This document shows positions 1-64,000 of a stretch of 64,000 nt of DNA, in pieces. The position numbers and the translations under genes are program-made. Origin of the DNA: Euborellia annulipes (Eukaryota > Arthropoda > Insecta > Dermaptera > Anisolabididae); the NCBI GenBank assembly GCA_023213315.1, contig JAKCPI010002496.1:62001-126000 (forward strand). Direction: 5' to 3'. The notes under the pieces were generated by a model. It was not told the DNA's origin. It was given only the letters and a program-made list of their open reading frames with translations, and searched no databases. Every line of letters begins with the position of its first letter. The stretch's first letter is position 1.

Positions 1-79
1 CGGCCCACATACTTCTGCAGAATCCTGGATACCCTGTTCTTCTCAGCCACAAGGGCAGTTCCTGGGTTACCCACTCAGA

Positions 80-433
80 GTAAGGTGAACGCACATCGAT
101 TGAGCAAAAAAGTTTTTGAACAAAACGTTTTTGCCTAAAACTATTTTTTCAATGCTTTTCTATGGGTCAACACACACCGGAGAGGCGAAACACAATTGGA
201 CATGATTCGACATCATTGAACAAAAAAATGTTTTGCCATTGAGCGCTTTGCTCAATCGGTGTGCATTAGCATTGGACAAAATGTTCTGCCATTGAGCAAA
301 AAATGACAACGCACACCGATTAGGCAAACATTTTGCTGAATGGCAAAACATTTTGCCTAATCGGTGTGCGTTGCTTGAGAAAACTTTTGCTCTTGGACAA
401 AACGTTTTGCTCCAGTGGTGTGGGTTCAGCCCA
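80..433. repeat. Inverted/tandem repeat MITE-like element (GAGCAAAA family)
   Basis: Many short direct and inverted repeats of the type CACACCGATTGAGCAAAA and TTTTGCTCAATCGGTGTG fill this segment. A related, cleaner copy lies at 37422-37674 and has recognisable terminal inverted repeats. No reading frame is credible here; an open frame on the minus strand is a translation of the repeats. Probably an old non-autonomous DNA transposon. Boundaries are approximate. Confidence 0.5.
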
Positions 434-454
434 ATCGTCATTTAAGGTACAGTA

Positions 455-653
455 CAGTGAGGGACAATATTAAGTCCCACCCAGGCATTTTCTACTTGTG
501 ATTATTTAATTGTATTTAAAAAAATATTAAATTTTTTTTTAATGGTTCAAACCTAGAAAATTTTCAAAAAAGGTTTTCAATTTATTTTATAAAAACAATG
601 AAATAATCAGAAATCGAAAACACATGGGTGGGGCTTAATATTGTCCCTCACTG
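455..653. mobile_element. 199-bp TA-flanked MITE (mariner/Tc1-type)
   Basis: The ends are inverted repeats of roughly 50 bp beginning CAGTGAGGGACAATATTAAG, and a TA dinucleotide lies outside each end (453-454 and 654-655). TA target duplication is typical of the Tc1/mariner superfamily. There is no coding capacity, so it would need a transposase in trans. Confidence 0.8.
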
Positions 654-823
654 TACATAGGCCACCGCAAATTGGGTCCTTTGTGTCTATGGGGCGAGAT
701 TTTCTCCTATTTTCCTACCCTAAGAGAAGACTTCAGCAATGTTTGAATTATTTGAGGCAAGCTGGATTCGAACATGAGTCATGTTAGGACCTCAGACTCC
801 GTAATCCACAGCTTTTTGGCATT

Positions 824-910
824 TATTTTAGCAAATAATAATACAAAAAGTGTGTTATTAATTAAAATAAAATACAACGTTTCGGCTGCTGATTCTGTAG
901 CCGTCATCAA
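824..910 (-). repeat. Fragment of palindromic hammerhead-like element (family C)
   Basis: The segment GCAAATAATAATACAAAA to AATACAACGTTTCGG matches an arm of the palindrome split at 31830-32640. The minus strand reads TTGATGA, a short imperfect hairpin, then GCCGAAACGTTG (875-910), a degenerate hammerhead-like core with C3 replaced by T. This is only one arm, so it is probably a broken element. Confidence 0.5.
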
Positions 911-1740
911 ATAGATGTATTCACTTTGAACAATGAGTGTTAGGTATTATTTACGTGCGTGGCTAACTGAAGAAGATTCCATCACACAGGTATAGCTTCA
1001 AAATATTGGAGACGGATATTACGCAAATTATTAATATATTTTTTCTGTCCGAATGTCCATATGATAATTAATCTTCGTTACGGCCAACTACACTAGATAA
1101 TTTAAATTTTATTATTAAATAAAGATCTGGATACTGAGTGGAGATTTATTTGATTAAAAATTGCTTTCATTTTTTAAATTTCCAATATTTGAAACGTAAA
1201 ATGGGAGGGTCCAAATATTTTTATTATTAGTGTCTATGTCCGAACACCTAAGGTAATCTCACCACCTAGTGCAGAGAGAGAGATAGATGGATTATTTTGA
1301 CTCGTTGGCAGGAGAGCGAAAAAGCCAACACGAAAGAGAAAGAGAGAGTGACAAGACGCGTTGGGAAAGACAAAAAAAAATAAACAAGATACTTGGAAGT
1401 AAAAACAAAACCTCTATGGAAACAACAACATAACGAAAAACGAAAAGAGAGAGAAGAAAATGAACGAGCAGATTGGAGAGAGAGAGAGAGAAAAAGAGGG
1501 CTCAAAAACAAATGGCATCAGAGATAATGTAAAAAGAGAACAACGCAAGGGCAGGGAGGGCTTTAACGAGCGAATTCCGTTGAGAGATGGATTAATTTGC
1601 GATATTGTAAATGATAGAAAACAGAGAAAGAAAAAAAAAAGCTAAATTTATATTAATGGCGTGATTATCAGTGGTGGCGAGTAAGTTTTAGAGGATCTAT
1701 CTAGTAAATCTTCATTGTTTATAGTTGGTGAAATTTTATT
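911..1740. other. AT-rich stretch without recognised gene
   Basis: No feature I can support. 1270-1510 is rich in GA-type simple sequence (AGAGAGAG, GAAAGAGAGA), and the open frames there are low complexity and not credible proteins. Confidence 0.6.
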
Positions 1741-1741
1741 G

Positions 1742-2018
1742 GCCCTCGGAGCTTGGTGTAGGGGTTAGAGTGCTAACCTCGTATACCGAACGTCGCGGGT
1801 TCGGACCCCAGGCAGTCCGATGATTTTATTTAAGGCATTTGGATACCAAATGGCTTAAATAAGAATGCCTGGACCCCAAATAAATATAATATATTCATAA
1901 CGGTTATCGTCAAAGTCTTAAATGGCCTGAGTTGCCGAAAAGACTGTGTGAATGTGTGGGTGCATGTGAGTGTGAATGAGAAAAAAGTGTGAATGTTTTT
2001 TTTAAAAAAAAGAAAAAA
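1742..2018 (+). mobile_element. tRNA-derived SINE (family 1)
   Basis: The head resembles a tRNA gene with pol III boxes: A-box-like TTGGTGTAGGGGTTAGAG and B-box-like GGGTTCGGACCCC. The body carries an internal palindrome (ATTTGGATACCAAATGG) and the core AAATGGCCTGAGTTGCCGAAAAGAC. The tail is rich in TGTGAGTGTGAATG and ends in A-runs. The flanks TTTATTG on both sides suggest a short target duplication. Not a functional tRNA. Confidence 0.85.
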
Positions 2019-2157
2019 AAAATTTATTGAAAGAAAAACTTTGATTAAAAACGGTGAGTGACCCAAAATAAAAAGTTTACAATTTAAACAAAAAAAAAAA
2101 AAAAAACAAAGAGAAAAAGAAAAAAACAAAATATATTTATGAAGTTAGAATAGTTTT

Positions 2158-2665
2158 AGTTCACCAGATTTTTTGTGTCGAAATATATTTAGTTTCCGCC
2201 GATTCCGATTCACACAGTCTTTTCTGCAACTTAGACCATATAAGACTTTGACGATAATCGTTTGATATAAATAATATCTATTTAAGCCATTTGGATACCA
2301 AATGGCTTAAATAAAATCATCGGACTGCCTGGGATCCGAACCCTCGAGCCTTGGCAGGCGTGCTACCAACTACGCCAAGCTCGAGGGCAGAATTCAAGAT
2401 ATAAAATTTATAAACATGGGAAAATATTTAAATTTTGTAACCATGGCAACCATTCTCCTATCTTTCCTATGGAGTACAATAGTAAAGTGAGCTTCAAAAG
2501 ATTTCAATGGCAAAATGAGAATATACATTAAAAAAAAATTGATTTATAAATTTTAAATAAAATTGTTGGAGCGAATATTGAGAAAATCGAAAAAAAAAAA
2601 CTGAAAAAAGTGCAACAGTAAGGTAAGCCTACTAGTACTTTTTGGCCGATATAATATAGAAAGTA
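2158..2665 (+). repeat. Family A repeat copy, interrupted by a SINE
   Basis: It begins with the right arm of the family A hairpin (CACCAGATTTTTTGTGTCGA) and resumes after the SINE at 2209-2389 with the body, including CCATGGCAACCATTCTCC and ACTAGTACTTTTTGGCCGAT. The 3' end is lost in a TA microsatellite that joins the PLE fragment. Non-coding. Confidence 0.85.
2209..2389 (-). mobile_element. tRNA-derived SINE (family 1), inserted in family A
   Basis: Minus-strand head with CTCGAGCTTGGCGTAGTTGG and the B-box GGGTTCGGATCCC, the ATTTGGATACCAAATGG palindrome and the TTGCAGAAAAGACTGTGTG tail. It interrupts family A, which resumes immediately afterwards with AATTC, so it is the younger insertion. 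Confidence 0.85.
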
Positions 2666-2691
2666 TATATATATATATATATATATATATA

Positions 2692-4056
2692 CAACACGAC
2701 AAAATACGACAAAATGAAATACACAAACTAACCGAGGCACTAACCCAAAACGGGTACAACAAACACCAGGTACTTAAACACATACACAATGAGGCAAAAC
2801 CAAAACCACCAACACAAACTACAACAGAACCTGAAGATCCAAACACACACAAGGCATTTCTCCCATACATAAAAGGCATAACAGATAAAATTGGCCGCAT
2901 TCTTCAAAAGAAAAACATAAAACCCATTTTCACCACACACCAAAAACTATCAAACCTAATAAGAAATCCAAAAGACACTATTCCAAACGAATCCCCCGGA
3001 GTCTACGAAATTCCTTGTGCCGAGTGTCATCGGTCATACATAGGCCAAACTAACAGAAGAGTTCAATTCAGGATTTACGAACACAAAATGGCACTAAGAA
3101 AACTAGACCCTCAGTCAGCAATAGTAAAACACCATAACGAAACAGGACACATTATGAACTTCGAACAAACAAAAACAATAGAACCAATAAACAACTTCCA
3201 CTCCCGTATCACAAGAGAAGCCATAGAAATTTACAAAAGGCCTGAATGTCTAAACAAAAGAGACGACGCCCTCAATTTCCCAACAACATGGAAAACACTT
3301 ATTCCTAAACTCCAAACCAAGGCTCACACAAATACAAAGACTTCACACACTCCAAAACTGTCCCGAAACAACAATATCACGTCCCCAAAACAAACACAAA
3401 CAATCACAAACAAACGTAACATATCCAACAGCAAATCCATCTCAACAAACCAAGCCACGCCCCCAGACCAGGCCCAGCCAACCAGAGACAGCCACGTCAC
3501 TCCCAAAGCCACGCCCACAGACCAAGCCCAGCCAACCAGAGACAGGCACGTCACTCCAAAAGCCACGCCCCCAGACCAGGCCCAGCCAATCAGAGACAGC
3601 CACGTGACTCCCAAAGCCACGCCCACATGCCCGGCAACAGGTATAAAAGGACCTGCACCTCCGGCTCGCAGTCAGTTACTCTCGGCCTGGGGAGTAAGCA
3701 GGTTGAGACCCCGGGAACCAAGAGCTAACACCCCGACTTGGGGAGTAGGCAGATTGAGGCCCCAAAGTCAACCCAAACCAAACACAAACCCGATTACACA
3801 GAACCAACCACTGTCCATTCCTCAGAGACAAACCCAGACCTCTGAGGCATCCACCAAACACACCACCAACACACCGACTTGGGGAGTAGGCAGATTGAGG
3901 CCCCGTAGTCAACCTAAACCGAACACAATTACACACACCCAACCTTCCTCCAGTTCTCAGAGACCAATCCACGCCTCTGAGTCATCCACCAAATTGACCT
4001 GGGGACCAGGAAGACTGCGACCCCGTAAACAACCCCCCTCCACCATTACCTCCTAA
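2692..4056 (+). CDS. 5'-truncated Penelope-like element ORF with GIY-YIG endonuclease
   Basis: An open frame of 454 codons runs from the TA microsatellite to TAA. There is no credible start, so this is the C-terminal part of a retroelement protein; the reverse transcriptase core is missing. Counting from 2692, residues about 62-90 (AFLPYIKGITDKIGRIL) match the linker typical of PLE proteins. Residues 103-118 are the GIY-YIG core (GVYEIPCAECHRSYIG) with the PLE-specific Cys-x2-Cys between the two halves. His residues in EH (131) and HHNETGH (147-153) complete the usual Cys/His set, and REAIEIYKRP follows. In the intact element this nuclease nicks the target to prime reverse transcription. After about residue 218 the frame enters proline-rich repeats (54-bp DNA units from 3454, and TWGVGRLRP repeats at 3736, 3877 and 3997) that look more like regulatory DNA than protein, so the true C-terminus may lie earlier. 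Probably inactive. Confidence 0.9.
   Translation, partial: QHDKIRQNEIHKLTEALTQNGYNKHQVLKHIHNEAKPKPPTQTTTEPEDPNTHKAFLPYIKGITDKIGRILQKKNIKPIFTTHQKLSNLIRNPKDTIPNESPGVYEIPCAECHRSYIGQTNRRVQFRIYEHKMALRKLDPQSAIVKHHNETGHIMNFEQTKTIEPINNFHSRITREAIEIYKRPECLNKRDDALNFPTTWKTLIPKLQTKAHTNTKTSHTPKLSRNNNITSPKQTQTITNKRNISNSKSISTNQATPPDQAQPTRDSHVTPKATPTDQAQPTRDRHVTPKATPPDQAQPIRDSHVTPKATPTCPATGIKGPAPPARSQLLSAWGVSRLRPREPRANTPTWGVGRLRPQSQPKPNTNPITQNQPLSIPQRQTQTSEASTKHTTNTPTWGVGRLRPRSQPKPNTITHTQPSSSSQRPIHASESSTKLTWGPGRLRPRKQPPSTITS
3454..3631 (+). repeat. 54-bp tandem repeats with CCAAT-like and CACGTCA motifs
   Basis: Three full units and part of a fourth start at 3454, 3508, 3562 and 3616. Each full unit contains GCCACGCCC, GCCAACCAGAG (a true CCAAT box, GCCAATCAGAG, in unit 3) and CACGTCACT (CACGTGACT in unit 3). 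The units lie just upstream of a TATA box, as upstream promoter elements would. They also read in frame as 18-residue repeats of the PLE protein. Confidence 0.75.
3642..3678 (+). promoter_or_regulatory. Core promoter of the PLE pseudo-LTR (TATA + initiator)
   Basis: TATAAAAG at 3642-3649 is followed by TCAGTT at 3672-3677. The A of the initiator (3674) is 32 bases downstream of the first T of the TATA box, the standard spacing, and TCAGT is the arthropod initiator consensus. CCAAT-like repeats lie upstream. I infer that the element's transcript starts here and runs toward the hammerhead-like motif at 4069. Confidence 0.65.
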
Positions 4057-4068
4057 CTTCCCTCTCTC

Positions 4069-4102
4069 TTGAAAATGGCTCCAAAAGGAGAGCCGAAACG
4101 TC
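4069..4102 (+). ncRNA. Hammerhead-like ribozyme motif at the PLE 3' end
   Basis: The order is TTGAAAA (a degenerate CTGANGA), T, the hairpin GGCTCC-AAAA-GGAGAGCC, then GAAACGTC. Stem I can form three pairs (CTC before, GAG after). PLEs are known to carry minimal type I hammerheads with very short stem III, and this lies just downstream of the PLE stop codon. C3 is T and G8 is A, so this copy is probably inactive. Confidence 0.55.
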
Positions 4103-4150
4103 GAGTAAATCTCAGCACCCCACGCGACTTAACCCGAGAAAACTTGTCTT

Positions 4151-4153
<3 letters not shown>

Positions 4154-4216
<63 letters not shown>
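4154..4216. repeat. (TA)n microsatellite
   Basis: An uninterrupted TA run of about 63 bases. It is followed by GGTAAGAGAAAGTAAAA, the 3' end of family A, so the run probably grew from that element's terminal AT palindrome. Confidence 0.95.
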
Positions 4217-4218
<2 letters not shown>

Positions 4219-4247
4219 TAAGAGAAAGTAAAAATTCTAGAGAAAAC

Positions 4248-4345
4248 AGGATCTCGGTCGAGACCGAAACGTCAGCTTAATAGGCCTTAAATAAATGAAA
4301 CAAATACTAGCTGCTCTTCTTTATTCATCCTGTTTTCTCAATAAA
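4248..4345 (+). repeat. PLE 3'-end fragment with partial hammerhead-like motif
   Basis: GGTCGAGACCGAAACGTCAGC (split as GGTCGAGACC and GAAACGTCAGC) has stem II and the GAAACGTC side of the motif but lacks CTGANGA. The downstream AATACTAGCTGC and CCAGCTATAAATC blocks also occur, inverted, at 13060-13130, so it is a fragment of the same element family. Confidence 0.5.
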
Positions 4346-4550
4346 TTTATCCAGCTATAAATCTACCTTTCTCAACATAAAAATTCTAGAAAATATAAAA
4401 AATGTCGACACGGTGAGATCAAAAGTTTAAGCAACAATTAAATCATGGATGATTTCCTAAAAAAAAAAAAAAAAAAAACACAAAATTTAAGAGTTTAATT
4501 AGAGGCTGCGAGCTGCAAGAGCAAAAGTCCTCAAAACGTGAAATAAAAAA

Positions 4551-5224
4551 AAAATCTGGTGTGACTGGCGCACAGCACACAACTTTCTCTTACCTTCGGT
4601 AATCGAAAGTTGTGTACTGTGCTTGTCACACCAGATTTTTTGTGTCGACATGTATTTAGTTCCCGGCAGTAGGAAATATTTGAATTCAGATGTCAAAATT
4701 ATAAACATGGGAAAATATTTATATTTTGTAACCATGGCAACCATTTCTCCTCTTTCCTATGAAGCACAAGAGTAAAGTGTGCTTCAAACAATTTTGAGAG
4801 CAAAACGCGAATATACATTTGAAAGAGCATCTAAAAAATAATTGATTTTTGAATTTTAATCAAAATCGTTAGAGCGAATTTTGAGAAAATCGAAAAAAAC
4901 TGAAAAAGTACATCAGTAAAGTATTAGTATTCTTTGGCCGATTTTGATTAAAAGCTTATTTTTCCGGTCCCGGGAGGTATTTAACTTAAATATAAAATTT
5001 CAACCTCCTAGCTCAATTCCTTCATGCTTAAAATTGAACACACACCCCACCCACCCACACACACACACACAGACAGACCATGTCGCGAAAACCACTTTTT
5101 TGGATTCAGGCGACCTCAAAACGTGAAGATCCATCAAAATCTCGACATCGAATTTTTGACATGAATGCAATACTTTCTCTCTATATATATATTGCATATA
5201 TACATAGGTAAGAGAAAGTAAAAA
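4551..5224 (+). mobile_element. Family A repeat, near full-length copy
   Basis: Terminal hairpin at 4555-4637, with arms starting TCTGGTGTGACTGGCGCACA and ending GTGCTTGTCACACCAGA. The body follows in standard order: TGTCGACATGTATTTAG, CCATGGCAACCATTTCTCC, AGTATTAGTATTCTTTGGCC, a CA-rich microsatellite, CAGACCATGTCGCG, TCTCGACATCGAATTTTTGA. It ends at the AT palindrome and GGTAAGAGAAAGTAAAA. Reading frames inside recur in every copy with frameshifts and are not proteins. No target duplication is seen; the flanks are A-rich. Confidence 0.9.
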
Positions 5225-5776
5225 CAAATTTGCGATCTCAATACTTCCCTATACGACACATAATCTTATTGGAGAAAGAAAAGTAGATCAAATCCCAAAG
5301 TTATTTTAAAAGATTTTTTTCTATTTATTTATATAAAATATTTATCATAAATTTTTTCTTTATTAAACCAAATTCAATTTTAGGTTTGAAAATTGATGAA
5401 AAAATATCGAGCTACAGATTTCTTCCTCGATATTCTATTTTCAATCCGACTGACTGCACCCTTTTTTTTATCAATTCCCACTCCCTTTTTATATATATAT
5501 ATTTTAGATTTCCTCATCTCTTTCATTATATATTCGTATTTAAATATTTGACATTTAAAGGGTATTAGCTTACAAAATCAGGTGTAACTTGTCGCAGAGC
5601 ACACAACTTTATTTTATAAATTTGCAAAGACATGAATCTATGACTTTCGAAGTTGAAAGGGATTTTTTTTTATTTTGTATTTTTTGACTGTTGGCCAGAG
5701 ACCTAAAATGGCTTAATAATTTGTTTTGTCAAAAGAAGTAAAGTTCTCAAAATAAATGTAATCGGTACCTTGTAGT
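5225..5776. other. AT-rich spacer between two family A copies
   Basis: No gene recognised. A short family-A-like remnant (CAGGTGTAACTTGTCGCAGAGCACACAACTT) lies near 5579-5610. Confidence 0.6.
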
Positions 5777-5780
5777 AAAA

Positions 5781-6457
5781 TCTGGTGTGACTGGCGCACA
5801 GCACACAACTTTCTCTTACCTTCGGTAATCGAAAGTTGTGTACTGTGCTTGTCACACCAGATTTTTTGTGTCGACATATATTTAGTTCCCGACAGTACGG
5901 AACATTTGAATTCAGATGTAAAATTTATAAGTATGGGAAAATATTTATATTTTGTAACCAAGGCAACCATTTCTCCTATCTTTCCTATGAAACACAAGAG
6001 TAAAGTGTGCTTCAAACAATTTTGAGGGCGAAACGAGAATATACATTTGAAAGAGCATCTAAAAAATAATTGATTTTTGAATTTTAATCAAAATCGTTAG
6101 AGCGAATTTTGAGAAAATCGAAAAAAACTGAAAAAGTACATCAGTAAAGTACTAGTACTCTTTGGCCGATTTTGATTAAAAGCTTATTTTTCCGGTCCCG
6201 GAGGGTGTTTAACTTAAATATAAAATTTCAGCCTCATAGCTCAATTCCTTCAGGCTTAAAAGTGAACACAGACACACACACCCACCCACCCACACACCCA
6301 CCCACCCACAGACAGACCATGTCGCGAAAACCACTTTTTGGATTCAGGGGACCTCAAAACGTGAAGATCCATCAAAATCTCGACATCGAATTTTTGACAT
6401 GAATCCAATACTTTCTCTCTATATATATATTACATATATACATAGGTAAGAGAAAGT
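5781..6457 (+). mobile_element. Family A repeat, near full-length copy
   Basis: Same order as the copy at 4551: hairpin 5781-5862, body, a CA/CCCA microsatellite near 6270-6310, CAGACCATGTCGCG, AT palindrome, and the GGTAAGAGAAAGTAAAA end. It is in direct orientation to the neighbouring copy and very similar to it, suggesting recent spread or local duplication. Confidence 0.9.
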
Positions 6458-6460
6458 AAA

Positions 6461-7830
6461 AATGGATGTGTGTTTGTGTTAAAATGAAATGAAACCCGGA
6501 TCTAAACATTTTCCCTCTTTAATACACCATTACCTCTCCACCATCATCACATTTCAAGCCTCCCTTCCCTTAACAAAATCCCGGGAGCCCACTGTCTTTA
6601 ATGATTCCAGAATCGCCAGAGTCAAATCATTTATGAATAATGAAAAAAATTATTATATATATATATATATATTGATATTTAGGCCTATAAAGAAATTAGT
6701 GTAGGGAGTAACAAAATTAAAGGTTGCTACATGTGATAATTTCATTGTTTTTTTTTTAGTAATCAAAGAAGATAAACATTTTTTATATGAATTTTAAAGC
6801 CTAGAATCATAAAAGTTTAATTTTTTTTTAACAACGAAATAATCACATGTAAAAATGCAAAGATAGTGGACGGTAGATGAAAATAAACTCTTGAAAATAA
6901 TAATATTTAAGTAAATAAATATTACTATAACTTTAGTAGATAGATAGTTATATTCTTTAATAAATGAAATAAAAATAAAAATAGAAGTTTTCATTCGATA
7001 AATGGAATGAACAAGTCATTGGAAGTTCTTATTTATTTGAAGACTTCAGTAATATTAATAGAAAATCTGATCCACTAATTAAATTTGACAAATGATCTAT
7101 AAAATCCAATCATAATGAGATTATTATAGCATGTCATGTGCCAAGCAAAATAGTGATGAAACAAATTCCCAAGAGATTTTATCTTAATTATTTACTAACT
7201 AGAAAAGATACCTAAACAAAAATTGACAGACAGATCCTCGATTTTATGCTGAATCAAATACACTTAAATTTTATCAGTTGATTTCATTAAGATGAAAAAA
7301 ATGACAAACAAAACACTTGCAAATCTGTTTAATTAAACCGAGTTTGAGCACTTAGACATTATTATTTAATAGATAATATGTAGATAATTATTAATGTTTG
7401 ATAATCAAATCATTTTTAGAACAAATATTTAAAAAAATATTTTTTTTAAATAAGTTACTAACCTCACCTGTCATTTTTTCATCACATTTAACATTAAAAG
7501 TTGATTATTATATTAATTAGATACGTAAAAACAAGTGAAAATAATTAAATATTTTTCAAGGAAATAAATGAATTCTACCTTTAAAAGTTGAATTTGCAGT
7601 CAAACAGGCCCAGGTCGTCAAATGCAGGTAAATCACTTTGAATTCACAACACACACATAAAAATAAAACTTTAACAAATTATTATATGACTAAATGAATA
7701 ACACAAATAAATAAATACTATTTAAATAATAACGAAACGTTAAAAAGAACACGGAACCGAGTGACAGATCAAAAAGCAGGATCATACCGGCACGAATTGG
7801 TCAGTTGCTGTCTAGAGAGGACTGGCAGCG
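6461..7830. other. AT-rich stretch without recognised feature
   Basis: No gene, RNA or named repeat recognised. Short open frames are AT-rich and unconvincing. A (TA)n run lies near 6650-6672. Confidence 0.6.
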
Positions 7831-7833
7831 CCA

Positions 7834-7916
<83 letters not shown>
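7834..7916. repeat. Compound (CA)n-(CT)n-(CA)n microsatellite
   Basis: CA repeats to 7868, then CT repeats at about 7875-7904, then CA again. Plain simple sequence. Confidence 0.95.
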
Positions 7917-7983
7917 TGCTCACCCGCTCTTGTATGCATTCAGCATGGTTAAAAAAGTAATTAGCCTAAACGTGATAACCAAA

Positions 7984-8712
7984 CAGGGGAGTATATAGAA
8001 TTTTTTCGGGGGGTCCGAAATCAGCCCTCGGCCCTCTCAAAGACAAATTTTCATAAAAAAATTTTTTTTTAATTTGAAATTTTTCAGTTTTCACTTGAGT
8101 CCCTAAGGGGCCGGCCCTCTCAAAGAAAAGTTTATTCAAAAAAATGCTTATATTAATATATTGATATATTTCATTTTTTTTATTACTTTTACTTATGTGA
8201 CTCACTTTCTCAAACAAAAATATAGAAATTGGCCATATGCCCGTATATATATGTATGCTATAAAGATTTGAAAAATTTCCATTCGGCACCCCTCCCCTTA
8301 CATACGCCCTTGTCAGGGGCGCCGGAACGAATTTGAATCAGGGGGGGGCAAAAATTTTTTTTTAGAAAATTAAAATAATTTAATATGTTTAAATAGTATA
8401 AAACAAAAACAAATCTACTATAAAACTTTAAAAATTTTAAATAAAATCACAATTTTAATAAAATTAAAATTTTAAAAAATTTGGTAGTGATTTTATCAAA
8501 AATTTTTGGAAAAAATTTGGAAAAAAATGAATTTCTTACACTTTTAATTTTTTTTAATTTAGAAGATTTTATTTTTCAAAAGTAAAAATATATCATTTTT
8601 AAAAATAAATGAAATAAAACAAGAAATTTTGCCCCCCTCTGCCCCCCCCTGTAGGTTGCCAGGGGGGGGCAATGTACCTTTGTCCCCCCAGTTCCGGCGC
8701 CTATGGCCCTTG
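7984..8712. mobile_element. hAT-type MITE with 8-bp TSD, host of a nested MITE
   Basis: The left end is CAGGGGAGTATATAGAA and the right end TTACATACGCCCTTG. The 8-bp duplication TAACCAAA lies at 7976-7983 and 8713-8720. The right terminus is split by the MITE at 8314-8705, which duplicated GCCCTTGT. The 8-bp duplication and CAG-type ends place it in the hAT superfamily. No transposase. Confidence 0.85.
8314..8705. mobile_element. hAT-type MITE nested in the end of another
   Basis: It begins CAGGGGCGCCGGAAC and ends GTTCCGGCGCCTATG. The perfect 8-bp duplication GCCCTTGT at 8306-8313 and 8706-8713 proves insertion into the terminal repeat of the older element. The interior is AT-rich with G-runs next to each end. 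No coding capacity. Confidence 0.9.
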
Positions 8713-8934
8713 TAACCAAAGGAGTATTTCAACAGAAAAAATTTTGATAACTACTGTATCGCAACGTTTTTGAAGAGTTCGAGAACGGGGAGGACGAAAT
8801 CAGAGAGAGTATCTGCTCGCAACAATAAAAAATAAAATTATAAAAAAAATATATATTATAATTTATTAAAAAAAAATTTTTTTAAAAATTTATTGAAAAA
8901 TATATAGAAAAAAAAATAAAAATAAAGAGGTATA

Positions 8935-9310
8935 AATAGAAGGTTGGTGTTGTCTCATGGTGTGGGAATCGATGACGTTTCGGTCGCATCTGGCCAACCT
9001 TCGTCCGAAACGCAAGTGAGTGGGCAAATCGATTCCAGTGGGGACCGTCTTCTTCTGCCGAGTGATATGAGAAGATTTTGGTGGCTTCTCATCCCGCTTC
9101 ATAGCCAGCGAGTTATGTCGAGGGCGGCTTCAGAGCCCGCCGTCGAGATATGTTGGATGTTGGCGGCTGGATAATGAGCCATTGAGTGAAGATGACTGAA
9201 GTGAAGTGGCTTCACAGCCCGCCAGAGAATGGGTTAGCGGCCCCACAGCCCGCAGTCGAATGATGAATTTCTGTCCGATACGACCGATCTGACCTCCATT
9301 GGGAAGGGGA
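8935..9310. repeat. GC-richer repeat-like segment, unknown class
   Basis: It stands out from the AT-rich surroundings. It contains GATGACGTTTCGGTCGC and CGTCCGAAACGCAAG, which resemble hammerhead-like 3' cores on both strands, and repeated GGCTTCACAGCCCGCC-like blocks. It may be a PLE-related pseudo-LTR fragment. No protein recognised. Confidence 0.35.
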
Positions 9311-9555
9311 ACAAAAGGGGATTAATTTCTATTTTTCTAGATATCCTTCAATTCCAAGACTTTCAGTTTTTTATTTAGATTTATATTTTAAGTATTTAGT
9401 TTTATTTTAAAATAGATTAATAATTCAAGTGAACAGAATTATTTATAAAAAAAATAAAATAAATTTATGTAGCAAGAATTTATTAATAAAAATAAAAAAA
9501 AAACGATCTCTCCCGGACTCAGGTCCATGGGATCGTTGCGGTATATATTAATATA

Positions 9556-9593
<38 letters not shown>

Positions 9594-10203
9594 AGAGAAA
9601 GTAAAATTAATTAGCTTTACTAGAAGTGAAGCAACTAGGTCCTAAGCCAAGCAAGCAAAAACAAAAGAATTTAGGATATCCATATTTATTTAATTTAATT
9701 CTACGTCATTCACTTGTCTCATCTAACAAAGTCAAAATTTGTCTTTTATGATAGAAATTATAAAAAAAATGTGATTGAATAAGTCCTGCATTAAACAGAC
9801 CGATCGATACGATATTATTATAGAAATTCAAAAAACGTATTTATTTTAATTAAAATTTTTTGCCATTTTCTTAGCAGTTACGAGAAAGAGAAATTTCTCT
9901 CGTGGGATTAGTTCTTGTTTTAAAGTATGGGTGAGTGTAAATTAAACTGGCAAGAACAAATTATCATATTCCTGAATATTATTATTATTATTATTAATTT
10001 ACTAAAGAGATAGAAGAAGGAAAGTCCTGTGGTGGTAATTTATAAATAAATAAAAAAAAATTCGACTTCAAGGGCTTTATAGCTACCTGTGGGCTACAGA
10101 CTGTATCCCACTTAATGTTAGAAATTTGCAATTAGTTATTTGCTTCGAAAATTTTTATTGGAGCTGATCCTTGAAAAATGAATTAAATTTTGGCAGAGAC
10201 ATC
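9311..10203. other. AT-rich stretch with (TA)n and a family A end
   Basis: A (TA)n run at about 9557-9590 is followed by GTAAGAGAAAGTAAAA, a bare family A 3' end. Nothing else recognised. Confidence 0.6.
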
Positions 10204-10211
10204 ATTTGGTA

Positions 10212-10537
10212 CAGGGGCGTATATATAAATTTTTTCAGGGGGGGCCCGCGCCTGATCTCAAAATTTTTTTTTTCGCGGAACCAAAGTTTTCCGAACACAA
10301 AAATTTTTGCCGCCCACGGAACCAAAATTTTTTCGTGTGCCGCCCGCGGAACATTCCTTCATTTTGCGGACCAAAAAATTTTTTCCCGTCCGTTCTGATT
10401 TTTTTTTACCTTTTTTTTTTTTTTAGAAACGCTATATCTTTGCCGCCTTTAGAGCCAAAATTTCCGCGCTACGGGGCCGAGCGAACATTTCGGCGGGGGG
10501 GGGGGGCGGGCCTCGGCCCCCCTTATATACGCCCCTG
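10212..10537. mobile_element. hAT-type MITE with perfect 8-bp TSD
   Basis: Ends CAGGGGCGTATATATAA and TTATATACGCCCCTG; duplication ATTTGGTA at 10204-10211 and 10538-10545. The interior has repeated CCGCGGAACCAAA-like units and a G-run near 10495-10506. Its interior is shared with 34470-34640. Open frames across it are repeat translations. Confidence 0.92.
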
Positions 10538-10730
10538 ATTTGGTATCTTTGTAAATTTTTAGAAAAAAAATTTTGTAGCCTACAATTTCCCTTTCATTTG
10601 GAATGTTTAATCTTTTTTTTTTTTTTTTTATTTGCCATTTTCTGTGACTTAGGCCATTAGAAGTTGGAATATATTATATTAATAATAATAAAAAAAACCC
10701 TCGCACTTGTATATATATATATATATATTG

Positions 10731-10890
10731 AGGTCCAGGCATTCTTATTTAAGCCATTTGATATTCCATTAATAAAATTATTTATTAAGATATCGATGTC
10801 TGCCAGGGGACGTTCAACGAATATACTTTCGGTAATCGAAAGTTGTGTTCTGTGCTTGTCATACCAGATTTTTTTTAGATTTATTTTTAG
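10731..10890. repeat. SINE and family A hairpin fragments
   Basis: 10735-10770 matches the minus strand of the SINE middle (GGTCCAGGCATTCTTATTTA). 10827-10872 is the right half of the family A hairpin (CTTTCGGTAATCGAAAGTTG to ACCAGA). Both are remnants. Confidence 0.65.
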
Positions 10891-11262
10891 TGTTTTAACG
10901 ATTAAAGGTTTACATTATATTTGAATATCACATCTTCTATTATATTTATTAGTTTTGTGTCCAATATATAGGCTATTTTATTACAATTCTAATTAGAACG
11001 TTCACAAGTAAAGACAAAGAGGTATAATTTGCCTTTTATTAAAGTGAACTTCTTTACGTGTGGGTGGAGGAAGAAGGTTCGTTCGACGAGTGCCGTAGAA
11101 AATTTGGATTTTTTTGCCCAATAACGTCACAAGGGCACAATAAAAAAGTGGCTACCGACGCGATTAGACTCAACACATTTATACAATACAGCGAAAACAA
11201 GTTAATAATTCAAAAATTGTCAAAATTATTTAGCCAAATTCTTAAACATTTTCCTAAGGTGA

Positions 11263-11517
11263 ATCTGGTGTGACAGGTCGCACAGCACGCAACTTTCTCT
11301 TACACATTCTCTAATTTAAAGTTGCATTTTTATCATATTTTTTGTGACGAAATAAATTTGAACACACACCCCGACAGACCATTTTGAGGCAGCCATTTTT
11401 TTGGAATAAGGTAGGCCTTTCTCTCAAAACGTGTATTTCTATCAACAACCTCGACATCGAATCTTTTTTGACACGAAGGCAATATTGCTTGCATATATAA
11501 GTAAGAGAAAGTAAAAT
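11263..11517 (+). repeat. Family A deletion derivative (about 255 bp)
   Basis: A diverged terminal hairpin (CTGGTGTGACAGGTCGCACA) joins directly to the 3' quarter of the element (CACACCCCGACAGACCAT, TCGACATCGAATC) and ends GTAAGAGAAAGTAAAA. Both ends are kept and the middle is lost, as in non-autonomous deletion derivatives. Confidence 0.75.
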
Positions 11518-12186
11518 TATATATACAAATCAAATTTTAAGTATTATTGTGATAATTTAATAATTTATACCACCCCGGGACAATACGATTTATGGGGATT
11601 CTACTGTATAGGCCTACTTTTTTTTTTTAATAAGTAGTATTAATTTATGTTACAACCAACCAACCAATTGAAATGTTTAGGCTTATCCAAGAGAGAGGGC
11701 GTATTATTTAATATTTATCGTAAATTCGTATTGATGATAATTGAAAAAAGAAATTAGTATTTTTAAACGCATTTAACATAATAATGGTCATTTTATCAAT
11801 TTCCTCTTTTTAACAATATAATTTGGTTGGATATTAGAATAAATACATTTTAATAATTTAATTTAAAATTTATAATCCTTTTTGCTTCCAAACATATTAA
11901 TTATTTTGTTATATGCAGTATTTTTATTATTTTATATTACAAATAATGTTATATGTTGAATTTAGGTTATTTGCAATCTCCTCCACTCCATCCACATACT
12001 AAACAATTCTATTTTAATATTTACATAAATAGTATGGGTGTCAAATGTTTGAAGAGAGGGAGGGAGGGGGGGGGTGCATTCTCTCACTCTCTGACGAATA
12101 TTCTAAAACTAGACGATCCGAATAATATTACTGATCGATTAAACTATATCTGGATTTGCATATAACGGGCTGAGCTCTTTAGTTTA
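11518..12186. other. AT-rich stretch without recognised feature
   Basis: No gene or named repeat recognised. Confidence 0.6.
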
Positions 12187-12188
12187 TA

Positions 12189-12333
12189 CAGTCTGCGCCA
12201 CAAGTGCCTGATGTGCTCCAGAGTCAACCAAACCAATATTTTCAAAATATGCCATCACTTACGACTAAACATTTTGGATGACTAAACTCAAGGATCTACT
12301 CTCAAGCACATCAGGCACTTATGGCGGCGACTG
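12189..12333. mobile_element. 145-bp TA-flanked MITE
   Basis: Inverted ends CAGTCTGCGCCACAAGTGCC and GGCACTTATGGCGGCGACTG extend with mismatches to about 38 bp. TA lies at 12187-12188 and 12334-12335. Probably a mariner/Tc1-dependent MITE. Confidence 0.8.
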
Positions 12334-12437
12334 TACATGCATTTGTCAATAATGAAGTTCTTGTATTATTGAACATTTGATTGTAAGTAAAACAAAGCAT
12401 CTTTATTTCAAAAATCAATTGTGAAATGCAGCGAGTT

Positions 12438-12835
12438 TTTTACTTTCTCGTACCTCTATATTTGTTAATATATATGGACCCTGTTATGCAATGGTGTGTC
12501 AAAGACCAAACATCAACTTTTGAGAAAATTAACATTAAAGTTTTTTGTTTTCATTGGATTATATATAATTTTTCTTGTCAATTGTGCAAGTAACATTAAA
12601 TATAAATTTTTTTAGGACATATTTCATAAAAAATACTATTAATTAAAGCATTTGAAACAATATTCCGTGATTGACTTGAATTTTTTTTGGTCTTTGACAC
12701 ACCATTGCATAACAGGGTCCATATATGGATTCATGTCAAAAATTTATGTCGATATTTTGATGGATATACACGTTTTGAGGTCCCCTGAATCCAAAAAAGC
12801 GGTTTTCGCGACATGGTCTGTCTGTCTGTGTGTTA
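12438..12835 (-). repeat. Family A 3'-end fragment interrupted by a MITE
   Basis: Minus-strand family A end (TTACTTTCTCGTACCTCTATA), interrupted in its AT palindrome by the element at 12476-12720, then resuming with GGATTCATGTCAAAAATT to GACATGGTCTGTCTGTC. The rest of the element is missing. Confidence 0.8.
12476..12720. mobile_element. 245-bp TIR element inserted in the family A palindrome
   Basis: Perfect inverted repeats of about 35 bp start GGACCCTGTTATGCAATGG. The flanks are ATAT on both sides, consistent with a TA-containing target. No coding capacity. Confidence 0.85.
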
Positions 12836-13059
12836 GCATGGGGCACGGTACCCCTGGTGCTTGTTCCCTTCTTCAAACTGTTGATTCAATTATTCTTTTA
12901 TTAATAAATTTTAATTATAATTTAATAGGACGGATGGCAGCTACACCACTGGTTGATTTGTATTTTTTTTTTCGATATCTGAGGCCATTTAGACACCGCC
13001 TCCTTATTTCTAATCCTTATTTGATATCCAATATAATTTGAAAAAAAAAATCATGTGGA

Positions 13060-13330
13060 TTTTATAGCTGGATAGCGGTTAGCGTTTGAAGAAAAGAATG
13101 GCAGCTATGAGTATTTCGTATATTAAGGCCTCTATGCTGACGTTTCGGTCTTGGTCAAGACCATCTTCAGTTCTATGAGAACACTGACTATATTTTATTT
13201 GTGGAATTTTACAAAATTATGACATAGTGTAAAAATCAGAGGAATTATAATTACCATGCAGGCTGTCAATATAGGCATACACTCGAATATTCAATCATAT
13301 ATGTAGTGAACATAAAAATTTTTTCAAGTT
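13060..13330 (-). mobile_element. PLE-related fragment with hammerhead-like motif (family B)
   Basis: It carries the minus-strand motif at 13139-13170 and shares CAGGCTGTCAATATAGGCATAC and the AATACTCATAGCTGCCATT block with 41210-41480 and 4248-4345. It lies inside a larger repeat that is later split by the hAT MITE at 13396. Confidence 0.6.
13139..13170 (-). ncRNA. Hammerhead-like ribozyme motif
   Basis: Minus strand: CTGAAGA, T, six-pair hairpin GGTCTT-GACC-AAGACC, GAAACGTC. All conserved core bases are present. The unpaired T before the hairpin is not canonical. The first stem I positions do not pair. Confidence 0.6.
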
Positions 13331-13332
13331 AT

Positions 13333-13354
13333 GGGGGGGGGGGGGGGGGGGGGG
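13333..13354. repeat. Poly-G run (22 G) followed by CCCCC
   Basis: A pure G homopolymer inside AT-rich sequence. Its length is uncertain because such runs are often misassembled. Confidence 0.85.
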
Positions 13355-13395
13355 CCCCCTATATAATTAATATTATTAATTATATATACTGTAAC

Positions 13396-13744
13396 CAGTA
13401 GCGTAGCCAGGATTTCTGCTTGGGGGGGCCAAAAGTTTTATGACACCCCCCTTCTCCAAGAAACTTAAAGGGGAGAAATTTTTTTTAGATAATATAATAA
13501 TTATAAATAAAAAACAAATAAAAAAATTTTTTTTTCTTGAAATAAAAAATAATTTTAATACAAAATTCGTAAATATTAGAGATTTTTTCAATTATTTATA
13601 GGTTTTTTGTTAGATTTTAGAATTTATGAGAGTTAATAAAATAATTATTTAAAAAAAAAATCATTAGGAAAAACAATAGGTATTTTTTTTGTTTTGGAGA
13701 AGGCTTTGGGGGGCCCGGCCCCGGCCCCCCTGAATACGCCACTG
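13396..13744. mobile_element. hAT-type MITE with perfect 8-bp TSD
   Basis: Ends CAGTAGCGTAGCCAGGATTT and CCCCCCTGAATACGCCACTG; duplication ACTGTAAC at 13388-13395 and 13745-13752. G-rich blocks flank an AT-rich interior, as in the other hAT MITEs here. Confidence 0.92.
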
Positions 13745-13795
13745 ACTGTAACTATATGAAGATGGTATATATGCTATATATACTGTATGTCTATA

Positions 13796-13827
13796 TTGAA
13801 GATGGTCTTGACCAAGACCGAAACGTC
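13796..13827 (+). ncRNA. Hammerhead-like ribozyme motif (C3 to T)
   Basis: TTGAAGA, T, hairpin GGTCTT-GACC-AAGACC, GAAACGTC. Nearly identical to the motif at 13139 on the other strand, but the core C is T, which should abolish cleavage. Confidence 0.5.
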
Positions 13828-13831
13828 AGTC

Positions 13832-15470
13832 TTCGGCCTTCCGTCTAGCCAGGGACCTGAGCCGATAGAACCTCTTGCTCGCCTTCAGCGATTAATTTCC
13901 CGCTTACGGTAGATAGAAGTAAATAAAGAGAAGAAGGTGGGCGTGGCCTCGCCAAGACCGGCTAATCTCGCCTTGCTCCGCCGTCGCTCGGGCGCTGGGA
14001 ACGCATTTTTGTTAGGAACGTGTTTTTGATATGTTACATTTTCTACCAATTCACCTTGCATCAGCCACGTTAAAGAACTTCGTTCCAAAAATAATGTTTT
14101 GTAAATTTGTATTGGCTTGTTGAACGAACTTGTGCTTCTAATTTATTTAATTTATTTATAACAATAGAGATTGAAATTATAGTTTTAATAAAAAAAAAAA
14201 AAGAGATATCCCTGACCTCTAGAAACGAGTTTGTGACCCAATTTAGTCGGGCCCTAAAAGGTCGCTCTGTTTTATCGTGTGACCTTTGCGCTTTTGCCAA
14301 AAGGGATGGTGGTGGCTTCGGGACAAGACGATTCGCATTGCGCCTTTCATGCATGCATGCTTCAATAGATGGGGATAAGAATCGATCTATAAATCCTCCG
14401 AAAAAAAATTTAATCGTTTTACAAACACACAAGTTTTTTTTTCTTTTTTTCATTCAAATTCTATCAAATAGATAGAAATATATTGTTATTGGTTTCATTG
14501 TAAATTCCAAAACGTGACTTGATTTTAAATCACAATAAAAAAAAAAATTGTATTTAAATAATCTGTTCGCTCTATTTATTGTAATAAGGATTTTTCTTCT
14601 TTTTTGATAGTTTCCTTCTTCTTTAAAAACTTTTCACTATATTACTTATTGAATTTACATAAAACGATCATCTAATTTAAATAATAAAAAGAAGAAAAGA
14701 AGAAAATAGGAAAAAAAAACGAGAAAGAAGTGGATTGGATTGACTTCTTTAAATTTTGAAATAAATATAAATCAAAAAAATAAGCATGATATCTACAGAG
14801 AGCAAAAAAAAAAAAAATATTATTCACTAATTAATAATCCTCCATAGCATAGAAGAGGTTGGATATAAGGAGCCGGTTGGAACCAGAAATAAGGATTAGT
14901 TCACTAGCTAGAAACGAACGAAGGAAGAGGAGTTAGAGATAGGAAATGATGTAAATTCAAGGGGACATGGAAGTTAAGGAGGGATAAGGAATTTGGGTCA
15001 TCTTTACGAAAATCGCAGCCGTATCATATGCAATATTCTAAAAGCGCATCACCAAATGATCTCTATATTTCTATGAATGAGATTGTTTAATCATTGGAGG
15101 TTCTTTTTTTTAAATATTTATATGGTAATGTCCAAGAAGTCCCGATTTTGAAACATCGACAGTGAGATAAAATAAAATTTGTTAAACGAACTTCTTATCT
15201 TCATAATTTCTCAACAAACTGCACAAGCAAGAAACAAATGAGAATATTATATGATAAAAGCCCTGGCTCAAAGGTAGAATATTATCTCCTGGTGCTAAAG
15301 GTCGAAAAATTACGTCTCGTCTCAAGGGGAAAAAATGTTTCATTATTTGAATTAATAAATATTGAATTGTATAAATTTGTTTCAATTTAATTGGAAGCCA
15401 ATCAATTATAATCAAAAGGGTCGGAGTTTAAATGATCTCAAATGCCGAAAAAGACCTTAAACATATTAAT
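13832..15470. other. No recognised gene
   Basis: 13850-14010 is somewhat GC-richer (CTCGCCTTGCTCCGCCGTCG) without a recognisable product. The rest is AT-rich. Overlapping open frames on both strands at 14070-14475 look like chance frames. Confidence 0.5.
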
Positions 15471-15479
15471 TTTAAAAAA

Positions 15480-16026
15480 ATCTGGTGTGACTGGCGCACA
15501 GCACACAACTTTCTCTTACCTTCGGTATCGATAGTTGTGTTCTGTGCTTGTCCCACCAGATTTTTTTGTGTCTACATGTAATTAGTTTCCGACAGTAGGG
15601 CACATTCGATTTTCAAGATGTAAAATTTATAAGTATAGGAAAATATTTATATTTTGTTACCATGGCAACCATTTCTCCTATTTTCTCTATGAAGTACAAG
15701 AGTAAAGTTGTCTTCAGAAGATTTCAATGGCAAAATGAAAATATACATTTGATTTTTGAAATTTAATCAAAATCGTTGGAGTGAATTTTGAGAAAATCGA
15801 AAAAAAAAACAAAAACTTAAAAGAGCATCAGTAAAGTACTAGTACTCTTTGGTCGATTTTGTTCAAAACCTTCGTCAGACCATGTCGCGAAAACCACTTT
15901 TTTGGATTCAGGGGACCTCAAAACGTGTATATCCATCAAAATCTCGACATCGAATTTTTGTCATGAATCCAATACTTTCTCTCTATATATATTAACACAT
16001 ATATAGAGGTAAGAGAAAATAAAAAT
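15480..16026 (+). mobile_element. Family A repeat copy
   Basis: Hairpin 15480-15561, body, then a shortened central part that lacks the CA microsatellite (TTCGTCAGACCATGTCGCG). AT palindrome and GGTAAGAGAAAATAAAA end. Confidence 0.9.
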
Positions 16027-16760
16027 TGAAAAAATTCTCTTTCATTAATTAATTTTAATAATCCAAGATCAAATTACTAATATATTTCCAAATTTCGCCC
16101 TTTCTTTCCTTTTGATTGAAATACATAAAATTGCAATACAAAAAAAAAAAAAAAAAGAGGACAAAAAAGCAACCCTCTTAGATAGAAACGAAACGAAACG
16201 AAATGACTCTTGAACCCTCAAGAATAGAAACGATAAGATGGTTTTTCAAATGTGTAAACAAAAAACACTCTCTCCCTACTCTATTTATTTCTGCTAGATC
16301 ATTCATTCATTCATCCTTCCTCCCTTAACGTCCGTCACCTTACCTTAACTCCTGAGCTAATAGCTTTCGTCACGCGCCACTGAATAAACCCGCACCCCCC
16401 CCCCCCTCTCTACTTGGATAATAGATTTAGTGCAAGAAATAAAATCTATTCGTCATTTATAAAAAAAAAAAGAAGAAATAAATAAAGTGGTGTGTGTGAG
16501 CACTATCACAAGACCGAATGTTAGGGTTGATGGACTTGAATAAATAATTTGTTTCAATTAATTGCTATTTAATGAGGTGAATCAAAAAGAAAAAAGCAAA
16601 GTGTTTATTTTTAATAACCGATTTCTCAATAAATCAAGACAGTATGTGAACCATTTTCTCTTGGGGACAAGAGTCTGGTCAGTACTCCTAGAAGATTATT
16701 TATCCAAGAAACAGCTCAAGAGAATATCATCAGTTCTCTAACAAGGTTTACTCTGAAACT
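16027..16760. other. No recognised feature
   Basis: AT-rich sequence with a C-run near 16395-16407 and several short A-runs. No gene seen. Confidence 0.6.
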
Positions 16761-16766
16761 TTGCAG

Positions 16767-17534
16767 GATCCCTGGTAGGAATTGCCAATGCTGACAATTG
16801 GCTGAACCTTGGGCCAGTTGCCATTTGCCAAGCCTTGAGTAGTGACCATTGGGCCAAGTCTGGTCCGAGGCTTGGCCCAATGGTATTATATTATTAAACC
16901 GAGCCTTGGGTAGTGACCATTGGGCCAAGCCTGGTCTGAGGCTTGGCCAATGATATTAAATTATTAAACCGATCCTTTGGTAGTGACCATTGGGCCAAAC
17001 CTGGTCCGAGGCTTGGCCCAATGGTTAATTGACCCATCATATAATTAAAAAAAAAAAAAAAAATTAATTAAATCAAGTACTATTAATTGAAAAAACAGTA
17101 ATATATATTTTAAATCTGGTGATTGTTTGATAAAGTTTATTTAGCTAAAATAAAAGGCAAATCAAATAGCTTAAAAAAGAGTCATATCAATATAACAACT
17201 GTGTACGAGAGAGTAAAGGCATTGACAAATGAAGAACAAAACCAAGAAGCTCGAGTTCAAATCTCTCGAGAAACAACTTTTTTTCCTCGAGGCTTGGATC
17301 GACCATCCATTTTTTGTTTTCCAAGGCTTGGGCCAACCTTGGTTTTTTTGATTCTCGAGGCTTGGGCCAACCTTGGTTTTTTTGATTCCCAAGGCTGGGT
17401 ACATTGTTATCATTCCAAGGCTTGAGCCAAGCCTGGCCCAATTGTTAGACAAGGCTTGCCCCAAACCTCGCCCAATGCTCGGCACGATTGGCCTGGTCCG
17501 AGGCTTGGCCCAATTGTGTATTCCTATCAGGGAT
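16767..17534. repeat. Inverted-repeat element with TTGGGCCAAG arrays
   Basis: The ends are inverted (ATCCCTGGTAGGAATTGC and ATTCCTATCAGGGAT). Inside are two arrays of the near-palindrome GGCTTGGCCCAATGG: three units of about 70 bp at 16840-17030 and shorter CGAGGCTTGGGCCAACCTTGG units at 17285-17520. Probably a MITE with internal amplification. No target duplication identified. Confidence 0.55.
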
Positions 17535-17599
17535 GTACGTGCAGATTTTATAATTGTTTCAAATTATTATAAATATAGGGGTCTATTATCTATTGTGGG

Positions 17600-17730
17600 T
17601 TGAGGCATTTCTATTTAAGCCATCTGGTATCCAAATGGCTTAAATAAAATCATCGGACTGCCTGGGTCCGAACCCGCGACGTTTGGTATAGGAGGCAGGC
17701 ACGCTACCTACTACGCCACACCCGGGAGCA
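17600..17730 (-). mobile_element. tRNA-derived SINE (family 1), head fragment
   Basis: Minus-strand head with B-box GGGTTCGGACCCAGG and the ATTTGGATACCAGATGG palindrome. The tail is missing. Confidence 0.8.
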
Positions 17731-17944
17731 ATAATTATTCTTCACATTGTAGCTTTTTTACTTTGGATATCTCCATATGGCCAATTTGAATTTTGTAATT
17801 ATGACCTCCGATTCGTAATCAGCGACTCCAAAAACCCCTCCAGTGAAAAATTTCAGATCTATTTATTAAGATTTGAATTTTGGCCAGCTTTTTGGGATTA
17901 TGACCACTGTTCGCCATGAGAAAGAGTAATCATATTATCTGTAA

Positions 17945-18140
17945 CATTTGAGGAGGCTCGTGGCTAATCGGATAAGCTGCGGATTAAGAATCTAGAGTTG
18001 ATATACAACTTGGGTTCAGATCCCGCTTGCCGTGAAAATTTTCAAACATTGCCAATGTTTTCTCCGTCTCTCCGTAATTGGAGTTGATCCCTGGTAAGAG
18101 ATTGGAGAAAAAATTTTTCAATAAATTTGGTAGATTGATG
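17945..18140 (+). mobile_element. Probable tRNA-derived SINE, second type
   Basis: A-box-like GTGGCTAATCGGATAAGC and B-box GGGTTCAGATCCC are about 55 bases apart, as in a tRNA gene. It is followed by a non-tRNA body ending in an AT-rich tail. The cloverleaf acceptor stem does not close, so a functional tRNA is unlikely. Confidence 0.5.
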
Positions 18141-18698
18141 CAACTAATTTTTTTTAATTAATCCATTCATTTCCCTCCTTCTAGTAAGTATGCCGATTTT
18201 GCTTTCATTCTGACTACAGAGATACTTATTATATAACCACCCGTTATATACTTTTCGTCAATTGAATAATAATCCTCTTGGAGTAATGACCAGATTTGTC
18301 TCCAAGAGAAAACCACCTTGTATAATAAAATAATAAATAGCCGCCTGGCGGCTCATTTTAATAACAATTAGTCTCTCTCTTCTCTAGTTTAGCTAAAAAG
18401 CAAACTTTATTAAATTTAGCCCGGAACATATTGTCAATGACTCATTTAGAATATTATTAATGAAGAAACAGTTCCGGAAATTTAATTATAACTTTCTATG
18501 TATTATTATTATTGCTGTGCCATTTGGGTTTCAATTTTAATATAACACAATGTTTAGTTAATGAAATAAATAAAAATAGTTTTTGAAACAATATACCCAA
18601 TAAAGCCAGATAAAAAGAACATATGGATGAGAGAAATACAATTGCATTTCTCTATTTCCTGTTTTTTTTTTCTTCGATTTTTAACTCAAAATATTAAA
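18141..18698. other. AT-rich stretch without recognised feature
   Basis: No gene or named repeat recognised. Confidence 0.6.
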
Positions 18699-19208
18699 AA
18701 TCTGGCGTGGCCGACTGTACTTTACAGCTCACAACTTTCTCTTAAATTCGAGTTAATCAAAAGTTGCTTGATATGCTGTCAAGGTAGATTTTAATATTTC
18801 CGAAAAACATATTAAATCCAAGAGGATTTTAATTTATAAACTATCGGCTGTTCTGGTCATTTATATATTTTAGAGTAGAAAACCTAAGAGATAAAATTTA
18901 TGATCAGAAGAAAATTTTATACTCATGATAACAAATTTTATACTTCAAACAATTTTGGGTCTGAAAATATACATTTTAAAGAGCATCGAAAAAGTTATTA
19001 ATTTATGAATTGTGTTTAGAATCGATTTTGAGAAAAAAAATCTCAAAAAGTATATTAGTAAAGCACTAGTATTTTTCAAAAGCTTATGTTACACTCCAAA
19101 CTTATTATAATTTAAATATCGTCATTTTTTTGAACTCTCCATCAAAATCTCGACTAAAATTTTTAATATAATCGCAATGCTTTCTATACGATATATTAAC
19201 ATATCGTT
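18699..19208 (+). repeat. Family A repeat, old diverged copy
   Basis: Order is preserved (hairpin TCTGGCGTGGCC...AAGGTAGA, ATACATTTTAAAGAGCATC, AAGCACTAGTATTTTTC, ATCAAAATCTCGAC, ATATTAACATATC), but it is far more diverged than other copies. The family was therefore active over a long period. Confidence 0.75.
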
Positions 19209-19478
19209 GGTCCAGTACAAGGCCGGCCTAACTCAAAAACTTTTTCGTGCATGTCCCCCTAACCTGCCACTATAGACACATGATTTGTAAGACGTTGTCA
19301 CGTAAAAAAAAGAAGAGATTTTTCAGGAGAGCCGATTAAAGTTTCTGCTTTTCTTTTCTGTTCATAACCGTTGTCTGTGTTATCCGATTGATGGAATTTT
19401 GCATTAATCATCACAATCATAGAACTCTTTTATAAATTTAATGTTTTTTCCATTCTTGATGCCATTATTTATTTTTAT

Positions 19479-19600
19479 TGGGAGAATTTTTAATTATAGA
19501 CCACATTTTTGTATTAAATATTTATTAAAAATATATAAATACTGTATTTTTAATAAATATTTAATACAAAAATGTGGTCTATAATTAAAAATTCTCCTAA
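19479..19600. repeat. Palindrome with arms of about 58 bp
   Basis: TTTTAATTATAGACCACATT and its complement are separated by a short AT loop near 19540. It may be the core of a palindromic element like those carrying hammerhead-like motifs, but no CTGANGA core is present. Confidence 0.75.
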
Positions 19601-19844
19601 TAATAATATTTCAAACCACAAAAGCTTTAATAAAACCATTATTTATTTATTATTTATTTTTTTTATTTTTTTGAGTAATTTATGGGCAAAACTCCAAGAT
19701 GATCCTTCCTTGCACCGAAATATTTCAGGTTTTTTAAAGAGATGATTCACTCTTGCACGCCCCCCCCCCACCCGGCTCCATAAATCCAAGATGGCTCACT
19801 TAGCAGCGCTCAATCTAGGGATGATCCACTAAGATGTTTAAGAA

Positions 19845-20092
19845 CAGTGGCGTCATTTGGGGGTGGGCAGGGGGGGCATTTGCCCCCCCCCAAGGGCTCT
19901 GATTTTTATAAAATTTTATATTATTCTAAAGTGTATACAAACGGTACAAAATTAAACAATTCATTAAATTAAATATGTTTTGGCCAAATTTGAGTTCCCA
20001 TTTTTTAAATAATTTTTAAAAAAAAAAATTTTTCCCCCAAAAAAAACCCCCCCCCCCCCCCCCCAAAAAAAAATAAAAATTAGACGCCACTG
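19845..20092. mobile_element. hAT-type MITE with perfect 8-bp TSD
   Basis: Ends CAGTGGCGTCATTTGGGGG and TTAGACGCCACTG; duplication TTTAAGAA at 19837-19844 and 20093-20100. Same family as the MITE at 45049, in opposite orientation. C/G runs lie near both ends. Confidence 0.93.
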
Positions 20093-20100
20093 TTTAAGAA

Positions 20101-20915
20101 CCGAACTTGCACAAAGATATTAGAGCCAATTTGAAGATAAGTAGAGCAAAAAACTCAACTAGATAGGTAAGAGAAGGAAATAATCGTCCGAGAAAAAGAG
20201 CAACGTCAGATTAAAACCTGAAAATGCATCGGACCAGCATCTCGAATTCGAAATAATCATAATTAATGATTTTATAAACATATATAAATAGCAAACAATA
20301 TTTCATTGAATAGGAAATAAGAACGAAGCAAAACATTTTTCTCTCATTAATGAAAACAATTTGTTTAAGGATAATCGAAACAATCCAAGTATTAGAGTGG
20401 GGATTTGTATTTATTAATATTAAATTATTACTATAATAGTCTTGTAATTTATGAGGCTTATGAGAGATAAAAAAATATTTCATATTGACTCAAGGGTGGG
20501 TCATAAACTCTGAAGAGCCGATTAAAGAGAGAATTTAACGACAATTTACTTAAATCTGGCTTATCTTTGATAAGCCCCTCTCAAAAAAAGGCTCCCAATC
20601 CAGAGACATTGTTAATATTGATAACCATCTCAGGAAATCAATAAATATGGTTAATTTAATTATTTTAAAGTTGTATACAAAATGGGATTAATAAAAAAGA
20701 CGGAGCCATGATCAACAAAGCCATCCTTTAAGGGTATATTTATTTTATTAACTTACAAAAATAGATTTGTCTTAATTAAACTTATAATACATCATATTAT
20801 TTTGTTGAATGTCTAATAGACCTATTTTAACAATATCATCAAGAGAATATTCAACAGTAAGACCCTGAATAGTGTTAAAAAATAGATGCATATTATTATT
20901 AGCTGCATCCTATTT
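20101..20915. other. No recognised gene
   Basis: A family-A-like end (ATAGGTAAGAGAAGGAAATAA) occurs at 20163-20183. The rest is AT-rich sequence without a recognised feature. Confidence 0.55.
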
Positions 20916-20916
20916 T

Positions 20917-21040
20917 TACTTTCTCTTACCTATTTGTATATGTTAATATATATAGAGAGAAAGTATTGGATACATGTCAAAAATTCGATGTTGAGATTTT
21001 GATGGGTATACACGTTTTGAAGTCCCCTGAATCCAAAAAA
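20917..21040 (-). repeat. Family A 3'-end fragment fused to a hairpin
   Basis: Minus-strand family A end (TTTTTACTTTCTCTTACC to GTCCCCTGAATCCAAAAAA) joins directly to a plus-strand family A hairpin at 21041. The joint lies in an A-run shared by both parts. Confidence 0.85.
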
Positions 21041-21968
21041 TCTGGTGTGACTGGCGCACAGCACACAACTTTCTCTTACCCTTCGGTAAGAGAAAGTTGC
21101 GCACTGTGCTGTTCACACCAGATTTTTTGTGTCGAGATATATTTAGTTTCCGATAGCATCTTAGTTTCAAACTTGCATTTTAAATGTTGACTGCTTCAAA
21201 TAAACTATGGTTATTTTTAAAAATTTTAATCTCATATTTGGACATTTTATACACAATATAGAATCGTAAATAAATACAAAATTTCATAAGAATTGGAAAA
21301 AAAAATTTTAAATGCCTAAAAAGTTCTAAAGGGGACCCCCTTTTGAATCGAAATTAACATACAAATCCCTATAGGAAATTAACATTGTTCCTGTGCGAAG
21401 ATAAGGTGGAAAGGGAATTTAAAAAGAGTAGAGAGAGACGATAATGTTTGCAAGTGAGAGAGAGACATATATGTTTTCTTTGAAACAATTAAAGACACAA
21501 ATAAATTTAAAAAAATCTGGTGTGACTGGCGCACAGCACACAACTTTCTCTTACCCTTCGGTAAGAGAAAGTTGCGCACTGTGCTGGTCACACCAGATTT
21601 TTTGTGTCGAGATATATTTAGTTTCCGATAGCACCTTAGTTTCAAACTTGGATTTTAAATGTTGACTGCTTGAAATAAACTATGGTTATTTTTAAAAATT
21701 TTAATCTCATATTTGGACATTTTATACACAATAGAGAATCGTAAATAAATACAAAATTTCATAAGAATTGGAAAAAAAAATTTTAAATGCCTAAAAAGTT
21801 CTAAAGGGGGGACCCCCTTTTGAATCGAAATTAACATACAAATCCCTATAGGAAATTAACATTAGGCCTATGAGAGAAGGCGGAGAGACAGGCGATAATG
21901 TTTGCAAGTGAGAGAGAGAGATATATATATGTTTTCTCCTAAGCAATTAAAGACACAAATAAATGGGA
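21041..21968 (+). repeat. Two tandem 475-bp units: family A hairpin on a different body
   Basis: Unit 1 is 21041-21507 and unit 2 is 21516-21968, nearly identical. Each starts with the hairpin TCTGGTGTGACTGGCGCACA...CACCAGATTTTTTGTGTCGA, here with a nearly perfect stem (TTACCCTTCGGTAA at the tip). It continues with TTTCCGATAGCAYCTTAG and a body unlike standard family A. This is either a subfamily or a chimera. Confidence 0.8.
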
Positions 21969-21984
21969 ATTTAAATAATAATTG

Positions 21985-22267
21985 GCCCTCGGGGCATGGC
22001 GTAGAGGTTAGCGTGCTAACCTCGTATACCAAACGTCGCGGGTTCGGACCCCAGGCAGTCCGATGATTTTATTTAAGCCAATTGGATACCAAATGGCTTA
22101 AATAAGAATGCCTGGACCCCTATATGCCTATTTATATAATAACGGTTATCGTCTAAAGTCTTAAATGGCCTGAGTTGCCGAAAAAGACTGTGTGAATGTG
22201 TGTGTGAGTGTGAGTGTGAATGAGAAAAAAGTGTGAATGTTTTTAAAAAAAAAAAAAAAAAAAAAAA
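21985..22267 (+). mobile_element. tRNA-derived SINE (family 1) with 11-bp TSD
   Basis: Complete copy: GCCCTCGGGGCATGGCGTAG head, GGGTTCGGACCCC B-box, ATTGGATACCAAATGG palindrome, TAAATGGCCTGAGTTGCCG core, TGTGAGTGTGAATG tail and A-run. The duplication AATAATAATTG lies at 21974-21984 and 22268-22278, which fixes the ends and supports L1-type retrotransposition. Confidence 0.92.
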
Positions 22268-22317
22268 AATAATAATTGATTTTTAATCTAATAAAAAGAA
22301 AAAGATTTAAATTCCGT

Positions 22318-23068
22318 TACCATGGCAACCATTTCTATCTTTCCTATGAAGAACAAGAGTAAAGTGGTCTCCAGAAGATTTCAACGGCAAAATGAGAATA
22401 TACATTTTAAAGAGCATCTAAAAAATAATTGATTTTTGAATTTAAAAAAAAATCCTTGGAGGGAATTTTGAGAAAATCGAAAAAAAACTGAAAAAGTACA
22501 TCAGTAAAGTACTAGTACTTTTTGGCCGATTTTGTTCAAAAGCTTATTTTGAGCGTGTGGGAAGGTACCTAAGTTAAATATAAAATTTCAATCCGGTAGC
22601 TCAATTCCTTCATGCTAAAAGAACAAGAGTAAAGTGGTCTCCAGAAGATTTCAACGGCAAAATGAGAATATACATTTTAAAGAGCATCTAAAAAATAATT
22701 GATTTTTGAATTTTAAAAAAAATCCTTGGAGGGAATTTTGAGAAAATCGAAAAAAACTGAAAAAGTACATCAGTAAAGTACTAGTACTTTTTGGCCGATT
22801 TTGTTCAAAAGCTTATTTTGAGCGTGTGGGAAGGTACCTAAGTTAAATATAAAATTTCAATCCGGTAGCTCAATTCCTTCATGCTAAAAATCTGTCCACA
22901 CATACATACATACATACACACACACAGACCAATTTGCGGGACCCACTTTTTTGGACTCAGGGGACCTCAAAACATGTATATCCATCAAAATCTCGACATC
23001 GAATTTTTGACATGATCGCAATACTTTCTCTCTCTATATATTTCATATATAGGGTACGAGAAAGTAAA
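22318..23068 (+). repeat. Family A copy with internal 270-bp tandem duplication
   Basis: 5'-truncated (starts at ACCATGGCAACC). The segment from GAACAAGAGTAAAGTGG to CCTTCATGCTAAAA occurs twice, from about 22351 and from 22620. The 3' end is the AT palindrome and GGGTACGAGAAAGTAAAA. Confidence 0.85.
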
Positions 23069-23069
23069 A

Positions 23070-23500
23070 GTGGTTTTCGCGACATGGTCTGTCTGTGTTC
23101 AATTTAAAGCATGAAGGAATTGAGCTAGAAGTTTGAAATTTTATATTTAAGTTAGTCATCCCCCTAGGGCGTGAAAATAAGCTTTTAATCAAAATTGGCC
23201 AAAGAGTACTAGTACTTTACTGATGTACTTTTTCAGTTTTTTTGAGATTTTCTTAAAATTCACTGCGACGATTTTGATTAAAATTCAAAAATCAATTATT
23301 TTTTAGATGCTCCTTGAAATGTATATTCTCATTTTGCTATTGAAATTTTCTGAAGACCACTTTACTCTTGTACTTCATAGGGAAGATAGGAGAAATGGTT
23401 TCCATGGTAATAAAATATAAATATATTCCCATACTTATAAATTTTACATCTTTAATTCTAATATATCGGCGGAAACTAAATATATGTCGACACGAAAAAT
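23070..23500 (-). repeat. Family A fragment, head-to-tail junction with previous copy
   Basis: Starts inside the element (GTGGTTTTCGCGACATGG) directly after the preceding copy and runs in reverse to the edge of the hairpin (GACACGAAAAATCTGGTG), which is then lost. Together the two copies form an inverted pair. Confidence 0.85.
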
Positions 23501-24300
23501 CTGGTGTAATGATTATTCATATATTTCATTTTTACTAGCTATATCCAAAATGTACAATGCTTACAGCTCGAAAATGGACTGAGGAAGACGTTATTTAATT
23601 AAAGCCGAAACTGTCTCCACTTCTTTTGAATTTCATTTCGTTGCGGCTTCCTGGCTGGCTGATTCATCACTTATTGTTGAAATACATACAACAGCCACTT
23701 CACAAATTGTCATAATAAACATAAACGAGAACCTAAATGGCCCCAGTAGCCGAAAGAGATAATTAAAAAATAATAATAATATATTGATAGTATGTTTGTT
23801 TTAATCAAGAATTTATAAAACATCTCTAGTATAATTGATAATTCACCATCTATATTTATTAGTAATGTAGTATTTAATGATAAAATAAAAATGACCACAC
23901 GCCCCGATGAAGAGAGCTATCTGCCCTCATTTTGATAATTATTAATGACAATAGCGCAGGGTTTTGATAATCAATGGATGTGCTGGAAATCACAGTTTAC
24001 AGCCGGGAAAGGAGTGGGGGAAAGAGGGATGATTAACAATATGTTTTTGCTCCTCTTCGGCCACCTCTAGCCGAGCGCCTCGCTGACGCCTTCACTCCAC
24101 CACCAGGTATTGCATTCTAAGACATAGTGATGCCTACTCTCCAGGCGGAACAGAATTTATACAAATCACATTACAGAGATATTAATTATTTCAGCATTTT
24201 CTTTAAAATTTTCTCAATTTTTTAGGTTTGGCTTTTGAGAACTCAGGAACCCAAGACAAAAAAAAGAAAAATTTTTTTGACATAGAATGATGATTTAAAG
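23501..24300. other. No recognised gene
   Basis: SINE-tail-like core CTAAATGGCCCCAGTAGCCG at 23731-23750. A weak GCCGAAACTG hammerhead-like 3' side occurs near 23602. Otherwise AT-rich. Confidence 0.5.
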
Positions 24301-24310
24301 TGCCTTAGAT

Positions 24311-24540
24311 TTAAATGGCCTTAGATGCCGAAAAAGTTCTTAAGGAACGAGGGTCTGGCAACGGAAAAGACCACAATCGTTGCAGTTGAGTGATGCCAGC
24401 GTGACGAAAGCTCGAAATCGGTGACCCCGAGTAATCAGGGTGTGGAACGTCCCCAGTAACCATCGATACTATGTCTTTTCAATTGGATAAATAAATTAAT
24501 CATCCCTAAATGGCCTCTGTAGCCAAAAAGGGTAAAAAAG
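24311..24540 (+). repeat. Repeat cluster: SINE core, possible 5S-like block, SINE core
   Basis: AAATGGCCTTAGATGCCGAAAAAG (24313-24336) and CTAAATGGCCTCTGTAGCC (24511) flank a block (24344-24450) related to 47115-47190. That block contains GTTGCAGTTGAGTGATGCCAG, which weakly resembles the 5S rRNA internal promoter. May be a 5S- or tRNA-derived SINE; class uncertain. Confidence 0.4.
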
Positions 24541-25444
24541 GGAGAGAATAGAAAGACAGATTTAAATAATTATCTAATTTTTTAAAATCCTTTTATTTTT
24601 TTTTCTGACTGGGGATGCTGAGCTCTATAAAATTTCTGAGAGATCTTCGAACACCAGAGCATCAATATTGACATTTGAAGTTTAAATTTTATTGAAATAA
24701 CCTGTTATTTAAAAAAAATATTCTGGAAAAATATTGAGATTTGTTTATTTAAATAAATCTTTTTGAATAATAATTCTAGCTTTGTATTTATTTTAAAACC
24801 ACGATGGGAAAGGTTATTTTCAAACAAAACGGGTTAAAATAAATTCAAAATTTCCAATATGACTATCAATATAAGAGACAGAGTATTATTTAGAGAGCAG
24901 GCAAAAGTAACCAACCGAAATTCTAACAATTTAAAGATAGATGCTACTATAAAAGCAAATTGTGATGTCAATCATTCATTGTAAAGTGGATGTGAGAGAG
25001 GAAAAAGAATTGTGGAAACAAAAGGGTGTTCGATTCCTGGTGTTACCAGTTAGTTTGTTGTGTAGCGAAACAATAGCAGCCGTAACGCTAATGGATCTAT
25101 AAAAAAAAAACAAGTCTGAGCAATAAATCATCTATTCAGAGAGAGAGAGAGAGACGCCTTTAGAATTCTCCTGCAATCTGTTGGCCTGGTCAGAATGCAA
25201 ACCCCCCCCCCCCCCGGATCGTTGTCTGTATCTCTTTTTAGGATTTGTACTATAAGGCTATTATTAATGGAACGTTTGGTCTATTGATAAGACAATGCAA
25301 GGGTCTTATTTGCATACAATATGAATTTGTAAAATAAATTTGAAGAAAATTATTATAAACTCTCAAAGCTGGACTAGATTTAGTACAAATTGGGTCTCTA
25401 AGCGTTAAAATTGAGTGACAAATGTTTTATGGAAAACAAAAAAA
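24541..25444. other. No recognised gene
   Basis: AT-rich. (GA)n near 25138-25155 and a C-run at 25202-25215. Confidence 0.6.
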
Positions 25445-25445
25445 A

Positions 25446-26032
25446 TATCTGGTCACACCAGATTTTTTGTGTCGACATATATTTAGTTCCCGACAGTACT
25501 GAACATTTGAATTCAGATGTAAAATTTATAAGTATGGGAAAATATTTATATTTTGTTACCATGGCAACCATTTCTCCTATCTTCCCTATGAAATACAAGA
25601 GTAAAGTGGTCTTCAGAAGATTTCAATCACAAAATGAGAATATACATTTTAAAGAGCATCTAAAAAATAATTGATTTTTGAATTTAAAAAAAAATCGTTG
25701 GAGCAAATTTTGAGAAAATCGAAAAAAACTGAAAAAGTGCATCAGTAAAGTTACTAGTACTCTTTGGCCGATTTTGATTAAAAGCTTATTTTTCCGGTCC
25801 CGGGGGGTGTTTAACTTAAATATAAAATTTCAACCTCGTAGCTCAATTTCTTCATGCTTTAAATTGAACCCAGACAGACAGACACACAGACAGACCATGT
25901 CGCGAAAACCACTTTTTTGGTTTCAGGGGACCTCAAAACGTGAAGATCCATCAAAATCTCGACATCGAATTTTTGACATGAATCCAATACTTTCTCTATA
26001 TATTATTAACATATATATAGAGGTAAGAGAGT
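25446..26032 (+). mobile_element. Family A copy with collapsed hairpin
   Basis: The terminal hairpin is reduced to the short palindrome TCTGGTCACACCAGA; the body then runs in full to the AT palindrome and GGTAAGAGA. The 8 outermost bases of the arms survive and the stem centre is gone, as expected if DNA polymerase slipped across the hairpin. A (TA)n tract follows at 26046-26078. Confidence 0.88.
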
Positions 26033-26043
26033 TTTTATATGTT

Positions 26044-26080
<37 letters not shown>

Positions 26081-26439
26081 AGCAATGCTACTAATAAGCC
26101 TAATCTATAAATTGTTAAGTCCGAATTTGTTGAGATTCAAATAGGTTTCAAAAACTAGGTTGAATGCTCCGTATTCAGATTTGTATCTAACAGGAAGATT
26201 TTGAGGGAGAAGTTTTAAAAAACTCTGGCTGCCAATAATAACAATGTAGTTTTTAAAGAAATCATATTATATGAAACTTGATTGCCTGTGCAGTAAGTGG
26301 AATATTCTATCCATCTACTTGAGTTTAAATTGAAACAAAAACACAATTTCAAATTGTTAATATGTGGCTAGAATATTTTGACTCAAAATATAGCTATGCT
26401 AGAAACTATTTGCCAACAATTCAACCGCCATTTCAACGG

Positions 26440-26935
26440 GATTGTGCCATTAGTTTTACTTCATTAGTTCGTTTTTTAAAGTGGAACTTTTATTTGATGA
26501 CCTCAAATTTTATCGCTCCTCTGTCAGCATGTCGCGTTACAAGCCATGACGTCATGAGCCATGAAGTCGTGAGGACAAAAATAGGAAAGTTGAAATTTAA
26601 TATATACTGGTATGACGAATTATAAAAAATAATTGTGAGATTTAATTATTCAATTTTTAAATTGATAAAATATAATTTTTAAAATAATTTAAAATGATTC
26701 AAATCTTCAATTGCTAAATAAATATTGTTCTCAGTTTTTAACATGCGTCTCTTGATTTCCCATTATCATTTTCATTTTCCAATTATTAAGTTAAGATTAA
26801 AAATGCGATTTTAATACCCTTAATTGAATAATTTTCTGAAAATTTTCAGTTAAACGCCTACGATCCGAAAAAAAAAGTTTCACTTGCATCGTGGTTTCAT
26901 AAAACCACACAATGATTTTTTTTTTTTTTCAATAA
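26440..26935 (-). repeat. Element X, inverted relative to its copy at 37755
   Basis: Extended similarity, on the opposite strand, to 37755-38470: shared blocks include CACTTGCATCGTGG, TAAACGCCTACGATCCGAAAA and GCCATGACGTCATG. This copy lacks the insertion at 38064-38325 and so shows the empty site (CAACTTTCCTATTTTTGTCC on the opposite strand). No protein recognised. Confidence 0.75.
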
Positions 26936-27076
26936 AAATCCTTTAACTCATAAAAAATCCTTTTTCTTAATAACAATAATAATTAACCGGTAGTAAAATA
27001 ACAAAAAAAAAAAAATTCTTTTAATAGTTAATTAAAAATGTACGCATTGGCAAGACGTAAAGTAAAATGGGGATGA

Positions 27077-27384
27077 ATGACAGACAGGGCGACGGTGAGT
27101 AGGGGTAGTAGCGGTGGTCGGAGGGGTTGTTGCGCATGCGTATTACTCAACTCCTCTGATGCCGCACCGCGCACTACTTCCACCACTTGGCGTCTTGCGT
27201 CTCTCTGTCTTCTCTTGAGCATTCGGGCGCCGAGCGTCGCCGTCGTCGTGTGCAATCAACTCACGTTTTTCTCTCTTCTCTTTAAAAGTCGACATCGCCG
27301 TCGTCTCGCGCACTAATTTTTTTTTTCTATTAACGAGGATATTTTATTTTTATTCAACAATTCTTCTTCGGACTTCACACTCAG
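27077..27384 (+). other. CpG-rich segment with candidate noncoding first exon
   Basis: The only long CpG- and GC-rich island in the window (GCCGCACCGCGCAC, GGCGCCGAGCGTCGCCGTCG). A TTTAAAAG TATA-like motif lies near 27279. The segment ends CACTCAG|GTAAGG at 27384/27385, a near-perfect 5' splice site. I infer a host promoter and untranslated first exon on the plus strand; the following exon is not in view. Both strands have open frames, but their composition (Arg, Ser, Cys runs) is not convincing as protein. Confidence 0.4.
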
Positions 27385-27506
27385 GTAAGGCCAACTTCAT
27401 TTTTTATATTCTTAGATTATGTCATTAGCTTACACGGGGGTCATTTGCTTGACTTCAGTGAAACTTATTATTGCTTACGTAAAATATTTAGGCAATTACT
27501 TCCAAC

Positions 27507-27538
27507 CACGTTTCGGAGTTCAAATTCACCTTCTTCAG
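27507..27538 (-). ncRNA. Hammerhead-like motif with G at the cleavage position
   Basis: Minus strand: CTGAAGA, A, hairpin with GG..CC closing pairs (GGTGAATTTGAACTCC), GAAACGTG. The core is intact, but the base at the predicted cleavage site is G, which hammerheads do not accept, so it should be inactive. Confidence 0.45.
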
Positions 27539-27692
27539 GACAATTGTCATATAAATTAAATATTATTTGTATATTGTTTTTTTTTTTTTTTTTTTTTTTT
27601 TTTGTATATCCATATGTCAAATTGTTCTGTGTAAAAAGTAATCGGGATTTATTTTAAACATTTTCTAGACTTTTATTTCGATTCTTAAATTA

Positions 27693-28105
27693 AGGTGCGC
27701 GTCTCGGGGTGCTAATTTTGGGAGATTCCAGCGGCCACAATTTTGAAGCTATCGACCTCAAATTTTTTTTAAATTAAAGCTATTTAAAATATCTACAACT
27801 TATAGAAGCCCTTTTTTTTGATTTTCGAAAAAATACATTTTTCTTTTAGATTAATCGCATTAAATAAAAGATATTTTTAAAAAATTCGCTCTATATCTTA
27901 TAGATAATTAAATTAGTAATCATTGTGTTAAAAAATAATTAATTTTTTACCCTTAATTAATTAGTTGGAATCTTCCAAATGAAATGAGAAAAAATCCCTT
28001 GTAATCCCTATGGGAAAACTAACGCCATCTCGGGGGGGGGGGGCTTGCCGCCTAGAGTAACTCGGTAGTGAATCGTCTTCTAACGGTTTTTCGAGACGTG
28101 CACCT
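27693..28105. mobile_element. 413-bp TA-flanked MITE
   Basis: Ends AGGTGCGCGTCTCG and CGAGACGTGCACCT, with TA on both sides (27691-27692, 28106-28107). AT-rich interior with a G-run at 28034-28043. No coding capacity. Confidence 0.8.
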
Positions 28106-28107
28106 TA

Positions 28108-28672
28108 ATGTCATTTTTTTTTCCTTTTGTTTTAAGTAGGAAAGAAGACAAGAAATTAAGTTCGAAATGAATAAATGAGGCTTTTAGATTTCAGATATCG
28201 ATGACAGAAACGTCTTAATTTAATATTTAGTATTTTATTTTATTTTTTAAATTTCATAGCCAATCAAATTCTTGAGAAGGTGAACCCCTGACCCCTAGCA
28301 CAAGAGGAGAGTACTCTGACAGTACAACGACCGAAAGGTTGCTATTTTATTTTTGAAAATAAATAAATCAACCTTCGCCTATTTGCGAATATTTCAAATT
28401 TTATTTATTTATTTTTTTTTTAAGGCTTTTTTGGACATTTAGATTATTAAATTAAGAAAATTTAAATACATTTTTATTATTCCCTTGGACGGAAAGTGGG
28501 TGTATGACCTTTATATAAAAAAAAAGATAATAAAGGAAATATGTTTTATTTTTTTTAAATTGACTCAAATAAATTTTCACACTTGGGCATAGTCTCTCGC
28601 TAGGGGTCAGAGATTCGCTTCCCGTCTTGTGCGATAATTGTTTTTTTTTTTCTAAGCTACATTGACTATAAA
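28108..28672. other. No recognised gene
   Basis: AT-rich. CCCTAGCACAAGAGGAGAGTACTCTGACAG and GGGGTCAGAGATTCGCTTCC blocks near 28296 and 28609 may be relics of tRNA-derived SINE heads. Confidence 0.4.
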
Positions 28673-28685
28673 TTAATTGAGAAAA

Positions 28686-28943
28686 TTAAAATTAAATATA
28701 CAAATTAAACACTAGGTTATTTGTTTCAAAGGTTTTATTAATTAAAAAATTAACACTTGATACGTCTTTCGACAATTCTTTGTCATCATCAGAAGTGATT
28801 ACAAGGAATTGTCGAAATACGTATCAAGGGTTAATTTTTTAATTAATAAAACCTTTGAAACAAATAACCTAGTGTTTAATTTGTATATTTAATTTTAATT
28901 TACAAAATGTTTCAACGAGAACCAACGGTCGAAAGTTTAAATC
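28686..28943. mobile_element. 258-bp palindromic hammerhead-like element with 13-bp TSD
   Basis: Inverted arms of about 100 bp (ACACTAGGTTATTTGTTTCA and complement) meet near 28798. The right arm is followed by a tail (AAAATGTTTCAACGAGAACC) shared with 38285-38320. TTAATTGAGAAAA occurs at 28673-28685 and 28944-28956 as a target duplication. The left arm carries a hammerhead-like motif on the minus strand. Confidence 0.75.
28761..28792 (-). ncRNA. Hammerhead-like ribozyme motif
   Basis: Minus strand: CTGATGA, T, hairpin GAC-AAAGAATT-GTC, GAAAGACGTA. The core is intact; stem III region GACGTATC can be read as a very short helix ending in UA. The other arm of the palindrome carries a decayed copy (GTCGAAATACGTATC). 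Confidence 0.55.
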
Positions 28944-29020
28944 TTAATTGAGAAAAATAAGAACAGGGGTCCAAATTAGCTTCAGAAGCTAAAAAAAAAA
29001 ACATTAATCAAAACAAATTT

Positions 29021-29281
29021 AGCCCTCGGGGCTTGGCGTAGAGGTTAGCTTGCTAATCTCGTATACGAAACATCGCGGGTTCGGACCCCAGGCAGTCCGA
29101 TGATTTTATTTAAGCCATTTGGATACCAAATGGCTTAAATAAGAATGCCTGGACCCCAATAAATATATTTATATAATAACGGTTATCGTAAAAAGTCTTA
29201 TATGGCCTAAGTTGCCGAGAAGACTGTGTGAATGTGAGCGTGAATGGCAAAAAGTGTGAATGTTTAAAAAAAAAAAAAAAA
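29021..29281 (+). mobile_element. tRNA-derived SINE (family 1)
   Basis: GCCCTCGGGGCTTGGCGTAG head, GGGTTCGGACCCC B-box, ATTTGGATACCAAATGG palindrome, TATGGCCTAAGTTGCCGAG core and A-run tail. AAATTTA occurs at both edges. Confidence 0.88.
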
Positions 29282-29282
29282 T

Positions 29283-30232
29283 TTAAATTTTACCCCTACT
29301 CCAAAGGATAGGGGAGATAATTTTTACCACTATTAGCAGCAAGGCTGTACTACTATCTGTATCAGCCAAAAGTATCCATTGGCTAGAGATCTGACTAGAG
29401 ACGTGATTAGAGAGAGTTGATATTAAATTATTTTTTTAAATGTCTTTTGATAAGATTGATTAATTAATTGAAGCGTTTGAAAAATTGACTGTATAAGCAA
29501 ATATACATGCATCTGTGTGTTGGTTGCAAAGCTTAAATGCACTTGGTCTCTCTAAGAGAGTTGACAGCGAGATGAATACTTTTGACTGTTACAGATAGTA
29601 CATTTAAGTTTAATTTCCTTTTCTAAAAAGGGCGTAACATTTTGTCTATAATGTGTGGGAACTATTGAATAATAAATTTCAACGTTTATCCTTTCAATCC
29701 TGTCAAATAAATAAATTTTATTTATTTTCTATATTAATAGATGAGATGAAATATGTCTGCTTTAATGCATCCTGATAAATTAATCAGGAACATTTCAATA
29801 ATATATCCCAGCCAAATAATATAAAATTGATTTATTTTCAGTATATGGTACCGTAGGTATGGATTTAATAGGGTTTTAACATGTCATGTCAGCTATGGTA
29901 ATCAATGCCATGATTAAATTATCATTAGTTGTAAGATAATAATCAGCTTTCATAAAAAAAAGTAAAACGTGGAATTTTCCCTCCTCCCGCCACATCCACT
30001 TGAAAAAAAAATAGTTACGAATGTAAATAATATAAGGGAATTTTTATTAATCAAATGGAAAGGAGGTATAGAAGGCAATAAAGAATAAAAGTTAGTTCTA
30101 AAGGACGGTCCACTTGTGGAAATCCCTAAGTGATCAATATCCTAGCGCCCAATCAACACAAACACCTTTTATTGGTCGCTTCTTTATATTCTTAGAGAGC
30201 TTTAAACCATCTAAAAAACTGTACAAAATAAT
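29283..30232. other. AT-rich stretch without recognised feature
   Basis: No gene or named repeat recognised. Confidence 0.6.
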
Positions 30233-30424
30233 TTTAGAATATTATTGAAAGTTTTTAGTGTAGACCAGTATATAATTAAATTAATTTAAAAGTCAGTAGT
30301 TTTTTCTTGGTCAATTCACAGATGGTAATTGAGTATATAAATAAAACGAATTTTTTTTTAAATTAGTTTTATATTTCAGAGCATCCTTTTGGACATCTGG
30401 CTGACAAGTTTGCGCAAGTTTCTA

Positions 30425-30456
30425 CTTGTTTCGGCACAATGAACTGCCGTCTTCAG
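30425..30456 (-). ncRNA. Hammerhead-like ribozyme motif (left arm)
   Basis: Minus strand: CTGAAGA, C, hairpin GGCA...TGCC, GAAACAAGTA. Here stem III can be read as AC/GU with an AA loop and A at the cleavage position, the most canonical stem III in the window. Confidence 0.6.
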
Positions 30457-30571
30457 AGCTAATTTTATCTCTTCACTCTTTGTAATCTTATAGTAGAGAA
30501 AGCAAAATTTCAACAAACAAAAATCATAAAACCATTGAAATTTTGCTTTCTCTAAGAGATTAAAATTGGCT

Positions 30572-30603
30572 CTGAAGACGGCAGTTCATTGTGCCGAAAC
30601 AAG
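30572..30603 (+). ncRNA. Hammerhead-like ribozyme motif (right arm)
   Basis: CTGAAGA, C, hairpin GGCA...TGCC, GAAACAAGTG. Mirror of the motif at 30425 with one decisive change: G at the cleavage position, so this arm should not cut. Confidence 0.55.
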
Positions 30604-30768
30604 TGGAAACTTGCGCAAACTTGTCAGCCAGATGTCCAAAATGATGCTCTGAAATATAAAAACTAATTTTTAAAAAAATTCGTTTTATTTATATACTCAA
30701 TTACCATCTGTGAATTGGCCAAGAAAAAACTACTGACTTTTAAATTAATTTAGAATATTAATTCATAG

Positions 30769-30900
30769 GAGCCCTCGGGCTTGGCGTAGGTGGTAGCGCG
30801 CCTGCCTTGTATACCAAGGGTCGAGGGTTCGGATCCCAGGCAGTCAAATGATTTCATTTGTCATTTGTTACCAAATGGTTTAAATAAGAATGCCTATACC

Positions 30901-30942
<42 letters not shown>

Positions 30943-31009
30943 TAATAACGGTTGTCGTATAAAGTCTTATAAGGCCTAAGTTGCCGTAAAGACTGTGAGT
31001 GTTAAAAAA
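30769..31009 (+). mobile_element. tRNA-derived SINE (family 1, variant head)
   Basis: GCCCTCGGGCTTGGCGTAGG head, GGGTTCGGATCCC B-box and TAAGGCCTAAGTTGCCG core. A (TA)n tract (30904-30938) interrupts the middle. It lies just outside the palindromic element ending at 30748. Confidence 0.85.
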
Positions 31010-31050
31010 AAAATCAGAGGAGCAGAAAAGTGAAGGCAGGCATCATAGAG

Positions 31051-31084
31051 TAACGTTTTGGTAGCGCATTATTCCTATCTTCAG
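31051..31084 (-). ncRNA. Degenerate hammerhead-like motif
   Basis: Minus strand: CTGAAGA, imperfect hairpin, CCAAAACGTTA. The G of GAAA is replaced by C, so this is a decayed relative. Confidence 0.35.
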
Positions 31085-31179
31085 AACGATAAATTGTTAA
31101 TACTGCTTACTCGTTAGATGAATTCATAGCAGAGCATACAAAAATAGAACAGGAATTTGTATAAACTAACGAATTGGAT

Positions 31180-31388
31180 TAAAATTCAAAAAATAATTAT
31201 TTTTTAGATGCTTTTTAAAATGTATGTTCTCATTTTGCCATCAAAATCCCATGTTTATAAATTTGACATTTTGAATTCTATATATACATCGACACAAAAA
31301 ATCTGGTGTGACAAGCACAGAACACAAATTTCGAATACCAAAGGAAAGAGAAATTTGTGTGCTCTGCGGCGAGTCAGACCAGATTTTT
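31180..31388 (-). repeat. Family A fragment with hairpin
   Basis: Reverse-oriented end of family A (TTTTTAGATGCTTTTTAAAA, ACATCGACACAAAAAATCTGG) plus a hairpin with diverged arms (CAAATTTCGAATACCAAAGG / AAAGAGAAATTTGTGTGC). Confidence 0.8.
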
Positions 31389-31416
31389 TTATGCGGGCAC
31401 GACACCACAGCACTGA

Positions 31417-31545
31417 CCAAGATTGAAAGGCGAACTTTCAATCTTGGTGAAATACAAGATTGAAACGGTACGCTACCACTAAGATTGAAGACAAACATTT
31501 CAATCATGTCTTTCACCAAGATTGAAAGTCCGCCTTTCAATCTTC
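31417..31545. repeat. Nested hairpins of AAGATTGAAAG
   Basis: ACCAAGATTGAAAG and CTTTCAATCTTGGT alternate several times, forming a hairpin at 31417-31449 and a similar one at 31516-31545. Probably the remains of a small palindromic element. Confidence 0.6.
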
Positions 31546-31829
31546 TATAATTCCATTATGCAAGCAATTTCTATTTAATGGTATATACACATTTTTGTTA
31601 ATTATATTTGTATGCCTCGCTATGTATTCATCTAACAGCAGTAAGTAGCCTCTAAAATTTTAAGATCAAGTGTTTATTTTTCAAAAAAAAAAAAAAAAAA
31701 AAAAAAAAAATGCAAATTTTATTAAATGTTTTCTTTTTCTTCCGCCATAAAATTGTTACTATTTACATTTAATTACGAAATTGTTATTTTTATTAATTGA
31801 TTTAGACTTTCACAGTTATTGTTATTAGA

Positions 31830-32640
31830 AATAAAAGACATTTTTTAGCATAAATCGTAGTTTAATTCAACAAATTGTTATTAATTACAATAAAACGTTG
31901 TATTTTATTGTAATTAATAGGGACCGGATTCTTAGGTTTTCACCTTTTTCTTTTCTTGACTCCAAACGCGAATGGACAAATTAATTTTTCGACTTATGTG
32001 TTCTGGAGTTGTTTAATCAAATTTTGAAAAACCTAAAAAAATAAAGTTTCACTTTAAAAACCTAAATGGGTTCGGGCCACCTAAAATCACCTAAATTAGA
32101 AAACTTATCGACCGAGATTTTTTTTTTTATTTATTGGTGCTTTTAGATTGAGAAAAAAATTTTTTTAACGAAATTACGACGAAAAAAAATATTTCATTTT
32201 ATGTACTTCCAGAATTATTTAATTTTCTTATATAATGTTTTAGGTACCTGTAATTTTTTGTACTTTTTAATAATTTTTGTACATAGATATTTAAAATTAA
32301 AACTTTTTTCCCATAAAAATTTTACAATTATATTTTTTAAAATTAAAACCGGGGGGGGGGGGGGGGGGGGGGGGGGAAAAAAAAAATATAATTAAAATAA
32401 TATTTTTTTACAAATTTCTGTACATATTTAAAATTAATTAAAACTTTTTTTCCCCCAAATGCGTTTTATTGGGCGAAAACCTAAAAAAAAAAAAAAAAAA
32501 AAAACCTATTTTGGGTGTTACAAAAACCTAAAAACAAGTCGGATCGAACCTAAAAATCCGGTCCCTACAGTAGTAATTAATAACACATTTTGTATTATTA
32601 TTTGCTAAAATAAACCACGATTTATGCCAAAAAAATGTCT
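31830..32640. repeat. Palindrome (family C) split by a later insertion
   Basis: Left arm GACATTTTTTAGCATAAATCG ... AACGTTGTATTTTATTG and right arm AATAACACATTTTGTATTATT ... CGATTTATGCCAAAAAAATG are complementary across the element at 31918-32572. The centre, AAAACGTTGTATTTTA, is like the 3' end of the hammerhead motifs at 875 and 49655. Confidence 0.6.
31918..32572. mobile_element. TIR element (GGGACCGGATT) with 8-bp flanking repeats
   Basis: Ends TAGGGACCGGATTCTTAGG and CCTAAAAATCCGGTCCCTA. GTAATTAA lies at 31910-31917 and 32573-32580, although five extra bases (CAGTA) precede the right copy. Interior is AT-rich with a 26-base G-run (32351-32376). Related by its ends to the element at 33632. 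Confidence 0.7.
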
Positions 32641-33149
32641 TATTTGATTATTTTAATTTAAAGTTGGTTTTGTGGTGGCCATACCAGTTTATTTTTCTCT
32701 CTCATTAGAAATGGTAACTTATTCACCCATATGATAATGAGGGAGTAATTTAAGATTGTATATCTAAGGGCAGCCAAGTGCCAAGTTACGGTTCAATTAA
32801 GTAAGGTGTCTATGCATGCATGCATGCCCTCTCTCTTCTCTCTCTCTCTCTGAGGAACATATAAAATAAGGATCGTTAGTGACAGACTAATGAGTGAGGC
32901 TTGCTTTTATCTCCTTCTCTGTGTTGAGAGAGAGAGAGAGAGAAAAAATATCAACAAGCGTGTATTTAAAGTCACATTATTTGTTGATTCACGCAACAAC
33001 GAAAAGAGATGTTTGTTATGCTTTTTGAATATTTATTCAATTAAAAAAAATGGGTTTTAATATTCAAAAGGTCTAAATACACGTATTCAACTAACTTTGA
33101 ATAAATAATATTTCGACGCTTTCTTAAATAGAATTATTATTAAAAAAAA
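32641..33149. other. No recognised gene
   Basis: (CT)n and (GA)n tracts at 32828-32852 and 32930-32943. Otherwise AT-rich. Confidence 0.55.
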
Positions 33150-33631
33150 AATAAACTGCCCAAAAAATCAAGTAATTCGAAAATTTGCCAAGAGATGTCA
33201 GAATGGTAGCTAATAAAATTTAATGCATTTGGTTGATTTTCATTGATCTTTTAACAATAAATACTTTATAAATGTTATTATATAAGCTTATTATGTATCT
33301 TTTATAAAAATATATAAATATAGGCTAATACTAAATCGGCTGTTAGACTAGCCTGCCATCTATTGCAAGAATGCTGAACTAATTTGACAGTTGATTTTCA
33401 AATAAATCATTAAAAAAATTTCTTAATTAATATGTGAATAATAATAACAATAAATTCATTTTTAAATTTAAAAAAAATTAAAGATTATTGTTTTTTATTT
33501 GCTTGATAACAAAAAAATTAATTACGATAATTTTTTAATAAGTTAATAAAAAATTATAGCTCGATGTCCCAATAATCTCTTATGAATTTAATTCATTTAA
33601 AAAAAAACCGCATTGAAAAATTCCTTATAAT
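33150..33631 (+). repeat. Element Y copy, interrupted at its 3' side
   Basis: Shares the ordered blocks GCCAAGAGATGTCAGAATGG, GACTAGCCTGCCATCTATTG, ATTAATTACGATAATTTTTT and CCGCATTGAAAAATTCC with copies at 43588, 52962 and 56440. It stops at the hAT-like element at 33632; beyond that (34906-35030) lies an inverted piece of the Y start. No protein recognised. Confidence 0.8.
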
Positions 33632-33763
33632 TAGAGACCGGACAAAAAAGCATAAAAAAATGAAAAAAAAGTGCTTAAAAAAGCATAAAAAACTTGAATA
33701 AAAAGTTGTTAAATAAGCATAAAAGTTGAAAAAAAGCATCTAATAAGCAATTTTTACTCATAC

Positions 33764-34646
33764 CAATGGCGTATACAAATTTTTACTTTCTCTTACCTCT
33801 ATATATATGTTAATATATAGAGAGAGAAAGTATTGTATTCATGTCAAAAATTCGATGTCGAGATTTTGATGGATATACACGTTTTGAGCTCCCCTGAATC
33901 CAAAAAAGTGGTTTTTCGCGACATGGTCTGTCTGTGGGTGTGTGGGTGTGTGGGTGTGTGTTCAATTTTAAGCATGAAGGATTTGAGCTATCAGGCTGAA
34001 ATTTTATATTTAAGTTAAACACCTCCCGGGAGCGTGAAAATAAGCTTTTAATCAAAATCGGCCAAAGAGTACTAGTACTTTACTGATGTACTTTTTCAGT
34101 TTTTTTCGATTTTCTCAAAATTTGCTCCAACGATTTTTTTTAAAATTCAAAAATCAATTATATTTTAGATGCTCTTTAAAATGTATATTCTCATTTTGCG
34201 ATTGAAATCTTCTGAAGACCACTTTACTCTTGTACTCCATAGAAAAGATAGGAGAAATGGTTGCCATGGTAACAAAATATAAATATTTTCCCTTACTTAT
34301 AAATTTTACATCTGAATTCATCATATGTTCCGTACTGTCGGGAACTAAATATATGTCGACACAAAAAATCTGGTGTGACAAGCACAGTACACAACTTTCG
34401 ATTACCGAAGGTAAGAGAAAGTTGTGTGCTGTGCGCCAGTCACACCAGATTTTTTTTTTAAAGAAACTAAATTTATTCCGCCCCGCCCTGCGAAAAATTT
34501 TGCTTTTGCGGAACCAAATTTTTTCACCCTGCGGAAAAAATTTTTTTACAATGCTATAATTTTTCGCACTGCGGGGCTTTTGAAATTTTTTTTTTTTTTT
34601 TTTTTTTTGGGGGCGCCCTCCCCCCTCCCCCTTATATACGTGCCTG
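33764..34646. mobile_element. hAT-type MITE carrying a family A insertion
   Basis: Left end CAATGGCGTATACAAATTTTT (split after CAATGGCGTATACAAA), right end TTATATACGTGCCTG. Interior GCGGAACCAAATTTTTTC blocks match the MITE at 10212. No clear target duplication, so limits are approximate. Confidence 0.5.
33782..34455 (-). mobile_element. Family A repeat, full-length copy
   Basis: Reverse orientation: TTTTACTTTCTCTTACC, AT palindrome, TGTGGGTG microsatellite (33934-33960), AGTACTAGTACTTTACTGATG, CCATGGTAACAAAATATAAA, then the hairpin at 34368-34449. One of the best-preserved copies, useful for a consensus. Confidence 0.92.
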
Positions 34647-34905
34647 GTGTATGCGTGTGTGAATGGGAAAAAAGTGTGTTTTTTAATAAAAAAAAAAAAA
34701 AAATTATAAATATTCGTAAAATAAGTTCAAATAAGCACGAAAGGGAAAAAAAAGCATGAAAACTCAAAAAAAGCAAAAAAAGCATAAAAAATGCAATCTC
34801 AATACACTTAGTTTTTCCTAATTCGTATAGAAATTAAATATCTAATGGTTGCTTATAAAATTGAGCAATAAGCATTTTGCTTAAAATCCGGCCTCTACTT
34901 ATAAT

Positions 34906-35040
34906 AATTGAGCTACCATTCTGACATCTCTTGGCAAATTTTTGAATTACTTGATTTTTGGGCATACTTTTTATGACACACATACGCCCTCTTATCGGGA
35001 AAAACATGCGTAACCACTTCGCTCCCGTTCACCCTTAAAA
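34906..35040 (-). repeat. Element Y 5'-end fragment (inverted)
   Basis: AGCTACCATTCTGACATCTC to CGGGAAAAACATGCGTAACC, the reverse of the Y beginning. It faces the Y copy at 33150, so the pair flanks the hAT-like element. Confidence 0.75.
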
Positions 35041-35844
35041 ATATTAGGTTTTTGAGCTACAGCGCAAATGATTTCGTTATCATCGATTCAGTAATGGTTG
35101 CCAAATTTAAAGCCATATTCACGTAAAAAAAAAACGAACCTTCAAAGAAGATAATTTAATCACAATTTTGAGATTTTTAAATAACCCTCTGACCAAGCAC
35201 TGATTTGTTTAGAATTTTAGACTAGTTAAGAATTTAATATTTCATTTTGCTCAAAATTTTCTTCTTTTATTTTGTTTTAGAAACTTTATAGAGAGATCTT
35301 AGGAAATTTCCCAATTATAAGCTACAATAAGCATCAAAGAATTAATTTGATTAACCGGCGGTTGAGAGAGAGAGGAGAGAGAGAGAGTTTAAACAGAGCA
35401 AACAGTAACTTAATCCCAATAGCATCGCAAGAGTTACAAGACTCCATCTCTCTCTCTCTCTCACAACTTATAATCGGTGTAGCTATAGAGAAGCTATAAA
35501 GAAAATCCATTATACCTGAACAAATAAACAAACTAATTCTATTATTTTTCTTGAAAATAAAAAAATCTGCCAATGAACTCATCGAACATTTGCTGCAGCC
35601 GAACAACTTTCAACTTTGGACAATCCTAATACAATTTTTTCCATCCCTGAATGCCAATAACTTATATTTACAATATTCTATAGTTCTTTAACTTTCCAAA
35701 AATCATTCATTAGTGAAGATCTGTTAAATATTAACGAAATTATGAACAATCAACAATGGTTATGAAAAAAACACTTTGGTTGCCTATCTCTTAGGCGCTT
35801 AGCTCTCTCTCCGAAACTCGAGCTCATAGGAATAAAATAAAGAT
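35041..35844. other. No recognised gene
   Basis: (GA)n and (CT)n tracts at 35365-35388 and 35446-35461; otherwise AT-rich. Confidence 0.55.
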
Positions 35845-36617
35845 CGGATTTTAAGCAAAATGCTTATTGCTGAATTTTATAAGCAAAATATTTAATTTTC
35901 TACACCCCTCGGGGCTTGGTGTAGGGGTTATCGTGCTCGGACCCCAGGCAGTCCGATGATTTTATTTAAGCCATTTGGATACCAGATTTTTTCATGCCTT
36001 TTTTTGAGTTTTTATGCTTTTTTACCCCTTCGTGCTTATTTGGACTTAATTTACGTATATTTATAAAATTTTTAAAAATAATTCAAAACATTATTTATCA
36101 AAAACGTTCATGTAATGCAAATCCTTCGGTAATTGCGTAAATCCGCCTTGGGCTTTCCTACTCTGTCCCCCCCGGGGGGGGCCTCCCTTTTTTTTCCTTT
36201 TTTGTTTTTTTTTATATTTTAAAAAAAAATTTTTTTTATATTAAAGCGCTAGGCACGTACTTCCTGTGCCTGTGAGTATGTGACTTCTCTCGCTGATTGG
36301 CCAGAATTATAGGAAATGGAATTAGAGAGGGAAAATTAAAACTTTAGGTCAGAGAGGGAAATTTAAAAGCTTGCAAAAAATCAACCAAAAGTTGAGCAAG
36401 AATACATTTGATGCATTTGTTCTCTTAAGGCGAGCAAGTTCACTTGTAATATCATAATTTAGTAGTAAGGTATAAGCCAAAAGAGAAGTTTTTCGGAGGG
36501 GGGGGGGGTAATTACCCCTTTGTTTATGAGATGCTTTTTTTTTAATTTTATGCTTATTGAACAGCTTTTTATTCAATATTTTATGCTTATTTAAGCACTT
36601 TTTTCCATATTTTTGTC
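35845..36617. mobile_element. Second copy of the 33632-type element (decayed)
   Basis: Starts ATCGGATTTTAAGCAAAATGC and ends TTTTGTCCGTTCTTTA, the reverse of the 33632 ends, with GCATAAAA-type low complexity inside. It contains a truncated SINE (35905-35988) and a block (about 36130-36430) shared, inverted, with 54140-54370. Target duplication not recognised. Confidence 0.5.
35905..35988 (+). mobile_element. SINE (family 1) with internal deletion
   Basis: CCCCTCGGGGCTTGGTGTAG head, then a jump to CGGACCCCAGGCAGTCC and the ATTTGGATACC half-palindrome. Lacks part of the head and all of the tail. Confidence 0.75.
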
Positions 36618-37421
36618 CGTTCTTTACTTATAACCAAATAGTTAACTATTTTGTTATAAATGGTCGGGAAAGTTGACCAATCGATGAAATCAGATCGACT
36701 TTTGAATATTTGTATTGAATAAATGGTCAATTAGCAGGTCACGAAATTAATAATAAAAAATACCTCTTTCTCTCCTAATAAAATTAAATAATAATAACAA
36801 CGTAATATTTATTTTTTTTTTTAATACTGGTAATTGGTATTCCGATATTTCATTAAAAAAATATAAATGGACAACATTTAATTGAGATATGATTTCCTCT
36901 CCCTCACACAGCCTCCATAATTTCAATCTTTTTAAATGATAAAATGAAAACACACACAAAAAAAAAAACGATTATTAGCCATAAGTTAAGATTAAATGAG
37001 TTAATTTGCAATTGCAACGCAAACAACAAATTCCAATATAATAAAAATAAATAAATAAATAAACGTGTTCATTTTTTCAATTAAATTGCGACGACGACTG
37101 TTGTTTTTTAATTAAACTTTTTTTTTTTTAATGGATATTGTATAATGTAATAAAAAAAAATTGGTGTGAATAAGCATATCACATGTCTATTATTTTTATA
37201 ATAAAGTTTTATAATATTTTCTCCATTTTACTCACCATATTAGTGTAGAAAAAAGTAGACATTGAAGACAGGGACTCGAGGAAACGAAACAAATGCGATC
37301 TGAAAAGAAAAGAAAAAGAATTATAGTCTTGTTTCGAAAAGTAATATCTAATGAATTCTATGATACAAAATTTTATATTAGTTAATAGTAATATGAGGGG
37401 TTCAGATCAAAATTGAACCAA
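36618..37421. other. AT-rich stretch without recognised feature
   Basis: No gene or named repeat recognised. Confidence 0.6.
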
Positions 37422-37674
37422 GTAAGGCCGAACGCACACCGAACGAGCAAAAACGTTTTCGATCAAAATGTTTTGTCGACGAGCAAAACGTTTTGCTCGA
37501 TGCCAATGCACACCGAACGAGGAAAAACATTTTCGGACAAAACATTTTGTTCATGTCCGATTGTGTTTTGTCTATTCGGTATGCGTTGACCCATAGAAAA
37601 GCATTGAAAAAACAGTTCTAGGCAAAAACGTTTTGGTTGAAAACGTTTTTGCTCGTTCGGTGTTCGTTCAGCCT
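37422..37674. mobile_element. 253-bp TIR element (GAGCAAAA family)
   Basis: Inverted ends of about 40 bp: AGGCCGAACGCACACCGAAC and GTTCGGTGTTCGTTCAGCCT. The interior repeats CAAAACGTTTTGCTCG-like palindromes. Same family as 80-433. Target duplication unclear. Confidence 0.75.
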
Positions 37675-38063
37675 AACTACAGTATTTTGAGAAAAAAATG
37701 AATCAAAGTTAAGGTAAAACGCCCACCCCGCAGAAAGAGACTTTTACAAGAGAAGAAAAAAAATCATTGTGTGGTTTTATGAACCCACGATGCAAGTGAA
37801 ACTTTTTTCGGATCGTAGGCGTTTAAGTGAAAATTTTCAGAAAATTATTCACTTAAGGGTATTAAAATCGTGTTTTTAATTTTAACTTAATAAATGGAAA
37901 ATGGGAATGTTAAAAACTGAGAACAATATTTATTTAGTAATTGAAGATTTGAATCATTTTAAATTATTTTAAAAATTATATTTTATTAATTTAAAAATTG
38001 AATAATTAAATCTTTCAATTATTTTTTTATAATTCGTCATATATATTAAATTTCAACATTCCT

Positions 38064-38325
38064 TTAATAGGAGAATTAAATTCAGAAGATTTTCTGTTTC
38101 AATAATATATTAATTTGATATTAACACTTTATACGTATTTCTACACCATATGTATCATCTTCTGAAGCGAATTACATACTGAGGATGACACATATGGTGT
38201 CGAAATACGTATAAAGTGTTAATATCAAATTAATATATTATTGAAACAGAAAACCTTGTGAATTCAATTCTCCTATTAAAGCATAATGTTTCAACTAGAG
38301 CAAACGGTTACCAGTTTAAAATTAA
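38064..38325. mobile_element. 262-bp palindromic hammerhead-like element with 12-bp TSD
   Basis: Two arms of about 105 bp (GGAGAATTAAATTCA ... TTTCTACACCATATG and complement) meet near 38175, followed by a tail (ATAATGTTTCAACTAGAGC) homologous to that at 28905. TTCAACATTCCT lies at 38052-38063 and 38326-38337. The empty site exists in the other copy of element X. The right arm carries an intact hammerhead-like core. Confidence 0.85.
38179..38212 (+). ncRNA. Hammerhead-like ribozyme motif
   Basis: CTGAGGA, T, five-pair hairpin GACAC-ATATG-GTGTC, GAAATACGTAT. Stem III can be three pairs (AUA/UAU) closing a CG loop, followed by A at the cleavage position. All core residues are acceptable. Confidence 0.6.
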
Positions 38326-38470
38326 TTCAACATTCCTATTTTTGTCGTCAGGGCTTGTGACGTTATGGATTGTAGCGTCACGGCCCCTGACGTCATGGCT
38401 TGTATCGCGAAATGCTGATAGAAGAGCGAAAAAATTTGAGGCCATCAAATTAAAGTTTCACTTTTAAGAA

Positions 38471-39460
38471 TAATAATAAAAATGATTAAATAAATTGACA
38501 AAATTTAGAGACTGCTGATACTTTATTAGAAAAATTCTCAATTCAATAAAAAATACATATTTTGGATTTAATCCTTTTGACTTCTGACCTAATTTTTTTC
38601 ATCTTTTATGTTCTTTACTATTATCAAGATTCTTATAGTAAATTTAATCACTCTCTCTCTCTGCCTTGCAATGAATGAGTTCGTCTTTATTAGATTCTTA
38701 GTTGAGATTAGACGCTAGAGGGCGATTCAAAATTTCATCCACTTAAGGGATGGGGAGGAGGGAGGGGGGAGGTTTAATTAGATAATATACACACGAAATT
38801 AATTGCAATTCCAGTAGTTGACCTTAATAAGCTCAACTATCTCTCAATTCGTTAATTTAAAGATATCGGTGCTCTATTGGATCTTTTGTTGGCTTGTCCC
38901 AATTTATTTTGGAGCCCAGCGGGTGGGGGCTATTTATTGGCATCCCGGCGAGTTGTTTTTCACCTCCTCTCTTGTTTGAATATTCAATTTCTAGCTAATC
39001 AACTAAAACTTCTTTACGCACGATAGAACAAGTTCGATTCATGCTGCATTCATTCGGAGCTCTATTCAATGCCATATGGTTGAGTTAGTGCCTGCCATCT
39101 AGTCTAGGAATTCTTGCGCTATCTGATGGAATCAACCTGCTGATTTTTGTGCGCCATTCTACATAAAAGAGGTTCATAGGGCGGTAAATTTTAGAGTTTG
39201 TAAAATTTAAACAAGGATTAAAATTTTAAAATCGAACCTAAATCCCGTTCTAGATGGGTTTGGGACCCTAAAACGCCCACATACTGAAAACAGATGTTCA
39301 GTTCATCTTGCGCAATGACGTCATTGAAGATATCGATGCGACTAGACTCAACACATTTATACCTCGAAAACCAATTAATAAATTTAAAATTCAATAGAAC
39401 AGATCTGACCAATTTTCTAACCTTGTTTCTTTGCATGGAAGTTTCAATGAATACAACAAG
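38471..39460. other. No recognised gene
   Basis: Mixed AT-rich sequence with a G-rich patch at 38748-38771. No product recognised. Confidence 0.55.
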
Positions 39461-39464
39461 TGTT

Positions 39465-40042
39465 TTTACTTTCTTTTACTTAGAAAGAAAAAGTATTGCA
39501 TTCATATAAAAAAAAATTCGACGTTAAGATTTTGAGACGTTTTGAGACCCCATGTGTCCAAAAAAAGTAAGTTTTAAGTTGTGTACCATCCTAAGGGAGA
39601 AAAATATGCTTTGAAATAAAATCGGCCAAAGAGTACTAGTACTAATGTACTTGTTCAGTTTTTTTCCATTTTCTCAAAATTGCATTCTAGCGATTTTGAT
39701 TAAAATTCATAAATCTATTATTTTTTAGATGCTCTTTAAAATGTATATTCTCATTTTGCCCTTGAAATCTTTCGAAACACATTTTGTTTTCAAAATTAAT
39801 TGAAGCACCACTTTACTCTTGTGCTTCATAGGTAAGATAGGAGAAATGGTTGCCATGGTACAGAAATATAAATATTTTCTCCATGTTTCATAAATTTTAC
39901 ATCTTGAATTCGAGTATACTGCCGGAAATTAAATACGTATATGTCGACACAAAAAATCTGGTGTGACAAGCACAGAACACAACTTTCGATTACCGAAGGT
40001 AAGAGAAAGTTGTGTGCTGTGCGCCAGTCACACCAGATTTTT
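39465..40042 (-). mobile_element. Family A repeat copy, internally deleted
   Basis: Reverse orientation. The AT palindrome is reduced (TTTTACTTAGAAAGAAAAAG), the CA microsatellite and CATGTCGCG block are lost, and the rest (AGTACTAGTACTAATGTAC, ATGGTTGCCATGG, hairpin 39957-40038) is kept. Confidence 0.88.
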
Positions 40043-40246
40043 AACTTAGAAAAACTACAAGTTTCATTAATATACCATTTGAAATAGACGAATAAACTAA
40101 TTTATTCTGAACTACTAACTTCTAGAATTTTTGAAATCCCCCCTTTTACCAGCTTCACTGTTTTGTATGAAGTATGCGTGTAAAGAAACGTTTTGCAAAT
40201 CTAAGCTGTGTTGCAAGTCTGTGACGAGTTTTGCCTCGCGAGGCCC

Positions 40247-40345
40247 CTTTAATGGTAAGTCGCCTACGCCTAGCTTCGCCACTGCACAGCACATTACCTT
40301 CGGTAATAGAAAGTTGTGTTCTGTGCTTGTCACACCAGATTTCTT
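40247..40345. repeat. hAT-like end joined to a family A half-hairpin
   Basis: GCGTAGGCGACTTACC / CTAGCTTCGCCACTG resembles a hAT terminus (CAGTGGCGAAGC) on the minus strand and runs straight into GCACAGCACATTACC...GTCACACCAGA of the family A hairpin. A recombinant junction of two repeats. Confidence 0.5.
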
Positions 40346-40969
40346 ATTAATTTTAAATTTAATTGTGGCTAACAATATAAAGTAACTCCTTAAATTGTTT
40401 CTCTTGATCATCGGTAAGAGGTATGCAACGACTGTTATTATGCGATTGTTGTCTTCAAACGACTTACCAAAGGGCTTATAAAACCAGCATTTTGCCGGTG
40501 GAGAGACTTTTTGGTTTATGTAAAAAGAGAAGAAAGAAAAATTTCTCGTGTATAAATCCCAGCTTATTCAAATTAATGTTCCAATCGATCCATTTTAAAA
40601 AGCCTCAGAGAGTATTTTTTTTTCTTTTTTTTTTCTTACGAAAGAATCTTCTAGGCTAGCTTAAAGGACAAATATCGAAACTTCAATTAGGTGGAGGGGA
40701 GGGGGGTGTTCGAACTTTGCCAATTAGACCACCACCTCCTCCTCTCCTAACACAAATATCTCCTTCTTCTTCTTCTTCTTTACAAACAGTGACGACGACG
40801 ATTCCAATCTAAAGTTTGGTGCAAAGCGAGAACTAAGAATATTAATTATCTCTCTAATTATCGTTGATTTTCGCATGTCTGTCTGTTTGTCTAGTCTAAT
40901 GAAATATTTAATATGAAAAAATAAAGGGCAATTCCTCATTAAGTAGATAATAGATATTTAAATTATTTT
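40346..40969. other. No recognised gene
   Basis: AT-rich sequence with a CTT-rich tract near 40760-40790. Confidence 0.55.
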
Positions 40970-40971
40970 TG

Positions 40972-41205
40972 GGGCTCACTGGTGTAGTGGGCTAGGGTGT
41001 CTGTCGGCTTCAAAAAGAGATCCGTGTTCAATTACTGGGCGTGTAAGGGATTTTTTCATTAAATAAAAATATTTATTTAATGTAAACAAATCCTCAAGCA
41101 GGTACTAGATTGGAATATGGGATCTCACCACAATAGCTGTTGTTGTGACATCCCGTCCTGTGGAAGGGACGTAAGGAATGTTCCCTCTCAGTTAGTAGGC
41201 CTATA
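40972..41205 (+). mobile_element. Possible SINE with tRNA-like head
   Basis: CACTGGTGTAGTGGGCTAGG is A-box-like and GTGTTCAATTACT weakly B-box-like about 50 bases on. The body contains an inverted repeat (GTGACATCCCGTCC, GGAAGGGACG). Assignment is tentative. Confidence 0.4.
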
Positions 41206-41206
41206 T

Positions 41207-41480
41207 ATTTTTTATTTGTGAAATCTTATAAATTATAACATTATAACATGACATAAATCAGAGATATTATAATTACCTTGCGGGCTGTCAATATAGGTAT
41301 ACAATCAATATTGACAGCCCGCAGGATAATTATAATTATAAATATAATATCTCTGATTTATGCCATGTTATAATGTTATAATTTATAAAATTATACAAAT
41401 AAAAAAATATATACTCTATGTTGTTATAGCTCTGAGGATGGTCTTGACCAAGACCGAAACGTCAGCCTAGCGGGCCAATA
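41207..41480 (+). mobile_element. Palindromic PLE-related element with hammerhead-like motif (family B)
   Basis: Arms of about 95 bp (TATTTGTGAAATC ... GCGGGCTGTCAATATAGG and complement) are followed by the motif at 41432-41463 and a 3' block (GGGCCAATAAATGAAATAA). It shares the CTGTCAATATAGGCATAC segment with 13200-13290. No target duplication identified. Confidence 0.65.
41432..41463 (+). ncRNA. Hammerhead-like ribozyme motif
   Basis: CTGAGGA, T, six-pair hairpin GGTCTT-GACC-AAGACC, GAAACGTC. Stem I pairs GCT before with AGC after. Core fully conserved; one of the best candidates here. Confidence 0.65.
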
Positions 41481-41547
41481 AATGAAATAATTTTATTTGC
41501 TATTCTTTTATTTACCAATTAACATTTGTTTTAATTATTTATTAAAA

Positions 41548-41873
41548 ATATAAATACTCTACAACGATTCGACTGTTTATTCTGCAGCCGTTTTCAAGTA
41601 CTGTGCACTTGCTCCGGCTAAAGCCAACTAACCTCTAAGGAAATTTGATATGCAATGACGTCAGCGCCATATAGAGTCATTCCCATGAAATTAAATGGCG
41701 CTGATAATTGTTTCTAACTTGAAAATGACTGTAGATAACGCTGACGTCACTCCATATCAAATGCATGTAGGTGTTCCTTAGAGGTTAGTTCACTTGGGTC
41801 GGAGAAAGTGCGCAATACATGAAAACGACTGCAAAACAAGCAGTCGAAACGTTGTACAGTATTTATATTTTAA
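41548..41873. mobile_element. Palindromic element with hammerhead-like motif in each arm
   Basis: Arms AAAATATAAATACTCTACAAC ... GGTTAGTTGGC and complement (with mismatches) surround a centre containing TGACGTCAGCGCC. Motifs at 41562-41596 (minus) and 41819-41854 (plus) face outward. Limits approximate. Confidence 0.6.
41819..41854 (+). ncRNA. Degenerate hammerhead-like motif
   Basis: ATGAAAA, C, hairpin GACTGC-AAAACAA-GCAGTC, GAAACGTT. The hairpin is perfect, but C3 is A and G8 is A, so it is probably inactive. The mirrored copy at 41562-41596 is also degenerate (GTCGAATCGTTG). Confidence 0.45.
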
Positions 41874-42849
41874 ATCTATAATTAAAAACTTCCATAATAA
41901 TAATAATAATACAAACTACAAAAGCTTAATAAAAACAAAATTTTCCCTTGCTAAGAAACAATTACTTAATATTGTTATTCTTTTACGTCAAAAGTAAAGT
42001 GAAAGGATTCAAGAAGGAGAAGAAGCAAAGCACAAACCACCAAAAGGGCTTTAATTGAGAGAGACCAAGTTTAATGAAGGGCCGTGCAATTAGCCAAGAG
42101 GTTGGAGTGCAAACAGAGACTGGCTGGATGACCTGCTGTTACCAACCAACCAACCTCAGCAAGGAACCCTTTCTTCCTTCCTTCCTTGATCGCTCTATTC
42201 CCATCCCGGGTGGAAAACTTTGCAAACTATTCCCTCCCCCCCCCCTCCCCCTCACCATACATTCCACTGATTGTTATTTCTTGATATCCTCTTCTATTAC
42301 AGCTGTTGGGAATTCTCAATTAGAAATAATGTGATTGGAAATTTGGAAGTTATGAAAAGATGCACCTATAATTACTGTTTTGTTTGTTAGAATGGTTTAG
42401 TTAATGTTTTTTTTTTTTTTATTTCCCCTTTCAGCAGTTAGCCATTAAGGTTAGTTAATGTTATTTCTTCACGTTAGTTTTCCTCTCAGTCTAGTAATTG
42501 CTGCAGGTCGAAGGAAAATATGATAAATAAAAATTAATTAATTAATTAATTCAAAAGTAGGTACCGCCGGGAATCCAACAGATATGTAGAAAAAAGCCTT
42601 TAGACCACACCACCGCACTTGGCTACTTGAGTTAATAAATTATGCAATACTAATAGGCCTATATTTTAGTATTTCTTTGTATACATTTTTATTATTATTT
42701 TTTTTTTGTAAGATCTTTTTCGGTATTTAAGGCCATAAATATTTGTTTCAAATGATTGGTAGTCATTCAATGGAAATACATTTTTCTCGCTCAAGACAGG
42801 AAGCGAACCCGGGAAGCTAATGTCTTCTCTTTGAGCAAGGGTTTTTATA
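41874..42849. other. No recognised gene
   Basis: C-runs near 42235-42253, a TTAA-rich tract near 42531-42551, otherwise unremarkable. 42560-42625 and 42785-42840 contain possible reversed SINE-head relics. Confidence 0.45.
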
Positions 42850-42850
42850 T

Positions 42851-42876
42851 TATATAGAGGTAAGAGAAAGTAAAAA
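42851..42876 (+). repeat. Solitary family A 3' end
   Basis: ATATAGAGGTAAGAGAAAG followed by TAAAAAA, with no body upstream. Confidence 0.7.
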
Positions 42877-43185
42877 ACATGAAAATTCTTCCTCTTATGT
42901 ACCATGGTGAGCAAACAAAAATAAGTAATTACATTTTAGAATTATATATATTTACAAGAGACTTACAAATAATTATTCAGCCATATTTATTAACCGTATA
43001 TTAGAGAAATTAAATAAAATACATTTTCATTAGACTGCCTGGGATCTGATTATTTTTTTCTCTTTCTTGATATAAGTACACAAAATTACAAATTTTCTAA
43101 TTACAACTCGCCCCCACCCTTCTATTCTAATGAGCCTATTAGAATTTTTCTTGAGCCTCTTCTAAATGGTCTCCACTTCCTTCTC

Positions 43186-43221
<36 letters not shown>

Positions 43222-43587
43222 TTCACACTATTAGACAATTTGCACAAGAGCCACTTGAGAGAGCAAGAGCGAGTGAACTCAAAGAAAAGAACTTCAATTA
43301 AAATGGTATTATTAATCAGATGTCAAGCGCAGGCGCCGCCGTTCCGTTTTGAAGGCGTAAGCACAATGAGGGCGTTAAATTTCCAAGACAAATGAATAAA
43401 CTTTTAAATGAGAGAGGGAGAGTGAAAGTATCGAATCAAATCTTGTGTGTTATTGTTCAGCTGATCTAAGATTAAAAAAAAACTTATTTTAATATGAAAC
43501 AAGAGAGCGCGGCTGATTGAAAAGGGTTTCTATCCTTTCTTTCTTGTACATTATAATCTAACCTTAAAAGATAAATGATTAAGGGGG
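42877..43587. other. No recognised gene
   Basis: A poly-T tract of about 30 at 43190-43220; otherwise AT-rich. Confidence 0.6.
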
Positions 43588-44190
43588 TTCAGGAGCGACG
43601 TACTTAAAAAAAACTAGACTATTATAAGGAATTTTTCAATGCGGTTTTTTTTAATGAATTAAATTCATAAGAGATTATTGAGACATCGAGCTATAATTTT
43701 TTTAATGACTTATTAAAAAATTATCGTAATTAATTTTTTTGTTATCAAGCAAATACAAAAAAACAATCTGTCCCAATAATCTTTAATTTTTTTTTAAATT
43801 TAAAAATGAATTTATTGATATTATTAATCACATATTAATTAAGAAATTTTTAAAATAAGCTTAGATGATTTATTTAAAAACAAACTGTCAAATTAGTTCA
43901 GCATTCTTGCAATAGATGGCAGGCTAGTCTAACAGCCGATATAGTATTATCCTATGTTTATATATTTTTATGCTTTTATAAAAGATACATAATATATAAT
44001 AACATTTATAAAGTATTTATTGTTAAAAGATCAACGAAAATCAACCAAATGCATTAAATATTATTAGCTACCATTCTGACATCTCTTGGCAAATTTTTGA
44101 ATTACTTGATTTTTGGGCATACTTTTTATGACACACTACGCCATCTTATCGGGAAAAACATGCGTAACACCTTCGCTTCCGGTCCCCCTT
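43588..44190 (-). repeat. Element Y copy (reverse)
   Basis: Runs from AAGGGGGTTCAGGAGCGACG to GGGAAAAACATGCGTAACACC. It shows the uninterrupted end AAGTACGTCGCTCCTGAACC, which is the empty counterpart of the Transib-like insertion at 53352. Confidence 0.85.
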
Positions 44191-44209
44191 TTTTCTTTTT
44201 TTTTAAACA

Positions 44210-44354
44210 CTCACACTTTTTCCTCAATTTCACTCACACTCACACACACATTCACACAGTCTTTTCGGCAACTCAGGCCATATAAGACTTTTACGATATC
44301 CGTTATTGATTAATTAGTCATATTGGGTCCATTTGGTACCCAAATGGCTTAAAT
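44210..44354 (-). mobile_element. SINE (family 1), 3' part
   Basis: Reverse tail (TCACACTCACACACACATTC), core CGGCAACTCAGGCCATATAAG, and part of the palindrome (CATTTGGTACCCAAATGG). The head is missing and a family A 3' end follows. Confidence 0.8.
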
Positions 44355-44450
44355 TGTATATCCATCAAAATCTCGACATCGAATTTTTGACATGAAACCA
44401 ATACTTTCTCTCTATATATTAACATATACATAAAGGTAAGAGAAAGTAAA
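44355..44450 (+). repeat. Family A 3'-end fragment
   Basis: GTATATCCATCAAAATCTCG through the AT palindrome to GGTAAGAGAAAGTAAAA. Confidence 0.85.
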
Positions 44451-45040
44451 ATGATTATAAGTTTTATATAGGCCTATAAAAAAAAACTTTCCCAAAACAA
44501 ACTCAACTAGAGCATTTACAAAGGAAATTATTGTTAAACATAAACAAACTCATCCTTTTACATTTACTAAGGCAAAATTGTATCAAAGAGAAAGAAAGTA
44601 GAAATAGGCAAAAGTGTGTATAATTTCAATAAACTAAAGTTTTCATTTGATTTAATTCACATACACAAACACATAGGCACCTTGATGAATGATGCAAAGG
44701 GCTTTTTGATCAACTAAGCAAAAGGAATTTTCATTTCATATCTCATTATATTAATATAGAGAGGAAATTCTCAAACACTTGTTCATCCAGTAAAAGTTAA
44801 TAAATTTTTTTTTATTTAATGAATTAAATTAAATTCATTGGACTGTATTCCAACATACAAACACCGAATTTTATAATATTTATGAGAAGATGTGGGAAGA
44901 TGAAGATATTTACTAATCTGAAATTTTTTCGCATATTGTTGACATTTCGAGGAGTAAATGTCATCTATCTATTGTTAAAAATTTATTGTTTTGCCTCCTC
45001 AATTTTTGAAAAAGAGAATGAATATACTCCATTGATGGAG
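44451..45040. other. AT-rich stretch without recognised feature
   Basis: No gene or named repeat recognised. Confidence 0.6.
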
Positions 45041-45048
45041 CAGGCAAG

Positions 45049-45321
45049 CAGTGGAGTCATTTCAACTTTTTCTTGGGAGGGGGGTGCAAATTTTTTCTTG
45101 GGGTGGGGGCAAACATTTTTTTATCTTAAAATTTACTTACAAATGGGTACTCAAATTTGGCCAAAACATATTTAATTTAATTAATTGTTTAATTTTGTAC
45201 AGTTTGTATACTCATAGATGTATTTTGGAGTATTTTATTTAGAATAATATAAAATTTTATAAAAATCAGAGCCCTTGGGGGGAGGCAAATGCCTCCCCCT
45301 GCCCCCCAAATGACGCCACTG
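45049..45321. mobile_element. hAT-type MITE with perfect 8-bp TSD
   Basis: Ends CAGTGGAGTCATTTCAAC and CCCCAAATGACGCCACTG; duplication CAGGCAAG at 45041-45048 and 45322-45329. The block AGAGCCCTTGGGGGGAGGC matches the MITE at 19845 in reverse. Open frames across it are repeat translations. Confidence 0.93.
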
Positions 45322-45405
45322 CAGGCAAGATATTCTGTAGTAAAATTTAATATTTTAAAACTAGAGGCAAAGATAAATAAATATTTTAACAACCATGCCC
45401 TGATG

Positions 45406-45594
45406 CCCTCGGGCCTTGGTGTAATGGCTACTAGTGTGCTGGACTTATGTCGCGAATTCGCATCCCGTCTCATGCGACAAAAATTTATTTCAATTTAATT
45501 TAATACCAATCCAATTGAAATAAATAGAGATGGGGTCTAAATGGCCTCCGTTGCCGAAATAGACCTTAAATAAATTAAAAAAAAAAAAGAAAAA
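45406..45594 (+). mobile_element. tRNA-derived SINE (family 2) with 12-bp TSD
   Basis: 189 bp. Head CCTTGGTGTAATGGCTACTAG (A-box) and CGAATTCGCATCCCG in the B-box position, a TTCAATTTAATTTAATACC region, the shared core TAAATGGCCTCCGTTGCCG and an A-rich tail. CATGCCCTGATG lies at 45394-45405 and 45595-45606. The head differs from family 1 but the core is the same. Confidence 0.9.
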
Positions 45595-45606
45595 CATGCC
45601 CTGATG

Positions 45607-46008
45607 AGTGTGATGAAATCTGAATAAATAATTTGCACTCACTGAATAAATAATTTTGAGTCGGAAAAATTTAATTTTCTCTTCATTTACTTTATAATAT
45701 TAACAAAATTATTTTCGTGACAATATAAATACCGGCATCAGAAGACAACATCAGCTCAGTTAAAATAGAATTTATTTTGGGAAATTTATCTTTACATTTA
45801 TTGAGCACAATGGATAGACGTCTTCAATTCAATCAATTTATGGTGATATAAAAAACCATCAATAGAAATATTTTCATCCATGTAATAGGAAAAAAAAGTA
45901 TCGTTACTTGTACAAATATCGACCATCTGTTATAAATAAAAAAAAAAAAACAAAGTGTTGAATCTCATTTGGATCTTCTATTAGAAAAGAAAAGAGGAGC
46001 AAAAAGTA
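45607..46008. other. AT-rich stretch without recognised feature
   Basis: No gene recognised. Confidence 0.6.
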
Positions 46009-46012
46009 AAAA

Positions 46013-46532
46013 ATCTGGTGTGACTGGCGCACAGCACACAAATTTCTCTTACCTTCGGTAATCGAAAGTTGTGTACTGTGCTTGTCACACCAGATTTTTT
46101 GTGTCGACATATATTTAGTTCCCGACAGTACGGAACATATGAATTCAGATGTAAAATTTATAAGTATGGGAAAATATTTATATTTTGTTACCAAGGCAAC
46201 CATTTCTCCTATCTTTCCTATGAAATACAAGAGTAAAGTGGTCTTCAGAAGATTTCAATTGCAAAATGAGAATATACATTTTAAAGAGCATCTAAAAAAT
46301 AATTGATTTTTGAATTTAAAAAAAAATCGTTGGAGCAAATTTTGAGAAAATCGAAAAAAACTGAAAAAGTACATCAGTAAAGTACTAGTACTCTTTGGCC
46401 GATTTTGATTAAAAGCTTATTTTTCCGGTCCCGGGGGTGCCTAACTTAAATATAAAATTTCAACCTCTTAGCTCAATTCCTTCATGCTTTAAATTGAACC
46501 CAGACAGACAGACCATGTCGCGAAAACCACTT
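46013..46532 (+). mobile_element. Family A copy, 3'-truncated
   Basis: Hairpin 46013-46095, full body to CAGACAGACCATGTCGCG, then the 3' end is replaced by the reverse end of the next copy; the junction lies in ACCACTTTTTACTTTC. Confidence 0.9.
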
Positions 46533-46882
46533 TTTACTTTCTCTTAACTCTTATATATGTTAATATATAGAGAAAGTATTGGATTCATGTCAAAAATTCG
46601 ATGTCGAGATTTTGATGGATCTTCACGTTTTGAGGTCCCCTGAGTCCAAAAAAGTGGTTTCCGCGACATGGTCTGTCTGTGTGTGTGTGTGTGGGTGTGT
46701 GTTCAATTTTTCGCATGAAGGAATTGAGCTAGGAGGTTGAAATTTTATATTTAAGTTAGGCACCCCCGAAGGAGCGGCAAACTAAGCTTTTGACAAAATC
46801 GGCCAAAGAGTACTAGTACTTTACTGATGCACTTTTTCAGTTTTTTTCGATTTTCTCAAAATTTCCTCCAACGATTTTTTTA
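46533..46882 (-). repeat. Family A copy, reverse, truncated before the hairpin
   Basis: TTACTTTCTCTTAACTC and AT palindrome to AATTTCCTCCAACGATTTTTT, then joined at 46883 to a half-hairpin. Confidence 0.88.
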
Positions 46883-47048
46883 TTAAGAGAAAGTTGTGTG
46901 CTGTGCGCCAGTCACACCAGATTTTTTGGATTCAGGGGACCTCAAAACGTGTATATCCATCAAAATCTCGACATCGAATTTTTGACATGAATCCAATACT
47001 TTCTCTCTCTATATATTAACATATATAGAGGTAAGAGAAAGTAAAAAA
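46883..47048 (+). repeat. Half-hairpin fused to a family A 3' end
   Basis: AAGAGAAAGTTGTGTGCTGTG...CACCAGATTTTTTGG joins ATTCAGGGGACCTCAAAACG in a shared T-run, then continues to the normal 3' end. The same type of joint, with opposite polarity, occurs at 21034-21041. Confidence 0.85.
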
Positions 47049-48079
47049 AAAATATGCGAAAATCTTTGCAGAATCGTGATTAAAATATTTGAATAATTTT
47101 TAAAGTCTATATGATACCGGGGGGCCTGGCAACGGAGTAGAGCAACAGTCACCACAATTGTTGCTGTTAAGCAATGCCAAGCGCAGCGAAATCTGGGCGG
47201 AGGTGTCTGTATGGTAGTAGGCTAATAAAAGAAAATATTTCTTAATCTGCGTTGCCCAATACAACGTTCTATATTTTAGAGAGAAGGAAAAGGAAACTTG
47301 CAATGCCACATCGCAATTCTAGAATACTCCAACCCCCTAACAATGGAGAATTGGCGAGTTAAACTAATTCGTATTTGATTGAAATAACGTCACTCAATAT
47401 AATGATTTTTTGAGTTGTGAAGATGCATTCAGATAACCTAATAATCAACGAGACTTTTAATTTTTCCATCATAATTTTGTATAATATAGTTAGGTATTCA
47501 TGGTTAATAATTTTGCCTCTGCCTCCTGTTATCCTTCACTATTACCTGGATAAATTCGCTGCTGTTAATTATGATTTGTAAACGTAGAGGCGATATACAA
47601 AACTTGAGACTAGTTAAGCGTATAATTAATAAAATTATTATTTGAGACAAATGCGAGTTAATCTACGTATATAACGAACGAGTAAAGTGAGAATATGTAA
47701 CAGAGGAGAGGGTAATTTATTTGTATGAAAAGATAGCCAAGATAAATTGCTGTTGCCTTCGCTTAAAATAAATAACCCAATTGGATACTGAATTATAATT
47801 TAGACCAATTATTTTATATATAATGGAGGGTCCGACTCGAAACACTTTGTGAATGAACGAACGAATGCAATTATTCGAAACATTTACTTGTCTTCTCTCT
47901 CAGAGGGAGAAATTGGTATGAACACAACAACAACAACAACAACAATTCCTCTTAAATTGTTTGTTTCACCGTCCAGGAATTCCAAATCAAAACCACTATG
48001 CAATAGTTAAGCAACTAACTTAACCTTTGTGTACTTTTTTGTCATTTAATCTGTATGTAGTGAATGAACAAAGAAACTA
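47049..48079. other. No recognised gene; possible 5S-like repeat at 47115-47190
   Basis: 47115-47190 (GGGCCTGGCAACGGAGTAG, TTGCTGTTAAGCAATGCC) is related to 24344-24450 and weakly recalls the 5S rRNA A-box. (CAA)n at 47927-47946. The remainder has no recognised feature. Confidence 0.45.
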
Positions 48080-48081
48080 TT

Positions 48082-49008
48082 TTTACTTTCTCTTACCTCT
48101 AGATATGTTAATATATATAGAGAGAAAGTATTGGCCATGTCACAAATTTTGATGGAAAATGTTTGATGGATATTCACGTTTTGAGGTCCCCTAAATCCAA
48201 AAAAGTGGTTTTCGCGACATGGTCTGTCTGTCTGTCTATGTGTCTGTGTTGTCTGTCTGTCTGGGTTCAATTTAAAGCATGAAGTAATTGAGCTAGGTCG
48301 TTGAAATTTTATATTTAAGTTAGGCACCCCCTAGGGCGTGAAAATAAGCTTTTTATAAAAATCAGTCAAAGAGTACTAGTACTTTACTGATTCACTTTTT
48401 CAGTTTTTTTCTATTTTCTCTAAATTCTCTCCAACGATTTTTTTTTAAATTAAAAAATCAACTATTTTTTAGATGCTCTTTAAAATGTATATTCTCATTT
48501 TGCCATTGAAATCTTCTGAAGACCCCTTTACTCTTGTACTTCATAGGAAAGATAGAAGAAATGGTTGTCATGTTAACAAAATATAAATATTTTCCCATGT
48601 TTATAAATTTTATATCGCCCTCGGGGCTTGGTGTAGGGGTTAGCGTGCAAACCTCGTATACCAAAAGTCGCGGGTTCGGACCCCAGGCAGTCCGATGATT
48701 TGGATACCAAATGGCTTAAATAAGAATGCCTGGACCCCAAATAAATATAATATATTCATAACGGTTATCGTCAAAGTCTTATATGGCCTGAGTTGCCGAG
48801 AAGACTGTGTGTATGTGTGAGTGAGTGTGAATGAGAAAATGTGTGAATGTTAAAAAAAAAAAAAAATTACATCGAATGTACCATACTCTCGGAACCTAAA
48901 TATATGTCGACACAAAAAATCTGATGTGACAAGCACAGTACACAACTTTCTCTTGCAGAAGGGTAAGAGAAATTTGTGTGCTGTGCGAACAGTCACACCA
49001 GATTTTTT
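48082..49008 (-). mobile_element. Family A copy interrupted by a SINE
   Basis: Reverse copy: end 48082, GTCTGTCTGTCT microsatellite near 48222-48265, AGTACTAGTACTTTACTG, SINE at 48617-48866, then GACACAAAAAATCTGATGTG and the hairpin to 49008. Confidence 0.9.
48617..48866 (+). mobile_element. tRNA-derived SINE (family 1) nested in family A
   Basis: GCCCTCGGGGCTTGGTGTAG head, GGGTTCGGACCCC B-box, half of the palindrome, TATGGCCTGAGTTGCCGAG core, TGAGTGAGTGTGAATG tail and A-run. TTATATC/TTACATC at the edges may be a degenerate target duplication. Confidence 0.88.
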
Positions 49009-49650
49009 CTATGGTGGTTACTATAATAAAATTGAGATTATGTCAAGAAAAAATGTTACCCTTTGCGTCCTTATAGCTCGTAAATTAAACGAGACAGTGA
49101 AATGGTTGAAATGCCATTAGAAAGGGGATGAAATTCTGTATCCAAAAATATATAAACGATTATTGTCAGAAGAAGATAAACGACATGACGAGATCTTAAA
49201 TATGAACGAAATTTATTAAAAGATTGAAGAAAAATATACTGTATTTTATAATTTGATATATTATAATTTATTTTCCCCTTTGCAACTCAACGAGCATCTC
49301 CACACAAACTACGTATAACTAAACATAATTGGCAAGTTGAGAAAAAGATATTCTGATTTTTTTATCAAGTAAAATAAAATTTGATACTTGAACTTTTAGT
49401 AGAAAAGAAAATTTGACAAAATTATTTTTTATAATAAGCTCTTTTCAACCCCTCTTCAAAAGTGGGTGAAAAAAAATTTATAAAGCGAATCGGGTTTCAA
49501 AAAAAGAGGTAAAAAAAAATAATACTAAAGTATTTTTTTTATAAATTTATCTACCTATACTTAAATATTTTTGACGCCCAAAAAATAAGTTTAAGTTAGG
49601 TATCAAAGTTTTTTTTTTTTAATTCTTGATTCGGTGGCTTATTTGTATAA
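49009..49650. other. AT-rich stretch without recognised feature
   Basis: No gene recognised. Confidence 0.6.
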
Positions 49651-49654
49651 GATA

Positions 49655-49689
49655 CAACGTTTCGGACACTCATTGTGGCTTTTTTTCAG
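49655..49689 (-). ncRNA. Degenerate hammerhead-like motif
   Basis: Minus strand: CTGAAAA, imperfect hairpin (GCCACAATGAGTGTCC), GAAACGTTG. G8 is A. Followed by TATCTTATACAAATAAGCC; related to family C. Confidence 0.4.
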
Positions 49690-50510
49690 GTATAAATTAA
49701 GATAAAGTACCTTTTTTTTAGTAAATTTTCTCTTTTTTTTAGTATGCATCCCTTCTTTTCAAACTCAAAAAATTTTATAAAATTCAACTTTGAATTGTTA
49801 TGACACGCTTAGAGAAACAAATCCCTGGGTCCCCCATGTCACAATTAGTAACGTTTTGGCTCCCCCCCTAACGCGTTACATAATATGTGGACGATACCTA
49901 AGAATTTTTATTTTGTTCAAATATACTAGAGTAAATTAAATAATAATTTCAGCGCGGGACGCAAACCTCCGAACTTTAGAACAAAAAGCGAAACTTCTAC
50001 CACTGTGTTGAGGAATTCTAACGAATATTCCAAATTTTTTGATAATTTCGAATAAATTTAATTTTCATAAGATACAACTCTAACAAATTAACTGCAATAT
50101 ACTCAAAATCAATAATTTTATGCAATGTTTGTAAGCAAAAGAATTAGAACAAATAAATATAAATTTTTTGCCCCCACCAGGTGGAAAATGAAAACGTCAA
50201 TATTGACAACCTTTAAAGTTAAGGGATGTGGATTCAGTCAGATGGAAATTTATTTAAATCAATAGGATAGAATTGGAATAAATTAAAGTGCTTGGATAAA
50301 CAGTGGCCACAGATGGCAAAAAAAAAAATGTTTTTTGTTTTTCCTATTCTAAGAGGTAGATTCTCAAAATAAAGCATTATTAGAAAGATCTATGATAGGA
50401 TTATGTCTCCGGGAGGTGGATCTATGAGAGTTCAACCCCCCCCCTCTTCCTACCATAAATCTTGAAAACAATGTTATCATAGTGTTAAATAAAATTAATA
50501 GAAATTAACA
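49690..50510. other. No recognised gene
   Basis: AT-rich; a C-run near 50439-50447. Nothing supported. Confidence 0.6.
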
Positions 50511-50524
50511 AAAAAAAATGTTGA

Positions 50525-50809
50525 TGAAGATATTAGTGAGAAGGATGAATAAATAAAATCCGGAGATGATTTTCAGGCCAATTTATTTGGATTAACTCCT
50601 TCCGAATGAAATCAGGCGTCATTGCCTTTCACTATATGTTACAAGCGTGATTAACCACAACTTTTAATGACAAAATTTGTTTTCTTGCCCCCCGCATGGT
50701 CCTGAAGAAGGAGTCGTTTTGACTCCGAAACGTTGACTCATAGGGGAAGGAGTTAATTCAAAAAAATAGGCCTGAATATCATCTCCGGATTTTATTTATT
50801 CACCTTCTC
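50525..50809. mobile_element. 285-bp palindromic hammerhead-like element with 14-bp TSD
   Basis: Arms of about 60 bp (GAATAAATAAAATCCGGAG and complement, GGATTAACTCCTTCCG / GGAAGGAGTTAATTC). AAAAAAAATGTTGA (50511-50524) and AAAAAAAATATTGA (50810-50823) differ by one base. The right arm holds an intact hammerhead-like core. Confidence 0.7.
50702..50734 (+). ncRNA. Hammerhead-like ribozyme motif
   Basis: CTGAAGA, A, six-pair hairpin GGAGTC-GTTTT-GACTCC, GAAACGTT. Stem I pairs GGTC before with GACT after (C-G, T-A, G-C, G-T). All core residues intact. Confidence 0.65.
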
Positions 50810-50948
50810 AAAAAAAATATTGAATAAAGTAAAGTATAGAGATTGAAGTCTCGCTTCTTATACTACACGTCAGAGGTTTTCTTCTCGCCCTAAGAGGTAA
50901 ATATTTATTTATTATGAATTATATTGGACAAAAATAAGGCCAATTATT

Positions 50949-51700
50949 ATTTTTATTTTCTCTTACATATATATATGTTAATATATGGGTCATTCCATGC
51001 CAAATCGACAAATTTTTTTCCTGATCCCCGCGGATTTCGCTAAAAATTTTCTATCTTTTTCTACCCCTTAAAAGACATTTTTGAGACTTTTTCAAATTTT
51101 TTTACCTAACTAAAAAAAGTTATGAATTTTTAAAAAAACTGCTCTTTTTTTTCAAATAACTATAAGTTATTTTAAAATTGATATTTCGAAACCCCGCTAG
51201 GCTATAAAAATTTTGTTTTTTAATATAGTTTTCAGACAAAAATACAAAAATTATTTCAGAAGACCGGATATATGAAATATTTCAGTTTTTTGAAAAAACC
51301 CTAATTTTTAATCCGACCATTTTTTTTTTTCTAAAAAAAAAAACTTCAACTAATTCTACAATTATCTCTCCCTAATTTCAAGAAGTGCCGACGATCGCTT
51401 CTATTTTTTTTTTTTTTTTTTTTAATTTTTTGTTTGTTTAGTTTTTTTATGAAATTTTTTCAGTTTTCTCTTGAAACGTTAGAAGTTGAAAAATGATATT
51501 TTATTCGAAAATTTTAAGTCATCATCTTACTAAAAATGTTTTTTTTTTCAGTAAAGAACGAGACAAAAAAAAAAAATTTTCAGCGAAATCCGCGGGGGTC
51601 AGAAAAAATTTGTCGTTTGGCATGGAATGGCCCATATATAGAGAAATATAGAAATGGATTCATGTCAAAAATTCGATGTCGAGATTTTGACGGATATAAA
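50949..51700 (-). repeat. Family A 3'-end fragment interrupted by a TIR element
   Basis: TTTATTTTCTCTTACATATA, interrupted at the AT palindrome by 50987-51633, then ATATAGAGAAATATAG, ATTCATGTCAAAAATTCG and TCGAGATTTTGACGG. Confidence 0.8.
50987..51633. mobile_element. 647-bp TIR element inserted in the family A palindrome
   Basis: Inverted repeats of about 60 bp start GGGTCATTCCATGCCAAATC and end at AAATCCGCGG / CCGCGGATTTCGC. ATAT flanks both sides. AT-rich interior, poly-T at 51404-51423, no convincing reading frame. Superfamily not assigned. Confidence 0.85.
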
Positions 51701-51756
51701 ATAAATATTATTTATATATTTTATTTGGAATGAAAAGATTTATCTCCTTTCCAACT

Positions 51757-51835
51757 ATAATTTTTTTCGCCTGGGACAGGATCCGAACCCTCGACCTTCG
51801 GCGCTACCTCTGAGCCATAGGCCAACGAGCAAATT
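51757..51835 (-). mobile_element. tRNA-like SINE head
   Basis: Minus strand: GGCCTATGGCTCAGAGGTAG (A-box) and GGGTTCGGATCC (B-box) about 35 bases apart. The acceptor stem does not close, so it is a SINE head rather than a working tRNA gene. Confidence 0.5.
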
Positions 51836-52579
51836 ATTATTTGTACCAATCAATGATTCTTTAATTCTAGGCTAATATTTGTGCAGGTTAAAAAAAAGGT
51901 GGAATGCTCATCCTTTATCAAGTTCCATTTAATGAGTTGACATTTGCTATGCTATAAATAATTCAAAATAGCGACAAGAGCTAACCTCGTTTCAACATGA
52001 CACCACCGAAATCACAATTGTGATTTACTATTAATCTAGTACAAAAAAAAAAAGAAAAAAATTGCCTATATTAAAAGCCAGAAAGAAAAAAAAATTCATT
52101 TCATTTTAATGCAATCAAATCAAAAGATAAAGTAAAAAAAAAAAAAACTTTTTCTTTTCTTTCCTTTCTTAATAAGAAAGAAGATTTAAAACCCTCTTGA
52201 GTCTTTAGTTCTAAAATATTGACAAAAATATTTTTGTAAACAAAAGCTAAATACTAGCGCGCTAACCTCCCTTGGCGTGCGCTCTTAAAAGAAAAGTCAT
52301 TTGGGAGTGAGAGAAAGAGAGAAACTTTATTAAAGTTGTTGCAAAACTTTATGATCAAATTTTTAAAGATATACGTAGGTACAATCTTGTCGTTAGAGTC
52401 AAGGAGCATAAAAAAAAATCAATTTTCTTTTTTTTTTTTTGTTCTCTAAATTTGTAACAAAGACATTTTGTCTCAAAATTTAATATCTGACAATTTTATA
52501 CTTCTTTTTTTTTCATTAGAGAAATAGAACGAAATATTCTATTTTATATTAAATATCTTTAGTATGTCATAAATAGACA

Positions 52580-52624
<45 letters not shown>

Positions 52625-52960
52625 CAAAAAATGTCTAAAAAAATTGAATTTTTATTTTTCCTTTAAAGGGTTAGGAGTGTGAGCTCGCTCTTTTGAATAA
52701 ACCAAAAAATCATTTAATTTAAAAAATGAATTATCATTTAACGAAAAATTCCTTTCAAGGTGCTGAGACAATATACAGTAAATAAATGGCGAAGGAAATA
52801 AAACTAAAATATTTTTACCCAAAAACCTATATCACTTTACGGCACAAAAAGTCCCGGAAAGGCCGAAGATCTTGGGACTGATGGAGACAAGGCAGAGGAC
52901 CCCCCTCGAAAATCGAAAAATCCTTAAGTGTGGCCACTTCCCCCGAGTTACCTTAAATAT
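51836..52960. other. No recognised gene
   Basis: AT-rich with a 43-base poly-T (52582-52624). 52840-52950 is slightly GC-richer (CAAGGCAGAGGACCCCCCTC) without a recognisable product. Confidence 0.55.
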
Positions 52961-52961
52961 A

Positions 52962-53351
52962 GGCCAGATATACGCTATCAGGGGATCATCTTTTAGACTA
53001 GCCTGCCATCTATTGCAAGAATGCTGAACTAATTTGACAGTTGATTTTTTTAAATAAATCATCTAAAGCTTATTTAAAAAAATTTCTTAATTAATATGTG
53101 ATTAATAATAACAATAAATTCATTTTTAAATTTAAAAAAAAATTAAAGATTATTGGGACAGATTGTTTTTTTGTATTTGCTTGATAACAAAAAAATTAAT
53201 TACGATAATTTTTTTTATAAGTCATTAAAAAAATTATAGCTCGATGTCCCAATAATCTCTTATGAATTTAATTCATTTAAAAAAAAACCGCATTGGAAAA
53301 TTCCTTATAATAATCTATTTTTTTTTTTTTTTTAAGTACGTTTGGACGTCG
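52962..53351 (+). repeat. Element Y copy, 5'-truncated and split
   Basis: From TAGGCCAGATATACGCTATC to AAGTACGTTTGGACGTCG, interrupted by the Transib-like element and completed at 55285-55313 (CGTCGCTCCTGAACCCCC). Confidence 0.85.
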
Positions 53352-55284
53352 CACAGTGGGCTGAGATAGGAAAAAAAGCGGCCATAATTCGAAAAAATGA
53401 ACTTCAAAATATAAAACCAACGTTTTGCACACCAATAAAAGACTATATGTGGACCTCAGTACAATAATTCATTTTTTTTTTACCCAACCCAAACCAGAGC
53501 TATAGAGCGCCAAAGTGGGCAAGAAAACTTACTAACTTTTCTTTGCGTTTTAAGTGGATATTCAGGAATTTTTTTCATGTATTAATATTGATCCAATTTT
53601 AATGAATTTTTTTTGAATCATAGATAAATTAATCTTCTTTCTGAAAATATTTTTGTTTTTTCTTGTATTTCAGTTATTTATTTTTTAAATAAATTTTTTT
53701 TGTAAGTAAAAAAAAGCAATATAAATTTTTTTCAATTTCAAAAGTATATGGGATCCATGCGGATCCCTAACAAACTCAATAGATCCTGAAACTAGAATAC
53801 ATGTAGAACATGATTGCATCGAAACTTTTTGCCCGAATTTGCCCGCCGAATTTTTATTAATTTTTTTATAATTAAATCGGCAGAAAACAAGTGATTTCCA
53901 CAAACCATATGAATTCTCTCTGCTTTACAGATAATATTGAAACGTGACAAAGGGCTGACGGACAAAATAAAATCAGGCTATTATTAGAATGACCATAAAA
54001 ATTTATGGTGGCCTCTTATGGGGGCCTCAAATTTTGAAATCTTTTGAAAAAATAATCTATTAAAAGGGAATATCCAATATTTGAAAATTGTATCTTTTCT
54101 TGTTCATATTCTTATTAATATTATTGAAATAACTATATTATTTTTGTATACAGTGGTAAAGCCCCCCTGGACCCCCTTACATGCCTTCGGCGAGCAAATG
54201 CATCAAATTTATTCTTGCTCACTGTTTGGAAATTTTGCAATTGCTCGACTTCGGCGCAAAATTTAAAGTTTTAAATTTCCTTCACTGACTCCACTTTGTC
54301 TCTGGCCAATCAGCAAGAGAGGAGTGGTAAACAGGAACATAAAACAGAAGTTAGTGGCTAGAGCTTTATATTATAGTAATGATATTTATTTTTAGAAAAT
54401 AATTTTTATTTAAGTATAATGACCGAGACATAGAAGCTGACTCAAGGGGCCCAAGAGGCTCGAGCCCCCTCCCCCCAAACCCCCCAATGTTGAGGGAAGA
54501 AAATAAGTCATCTTTGTAATCAGCAATTCATTAAAATGTATATAAAGACGTATTGCTTGTATAAGCTTATATCTAAAAAATTATTTTTTGACCCTTTTGA
54601 GTAAGGGAGTAGTTCACCCTATCTATATATTTTGTAAAAATAAATGACATATTTGTAACGAGTGACCTTTTAAAATATATATAAAAACATATTGCTTGTA
54701 ATTGAAAAAAAAAAAAAAATATTTTGTTGCTCCCTTCAGTAAGGGGTAGTTCACCCTAACTATATATTTTGTAAAAATAAATGACATTTTTGTAACCAGT
54801 GACCTTTAAAATGTATATAAAGACATATCGCTTGTAATTATCAGAGCAAAATTTTGTTTAACACATTGAGTAAGGGAGTGAGTTCACCCCCATGTATGTT
54901 TTTAGTAAAAATAGATGACATCTTTGGAATCAGCATCCATTAAAATGTTTATAAAGACATATTGCTTGTAATTATCAAATAAAAATATTTTGCTCCCTTC
55001 AGTAAGGGGTAGTTCACCCCAGGTATGTTTTTGTAAAATTAAATGTCATTTCTGTAAAACGCATATTTTTTTGATTTTTGACATGAGTTTTATTTTATAT
55101 TTCACACATCATAATTTTTTTTTTCAACTTTGTCAAGGGGTAATTTCAACCCCTTTCGTAAAATAAGAAAATATTGAAGGGGTATAGAAGAACATATGAT
55201 TCTGTATGTATAGTTTTAATTTTGTAAAAATCCGCCCAAAAAAAAGATAATTATGGCCGCTTTTTTCGATTTCAGCCCACTGTG
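53352..55284. mobile_element. Transib-like non-autonomous transposon with CACAGTG ends and CGTCG TSD
   Basis: 1,933 bp. Inverted ends of about 38 bp: CACAGTGGGCTGAGATAGG and, reversed from the right, CACAGTGGGCTGAAATCG; both then carry an A-run and GCGGCCATAATT. The 5-bp duplication CGTCG lies at 53347-53351 and 55285-55289. Uninterrupted counterparts of the target occur in element Y at 57041-57045 and, reversed, near 43602-43606. Transib transposons (the RAG1 relatives) make 5-bp GC-rich duplications of CG-N-CG type and start with CAC-heptamers. No transposase is recognisable; the interior holds AT-rich DNA, a block shared with 36130-36430, and tandem repeats. A 3-bp GTC duplication with ends GCACAGTG is an alternative parsing. 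Confidence 0.78.
54541..55030. repeat. Tandem repeats of about 135 bp inside the Transib-like element
   Basis: Four diverged units marked by ACATATTGCTTGTAATTATC, CAGTAAGGGGTAGTTCACCC and TTTGTAAAAATAAATGACAT, with starts near 54541, 54683, 54820 and 54952. Confidence 0.75.
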
Positions 55285-55313
55285 CGTCGCTCCTGAACCC
55301 CCTTGTATTTTAC
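55285..55313 (+). repeat. Element Y end, continuation after the Transib-like insertion
   Basis: CGTCGCTCCTGAACCCCCTT matches the Y terminus at 43588-43606 (reverse). Confidence 0.8.
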
Positions 55314-56430
55314 TTTGAGTTTTTTCATCATGTCCCGTAAAAAGATGTTCCAATGGCTAATTGCCGAAAGGAGAAATAAATAAATAAAAAAAAGGCAAAA
55401 ATACCCCTTTCCCCTTCTATTTTTACTTATTACTGACAAGGGTGAGTGAGGAAGTGGTTTAAAAAAGTTTAAAATTGGCTTACGTAATACTTGAATGATT
55501 TTTTTCGATATTATTACTGCAATCTATCTACTATTTCAAACTTCACAAACGGCAACTTGCTTCTAACAGAATGATTTAGCCTAACTTAAGACCTGTCAGT
55601 AAACAATATCAACAAATTAATTTCAATTCAACTTTCACGTATTCATAATTGAAATCATCTACCCTTAAGGTAAATGAATTTCAATAACTTTTAGAAATTG
55701 ATAAAATTAGACTATTTTATCTCTAAGAAAAAAAAAGATTGAATTTTGACCAAATATCAATAACAATTGATATCTTCTGGTACAAAAAATTAAACAATAC
55801 TTTTTGATTGTCAATACTTCTTTATACCTTAATCTGAACGAAAATTCGTTGTTTGCAAATTTTGATAAACAAGCATATACCCTATGTAGGGATCACGTAA
55901 TATTTTGTTTAATTTTGATTTTCACCCTTGACTGCTTTTTTCCTATACTCAACAATAATAAGTATTATACAGTATTTAATGTTTAAAGAAAATATTATTT
56001 TCTCACTTATATAATGATATACGTAACGAATATTAAACCATATAAACGTTTGTTAAAACAACATCCCCTCTCGTATTCGTTTAGGGATGATTTTAAAAAG
56101 AAGAAAGAACCGCCCTCACTTAGAAAATCCCTTGAGAATTTTTGTTAGCGTGTTCAAGGCTAATCAAAGTCTGTATCATTTAAGGTTTTTTTTTATTGAA
56201 CTCTCTCCTCTCAAGACTGGACTTTACAAGTTGATGGTTTCCATCAGAGGTTTTATTTTAATGGATTAGTTCTTTTTATTTATATAAAAAAAACTTTTAC
56301 TCTTTTCAAAAAAAATATCACTTAAAACGACTTATTATGTGAGCCCTAGAATAGAGTTAAAAGTCACGCTTTTTGTTCAGAGGTTCGCTTATCGTCCTGA
56401 GAAATAACAATTTATTTTGGATACCAATTA
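55314..56430. other. No recognised gene
   Basis: SINE-core relic AATGGCTAATTGCCGAAAGG at 55352-55371. 56339-56420 may contain a decayed SINE head. Otherwise AT-rich. Confidence 0.5.
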
Positions 56431-56439
56431 ATTTTAAGG

Positions 56440-57055
56440 CGGAATAGGACCGAAGGTGTTACGCATGTTTTTCCCGCTAAGATGGCGTTGTGTGTCATAA
56501 AAAGTATGCCCAAAAATCAAGTAATTCAAAAATTTGCCAAGAGATGTCAGAATGGTAGCTAATAATATTTAATGCATTTGTTTGATTTTCATTGATCTTT
56601 TAACAATAAATACTTTATAACTGTTATTATATATTATAAAAGCATAAAAATATATAAATATAGGCCAGATATACGCTATTAGGGGATCGGCTGTTAAACT
56701 AGCCTGCCATCTATTGCAAGAATGCTGAACTAATTTGACAGTTGAATTTTAAAATAAAATCATCTAAGCTTATTTTAAAAATTTCTTAATTAATATGTGA
56801 TTAATAATAACAATAAATTCATTTTTAAATTAAAAAAAAAATTAAAGATTATTGGGACAGATTGTTTTTTTGTATTTGCTTGATAACAAAAAAATTAATT
56901 ACGATAATTTTTTAATAAGTCATTAAAAAAATTATAGCTCGATGTCACAATAATCTCTTATGAATTTAAATCATTTAAAAAAAAAACCGCATTGAAAAAT
57001 TCCTTATAATAGTCTAGTTTTTTTTTAAAGTACGTTTAGACGTCGCTCCTGAAGT
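56440..57055 (+). repeat. Element Y, most complete copy
   Basis: From ACCGAAGGTGTTACGCATG to AAGTACGTTTAGACGTCGC. Contains all ordered Y blocks. No terminal inverted repeats and no reading frame; class unknown. It provides the unoccupied CGTCG site at 57041-57045. Confidence 0.85.
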
Positions 57056-58189
57056 ACGGGATCTATAAAATAAGCTCCCGAAAAACAAGAATGCTGAACG
57101 CCTGTAAACTCTAAATGGCTAAAGTCATAGTCAACTAAGTTATCCGAGTGAAGCAATCAGCCCTTAGACCTTGTCCTAATTTTTCTAAATTAATAGGTAG
57201 ACAATACGGTACATCCCAAATACATAAGAAATCATCAAAGTCCAGTATTAGGGCGTTCTACTTTAAGCAAGAAGAGGTCAACACAACCACTCTTCGTTTG
57301 GCCTTCGCTTTTCTCAATTAATTCTCTTCTCTTTCTCTCTCTACATCAATTCGCGTTAACAAAGTTCAATGTTGAAATAAATTTAGTTGTGAAACGAATA
57401 AATAAGGATTGATTGACCTAGAAGCAATCAACAAAAGGCTTTAATCAATCCAGAAGAATTAGGAAATTTGATAATTCAACTTGTGGATAGGGAAAGAGCT
57501 TTCCTCCTATCCTAGAGGCAAAGAAGCAAGAATTTTTATTATAAAATTTATTAAGAATAGATTATTTGTTGGACAAAGTTAACAACTCTGGCTAGTCAGA
57601 TCGATTTTTTTTTTTAGCTTAAAAAGCCCTCAAATAACAAACTATATAACCAAACTCCTTGTTGAGTGCAAATACAAAAAGTGTTTCTGTTACCATAAGA
57701 TAAGAGTTTGCATGTTTAAGGAAAAAAAAGATGATAAAGGAAGTTTTTAAGTACACAGAGAGGAAATATACCAGCTACGTTAATTATTAAACAAGTCTCG
57801 TATATAATAATAAAGTTACGTCCCTTCTTTTTTTGAATAAATACGAACGCATGTCATATCTCGGCTGGCAATAACAATAGATTAAGTCATTTGCCATTAA
57901 AAGCAACCAAAATTTTGTGAAATGGTCCATAAAAATGCAGATGGAATAACAAATCTAATTAACAATAAAATTGAAAATCTTTGATTATTATTATTATTAT
58001 TACACCTTCAATTTTGATATCTCGACGAGGAGGGAGAAGAAGACATTAACGTTGCTAATGACGTTCCAATTGGGGAAGTGCCCAAAGGGCGTTTGCTAAA
58101 TTGCCAATGATCATAGCTGAACAATCTGACCATATGGAGAAGAAGGAGCAATACTAAGTAAAGGAGATGGTTAATTACAGTAGAATATA
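57056..58189. other. No recognised gene
   Basis: AT-rich sequence with a short CT tract near 57320-57345 and ATT repeats near 57988-58002. Confidence 0.6.
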
Positions 58190-58720
58190 AAACGAGTGCA
58201 GGTCAATAAGTCCGTGACTTTTTGAATGAAACACAGGTTTTTGGATAAAAAATTATTTTATTTTTCAACGTAGTCTCCTTTGAGATCTATACACTTTGTC
58301 CAACGTTTTTCCAATTTTTTTATCCCTTCCAAAAAATAAGATTTTTCGGGGCATCAAAATAGGTATTTGTTTGTGAGATGATTACATCGTTGGAGTCAAA
58401 TCTTTTTCCGTCGAGCCATTTTTTCAGGTTTGGAAACAAGAAATAGTCACTCGGGGCTAAATCCGGAGAATAGGGCGGATGAGGGAGAAATTCGTATCCC
58501 AATTCATGGATTTTTGCCATGGAAACTGCACATGTGTGCACCCTTGATGGATCACAAGGTAGTCCGCTATTAATGAATGTCAAACAAAAACTAAAAGACC
58601 CAGCTGCTTCAAATTTCGACAGGAGTCAGCTGATAGTTGCCTGCTGACAGGAGCAGTGTTGCAATTCAGATAAGAGGTGGGAAATTCAAAAAGTCACGGA
58701 CTTATTGATCTGCCCTCGTA
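58190..58720. mobile_element. Internally deleted mariner transposon
   Basis: Inverted ends: ACGAGTGCAGGTCAATAAGT at the left and, reversed from the right, ACGAGGGCAGATCAATAAGT, each continuing CCGTGACTTTTTGAAT. TA flanks the ends. About 530 bp against about 1.3 kb for a full mariner, so the 5' two-thirds of the gene is gone. Confidence 0.88.
58258..58583 (-). pseudogene. mariner transposase, C-terminal remnant
   Basis: The translated minus strand contains HPPYSPDLAPSDYFLFP, the hallmark segment around the third catalytic aspartate of mariner DD34D transposases, followed by NLKKWLDGKRFDSND. After FWKG the frame stops, but the next frame continues KKLEKRWTKCIDLKGDYVEK to a stop at 58258-58260, the usual mariner C-terminus, so there is one frameshift. 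The helix-turn-helix region and the first two catalytic aspartates are missing. It joins the right subterminal region directly at about 58583. Intact mariner transposase would cut and paste the element at TA; this copy cannot, but its ends might still be mobilised in trans. Confidence 0.92.
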
Positions 58721-59380
58721 TAGGCTTCTGAAAAGACTTACAAGGAGTCCCCACGGGTAGTGGGTCACCGATTATTTTCAAACTCAAAGTATTTGAAGAT
58801 TAGTATCTGGACATCAATTTCCTAAAGCAGTACGATGTACTACTCAAGAACACTCAAGAAAATCGACCTATCGAATATGGCCTAAGTTGCCGAAAAGACT
58901 GTGTGTATGTGTGTGTGAGTGAAAAAAAGTGTGAGTGTTAAAAAAAGAAGATATATGAAAATATATGCAACGAATTCGAGACGATAAGAAGAATCGTCTT
59001 ATTTAACAATAAGATGTTTTTCATTTTTATACCAAAATTCAATTTTTTTTAACAAGATATTTTTAGGTATTGGATTTTTTTTTCGGGGGGTTTTTCCAGC
59101 TCTCCCTTATATCAAGTTAAAGTTGCAGAAAACAGCTCTAACAAAGAAATAAGTTATATTATATACACTGTACAATCGAGAAATTGAAATAAAATAGTTT
59201 ATTTAAAATGAAAGATAATTATAATAAGTCCTAATTACAATTAATTTCCTATAATAATAATAAAGCCAAAATACACGCGATTGTTCGATAGGAATAAACG
59301 CTCCAAAGGTAGATGTAGGTCATGCAAACGATTATAATATAATAACAAAAAAGAGAGGGAAAGAGACCATTCATAAAAAA
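58721..59380. other. No recognised gene; SINE tail at 58877-58946
   Basis: 58877-58946 is the SINE family 1 3' part (ATGGCCTAAGTTGCCGAAAA, GTGTGTGAGTGAAAAAAAGT). The rest is AT-rich with no recognised feature. Confidence 0.6.
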
Positions 59381-59668
59381 AAAACGAATAGGAATATTTA
59401 CTTTACTTAAGGGCGGAACACATTAAAAAAAAAAGAAAGTGTGTGTGTGTGTTTGTTCAACTAATATTGGTTTAAAAAGAAGAATCGATTTCAATATCTC
59501 TAATAAAATTACAATTTCGAACAAAGATTTGCTAACACAAAAAAGAAAATAATTCTCTAGTCAGATTAAGAATTATAGAATTGAAATGCAAAGAAAATCA
59601 ACTTTTACGTTGATGTTCTTTTCAGAGTATAAAACTACAGAATGCACCTCTACTATTGGAGTAAGTAA
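59381..59668 (+). repeat. Direct repeat, left copy (288 bp)
   Basis: From AAAACGAATAGGAATATTTA to ATTGGAGTAAGTAA; nearly identical to 60033-60314, differing in A-run and GT-run lengths and a few bases. The two copies flank a family A fragment. Confidence 0.92.
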
Positions 59669-60032
59669 AAAAAATCGCTGGAGTAAATTTTGAGGAAATC
59701 GAAAAAACTGAAAAAGTGAATCAGTAAAGTGCGAGTACTCTTTGGCTGATTTTGTTCAAAAGCTCGTGTCACGTCCCATGTATGGGGTGCCTAACTTAAA
59801 TATAAAATTTCAACCTCCTGGCTCTTTTCGTTCTTGAGATATTTTGTTCACAGACACACAGACAAGCAGACACACAGACACAGACAGGCACAGACTATGT
59901 CGCGGAAAATCACTTTTTGGATTCAGGGGACCTCAAAAACGAAGATCCATCAAAATCTCGACATCGAATTTGGACATGAACTAATACTTTCTCTCTATAT
60001 ATATATTACATATATACATAGGTAAGAGTAAA
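59669..60032 (+). repeat. Family A fragment, 5'-truncated
   Basis: Starts in the middle (AAAATCGCTGGAGTAAATTTTG) and runs to the AT palindrome and GGTAAGAGTAAAA. Contains the microsatellite CACACAGACAAGCAGACAC. Bounded exactly by the 288-bp direct repeats. Confidence 0.88.
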
Positions 60033-60314
60033 AAAACGAATAGGAATATTTACTTTACTTAAGGGCGGAACACATTAAAAAAAAGAAAGTGTGTGTGTGT
60101 GTGTTTGTTCAACTAATATTGGTTTAAAAGAAGAATCGATTTCAACATCTCTAATAAAATTACAATTTCGAACAAAGATTTGCTAACACAAAAAAGAAAA
60201 TAATTCTCTAGTCAGATTAAGAATTATAGAATTGAAATGCAAAGAAATCAACTTTATTGATGTTCTTTTCAGAGTATAAACTACAGAATGCACCTCTACT
60301 ATTGGAGTAAGTAA
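60033..60314 (+). repeat. Direct repeat, right copy (282 bp)
   Basis: Second copy of 59381-59668. Confidence 0.92.
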
Positions 60315-60345
60315 CGCAAGCAGAATTTGCTCGGGGGTGGAGGGT

Positions 60346-60408
<63 letters not shown>
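60346..60408. repeat. Poly-G run of 63 bases
   Basis: Uninterrupted G homopolymer preceded by GGGGGTGGAGGGTG. It produces a poly-proline frame on the minus strand, which is not a gene. Its true length is uncertain. Confidence 0.9.
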
Positions 60409-60412
<4 letters not shown>

Positions 60413-60528
60413 TCGTGATTGAGATAATTGTTCGGATTAATATATAGAGAGAAGCGATATCGAGATTTATTTATTAAAAAGATTGTTGGCATTAGGCCAC
60501 CAGCCATTTTTGCCACTGTTATAATATC

Positions 60529-61120
60529 GAGATTTTGGTGGAAATACACGTTTTAAGGTCCCTATGTTCAAAAAAGTAGATCCAGCAAAATGAGCTAGGT
60601 TGGGAACAACCTTTTTTGATGTGCGGCCCACTTTTTCCGTAAAAAAAAACTCTGAGGCCCAGTGTATATACCATATATAAATTTTAGGAAGTGACCGAAT
60701 ATTCGGTTTCGGTTACGGCCAGTTTCGGCCGTGGGTTCTGTTTTGGCCAAAAACTAGCCGAAACCTGAGTTTGAAAAGTTGGGATGAGACCTCGCTCACA
60801 AAAAAAAGGTCAAATGATTTCCACGAGGGAAACAAATTTTCAGCCCGGAAAAAATTTCGTTTTGCTAGAGAAAAGTTTAAAAAAAAAACGGTAAAATGAT
60901 ATGAATTTTGTATAGGAAATACAAGTTTCGGTTTCGGTTATGGTTTCGGCTGAAAATCTGGTTTCGGTCGGAGCCTAATAATTTTATATAAAGATATATA
61001 ATTTTTATCTTTACTTAGACGTCCGCGGCCCAGTTCAAATCAGTCCGCGGCCCACGGGTTGGGAACCGCTGAGCTGGGAGATTGAAATTTTATATTTAAG
61101 GTACCATCTTTTGCAATACT
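60529..61120 (-). repeat. Family A fragment interrupted by a hAT-like MITE
   Basis: Reverse family A (ATATCGAGATTTTGGTGG ... GTAGATCCAGCAAAATGAGCT) stops at about 60597 and resumes at 61071 (GAGCTGGGAGATTGAAATTT). The insert ends GCGGCCCACGGGTTGGGAACC; reversed, CAGCGGTTCCCAACCCGTGG is hAT-like. TGAGCT occurs at both sides. The insert contains TTCGGTTTCGGTTA-type repeats. Confidence 0.55.
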
Positions 61121-61193
61121 ATTGAGACTAAAACCCGGTAGCATGGGCGTAGCCAGACATCTTGATAGGGAGGGGGGGGTTTCTATTTTTTCA

Positions 61194-61378
61194 AAATTCG
61201 CTCTAAAGATTTTGACCAAAATTCATAAATCAATTATTTTTTAGACTTTAAAATGTATATTCTCATTTTGCCATTGAAATCTTCTGAAGGCCACTTTACT
61301 CTTGTACTCCATAGGAAAGATCGGAGAAATGGTTGCCATGGTAACAAAATATAAATATTTCCCCATACTTATAAATTT
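61194..61378 (-). repeat. Family A middle fragment
   Basis: TCAAAATTCGCTCTAAAGAT to CATACTTATAAATTTTA, then directly abutting the next copy. Preceded by GGGCGTAGCCAGACATC, a possible hAT-terminus relic. Confidence 0.8.
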
Positions 61379-62041
61379 TACTTTCTCTTACCTATGTATA
61401 TATGTAATATATATATAGAGAGAAAGTATTGGATTCATGTCAAAAATTCGATGTCGAGATTTTGATGGATCTTCACGTTTTGAGGTCCCCTGAATCCAAA
61501 AAAGTGGTTTTCGCGACATGGTCTGTCTGTGTGTGGGTGGGTGGGTGTGTGGGTGTGTGTGATGTTCAATTTTAAGCATGAAGGAATTGAGCTAGGAGGA
61601 TGAAATTTTATATTTAAGTTAAATACCACCCGGGACCGGAAAAATAAGCTTTTAATCAAAATCGGCCAAAGAGTACTAGTACTTTACTGATGTACTTTTT
61701 CAGTTTTTTTCGATTTTCTCAAAATTCGCTCTAACGATTTTGATTAAAATTCAAAAATCAATTATTTTTTAGATGCTCTTTCAAATGTATATTCTCGTTT
61801 TGCCCTCAAAATTGTTTGAAGCACACTTTACTCTTGTGCTTCATAGGAAAGATAGGAGAAATGGTTGCCATGGTAACAAAATATAAATATTTTCCCATGT
61901 TTATAATTTTGACATCTTAAATTTCTAATATATTGGCGGAAACTAAATATATGTTGACACAAAAAATCTGGTGTGACAAGCACAGAACACAACTTTATCT
62001 TGCCGAAGGGTAAGAGAAAGTTGTGTGCAGTCACACCAGAT
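61379..62041 (-). mobile_element. Family A repeat, near full-length copy
   Basis: Reverse: TTACTTTCTCTTACC, AT palindrome, GTGTGGGTGGGTGG microsatellite (61531-61560), AGTACTAGTACTTTACTG, ATGGTTGCCATGG, and the hairpin 61967-62041 with a shortened right arm (GTTGTGTGCAGTCACACCAG). It resembles the 4551 and 5781 copies most. Confidence 0.9.
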
Positions 62042-62047
62042 TTTTTT

Positions 62048-62700
62048 AAATATAGATCTCCCATCCTCTTTCTAATGCCATATTGTATTCTTTTCAATTA
62101 CGAGCTTCAATTGGTCACTTTCTAAATTTTAACTCCAAAATTGATTGTTCTATACTCTTTAATTTTGAATTGAAAGAGCGAACTGCCTCTCTCACTCTCT
62201 CAAGCCTTCAAAAAAACAAGCCGACACCTGTGCAGGCAGAAACACACACACACACCCTGAGCTATCCATAGAGGGGATTCACCTTCTCTTTTCCCTAATA
62301 TATATTCCAATAATATGTGTTGTTATTAACCAGCGAAGACCATTAGCTACATAAGCCCGCCCCACCTCGTGTACTCTACTCTACACTCCCTTTACTAATA
62401 CTTACCAGATAATAACATTTTAGAAAAACGAGTGTAACAGCAGCCAACGCACGCAAACTCAAGTAAAGCCCCACCCACCCATGAAAAGTGGATAAAGTTA
62501 GTAGTGGCTGCTTTTAAATTAAAAATTAATTGTAAAATGAACACGTGATATTTTTTTTTTCTTAATAAATATAACAAAAAAAATTGCAAAAGTTTATTAT
62601 TAAATTTTATAAGTTCTTTTTTACTTTATCCCAGATATATAGGCTATATATGGAGGGAGAAAATAATGCGATCGTGTCAAAAATAGATGGAAATACACGT
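62048..62700. other. No recognised gene
   Basis: AT-rich with a (CA) tract near 62243-62255. Short open frames on either strand show no family resemblance. Confidence 0.55.
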
Positions 62701-62729
62701 TTTGAGATTTCATTAAATAATATTCAAAA

Positions 62730-63243
62730 ATCTGGTATGACTGGCGCACTCGGTAATCGAAAGTTGTGATCTGTGCTTGTCACACCAGATTTTTTGTGTC
62801 GACATGTATTTAGTTCCCGAGAGTACCGTACATTCGAATTTCAAGATGTAAAATTTATAAGTATAGGAAAATATTTATATTTTGTTACCATGGCAACCAT
62901 TTCTCCTATCTTTCCTATGAAATACAAGAGTAAAGTGGTTTTCAGAAGATTTCAATGACAAAATGAGAATATACATTTTATTGAGAACCTAAAAAATAAT
63001 TGATTTTTGAATTTTAATAAAAATCGTTGAAGCGAATTTTGAGAAAATCAAAAAAAAAAAAACCTGAAAAATTACATCAGTAAAGTACTAGTACTTTTTG
63101 GCTAATTTTGTTCAAAAGCTTCGTATCACGTCTCATGGAGGTGTCTAACTTAAATATAAAATTTCAACCTCCTAGCTCAATTCATTCATGCTTAAAATTG
63201 AACACACACGCACAGACAGACCATGTCGCGAAAACCACTTTTT
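62730..63243 (+). mobile_element. Family A copy, hairpin partly deleted and 3'-truncated
   Basis: TCTGGTATGACTGGCGCACT jumps to CGGTAATCGAAAGTTGTG (left arm shortened) and CACACCAGATTTTTTGTGTC; full body to CCATGTCGCGAAAACCAC, then lost. Similar to the copy truncated at 46532 at the same point. Confidence 0.88.
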
Positions 63244-63290
63244 TACGAATTTTAGCTGCCTAATGCAAATTATATATATTTCCTTGACAC

Positions 63291-63342
63291 TTATTGGGCC
63301 CTGAAGATGGCCTCTATCGAGACCGAAACGTCAGCCCAATAA
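63291..63342 (+). ncRNA. Best hammerhead-like ribozyme candidate (9-bp stem I)
   Basis: Stem I is TTATTGGGC (63291-63299) pairing perfectly with GCCCAATAA (63334-63342). Core CTGAAGA at 63301-63307, an extra T, hairpin GGCCTC-TATC-GAGACC (one C-A mismatch), GAAAC, then GTC at 63330-63332 as predicted cleavage site. C and A next to stem I are unpaired. Stem III is almost absent, as in PLE hammerheads. Confidence 0.68.
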
Positions 63343-63535
63343 AATATTTAAAGAAAAAAATTTGACTTTCAGTCTCTGCTCCTCAAACCTTTCCTTGATA
63401 TAGTTAAAGTCTATAAGATTTAAGATGCCGAAAAGGCTCTTGGCTTTAATATACTCTCGGTTACTAAATATATCTCCAAATTTGGAAGAAAGAATTAGCA
63501 AAGTTTATCTTTCACTTTGTTGCCAAACCAGGGCC

Positions 63536-63565
63536 GACGTTTCGGTCGCCTATGAGCATCTTCAG
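63536..63565 (-). ncRNA. Hammerhead-like ribozyme motif
   Basis: Minus strand: CTGAAGA, TGCTCATAGGCGACC (weak stem II), GAAACGTC. Stem I pairs GGCC with GGCC directly at both core edges, extended by AACC/GGTT after an internal loop. It points toward the motif at 63301, 200 bp away. Confidence 0.55.
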
Positions 63566-63589
63566 GGCCAGGTTAATGTCTGAAAATAT

Positions 63590-63645
63590 ATATCTCGTCA
63601 CAAAAGATACCGAAGGTAAGACAAAGTTAAGAGAGTCACACCAGT
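63590..63645. repeat. Family A hairpin relic
   Basis: ACCGAAGGTAAGACAAAGTT and AGAGAGTCACACCAG are decayed pieces of the hairpin right arm in reverse orientation. Confidence 0.5.
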
Positions 63646-64000
63646 AAAATGAAAGCTAGAACGAGAGAAAAGAATTTTCTTTCTTTTTCCTTTTTTTTTT
63701 GTTAATTTTTCTTGGCTTGGCACATCCAATTTCATGGCCTCTTAGCTATCACGGTTCGAGATTACTTTTTTCTTTTCTAACTATCGGTTAGATTACGAAA
63801 AAGAGGTTAGTACTAATGATAAAATAAATCATTTTAAAAACTAAAAAGAAACATTCTTCAGGCGACTAAAAAGGTAATAAATATCAATGATCGACTTGAT
63901 TATGATGTTGATTTCAATTTTCATGACTAATTTTAAACATATACTGTAAGATGGCCTACTATCAATTATTATTTGAAATTCCTATCGGGATCCCCGTTTA
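63646..64000. other. AT-rich end of window
   Basis: No gene or named repeat recognised. Confidence 0.6.

Follow-up and report, generated by a model that had tools for sequence, protein, structure and literature searches.

Six short inverted units in a window of 64,000 nt (Euborellia annulipes contig JAKCPI010002496.1, assembly GCA_023213315.1; all positions are window positions) match inverted pLTR insertions of Penelope-like elements (PLEs), a known kind of element. In the account that we consider likely, they are pLTR-only, ORF-less insertions by PLE machinery, in which both cut strands of the target would prime separate PLE RNAs and the two cDNAs would then be joined head to head. The lopsided ends of the units hint at an enzyme that copied its RNA from each of the two sides of the DNA cut.

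Inverted units and their target duplications

The window contains 27 palindrome pairs (score at least 60, centre gap up to 300), and none of 10 order-2 Markov sequences has any. A scan treating left and right alike, which replaced a first one with unequal ranges, found target duplications with a score of at least 11 at 6 of 26 palindromes versus 7 of 300 random intervals; the 26 are the 27 minus 39951-40345, which has its left arm in common with 39952-40042. In the null for the duplication scan, 13 of 800 random placements scored at least 11. The six palindromes with duplications comprise four units proposed by a sequence-only reading (E1-E4), 19470-19608 and 307-373, and the last of these is not PLE-like. 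Unrelated palindromes are also present in the window. A candidate duplication around 13041/13651 was discarded as an A-run within an apparent other repeat.

The sequence-only reading had described E1-E4 as inverted arms flanked by duplications of 12-14 bp, and both features were borne out. E1 (28686-28943, 258 bp) is a head-to-head inverted pLTR unit with arms at about 28687-28788 and 28796-28897 (arm pair 28676-28788/28796-28908, 94% identity) and target duplication TTAATTGAGAAAA (left 28673-28685, right 28944-28956). The inverted pLTR unit E2 (30245-30748, 504 bp), with a hammerhead core in both arms, contains two arm pairs, 30351-30467/30561-30677 (91%) and 30277-30370/30659-30752 (97%), and is flanked by TTTAGAATATTA (left 30233-30244, right 30749-30760). 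E3 (38064-38325, 262 bp) is likewise an inverted pLTR unit, with the arm pair 38062-38162/38181-38281 (94% identity) and the duplication TTCAACATTCCT (left 38052-38063, right 38326-38337). In the inverted unit E4 (50525-50809, 285 bp; arm pair 50537-50603/50745-50810, 93% identity), the left arm ends short of the hammerhead, and the duplication of 14 bp (left 50511-50524, right 50810-50823) is the weakest, being A-rich with an A-run and carrying 1 mismatch. Inverted arms of E1, E2 and E3 were seen among the 25 longest of 146 pairs, and the E4 pair came from a separate comparison.

Two units were absent from the earlier list. E5 (19475-19635, 161 bp; duplication CCATTATTTATTT, left 19462-19474, right 19636-19648) has the same design without a hammerhead. 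E6 (4242-4377, 136 bp; duplication TAAAAATTCTAGA, left 4229-4241, right 4378-4390) has a left arm of 11 bp (4242-4252/4327-4337) and a right arm that begins within the hammerhead, which is truncated. The 12-14 bp duplications differ in sequence among units, and their A+T content is 67-92% in E1-E5. Because duplications flank whole units, post-insertion inversion was rejected as the origin. Each unit looks like one retrotransposition-type insertion, with target duplication, tail and hammerhead, and not like an accidental inversion, as had been proposed.

Older inverted copies of the E5 and E6 families are also found. The relative of E6 at 41202-41480 has a hammerhead core at 41432, and no target duplication was found around it. 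The relative of E5 at 41529-41934 has decayed hammerheads in both arms and a tail at 41904-41934; no convincing target duplication was found for it, and a candidate for 41529-41887 was discarded for a mismatch with the tail end. Arm lengths vary within both families, with 59-64 nt in E5 versus at least 114 nt at 41529-41887, and 11 nt in E6 versus at least 68 nt at 41202-41413.

Hammerhead cores and probable PLE identity

Searches with a core pattern made up of CTGANGA, at most 1 nt, a stem II of 4 bp or more and GAAA gave 7 hammerhead cores in the window versus a mean of 0.18 and a maximum of 2 in 300 dinucleotide shuffles, and 5 of the 7 fall in E1-E4. The hammerhead-like motif noticed in one or both arms of these four units is present, with E3 incomplete in each arm. 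Minimal type I hammerheads, consisting of the core with stems I and II, occur in the tail-less arm of E1 (28757-28802, minus strand; core CTGATGA, stem II GACAA/TTGTC, stem I CACTT/AAGTG), in the right arm of E2 (30562-30634, plus strand; stem I of 6 pairs, longer stem III) and in E4 (50692-50737, plus strand; core CTGAAGA, stem II GGAGTC/GACTCC, stem I of 4 pairs). The left arm of E2 carries a core and stem II (30394-30466, minus strand) with a stem I of 3 pairs. In E3 the hammerhead is split and complete in neither arm: the right arm holds the core CTGAGGA...GAAA and stem II without a stem I partner (38169-38219, plus strand), and the left arm holds stem I (CGCTT/AAGTG) with a core that reads as decayed.

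Stem II pairing is 94.3% versus 67.8% in shuffles, and an extra nucleotide precedes stem II in all 7 cores. Two of five covariation measures were unremarkable, being reached by 61/500 and 167/500 shuffles. In single-strand folding, the 41432 hammerhead was equalled by 9/200 shuffles, and 52/200, 142/200 and 30/200 shuffles folded as well as E2, E1 and E4, respectively. The stemless pattern CTGATGA...GAAA was not above chance in the window (2 found versus 1.20 expected), a stricter hammerhead scan of the window gave 0 matches, and a looser one gave mostly chance matches. Rfam returned no match at the gathering threshold, and its 26 weaker matches include no hammerhead; hence, the hammerhead calls rest on core, stem and covariation tests. 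Pattern matches in viral contigs (44 loci) and prokaryote contigs (at least 120 loci) were taken as chance; among those listed, stem II reached at least 5 bp in 12 of 164, and 4 of 164 had an inverted repeat scoring 60 or more close by. Since E5 is without a hammerhead and E6 has an arm of 11 bp, the hammerhead does not define the class, which departs from the sequence-only reading.

PLE hallmarks in the units include the type I hammerhead, the one-arm tail (in PLEs an optional 30-40 nt at the 3′ end of one inverted pLTR) and the short target duplication at AT-rich sites. The head-to-head arms, the conservation of tails between relatives and an endonuclease frame in the window, described below, also speak for a PLE origin. 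PLEs encode RT and a GIY-YIG endonuclease; no ORF of at least 120 aa (ATG/GTG/TTG starts, closed ends) overlaps E1-E6, so the units are not autonomous PLEs and look instead like insertions without an ORF that were made by PLEs. Only inverted pairs, a variant reported for PLEs, were found among E1-E6, and no direct tandem pLTRs. The assignment of the units to PLEs is based on their structure, and no full-length PLE of these families was found in the window. A putative 5′-truncated PLE-type relic at 2701-4056 (plus strand), between two TA repeats, consists of an open frame with a GIY-YIG-like endonuclease region, and a decayed hammerhead begins downstream at 4069. Protein search with this frame gave 18 relatives among 24 candidates, the Pfam match was weak (GIY-YIG E = 0.024, below cut-off), and a PDB sequence search gave nothing relevant. 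From the GIY-YIG-named relatives, the hammerhead remnant behind the frame and what is known of such elements in general, we infer that the frame is PLE-type.

Outer ends, inner reach and origin of the palindromes

Tails on a single arm were found in 5 of 6 units, namely 46 nt in E1 (28898-28943, plus strand, right arm only), 36 nt in E2 (30245-30280, minus strand, left arm only), 46 nt in E3 (38280-38325, plus strand, right arm only), 32 nt in E5 (19604-19635, right arm) and 40 nt in E6 (4338-4377). The tail-less arm of these five starts 0-1 nt from the duplication. E4 has only a 13-nt extension at its left end (50525-50537, minus strand), which is too short for a normal tail and of uncertain origin. 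The tails of E1 and E3 are homologous (79.5% over 39 nt, E = 2e-5), confirming the common tail noticed near 28905 and 38285, and reversed tails match no better than E = 0.017. Tail conservation between relatives also holds for E5 and 41904-41934. Reversed arms of AT-rich families match too (best E = 1.4e-6, at 41202), and weak arm matches were therefore left out of the argument. In some units the overhang alignment continues through the centre, an artefact that arises when a sequence is compared with its own complement, and only outer overhangs and E6 were used. Although the arms differ, the conserved tail motif starts 9 nt (E1) and 6 nt (E3) beyond the tail-less end; tail-less ends at a matching place in the two units are as expected of a defined start site.

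The inner reach of the arms is also unequal. E1 is the clear case, in which the tail-less left arm has the hammerhead core and the tailed right arm does not. In E3 the tail-less left arm passes upstream of the core through CGCTT, and the core is where the tailed right arm begins; the margin is 5 nt or, if the TGTAAT common to E1 is native, about 12 nt. When no change is assumed in E5, its tail-less left arm extends inward by ~13 nt more, a stretch that matches TACAGTATTTATA in the copy at 41529; alternatively, if the right arm lost 8 nt and underwent one substitution, the two arms would reach equally far, since the centre is close to a palindrome. E4 is informative only if the 13 nt at its left end are a tail, and E2 gives no decision. 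An arm that is tail-less and reaches further inward is neither a fold-back copy of the tailed arm nor its template. The tail lies on the less far-reaching arm in E1, E3 and, on the simpler reading, E5, which is opposite to the prediction of simple self-priming, the published idea.

Self-priming or snap-back, in which one PLE RNA or cDNA folds and copies its own arm before the product is inserted, is an unlikely origin of the units. In such a process an arm that served as template could not be shorter than its copy at either end, but E1, E3 and E5 (simpler reading) are reversed, and self-priming would not account for tail-less arms that end at corresponding positions in E1 and E3. The high arm identity within one unit would fit it, and PLEs often have palindromes at their inverted junctions, which are so interpreted in the part of PMC3846280 considered here. 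E5 is compatible with it if the right arm lost 8 nt, and E6 fits it too, as the long tailed arm could template the 11-nt arm. More doubtful still is the proposal of the sequence-only reading that the palindrome is itself the mobile unit, taken here as a non-autonomous element that PLE enzymes would copy as a whole from a read-through transcript. A target duplication flanks each unit, and E1 and E3, similar in size (258 and 262 bp), can be aligned over their full length (67% over 271 columns) and have their tails on the same side, a likeness also expected from a palindromic master, which counts against the two-ended model. However, 23 of 23 informative sites in E1 and E3 group the arms by unit and 0 group left with left and right with right, which argues that the arms doubled after the two families split, and against an old common palindrome, unless gene conversion evened the arms. 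Moreover, related copies differ in arm length, and whole-unit searches of the window gave no near-identical second copy of any unit. Given the grouping of arms by unit, a separate origin of every palindrome, at the time of its insertion, is probable.

Animal retrozyme-like elements, which are short circular-RNA retroelements with type I hammerheads, resemble the units in size (136-504 bp) and hammerhead type, E2 having a longer stem III, but the arms here are inverted and not in direct tandem, the extra nucleotide before stem II is constant and E5 is without a hammerhead; such an origin is very improbable. Hardly any weight can be given either to foldback or MITE-like DNA transposons with captured hammerhead sequence. 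These would bring inverted arms and target duplications, and the window does hold unrelated palindromes, but the ends of the units are lopsided (0-1 nt versus 32-46 nt in five units; 13 nt in E4) where such transposons would have both inverted ends beside the duplication, the duplications are of 12-14 bp and varied sequence, and tails are kept between relatives.

Under two-ended priming, which we prefer, PLE protein would cut both strands of an AT-rich target ~12-14 bp apart and leave 3′ overhangs, as the duplications suggest, and each free 3′ end may prime reverse transcription internally on its own PLE RNA. Two start sites ~32-46 nt apart would then give the observed end pattern of a tail at one end and none at the other. 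The cDNAs would stop early at varied points, which range in the units from 11 nt to beyond the hammerhead, and the two cDNA ends could be joined head to head, perhaps via short microhomology, with fill-in giving the target duplication. The hammerhead would be carried along because of its position, past the start sites but short of the points where copying usually ends, and E5 would be an insertion without one. With less confidence, we tentatively extend this to PLEs in general: their inverted pLTRs might be footprints of two-ended target-primed reverse transcription, with the tail site used at one end and the inner site at the other, short palindromes might be early-aborted products of the normal pathway, and antisense-template self-priming would be unneeded.

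Relation to known systems

In L1 twin priming, both target strands prime reverse transcription and an inverted junction results. The two primings use separate parts of a single RNA, so that a segment ends up inverted; unlike our units, the product does not hold two copies of the same region. Animal (non-LTR) retrozymes, as far as the relevant part of PMC7229834 describes them, are alike in being short and ORF-less, with a type I hammerhead and a presumed dependence on PLE-like enzymes. They differ in their direct tandem repeats, canonical hammerheads and circRNAs of about 170-400 nt, whereas the units here are inverted single insertions with one tail.

PAc, a PLE of the Poseidon type from the lizard Anolis carolinensis, was shown in vitro to cut and extend the two DNA strands (PMC11167929), and its minimal pLTR-region hammerhead, its two internal reverse transcription start sites defining the tail and its AT-rich targets are paralleled here. 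That 2024 biochemistry concerns full-length protein in vitro, with later integration steps yet to be validated, and the parts of the paper covered here do not tie two-strand extension to inverted pLTRs. Our sequence-level argument for two-ended priming may be new. A short palindrome flanked by a duplication preserves, for a single event, the two outer start sites and the two inner stop sites. Asking which arm is tailed and which reaches further in gives a simple rule by which self-priming and two-ended priming can be told apart wherever a genome is rich in PLEs. In addition, stunted PLE insertions can pass for a new class of ribozyme-bearing elements.

The compact palindromic form had seemed unfamiliar in the sequence-only reading, but inverted pLTRs with a one-sided tail are described for Penelope of Adineta vaga. 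In the part of PMC3846280 used here, Pen2a_Av and Pen2_Av have inverted pLTRs, an optional 31-bp tail on one of them, target duplications of 8-10 bp and palindromic junctions, and solo pLTRs without an ORF, several without duplications, are also mentioned. For these inverted repeats that 2013 paper favours self-priming on an antisense template and calls for further experiments. The units in the window share with the Adineta vaga copies the head-to-head inverted pLTRs, one-sided tail, target duplications and junction palindrome. In most of those copies, as described in that part of the paper, the pLTRs come with an ORF or captured DNA, whereas the units here consist of nothing but pLTR pieces, 136-504 bp long, with duplications of 12-14 bp and arms that stop near the hammerhead.

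Palindromic units and their target duplications

Direct reading of the sequence placed the four palindromic units of the sequence-only reading where it had put them: E1 at 28686-28943, E2 at 30245-30748, E3 at 38064-38325 and E4 at 50525-50809. Each consists of an inverted pair of arms between flanking direct repeats of 12-14 bp, and the weakest of these duplications is that of E4, which is rich in A and has one mismatch. Inverted pairs above threshold numbered 27 in the window versus none in 10 order-2 Markov controls. Moreover, in a test symmetric for both sides, duplication scores of ≥11 were reached by 6/26 palindromes versus 7/300 random intervals. The follow-up added two units. E5 (19475-19635; duplication CCATTATTTATTT) follows the same plan and lacks a hammerhead. 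In E6 (4242-4377; duplication TAAAAATTCTAGA), the left arm has 11 bp and the right arm begins inside the hammerhead. E6 was detected by eye and by a wider duplication search; since that search also yields chance repeats, the evidence for E6 lies more in its lopsided ends than in its duplication.

In E1, E2, E3, E5 and E6, the inverted repeat begins 0-1 nt from one duplication, and a single-copy tail of 46, 36, 46, 32 and 40 nt, respectively, lies between it and the other duplication; the outer extension of E4 is 13 nt. The tail that E1 and E3 had been said to share is indeed homologous (79.5% over 39 nt) despite their diverged arms, and the tail-less ends of these units lie 9 and 6 nt, respectively, ahead of the same conserved motif. 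In addition, 41904-41934, adjoining an older inverted copy with decayed hammerheads, is 87.5% identical to the E5 tail over 32 nt.

Hammerhead motifs and other repeats

A strict scan found seven hammerhead cores in the window; 300 shuffles averaged 0.18. In line with the motif proposed earlier for one or both arms, cores lie in the left arm of E1 (28792, -), both arms of E2 (left, 30456, -; right, 30572, +) and the right arms of E3 (38179, +) and E4 (50702, +). The others, at 41432 (+) and 13170 (-), are outside E1-E6. In all seven, the CTGANGA box and stem II are separated by one additional nucleotide. Stem II pairing was 94.3% versus 67.8% in shuffles, and doubly changed stem II cells numbered 10 versus 2.8, both among seven cores that include two pairs of close relatives; 2/5 covariation measures were unremarkable. 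The bare CTGATGA...GAAA pattern, with no stem required, occurs in the window at chance level. An Rfam search recognised none of the hammerheads, and in single-strand folding 3/4 folded hammerheads were not clearly better than shuffles. Because E5 has the same plan without a hammerhead and E6 is truncated within it, we regard the hammerhead as incidental and the outer ends as the common features.

An eighth hammerhead-like motif at 63301-63337 (+; CTGAAGATGGCCTCTATCGAGACCGAAACGTC) was passed over by the strict scan; it has one mismatch in stem II and a putative stem I of 9 bp. Imperfect palindromes of ~90-98 bp occur at 4549, 5777, 15474, 21034, 21510, 34363, 39952, 46008 and 48914. Those at 4549 (in part), 15474 and 34363 have TCTGGTGTGAC-type ends in common; they resemble MITEs and show no relation to the hammerhead units. 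The remaining six were grouped by similar size alone. Repeated tRNA-SINE-like units (around CTTGG...GTAG...GGGTTCGGA(C/T)CCCAGGCAGTC) lie at 1741-1885, 2280-2390, 29018-29160 and 30767-30900, and an inverted pair is present at 1793-2347. A perfect 41-bp inverted repeat (12470-12510 and 12686-12726, 175 nt between) has no link to the hammerhead units.

Formation of the inverted arms

The sequence-only reading took the palindrome itself to be the mobile unit. Inheritance of a ready-made palindrome from a shared ancestor would fit the end-to-end alignment of E1 and E3 (67% over 271 columns), their nearly equal sizes and their tails on the same side. However, among the 96 ungapped columns of a four-arm alignment, 23 group the two arms of E1 against the two arms of E3, and no column supports pairing by side or crosswise. 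The arms within a unit thus trace to a template that postdates the divergence of E1 and E3, and hence the palindromes formed independently, unless arms were homogenised by gene conversion. With that proviso, mobility of the palindrome as such is not supported. In whole-unit comparison within the window, no unit had a second, near-identical copy. Arm lengths are 59-64 nt in E5 versus at least 114 nt in a related older copy (41529-41887), and 11 nt in E6 versus at least 68 nt in another (41202-41413), both older copies being without target duplication.

Copying of one arm from the other, by snap-back or self-priming, requires a template arm that falls short of its copy at neither end. E6 keeps this rule and E2 gives no decision, but E1 and E3 violate it in both directions. 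The tail-less left arm of E1 contains the complete hammerhead including stem I, whereas its tailed right arm starts within stem II or at most 4 bases inside the core. The tail-less left arm of E3 extends upstream of the core through CGCTT and has TGTAAT(T)C(A/G)CTTC in common with the left arm of E1; the tailed right arm of E3 begins at the core. On the simpler reading E5 also breaks the rule, its tail-less left arm running ~13 nt beyond the tailed right arm and matching TACAGTATTTATA of the 41529 copy; the E5 centre is nearly palindromic, and reach would be equal if the right arm had lost 8 nt and undergone one substitution. In E4 the right arm carries the hammerhead, and the arm bearing the 13-nt extension, on the left, ends before it.

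Given these violations, the arms would most simply have been copied separately from RNA of a Penelope-like element (PLE), one per cut strand. Each of the two cut strands would prime its own copy; copying from both strands would set the arms head to head, and a cut with a 3′ overhang would generate the target duplication. Cutting and extension of both strands are described in vitro for PAc, a Poseidon-type PLE of the lizard Anolis carolinensis (PMC11167929). Judged by title and abstract, none of the open-licence papers found in literature searches described such two-ended priming for inverted pseudo-LTRs (pLTRs).

Relation to Penelope-like elements and retrozymes

A 5′-truncated relic of PLE type, its endonuclease frame still open, lies at 2701-4056 (+). 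For its endonuclease core of 168 residues, 18/24 candidates were relatives at E ≤0.001, the closest being from beetles (57-59% identity), and three lizard relatives are named 'GIY-YIG domain-containing'. The C-terminal extension of the frame has repeated WGVGRLRPR-like and PTDQAQPTRDSHVTPKA-like units, and TA microsatellites flank the relic on both sides.

The units themselves are without an ORF, one defining feature of PLEs, and therefore we do not call them PLEs; judged by their sequence, they are ORF-less pLTR insertions resembling PLE products in look and behaviour. On the features compared, retrozyme identity was rejected, as retrozymes are described as tandem whereas the arms here are inverted. 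In Adineta vaga, one of the inverted pLTRs of Penelope is described with an optional 31-bp tail (PMC3846280), and in PAc the tail has been attributed to reverse transcription starting at two internal sites (PMC11167929). The tails of E1, E2, E3, E5 and E6 are likewise one-sided and similar in length, and by this likeness they are interpreted as the PLE tail described in Adineta vaga.
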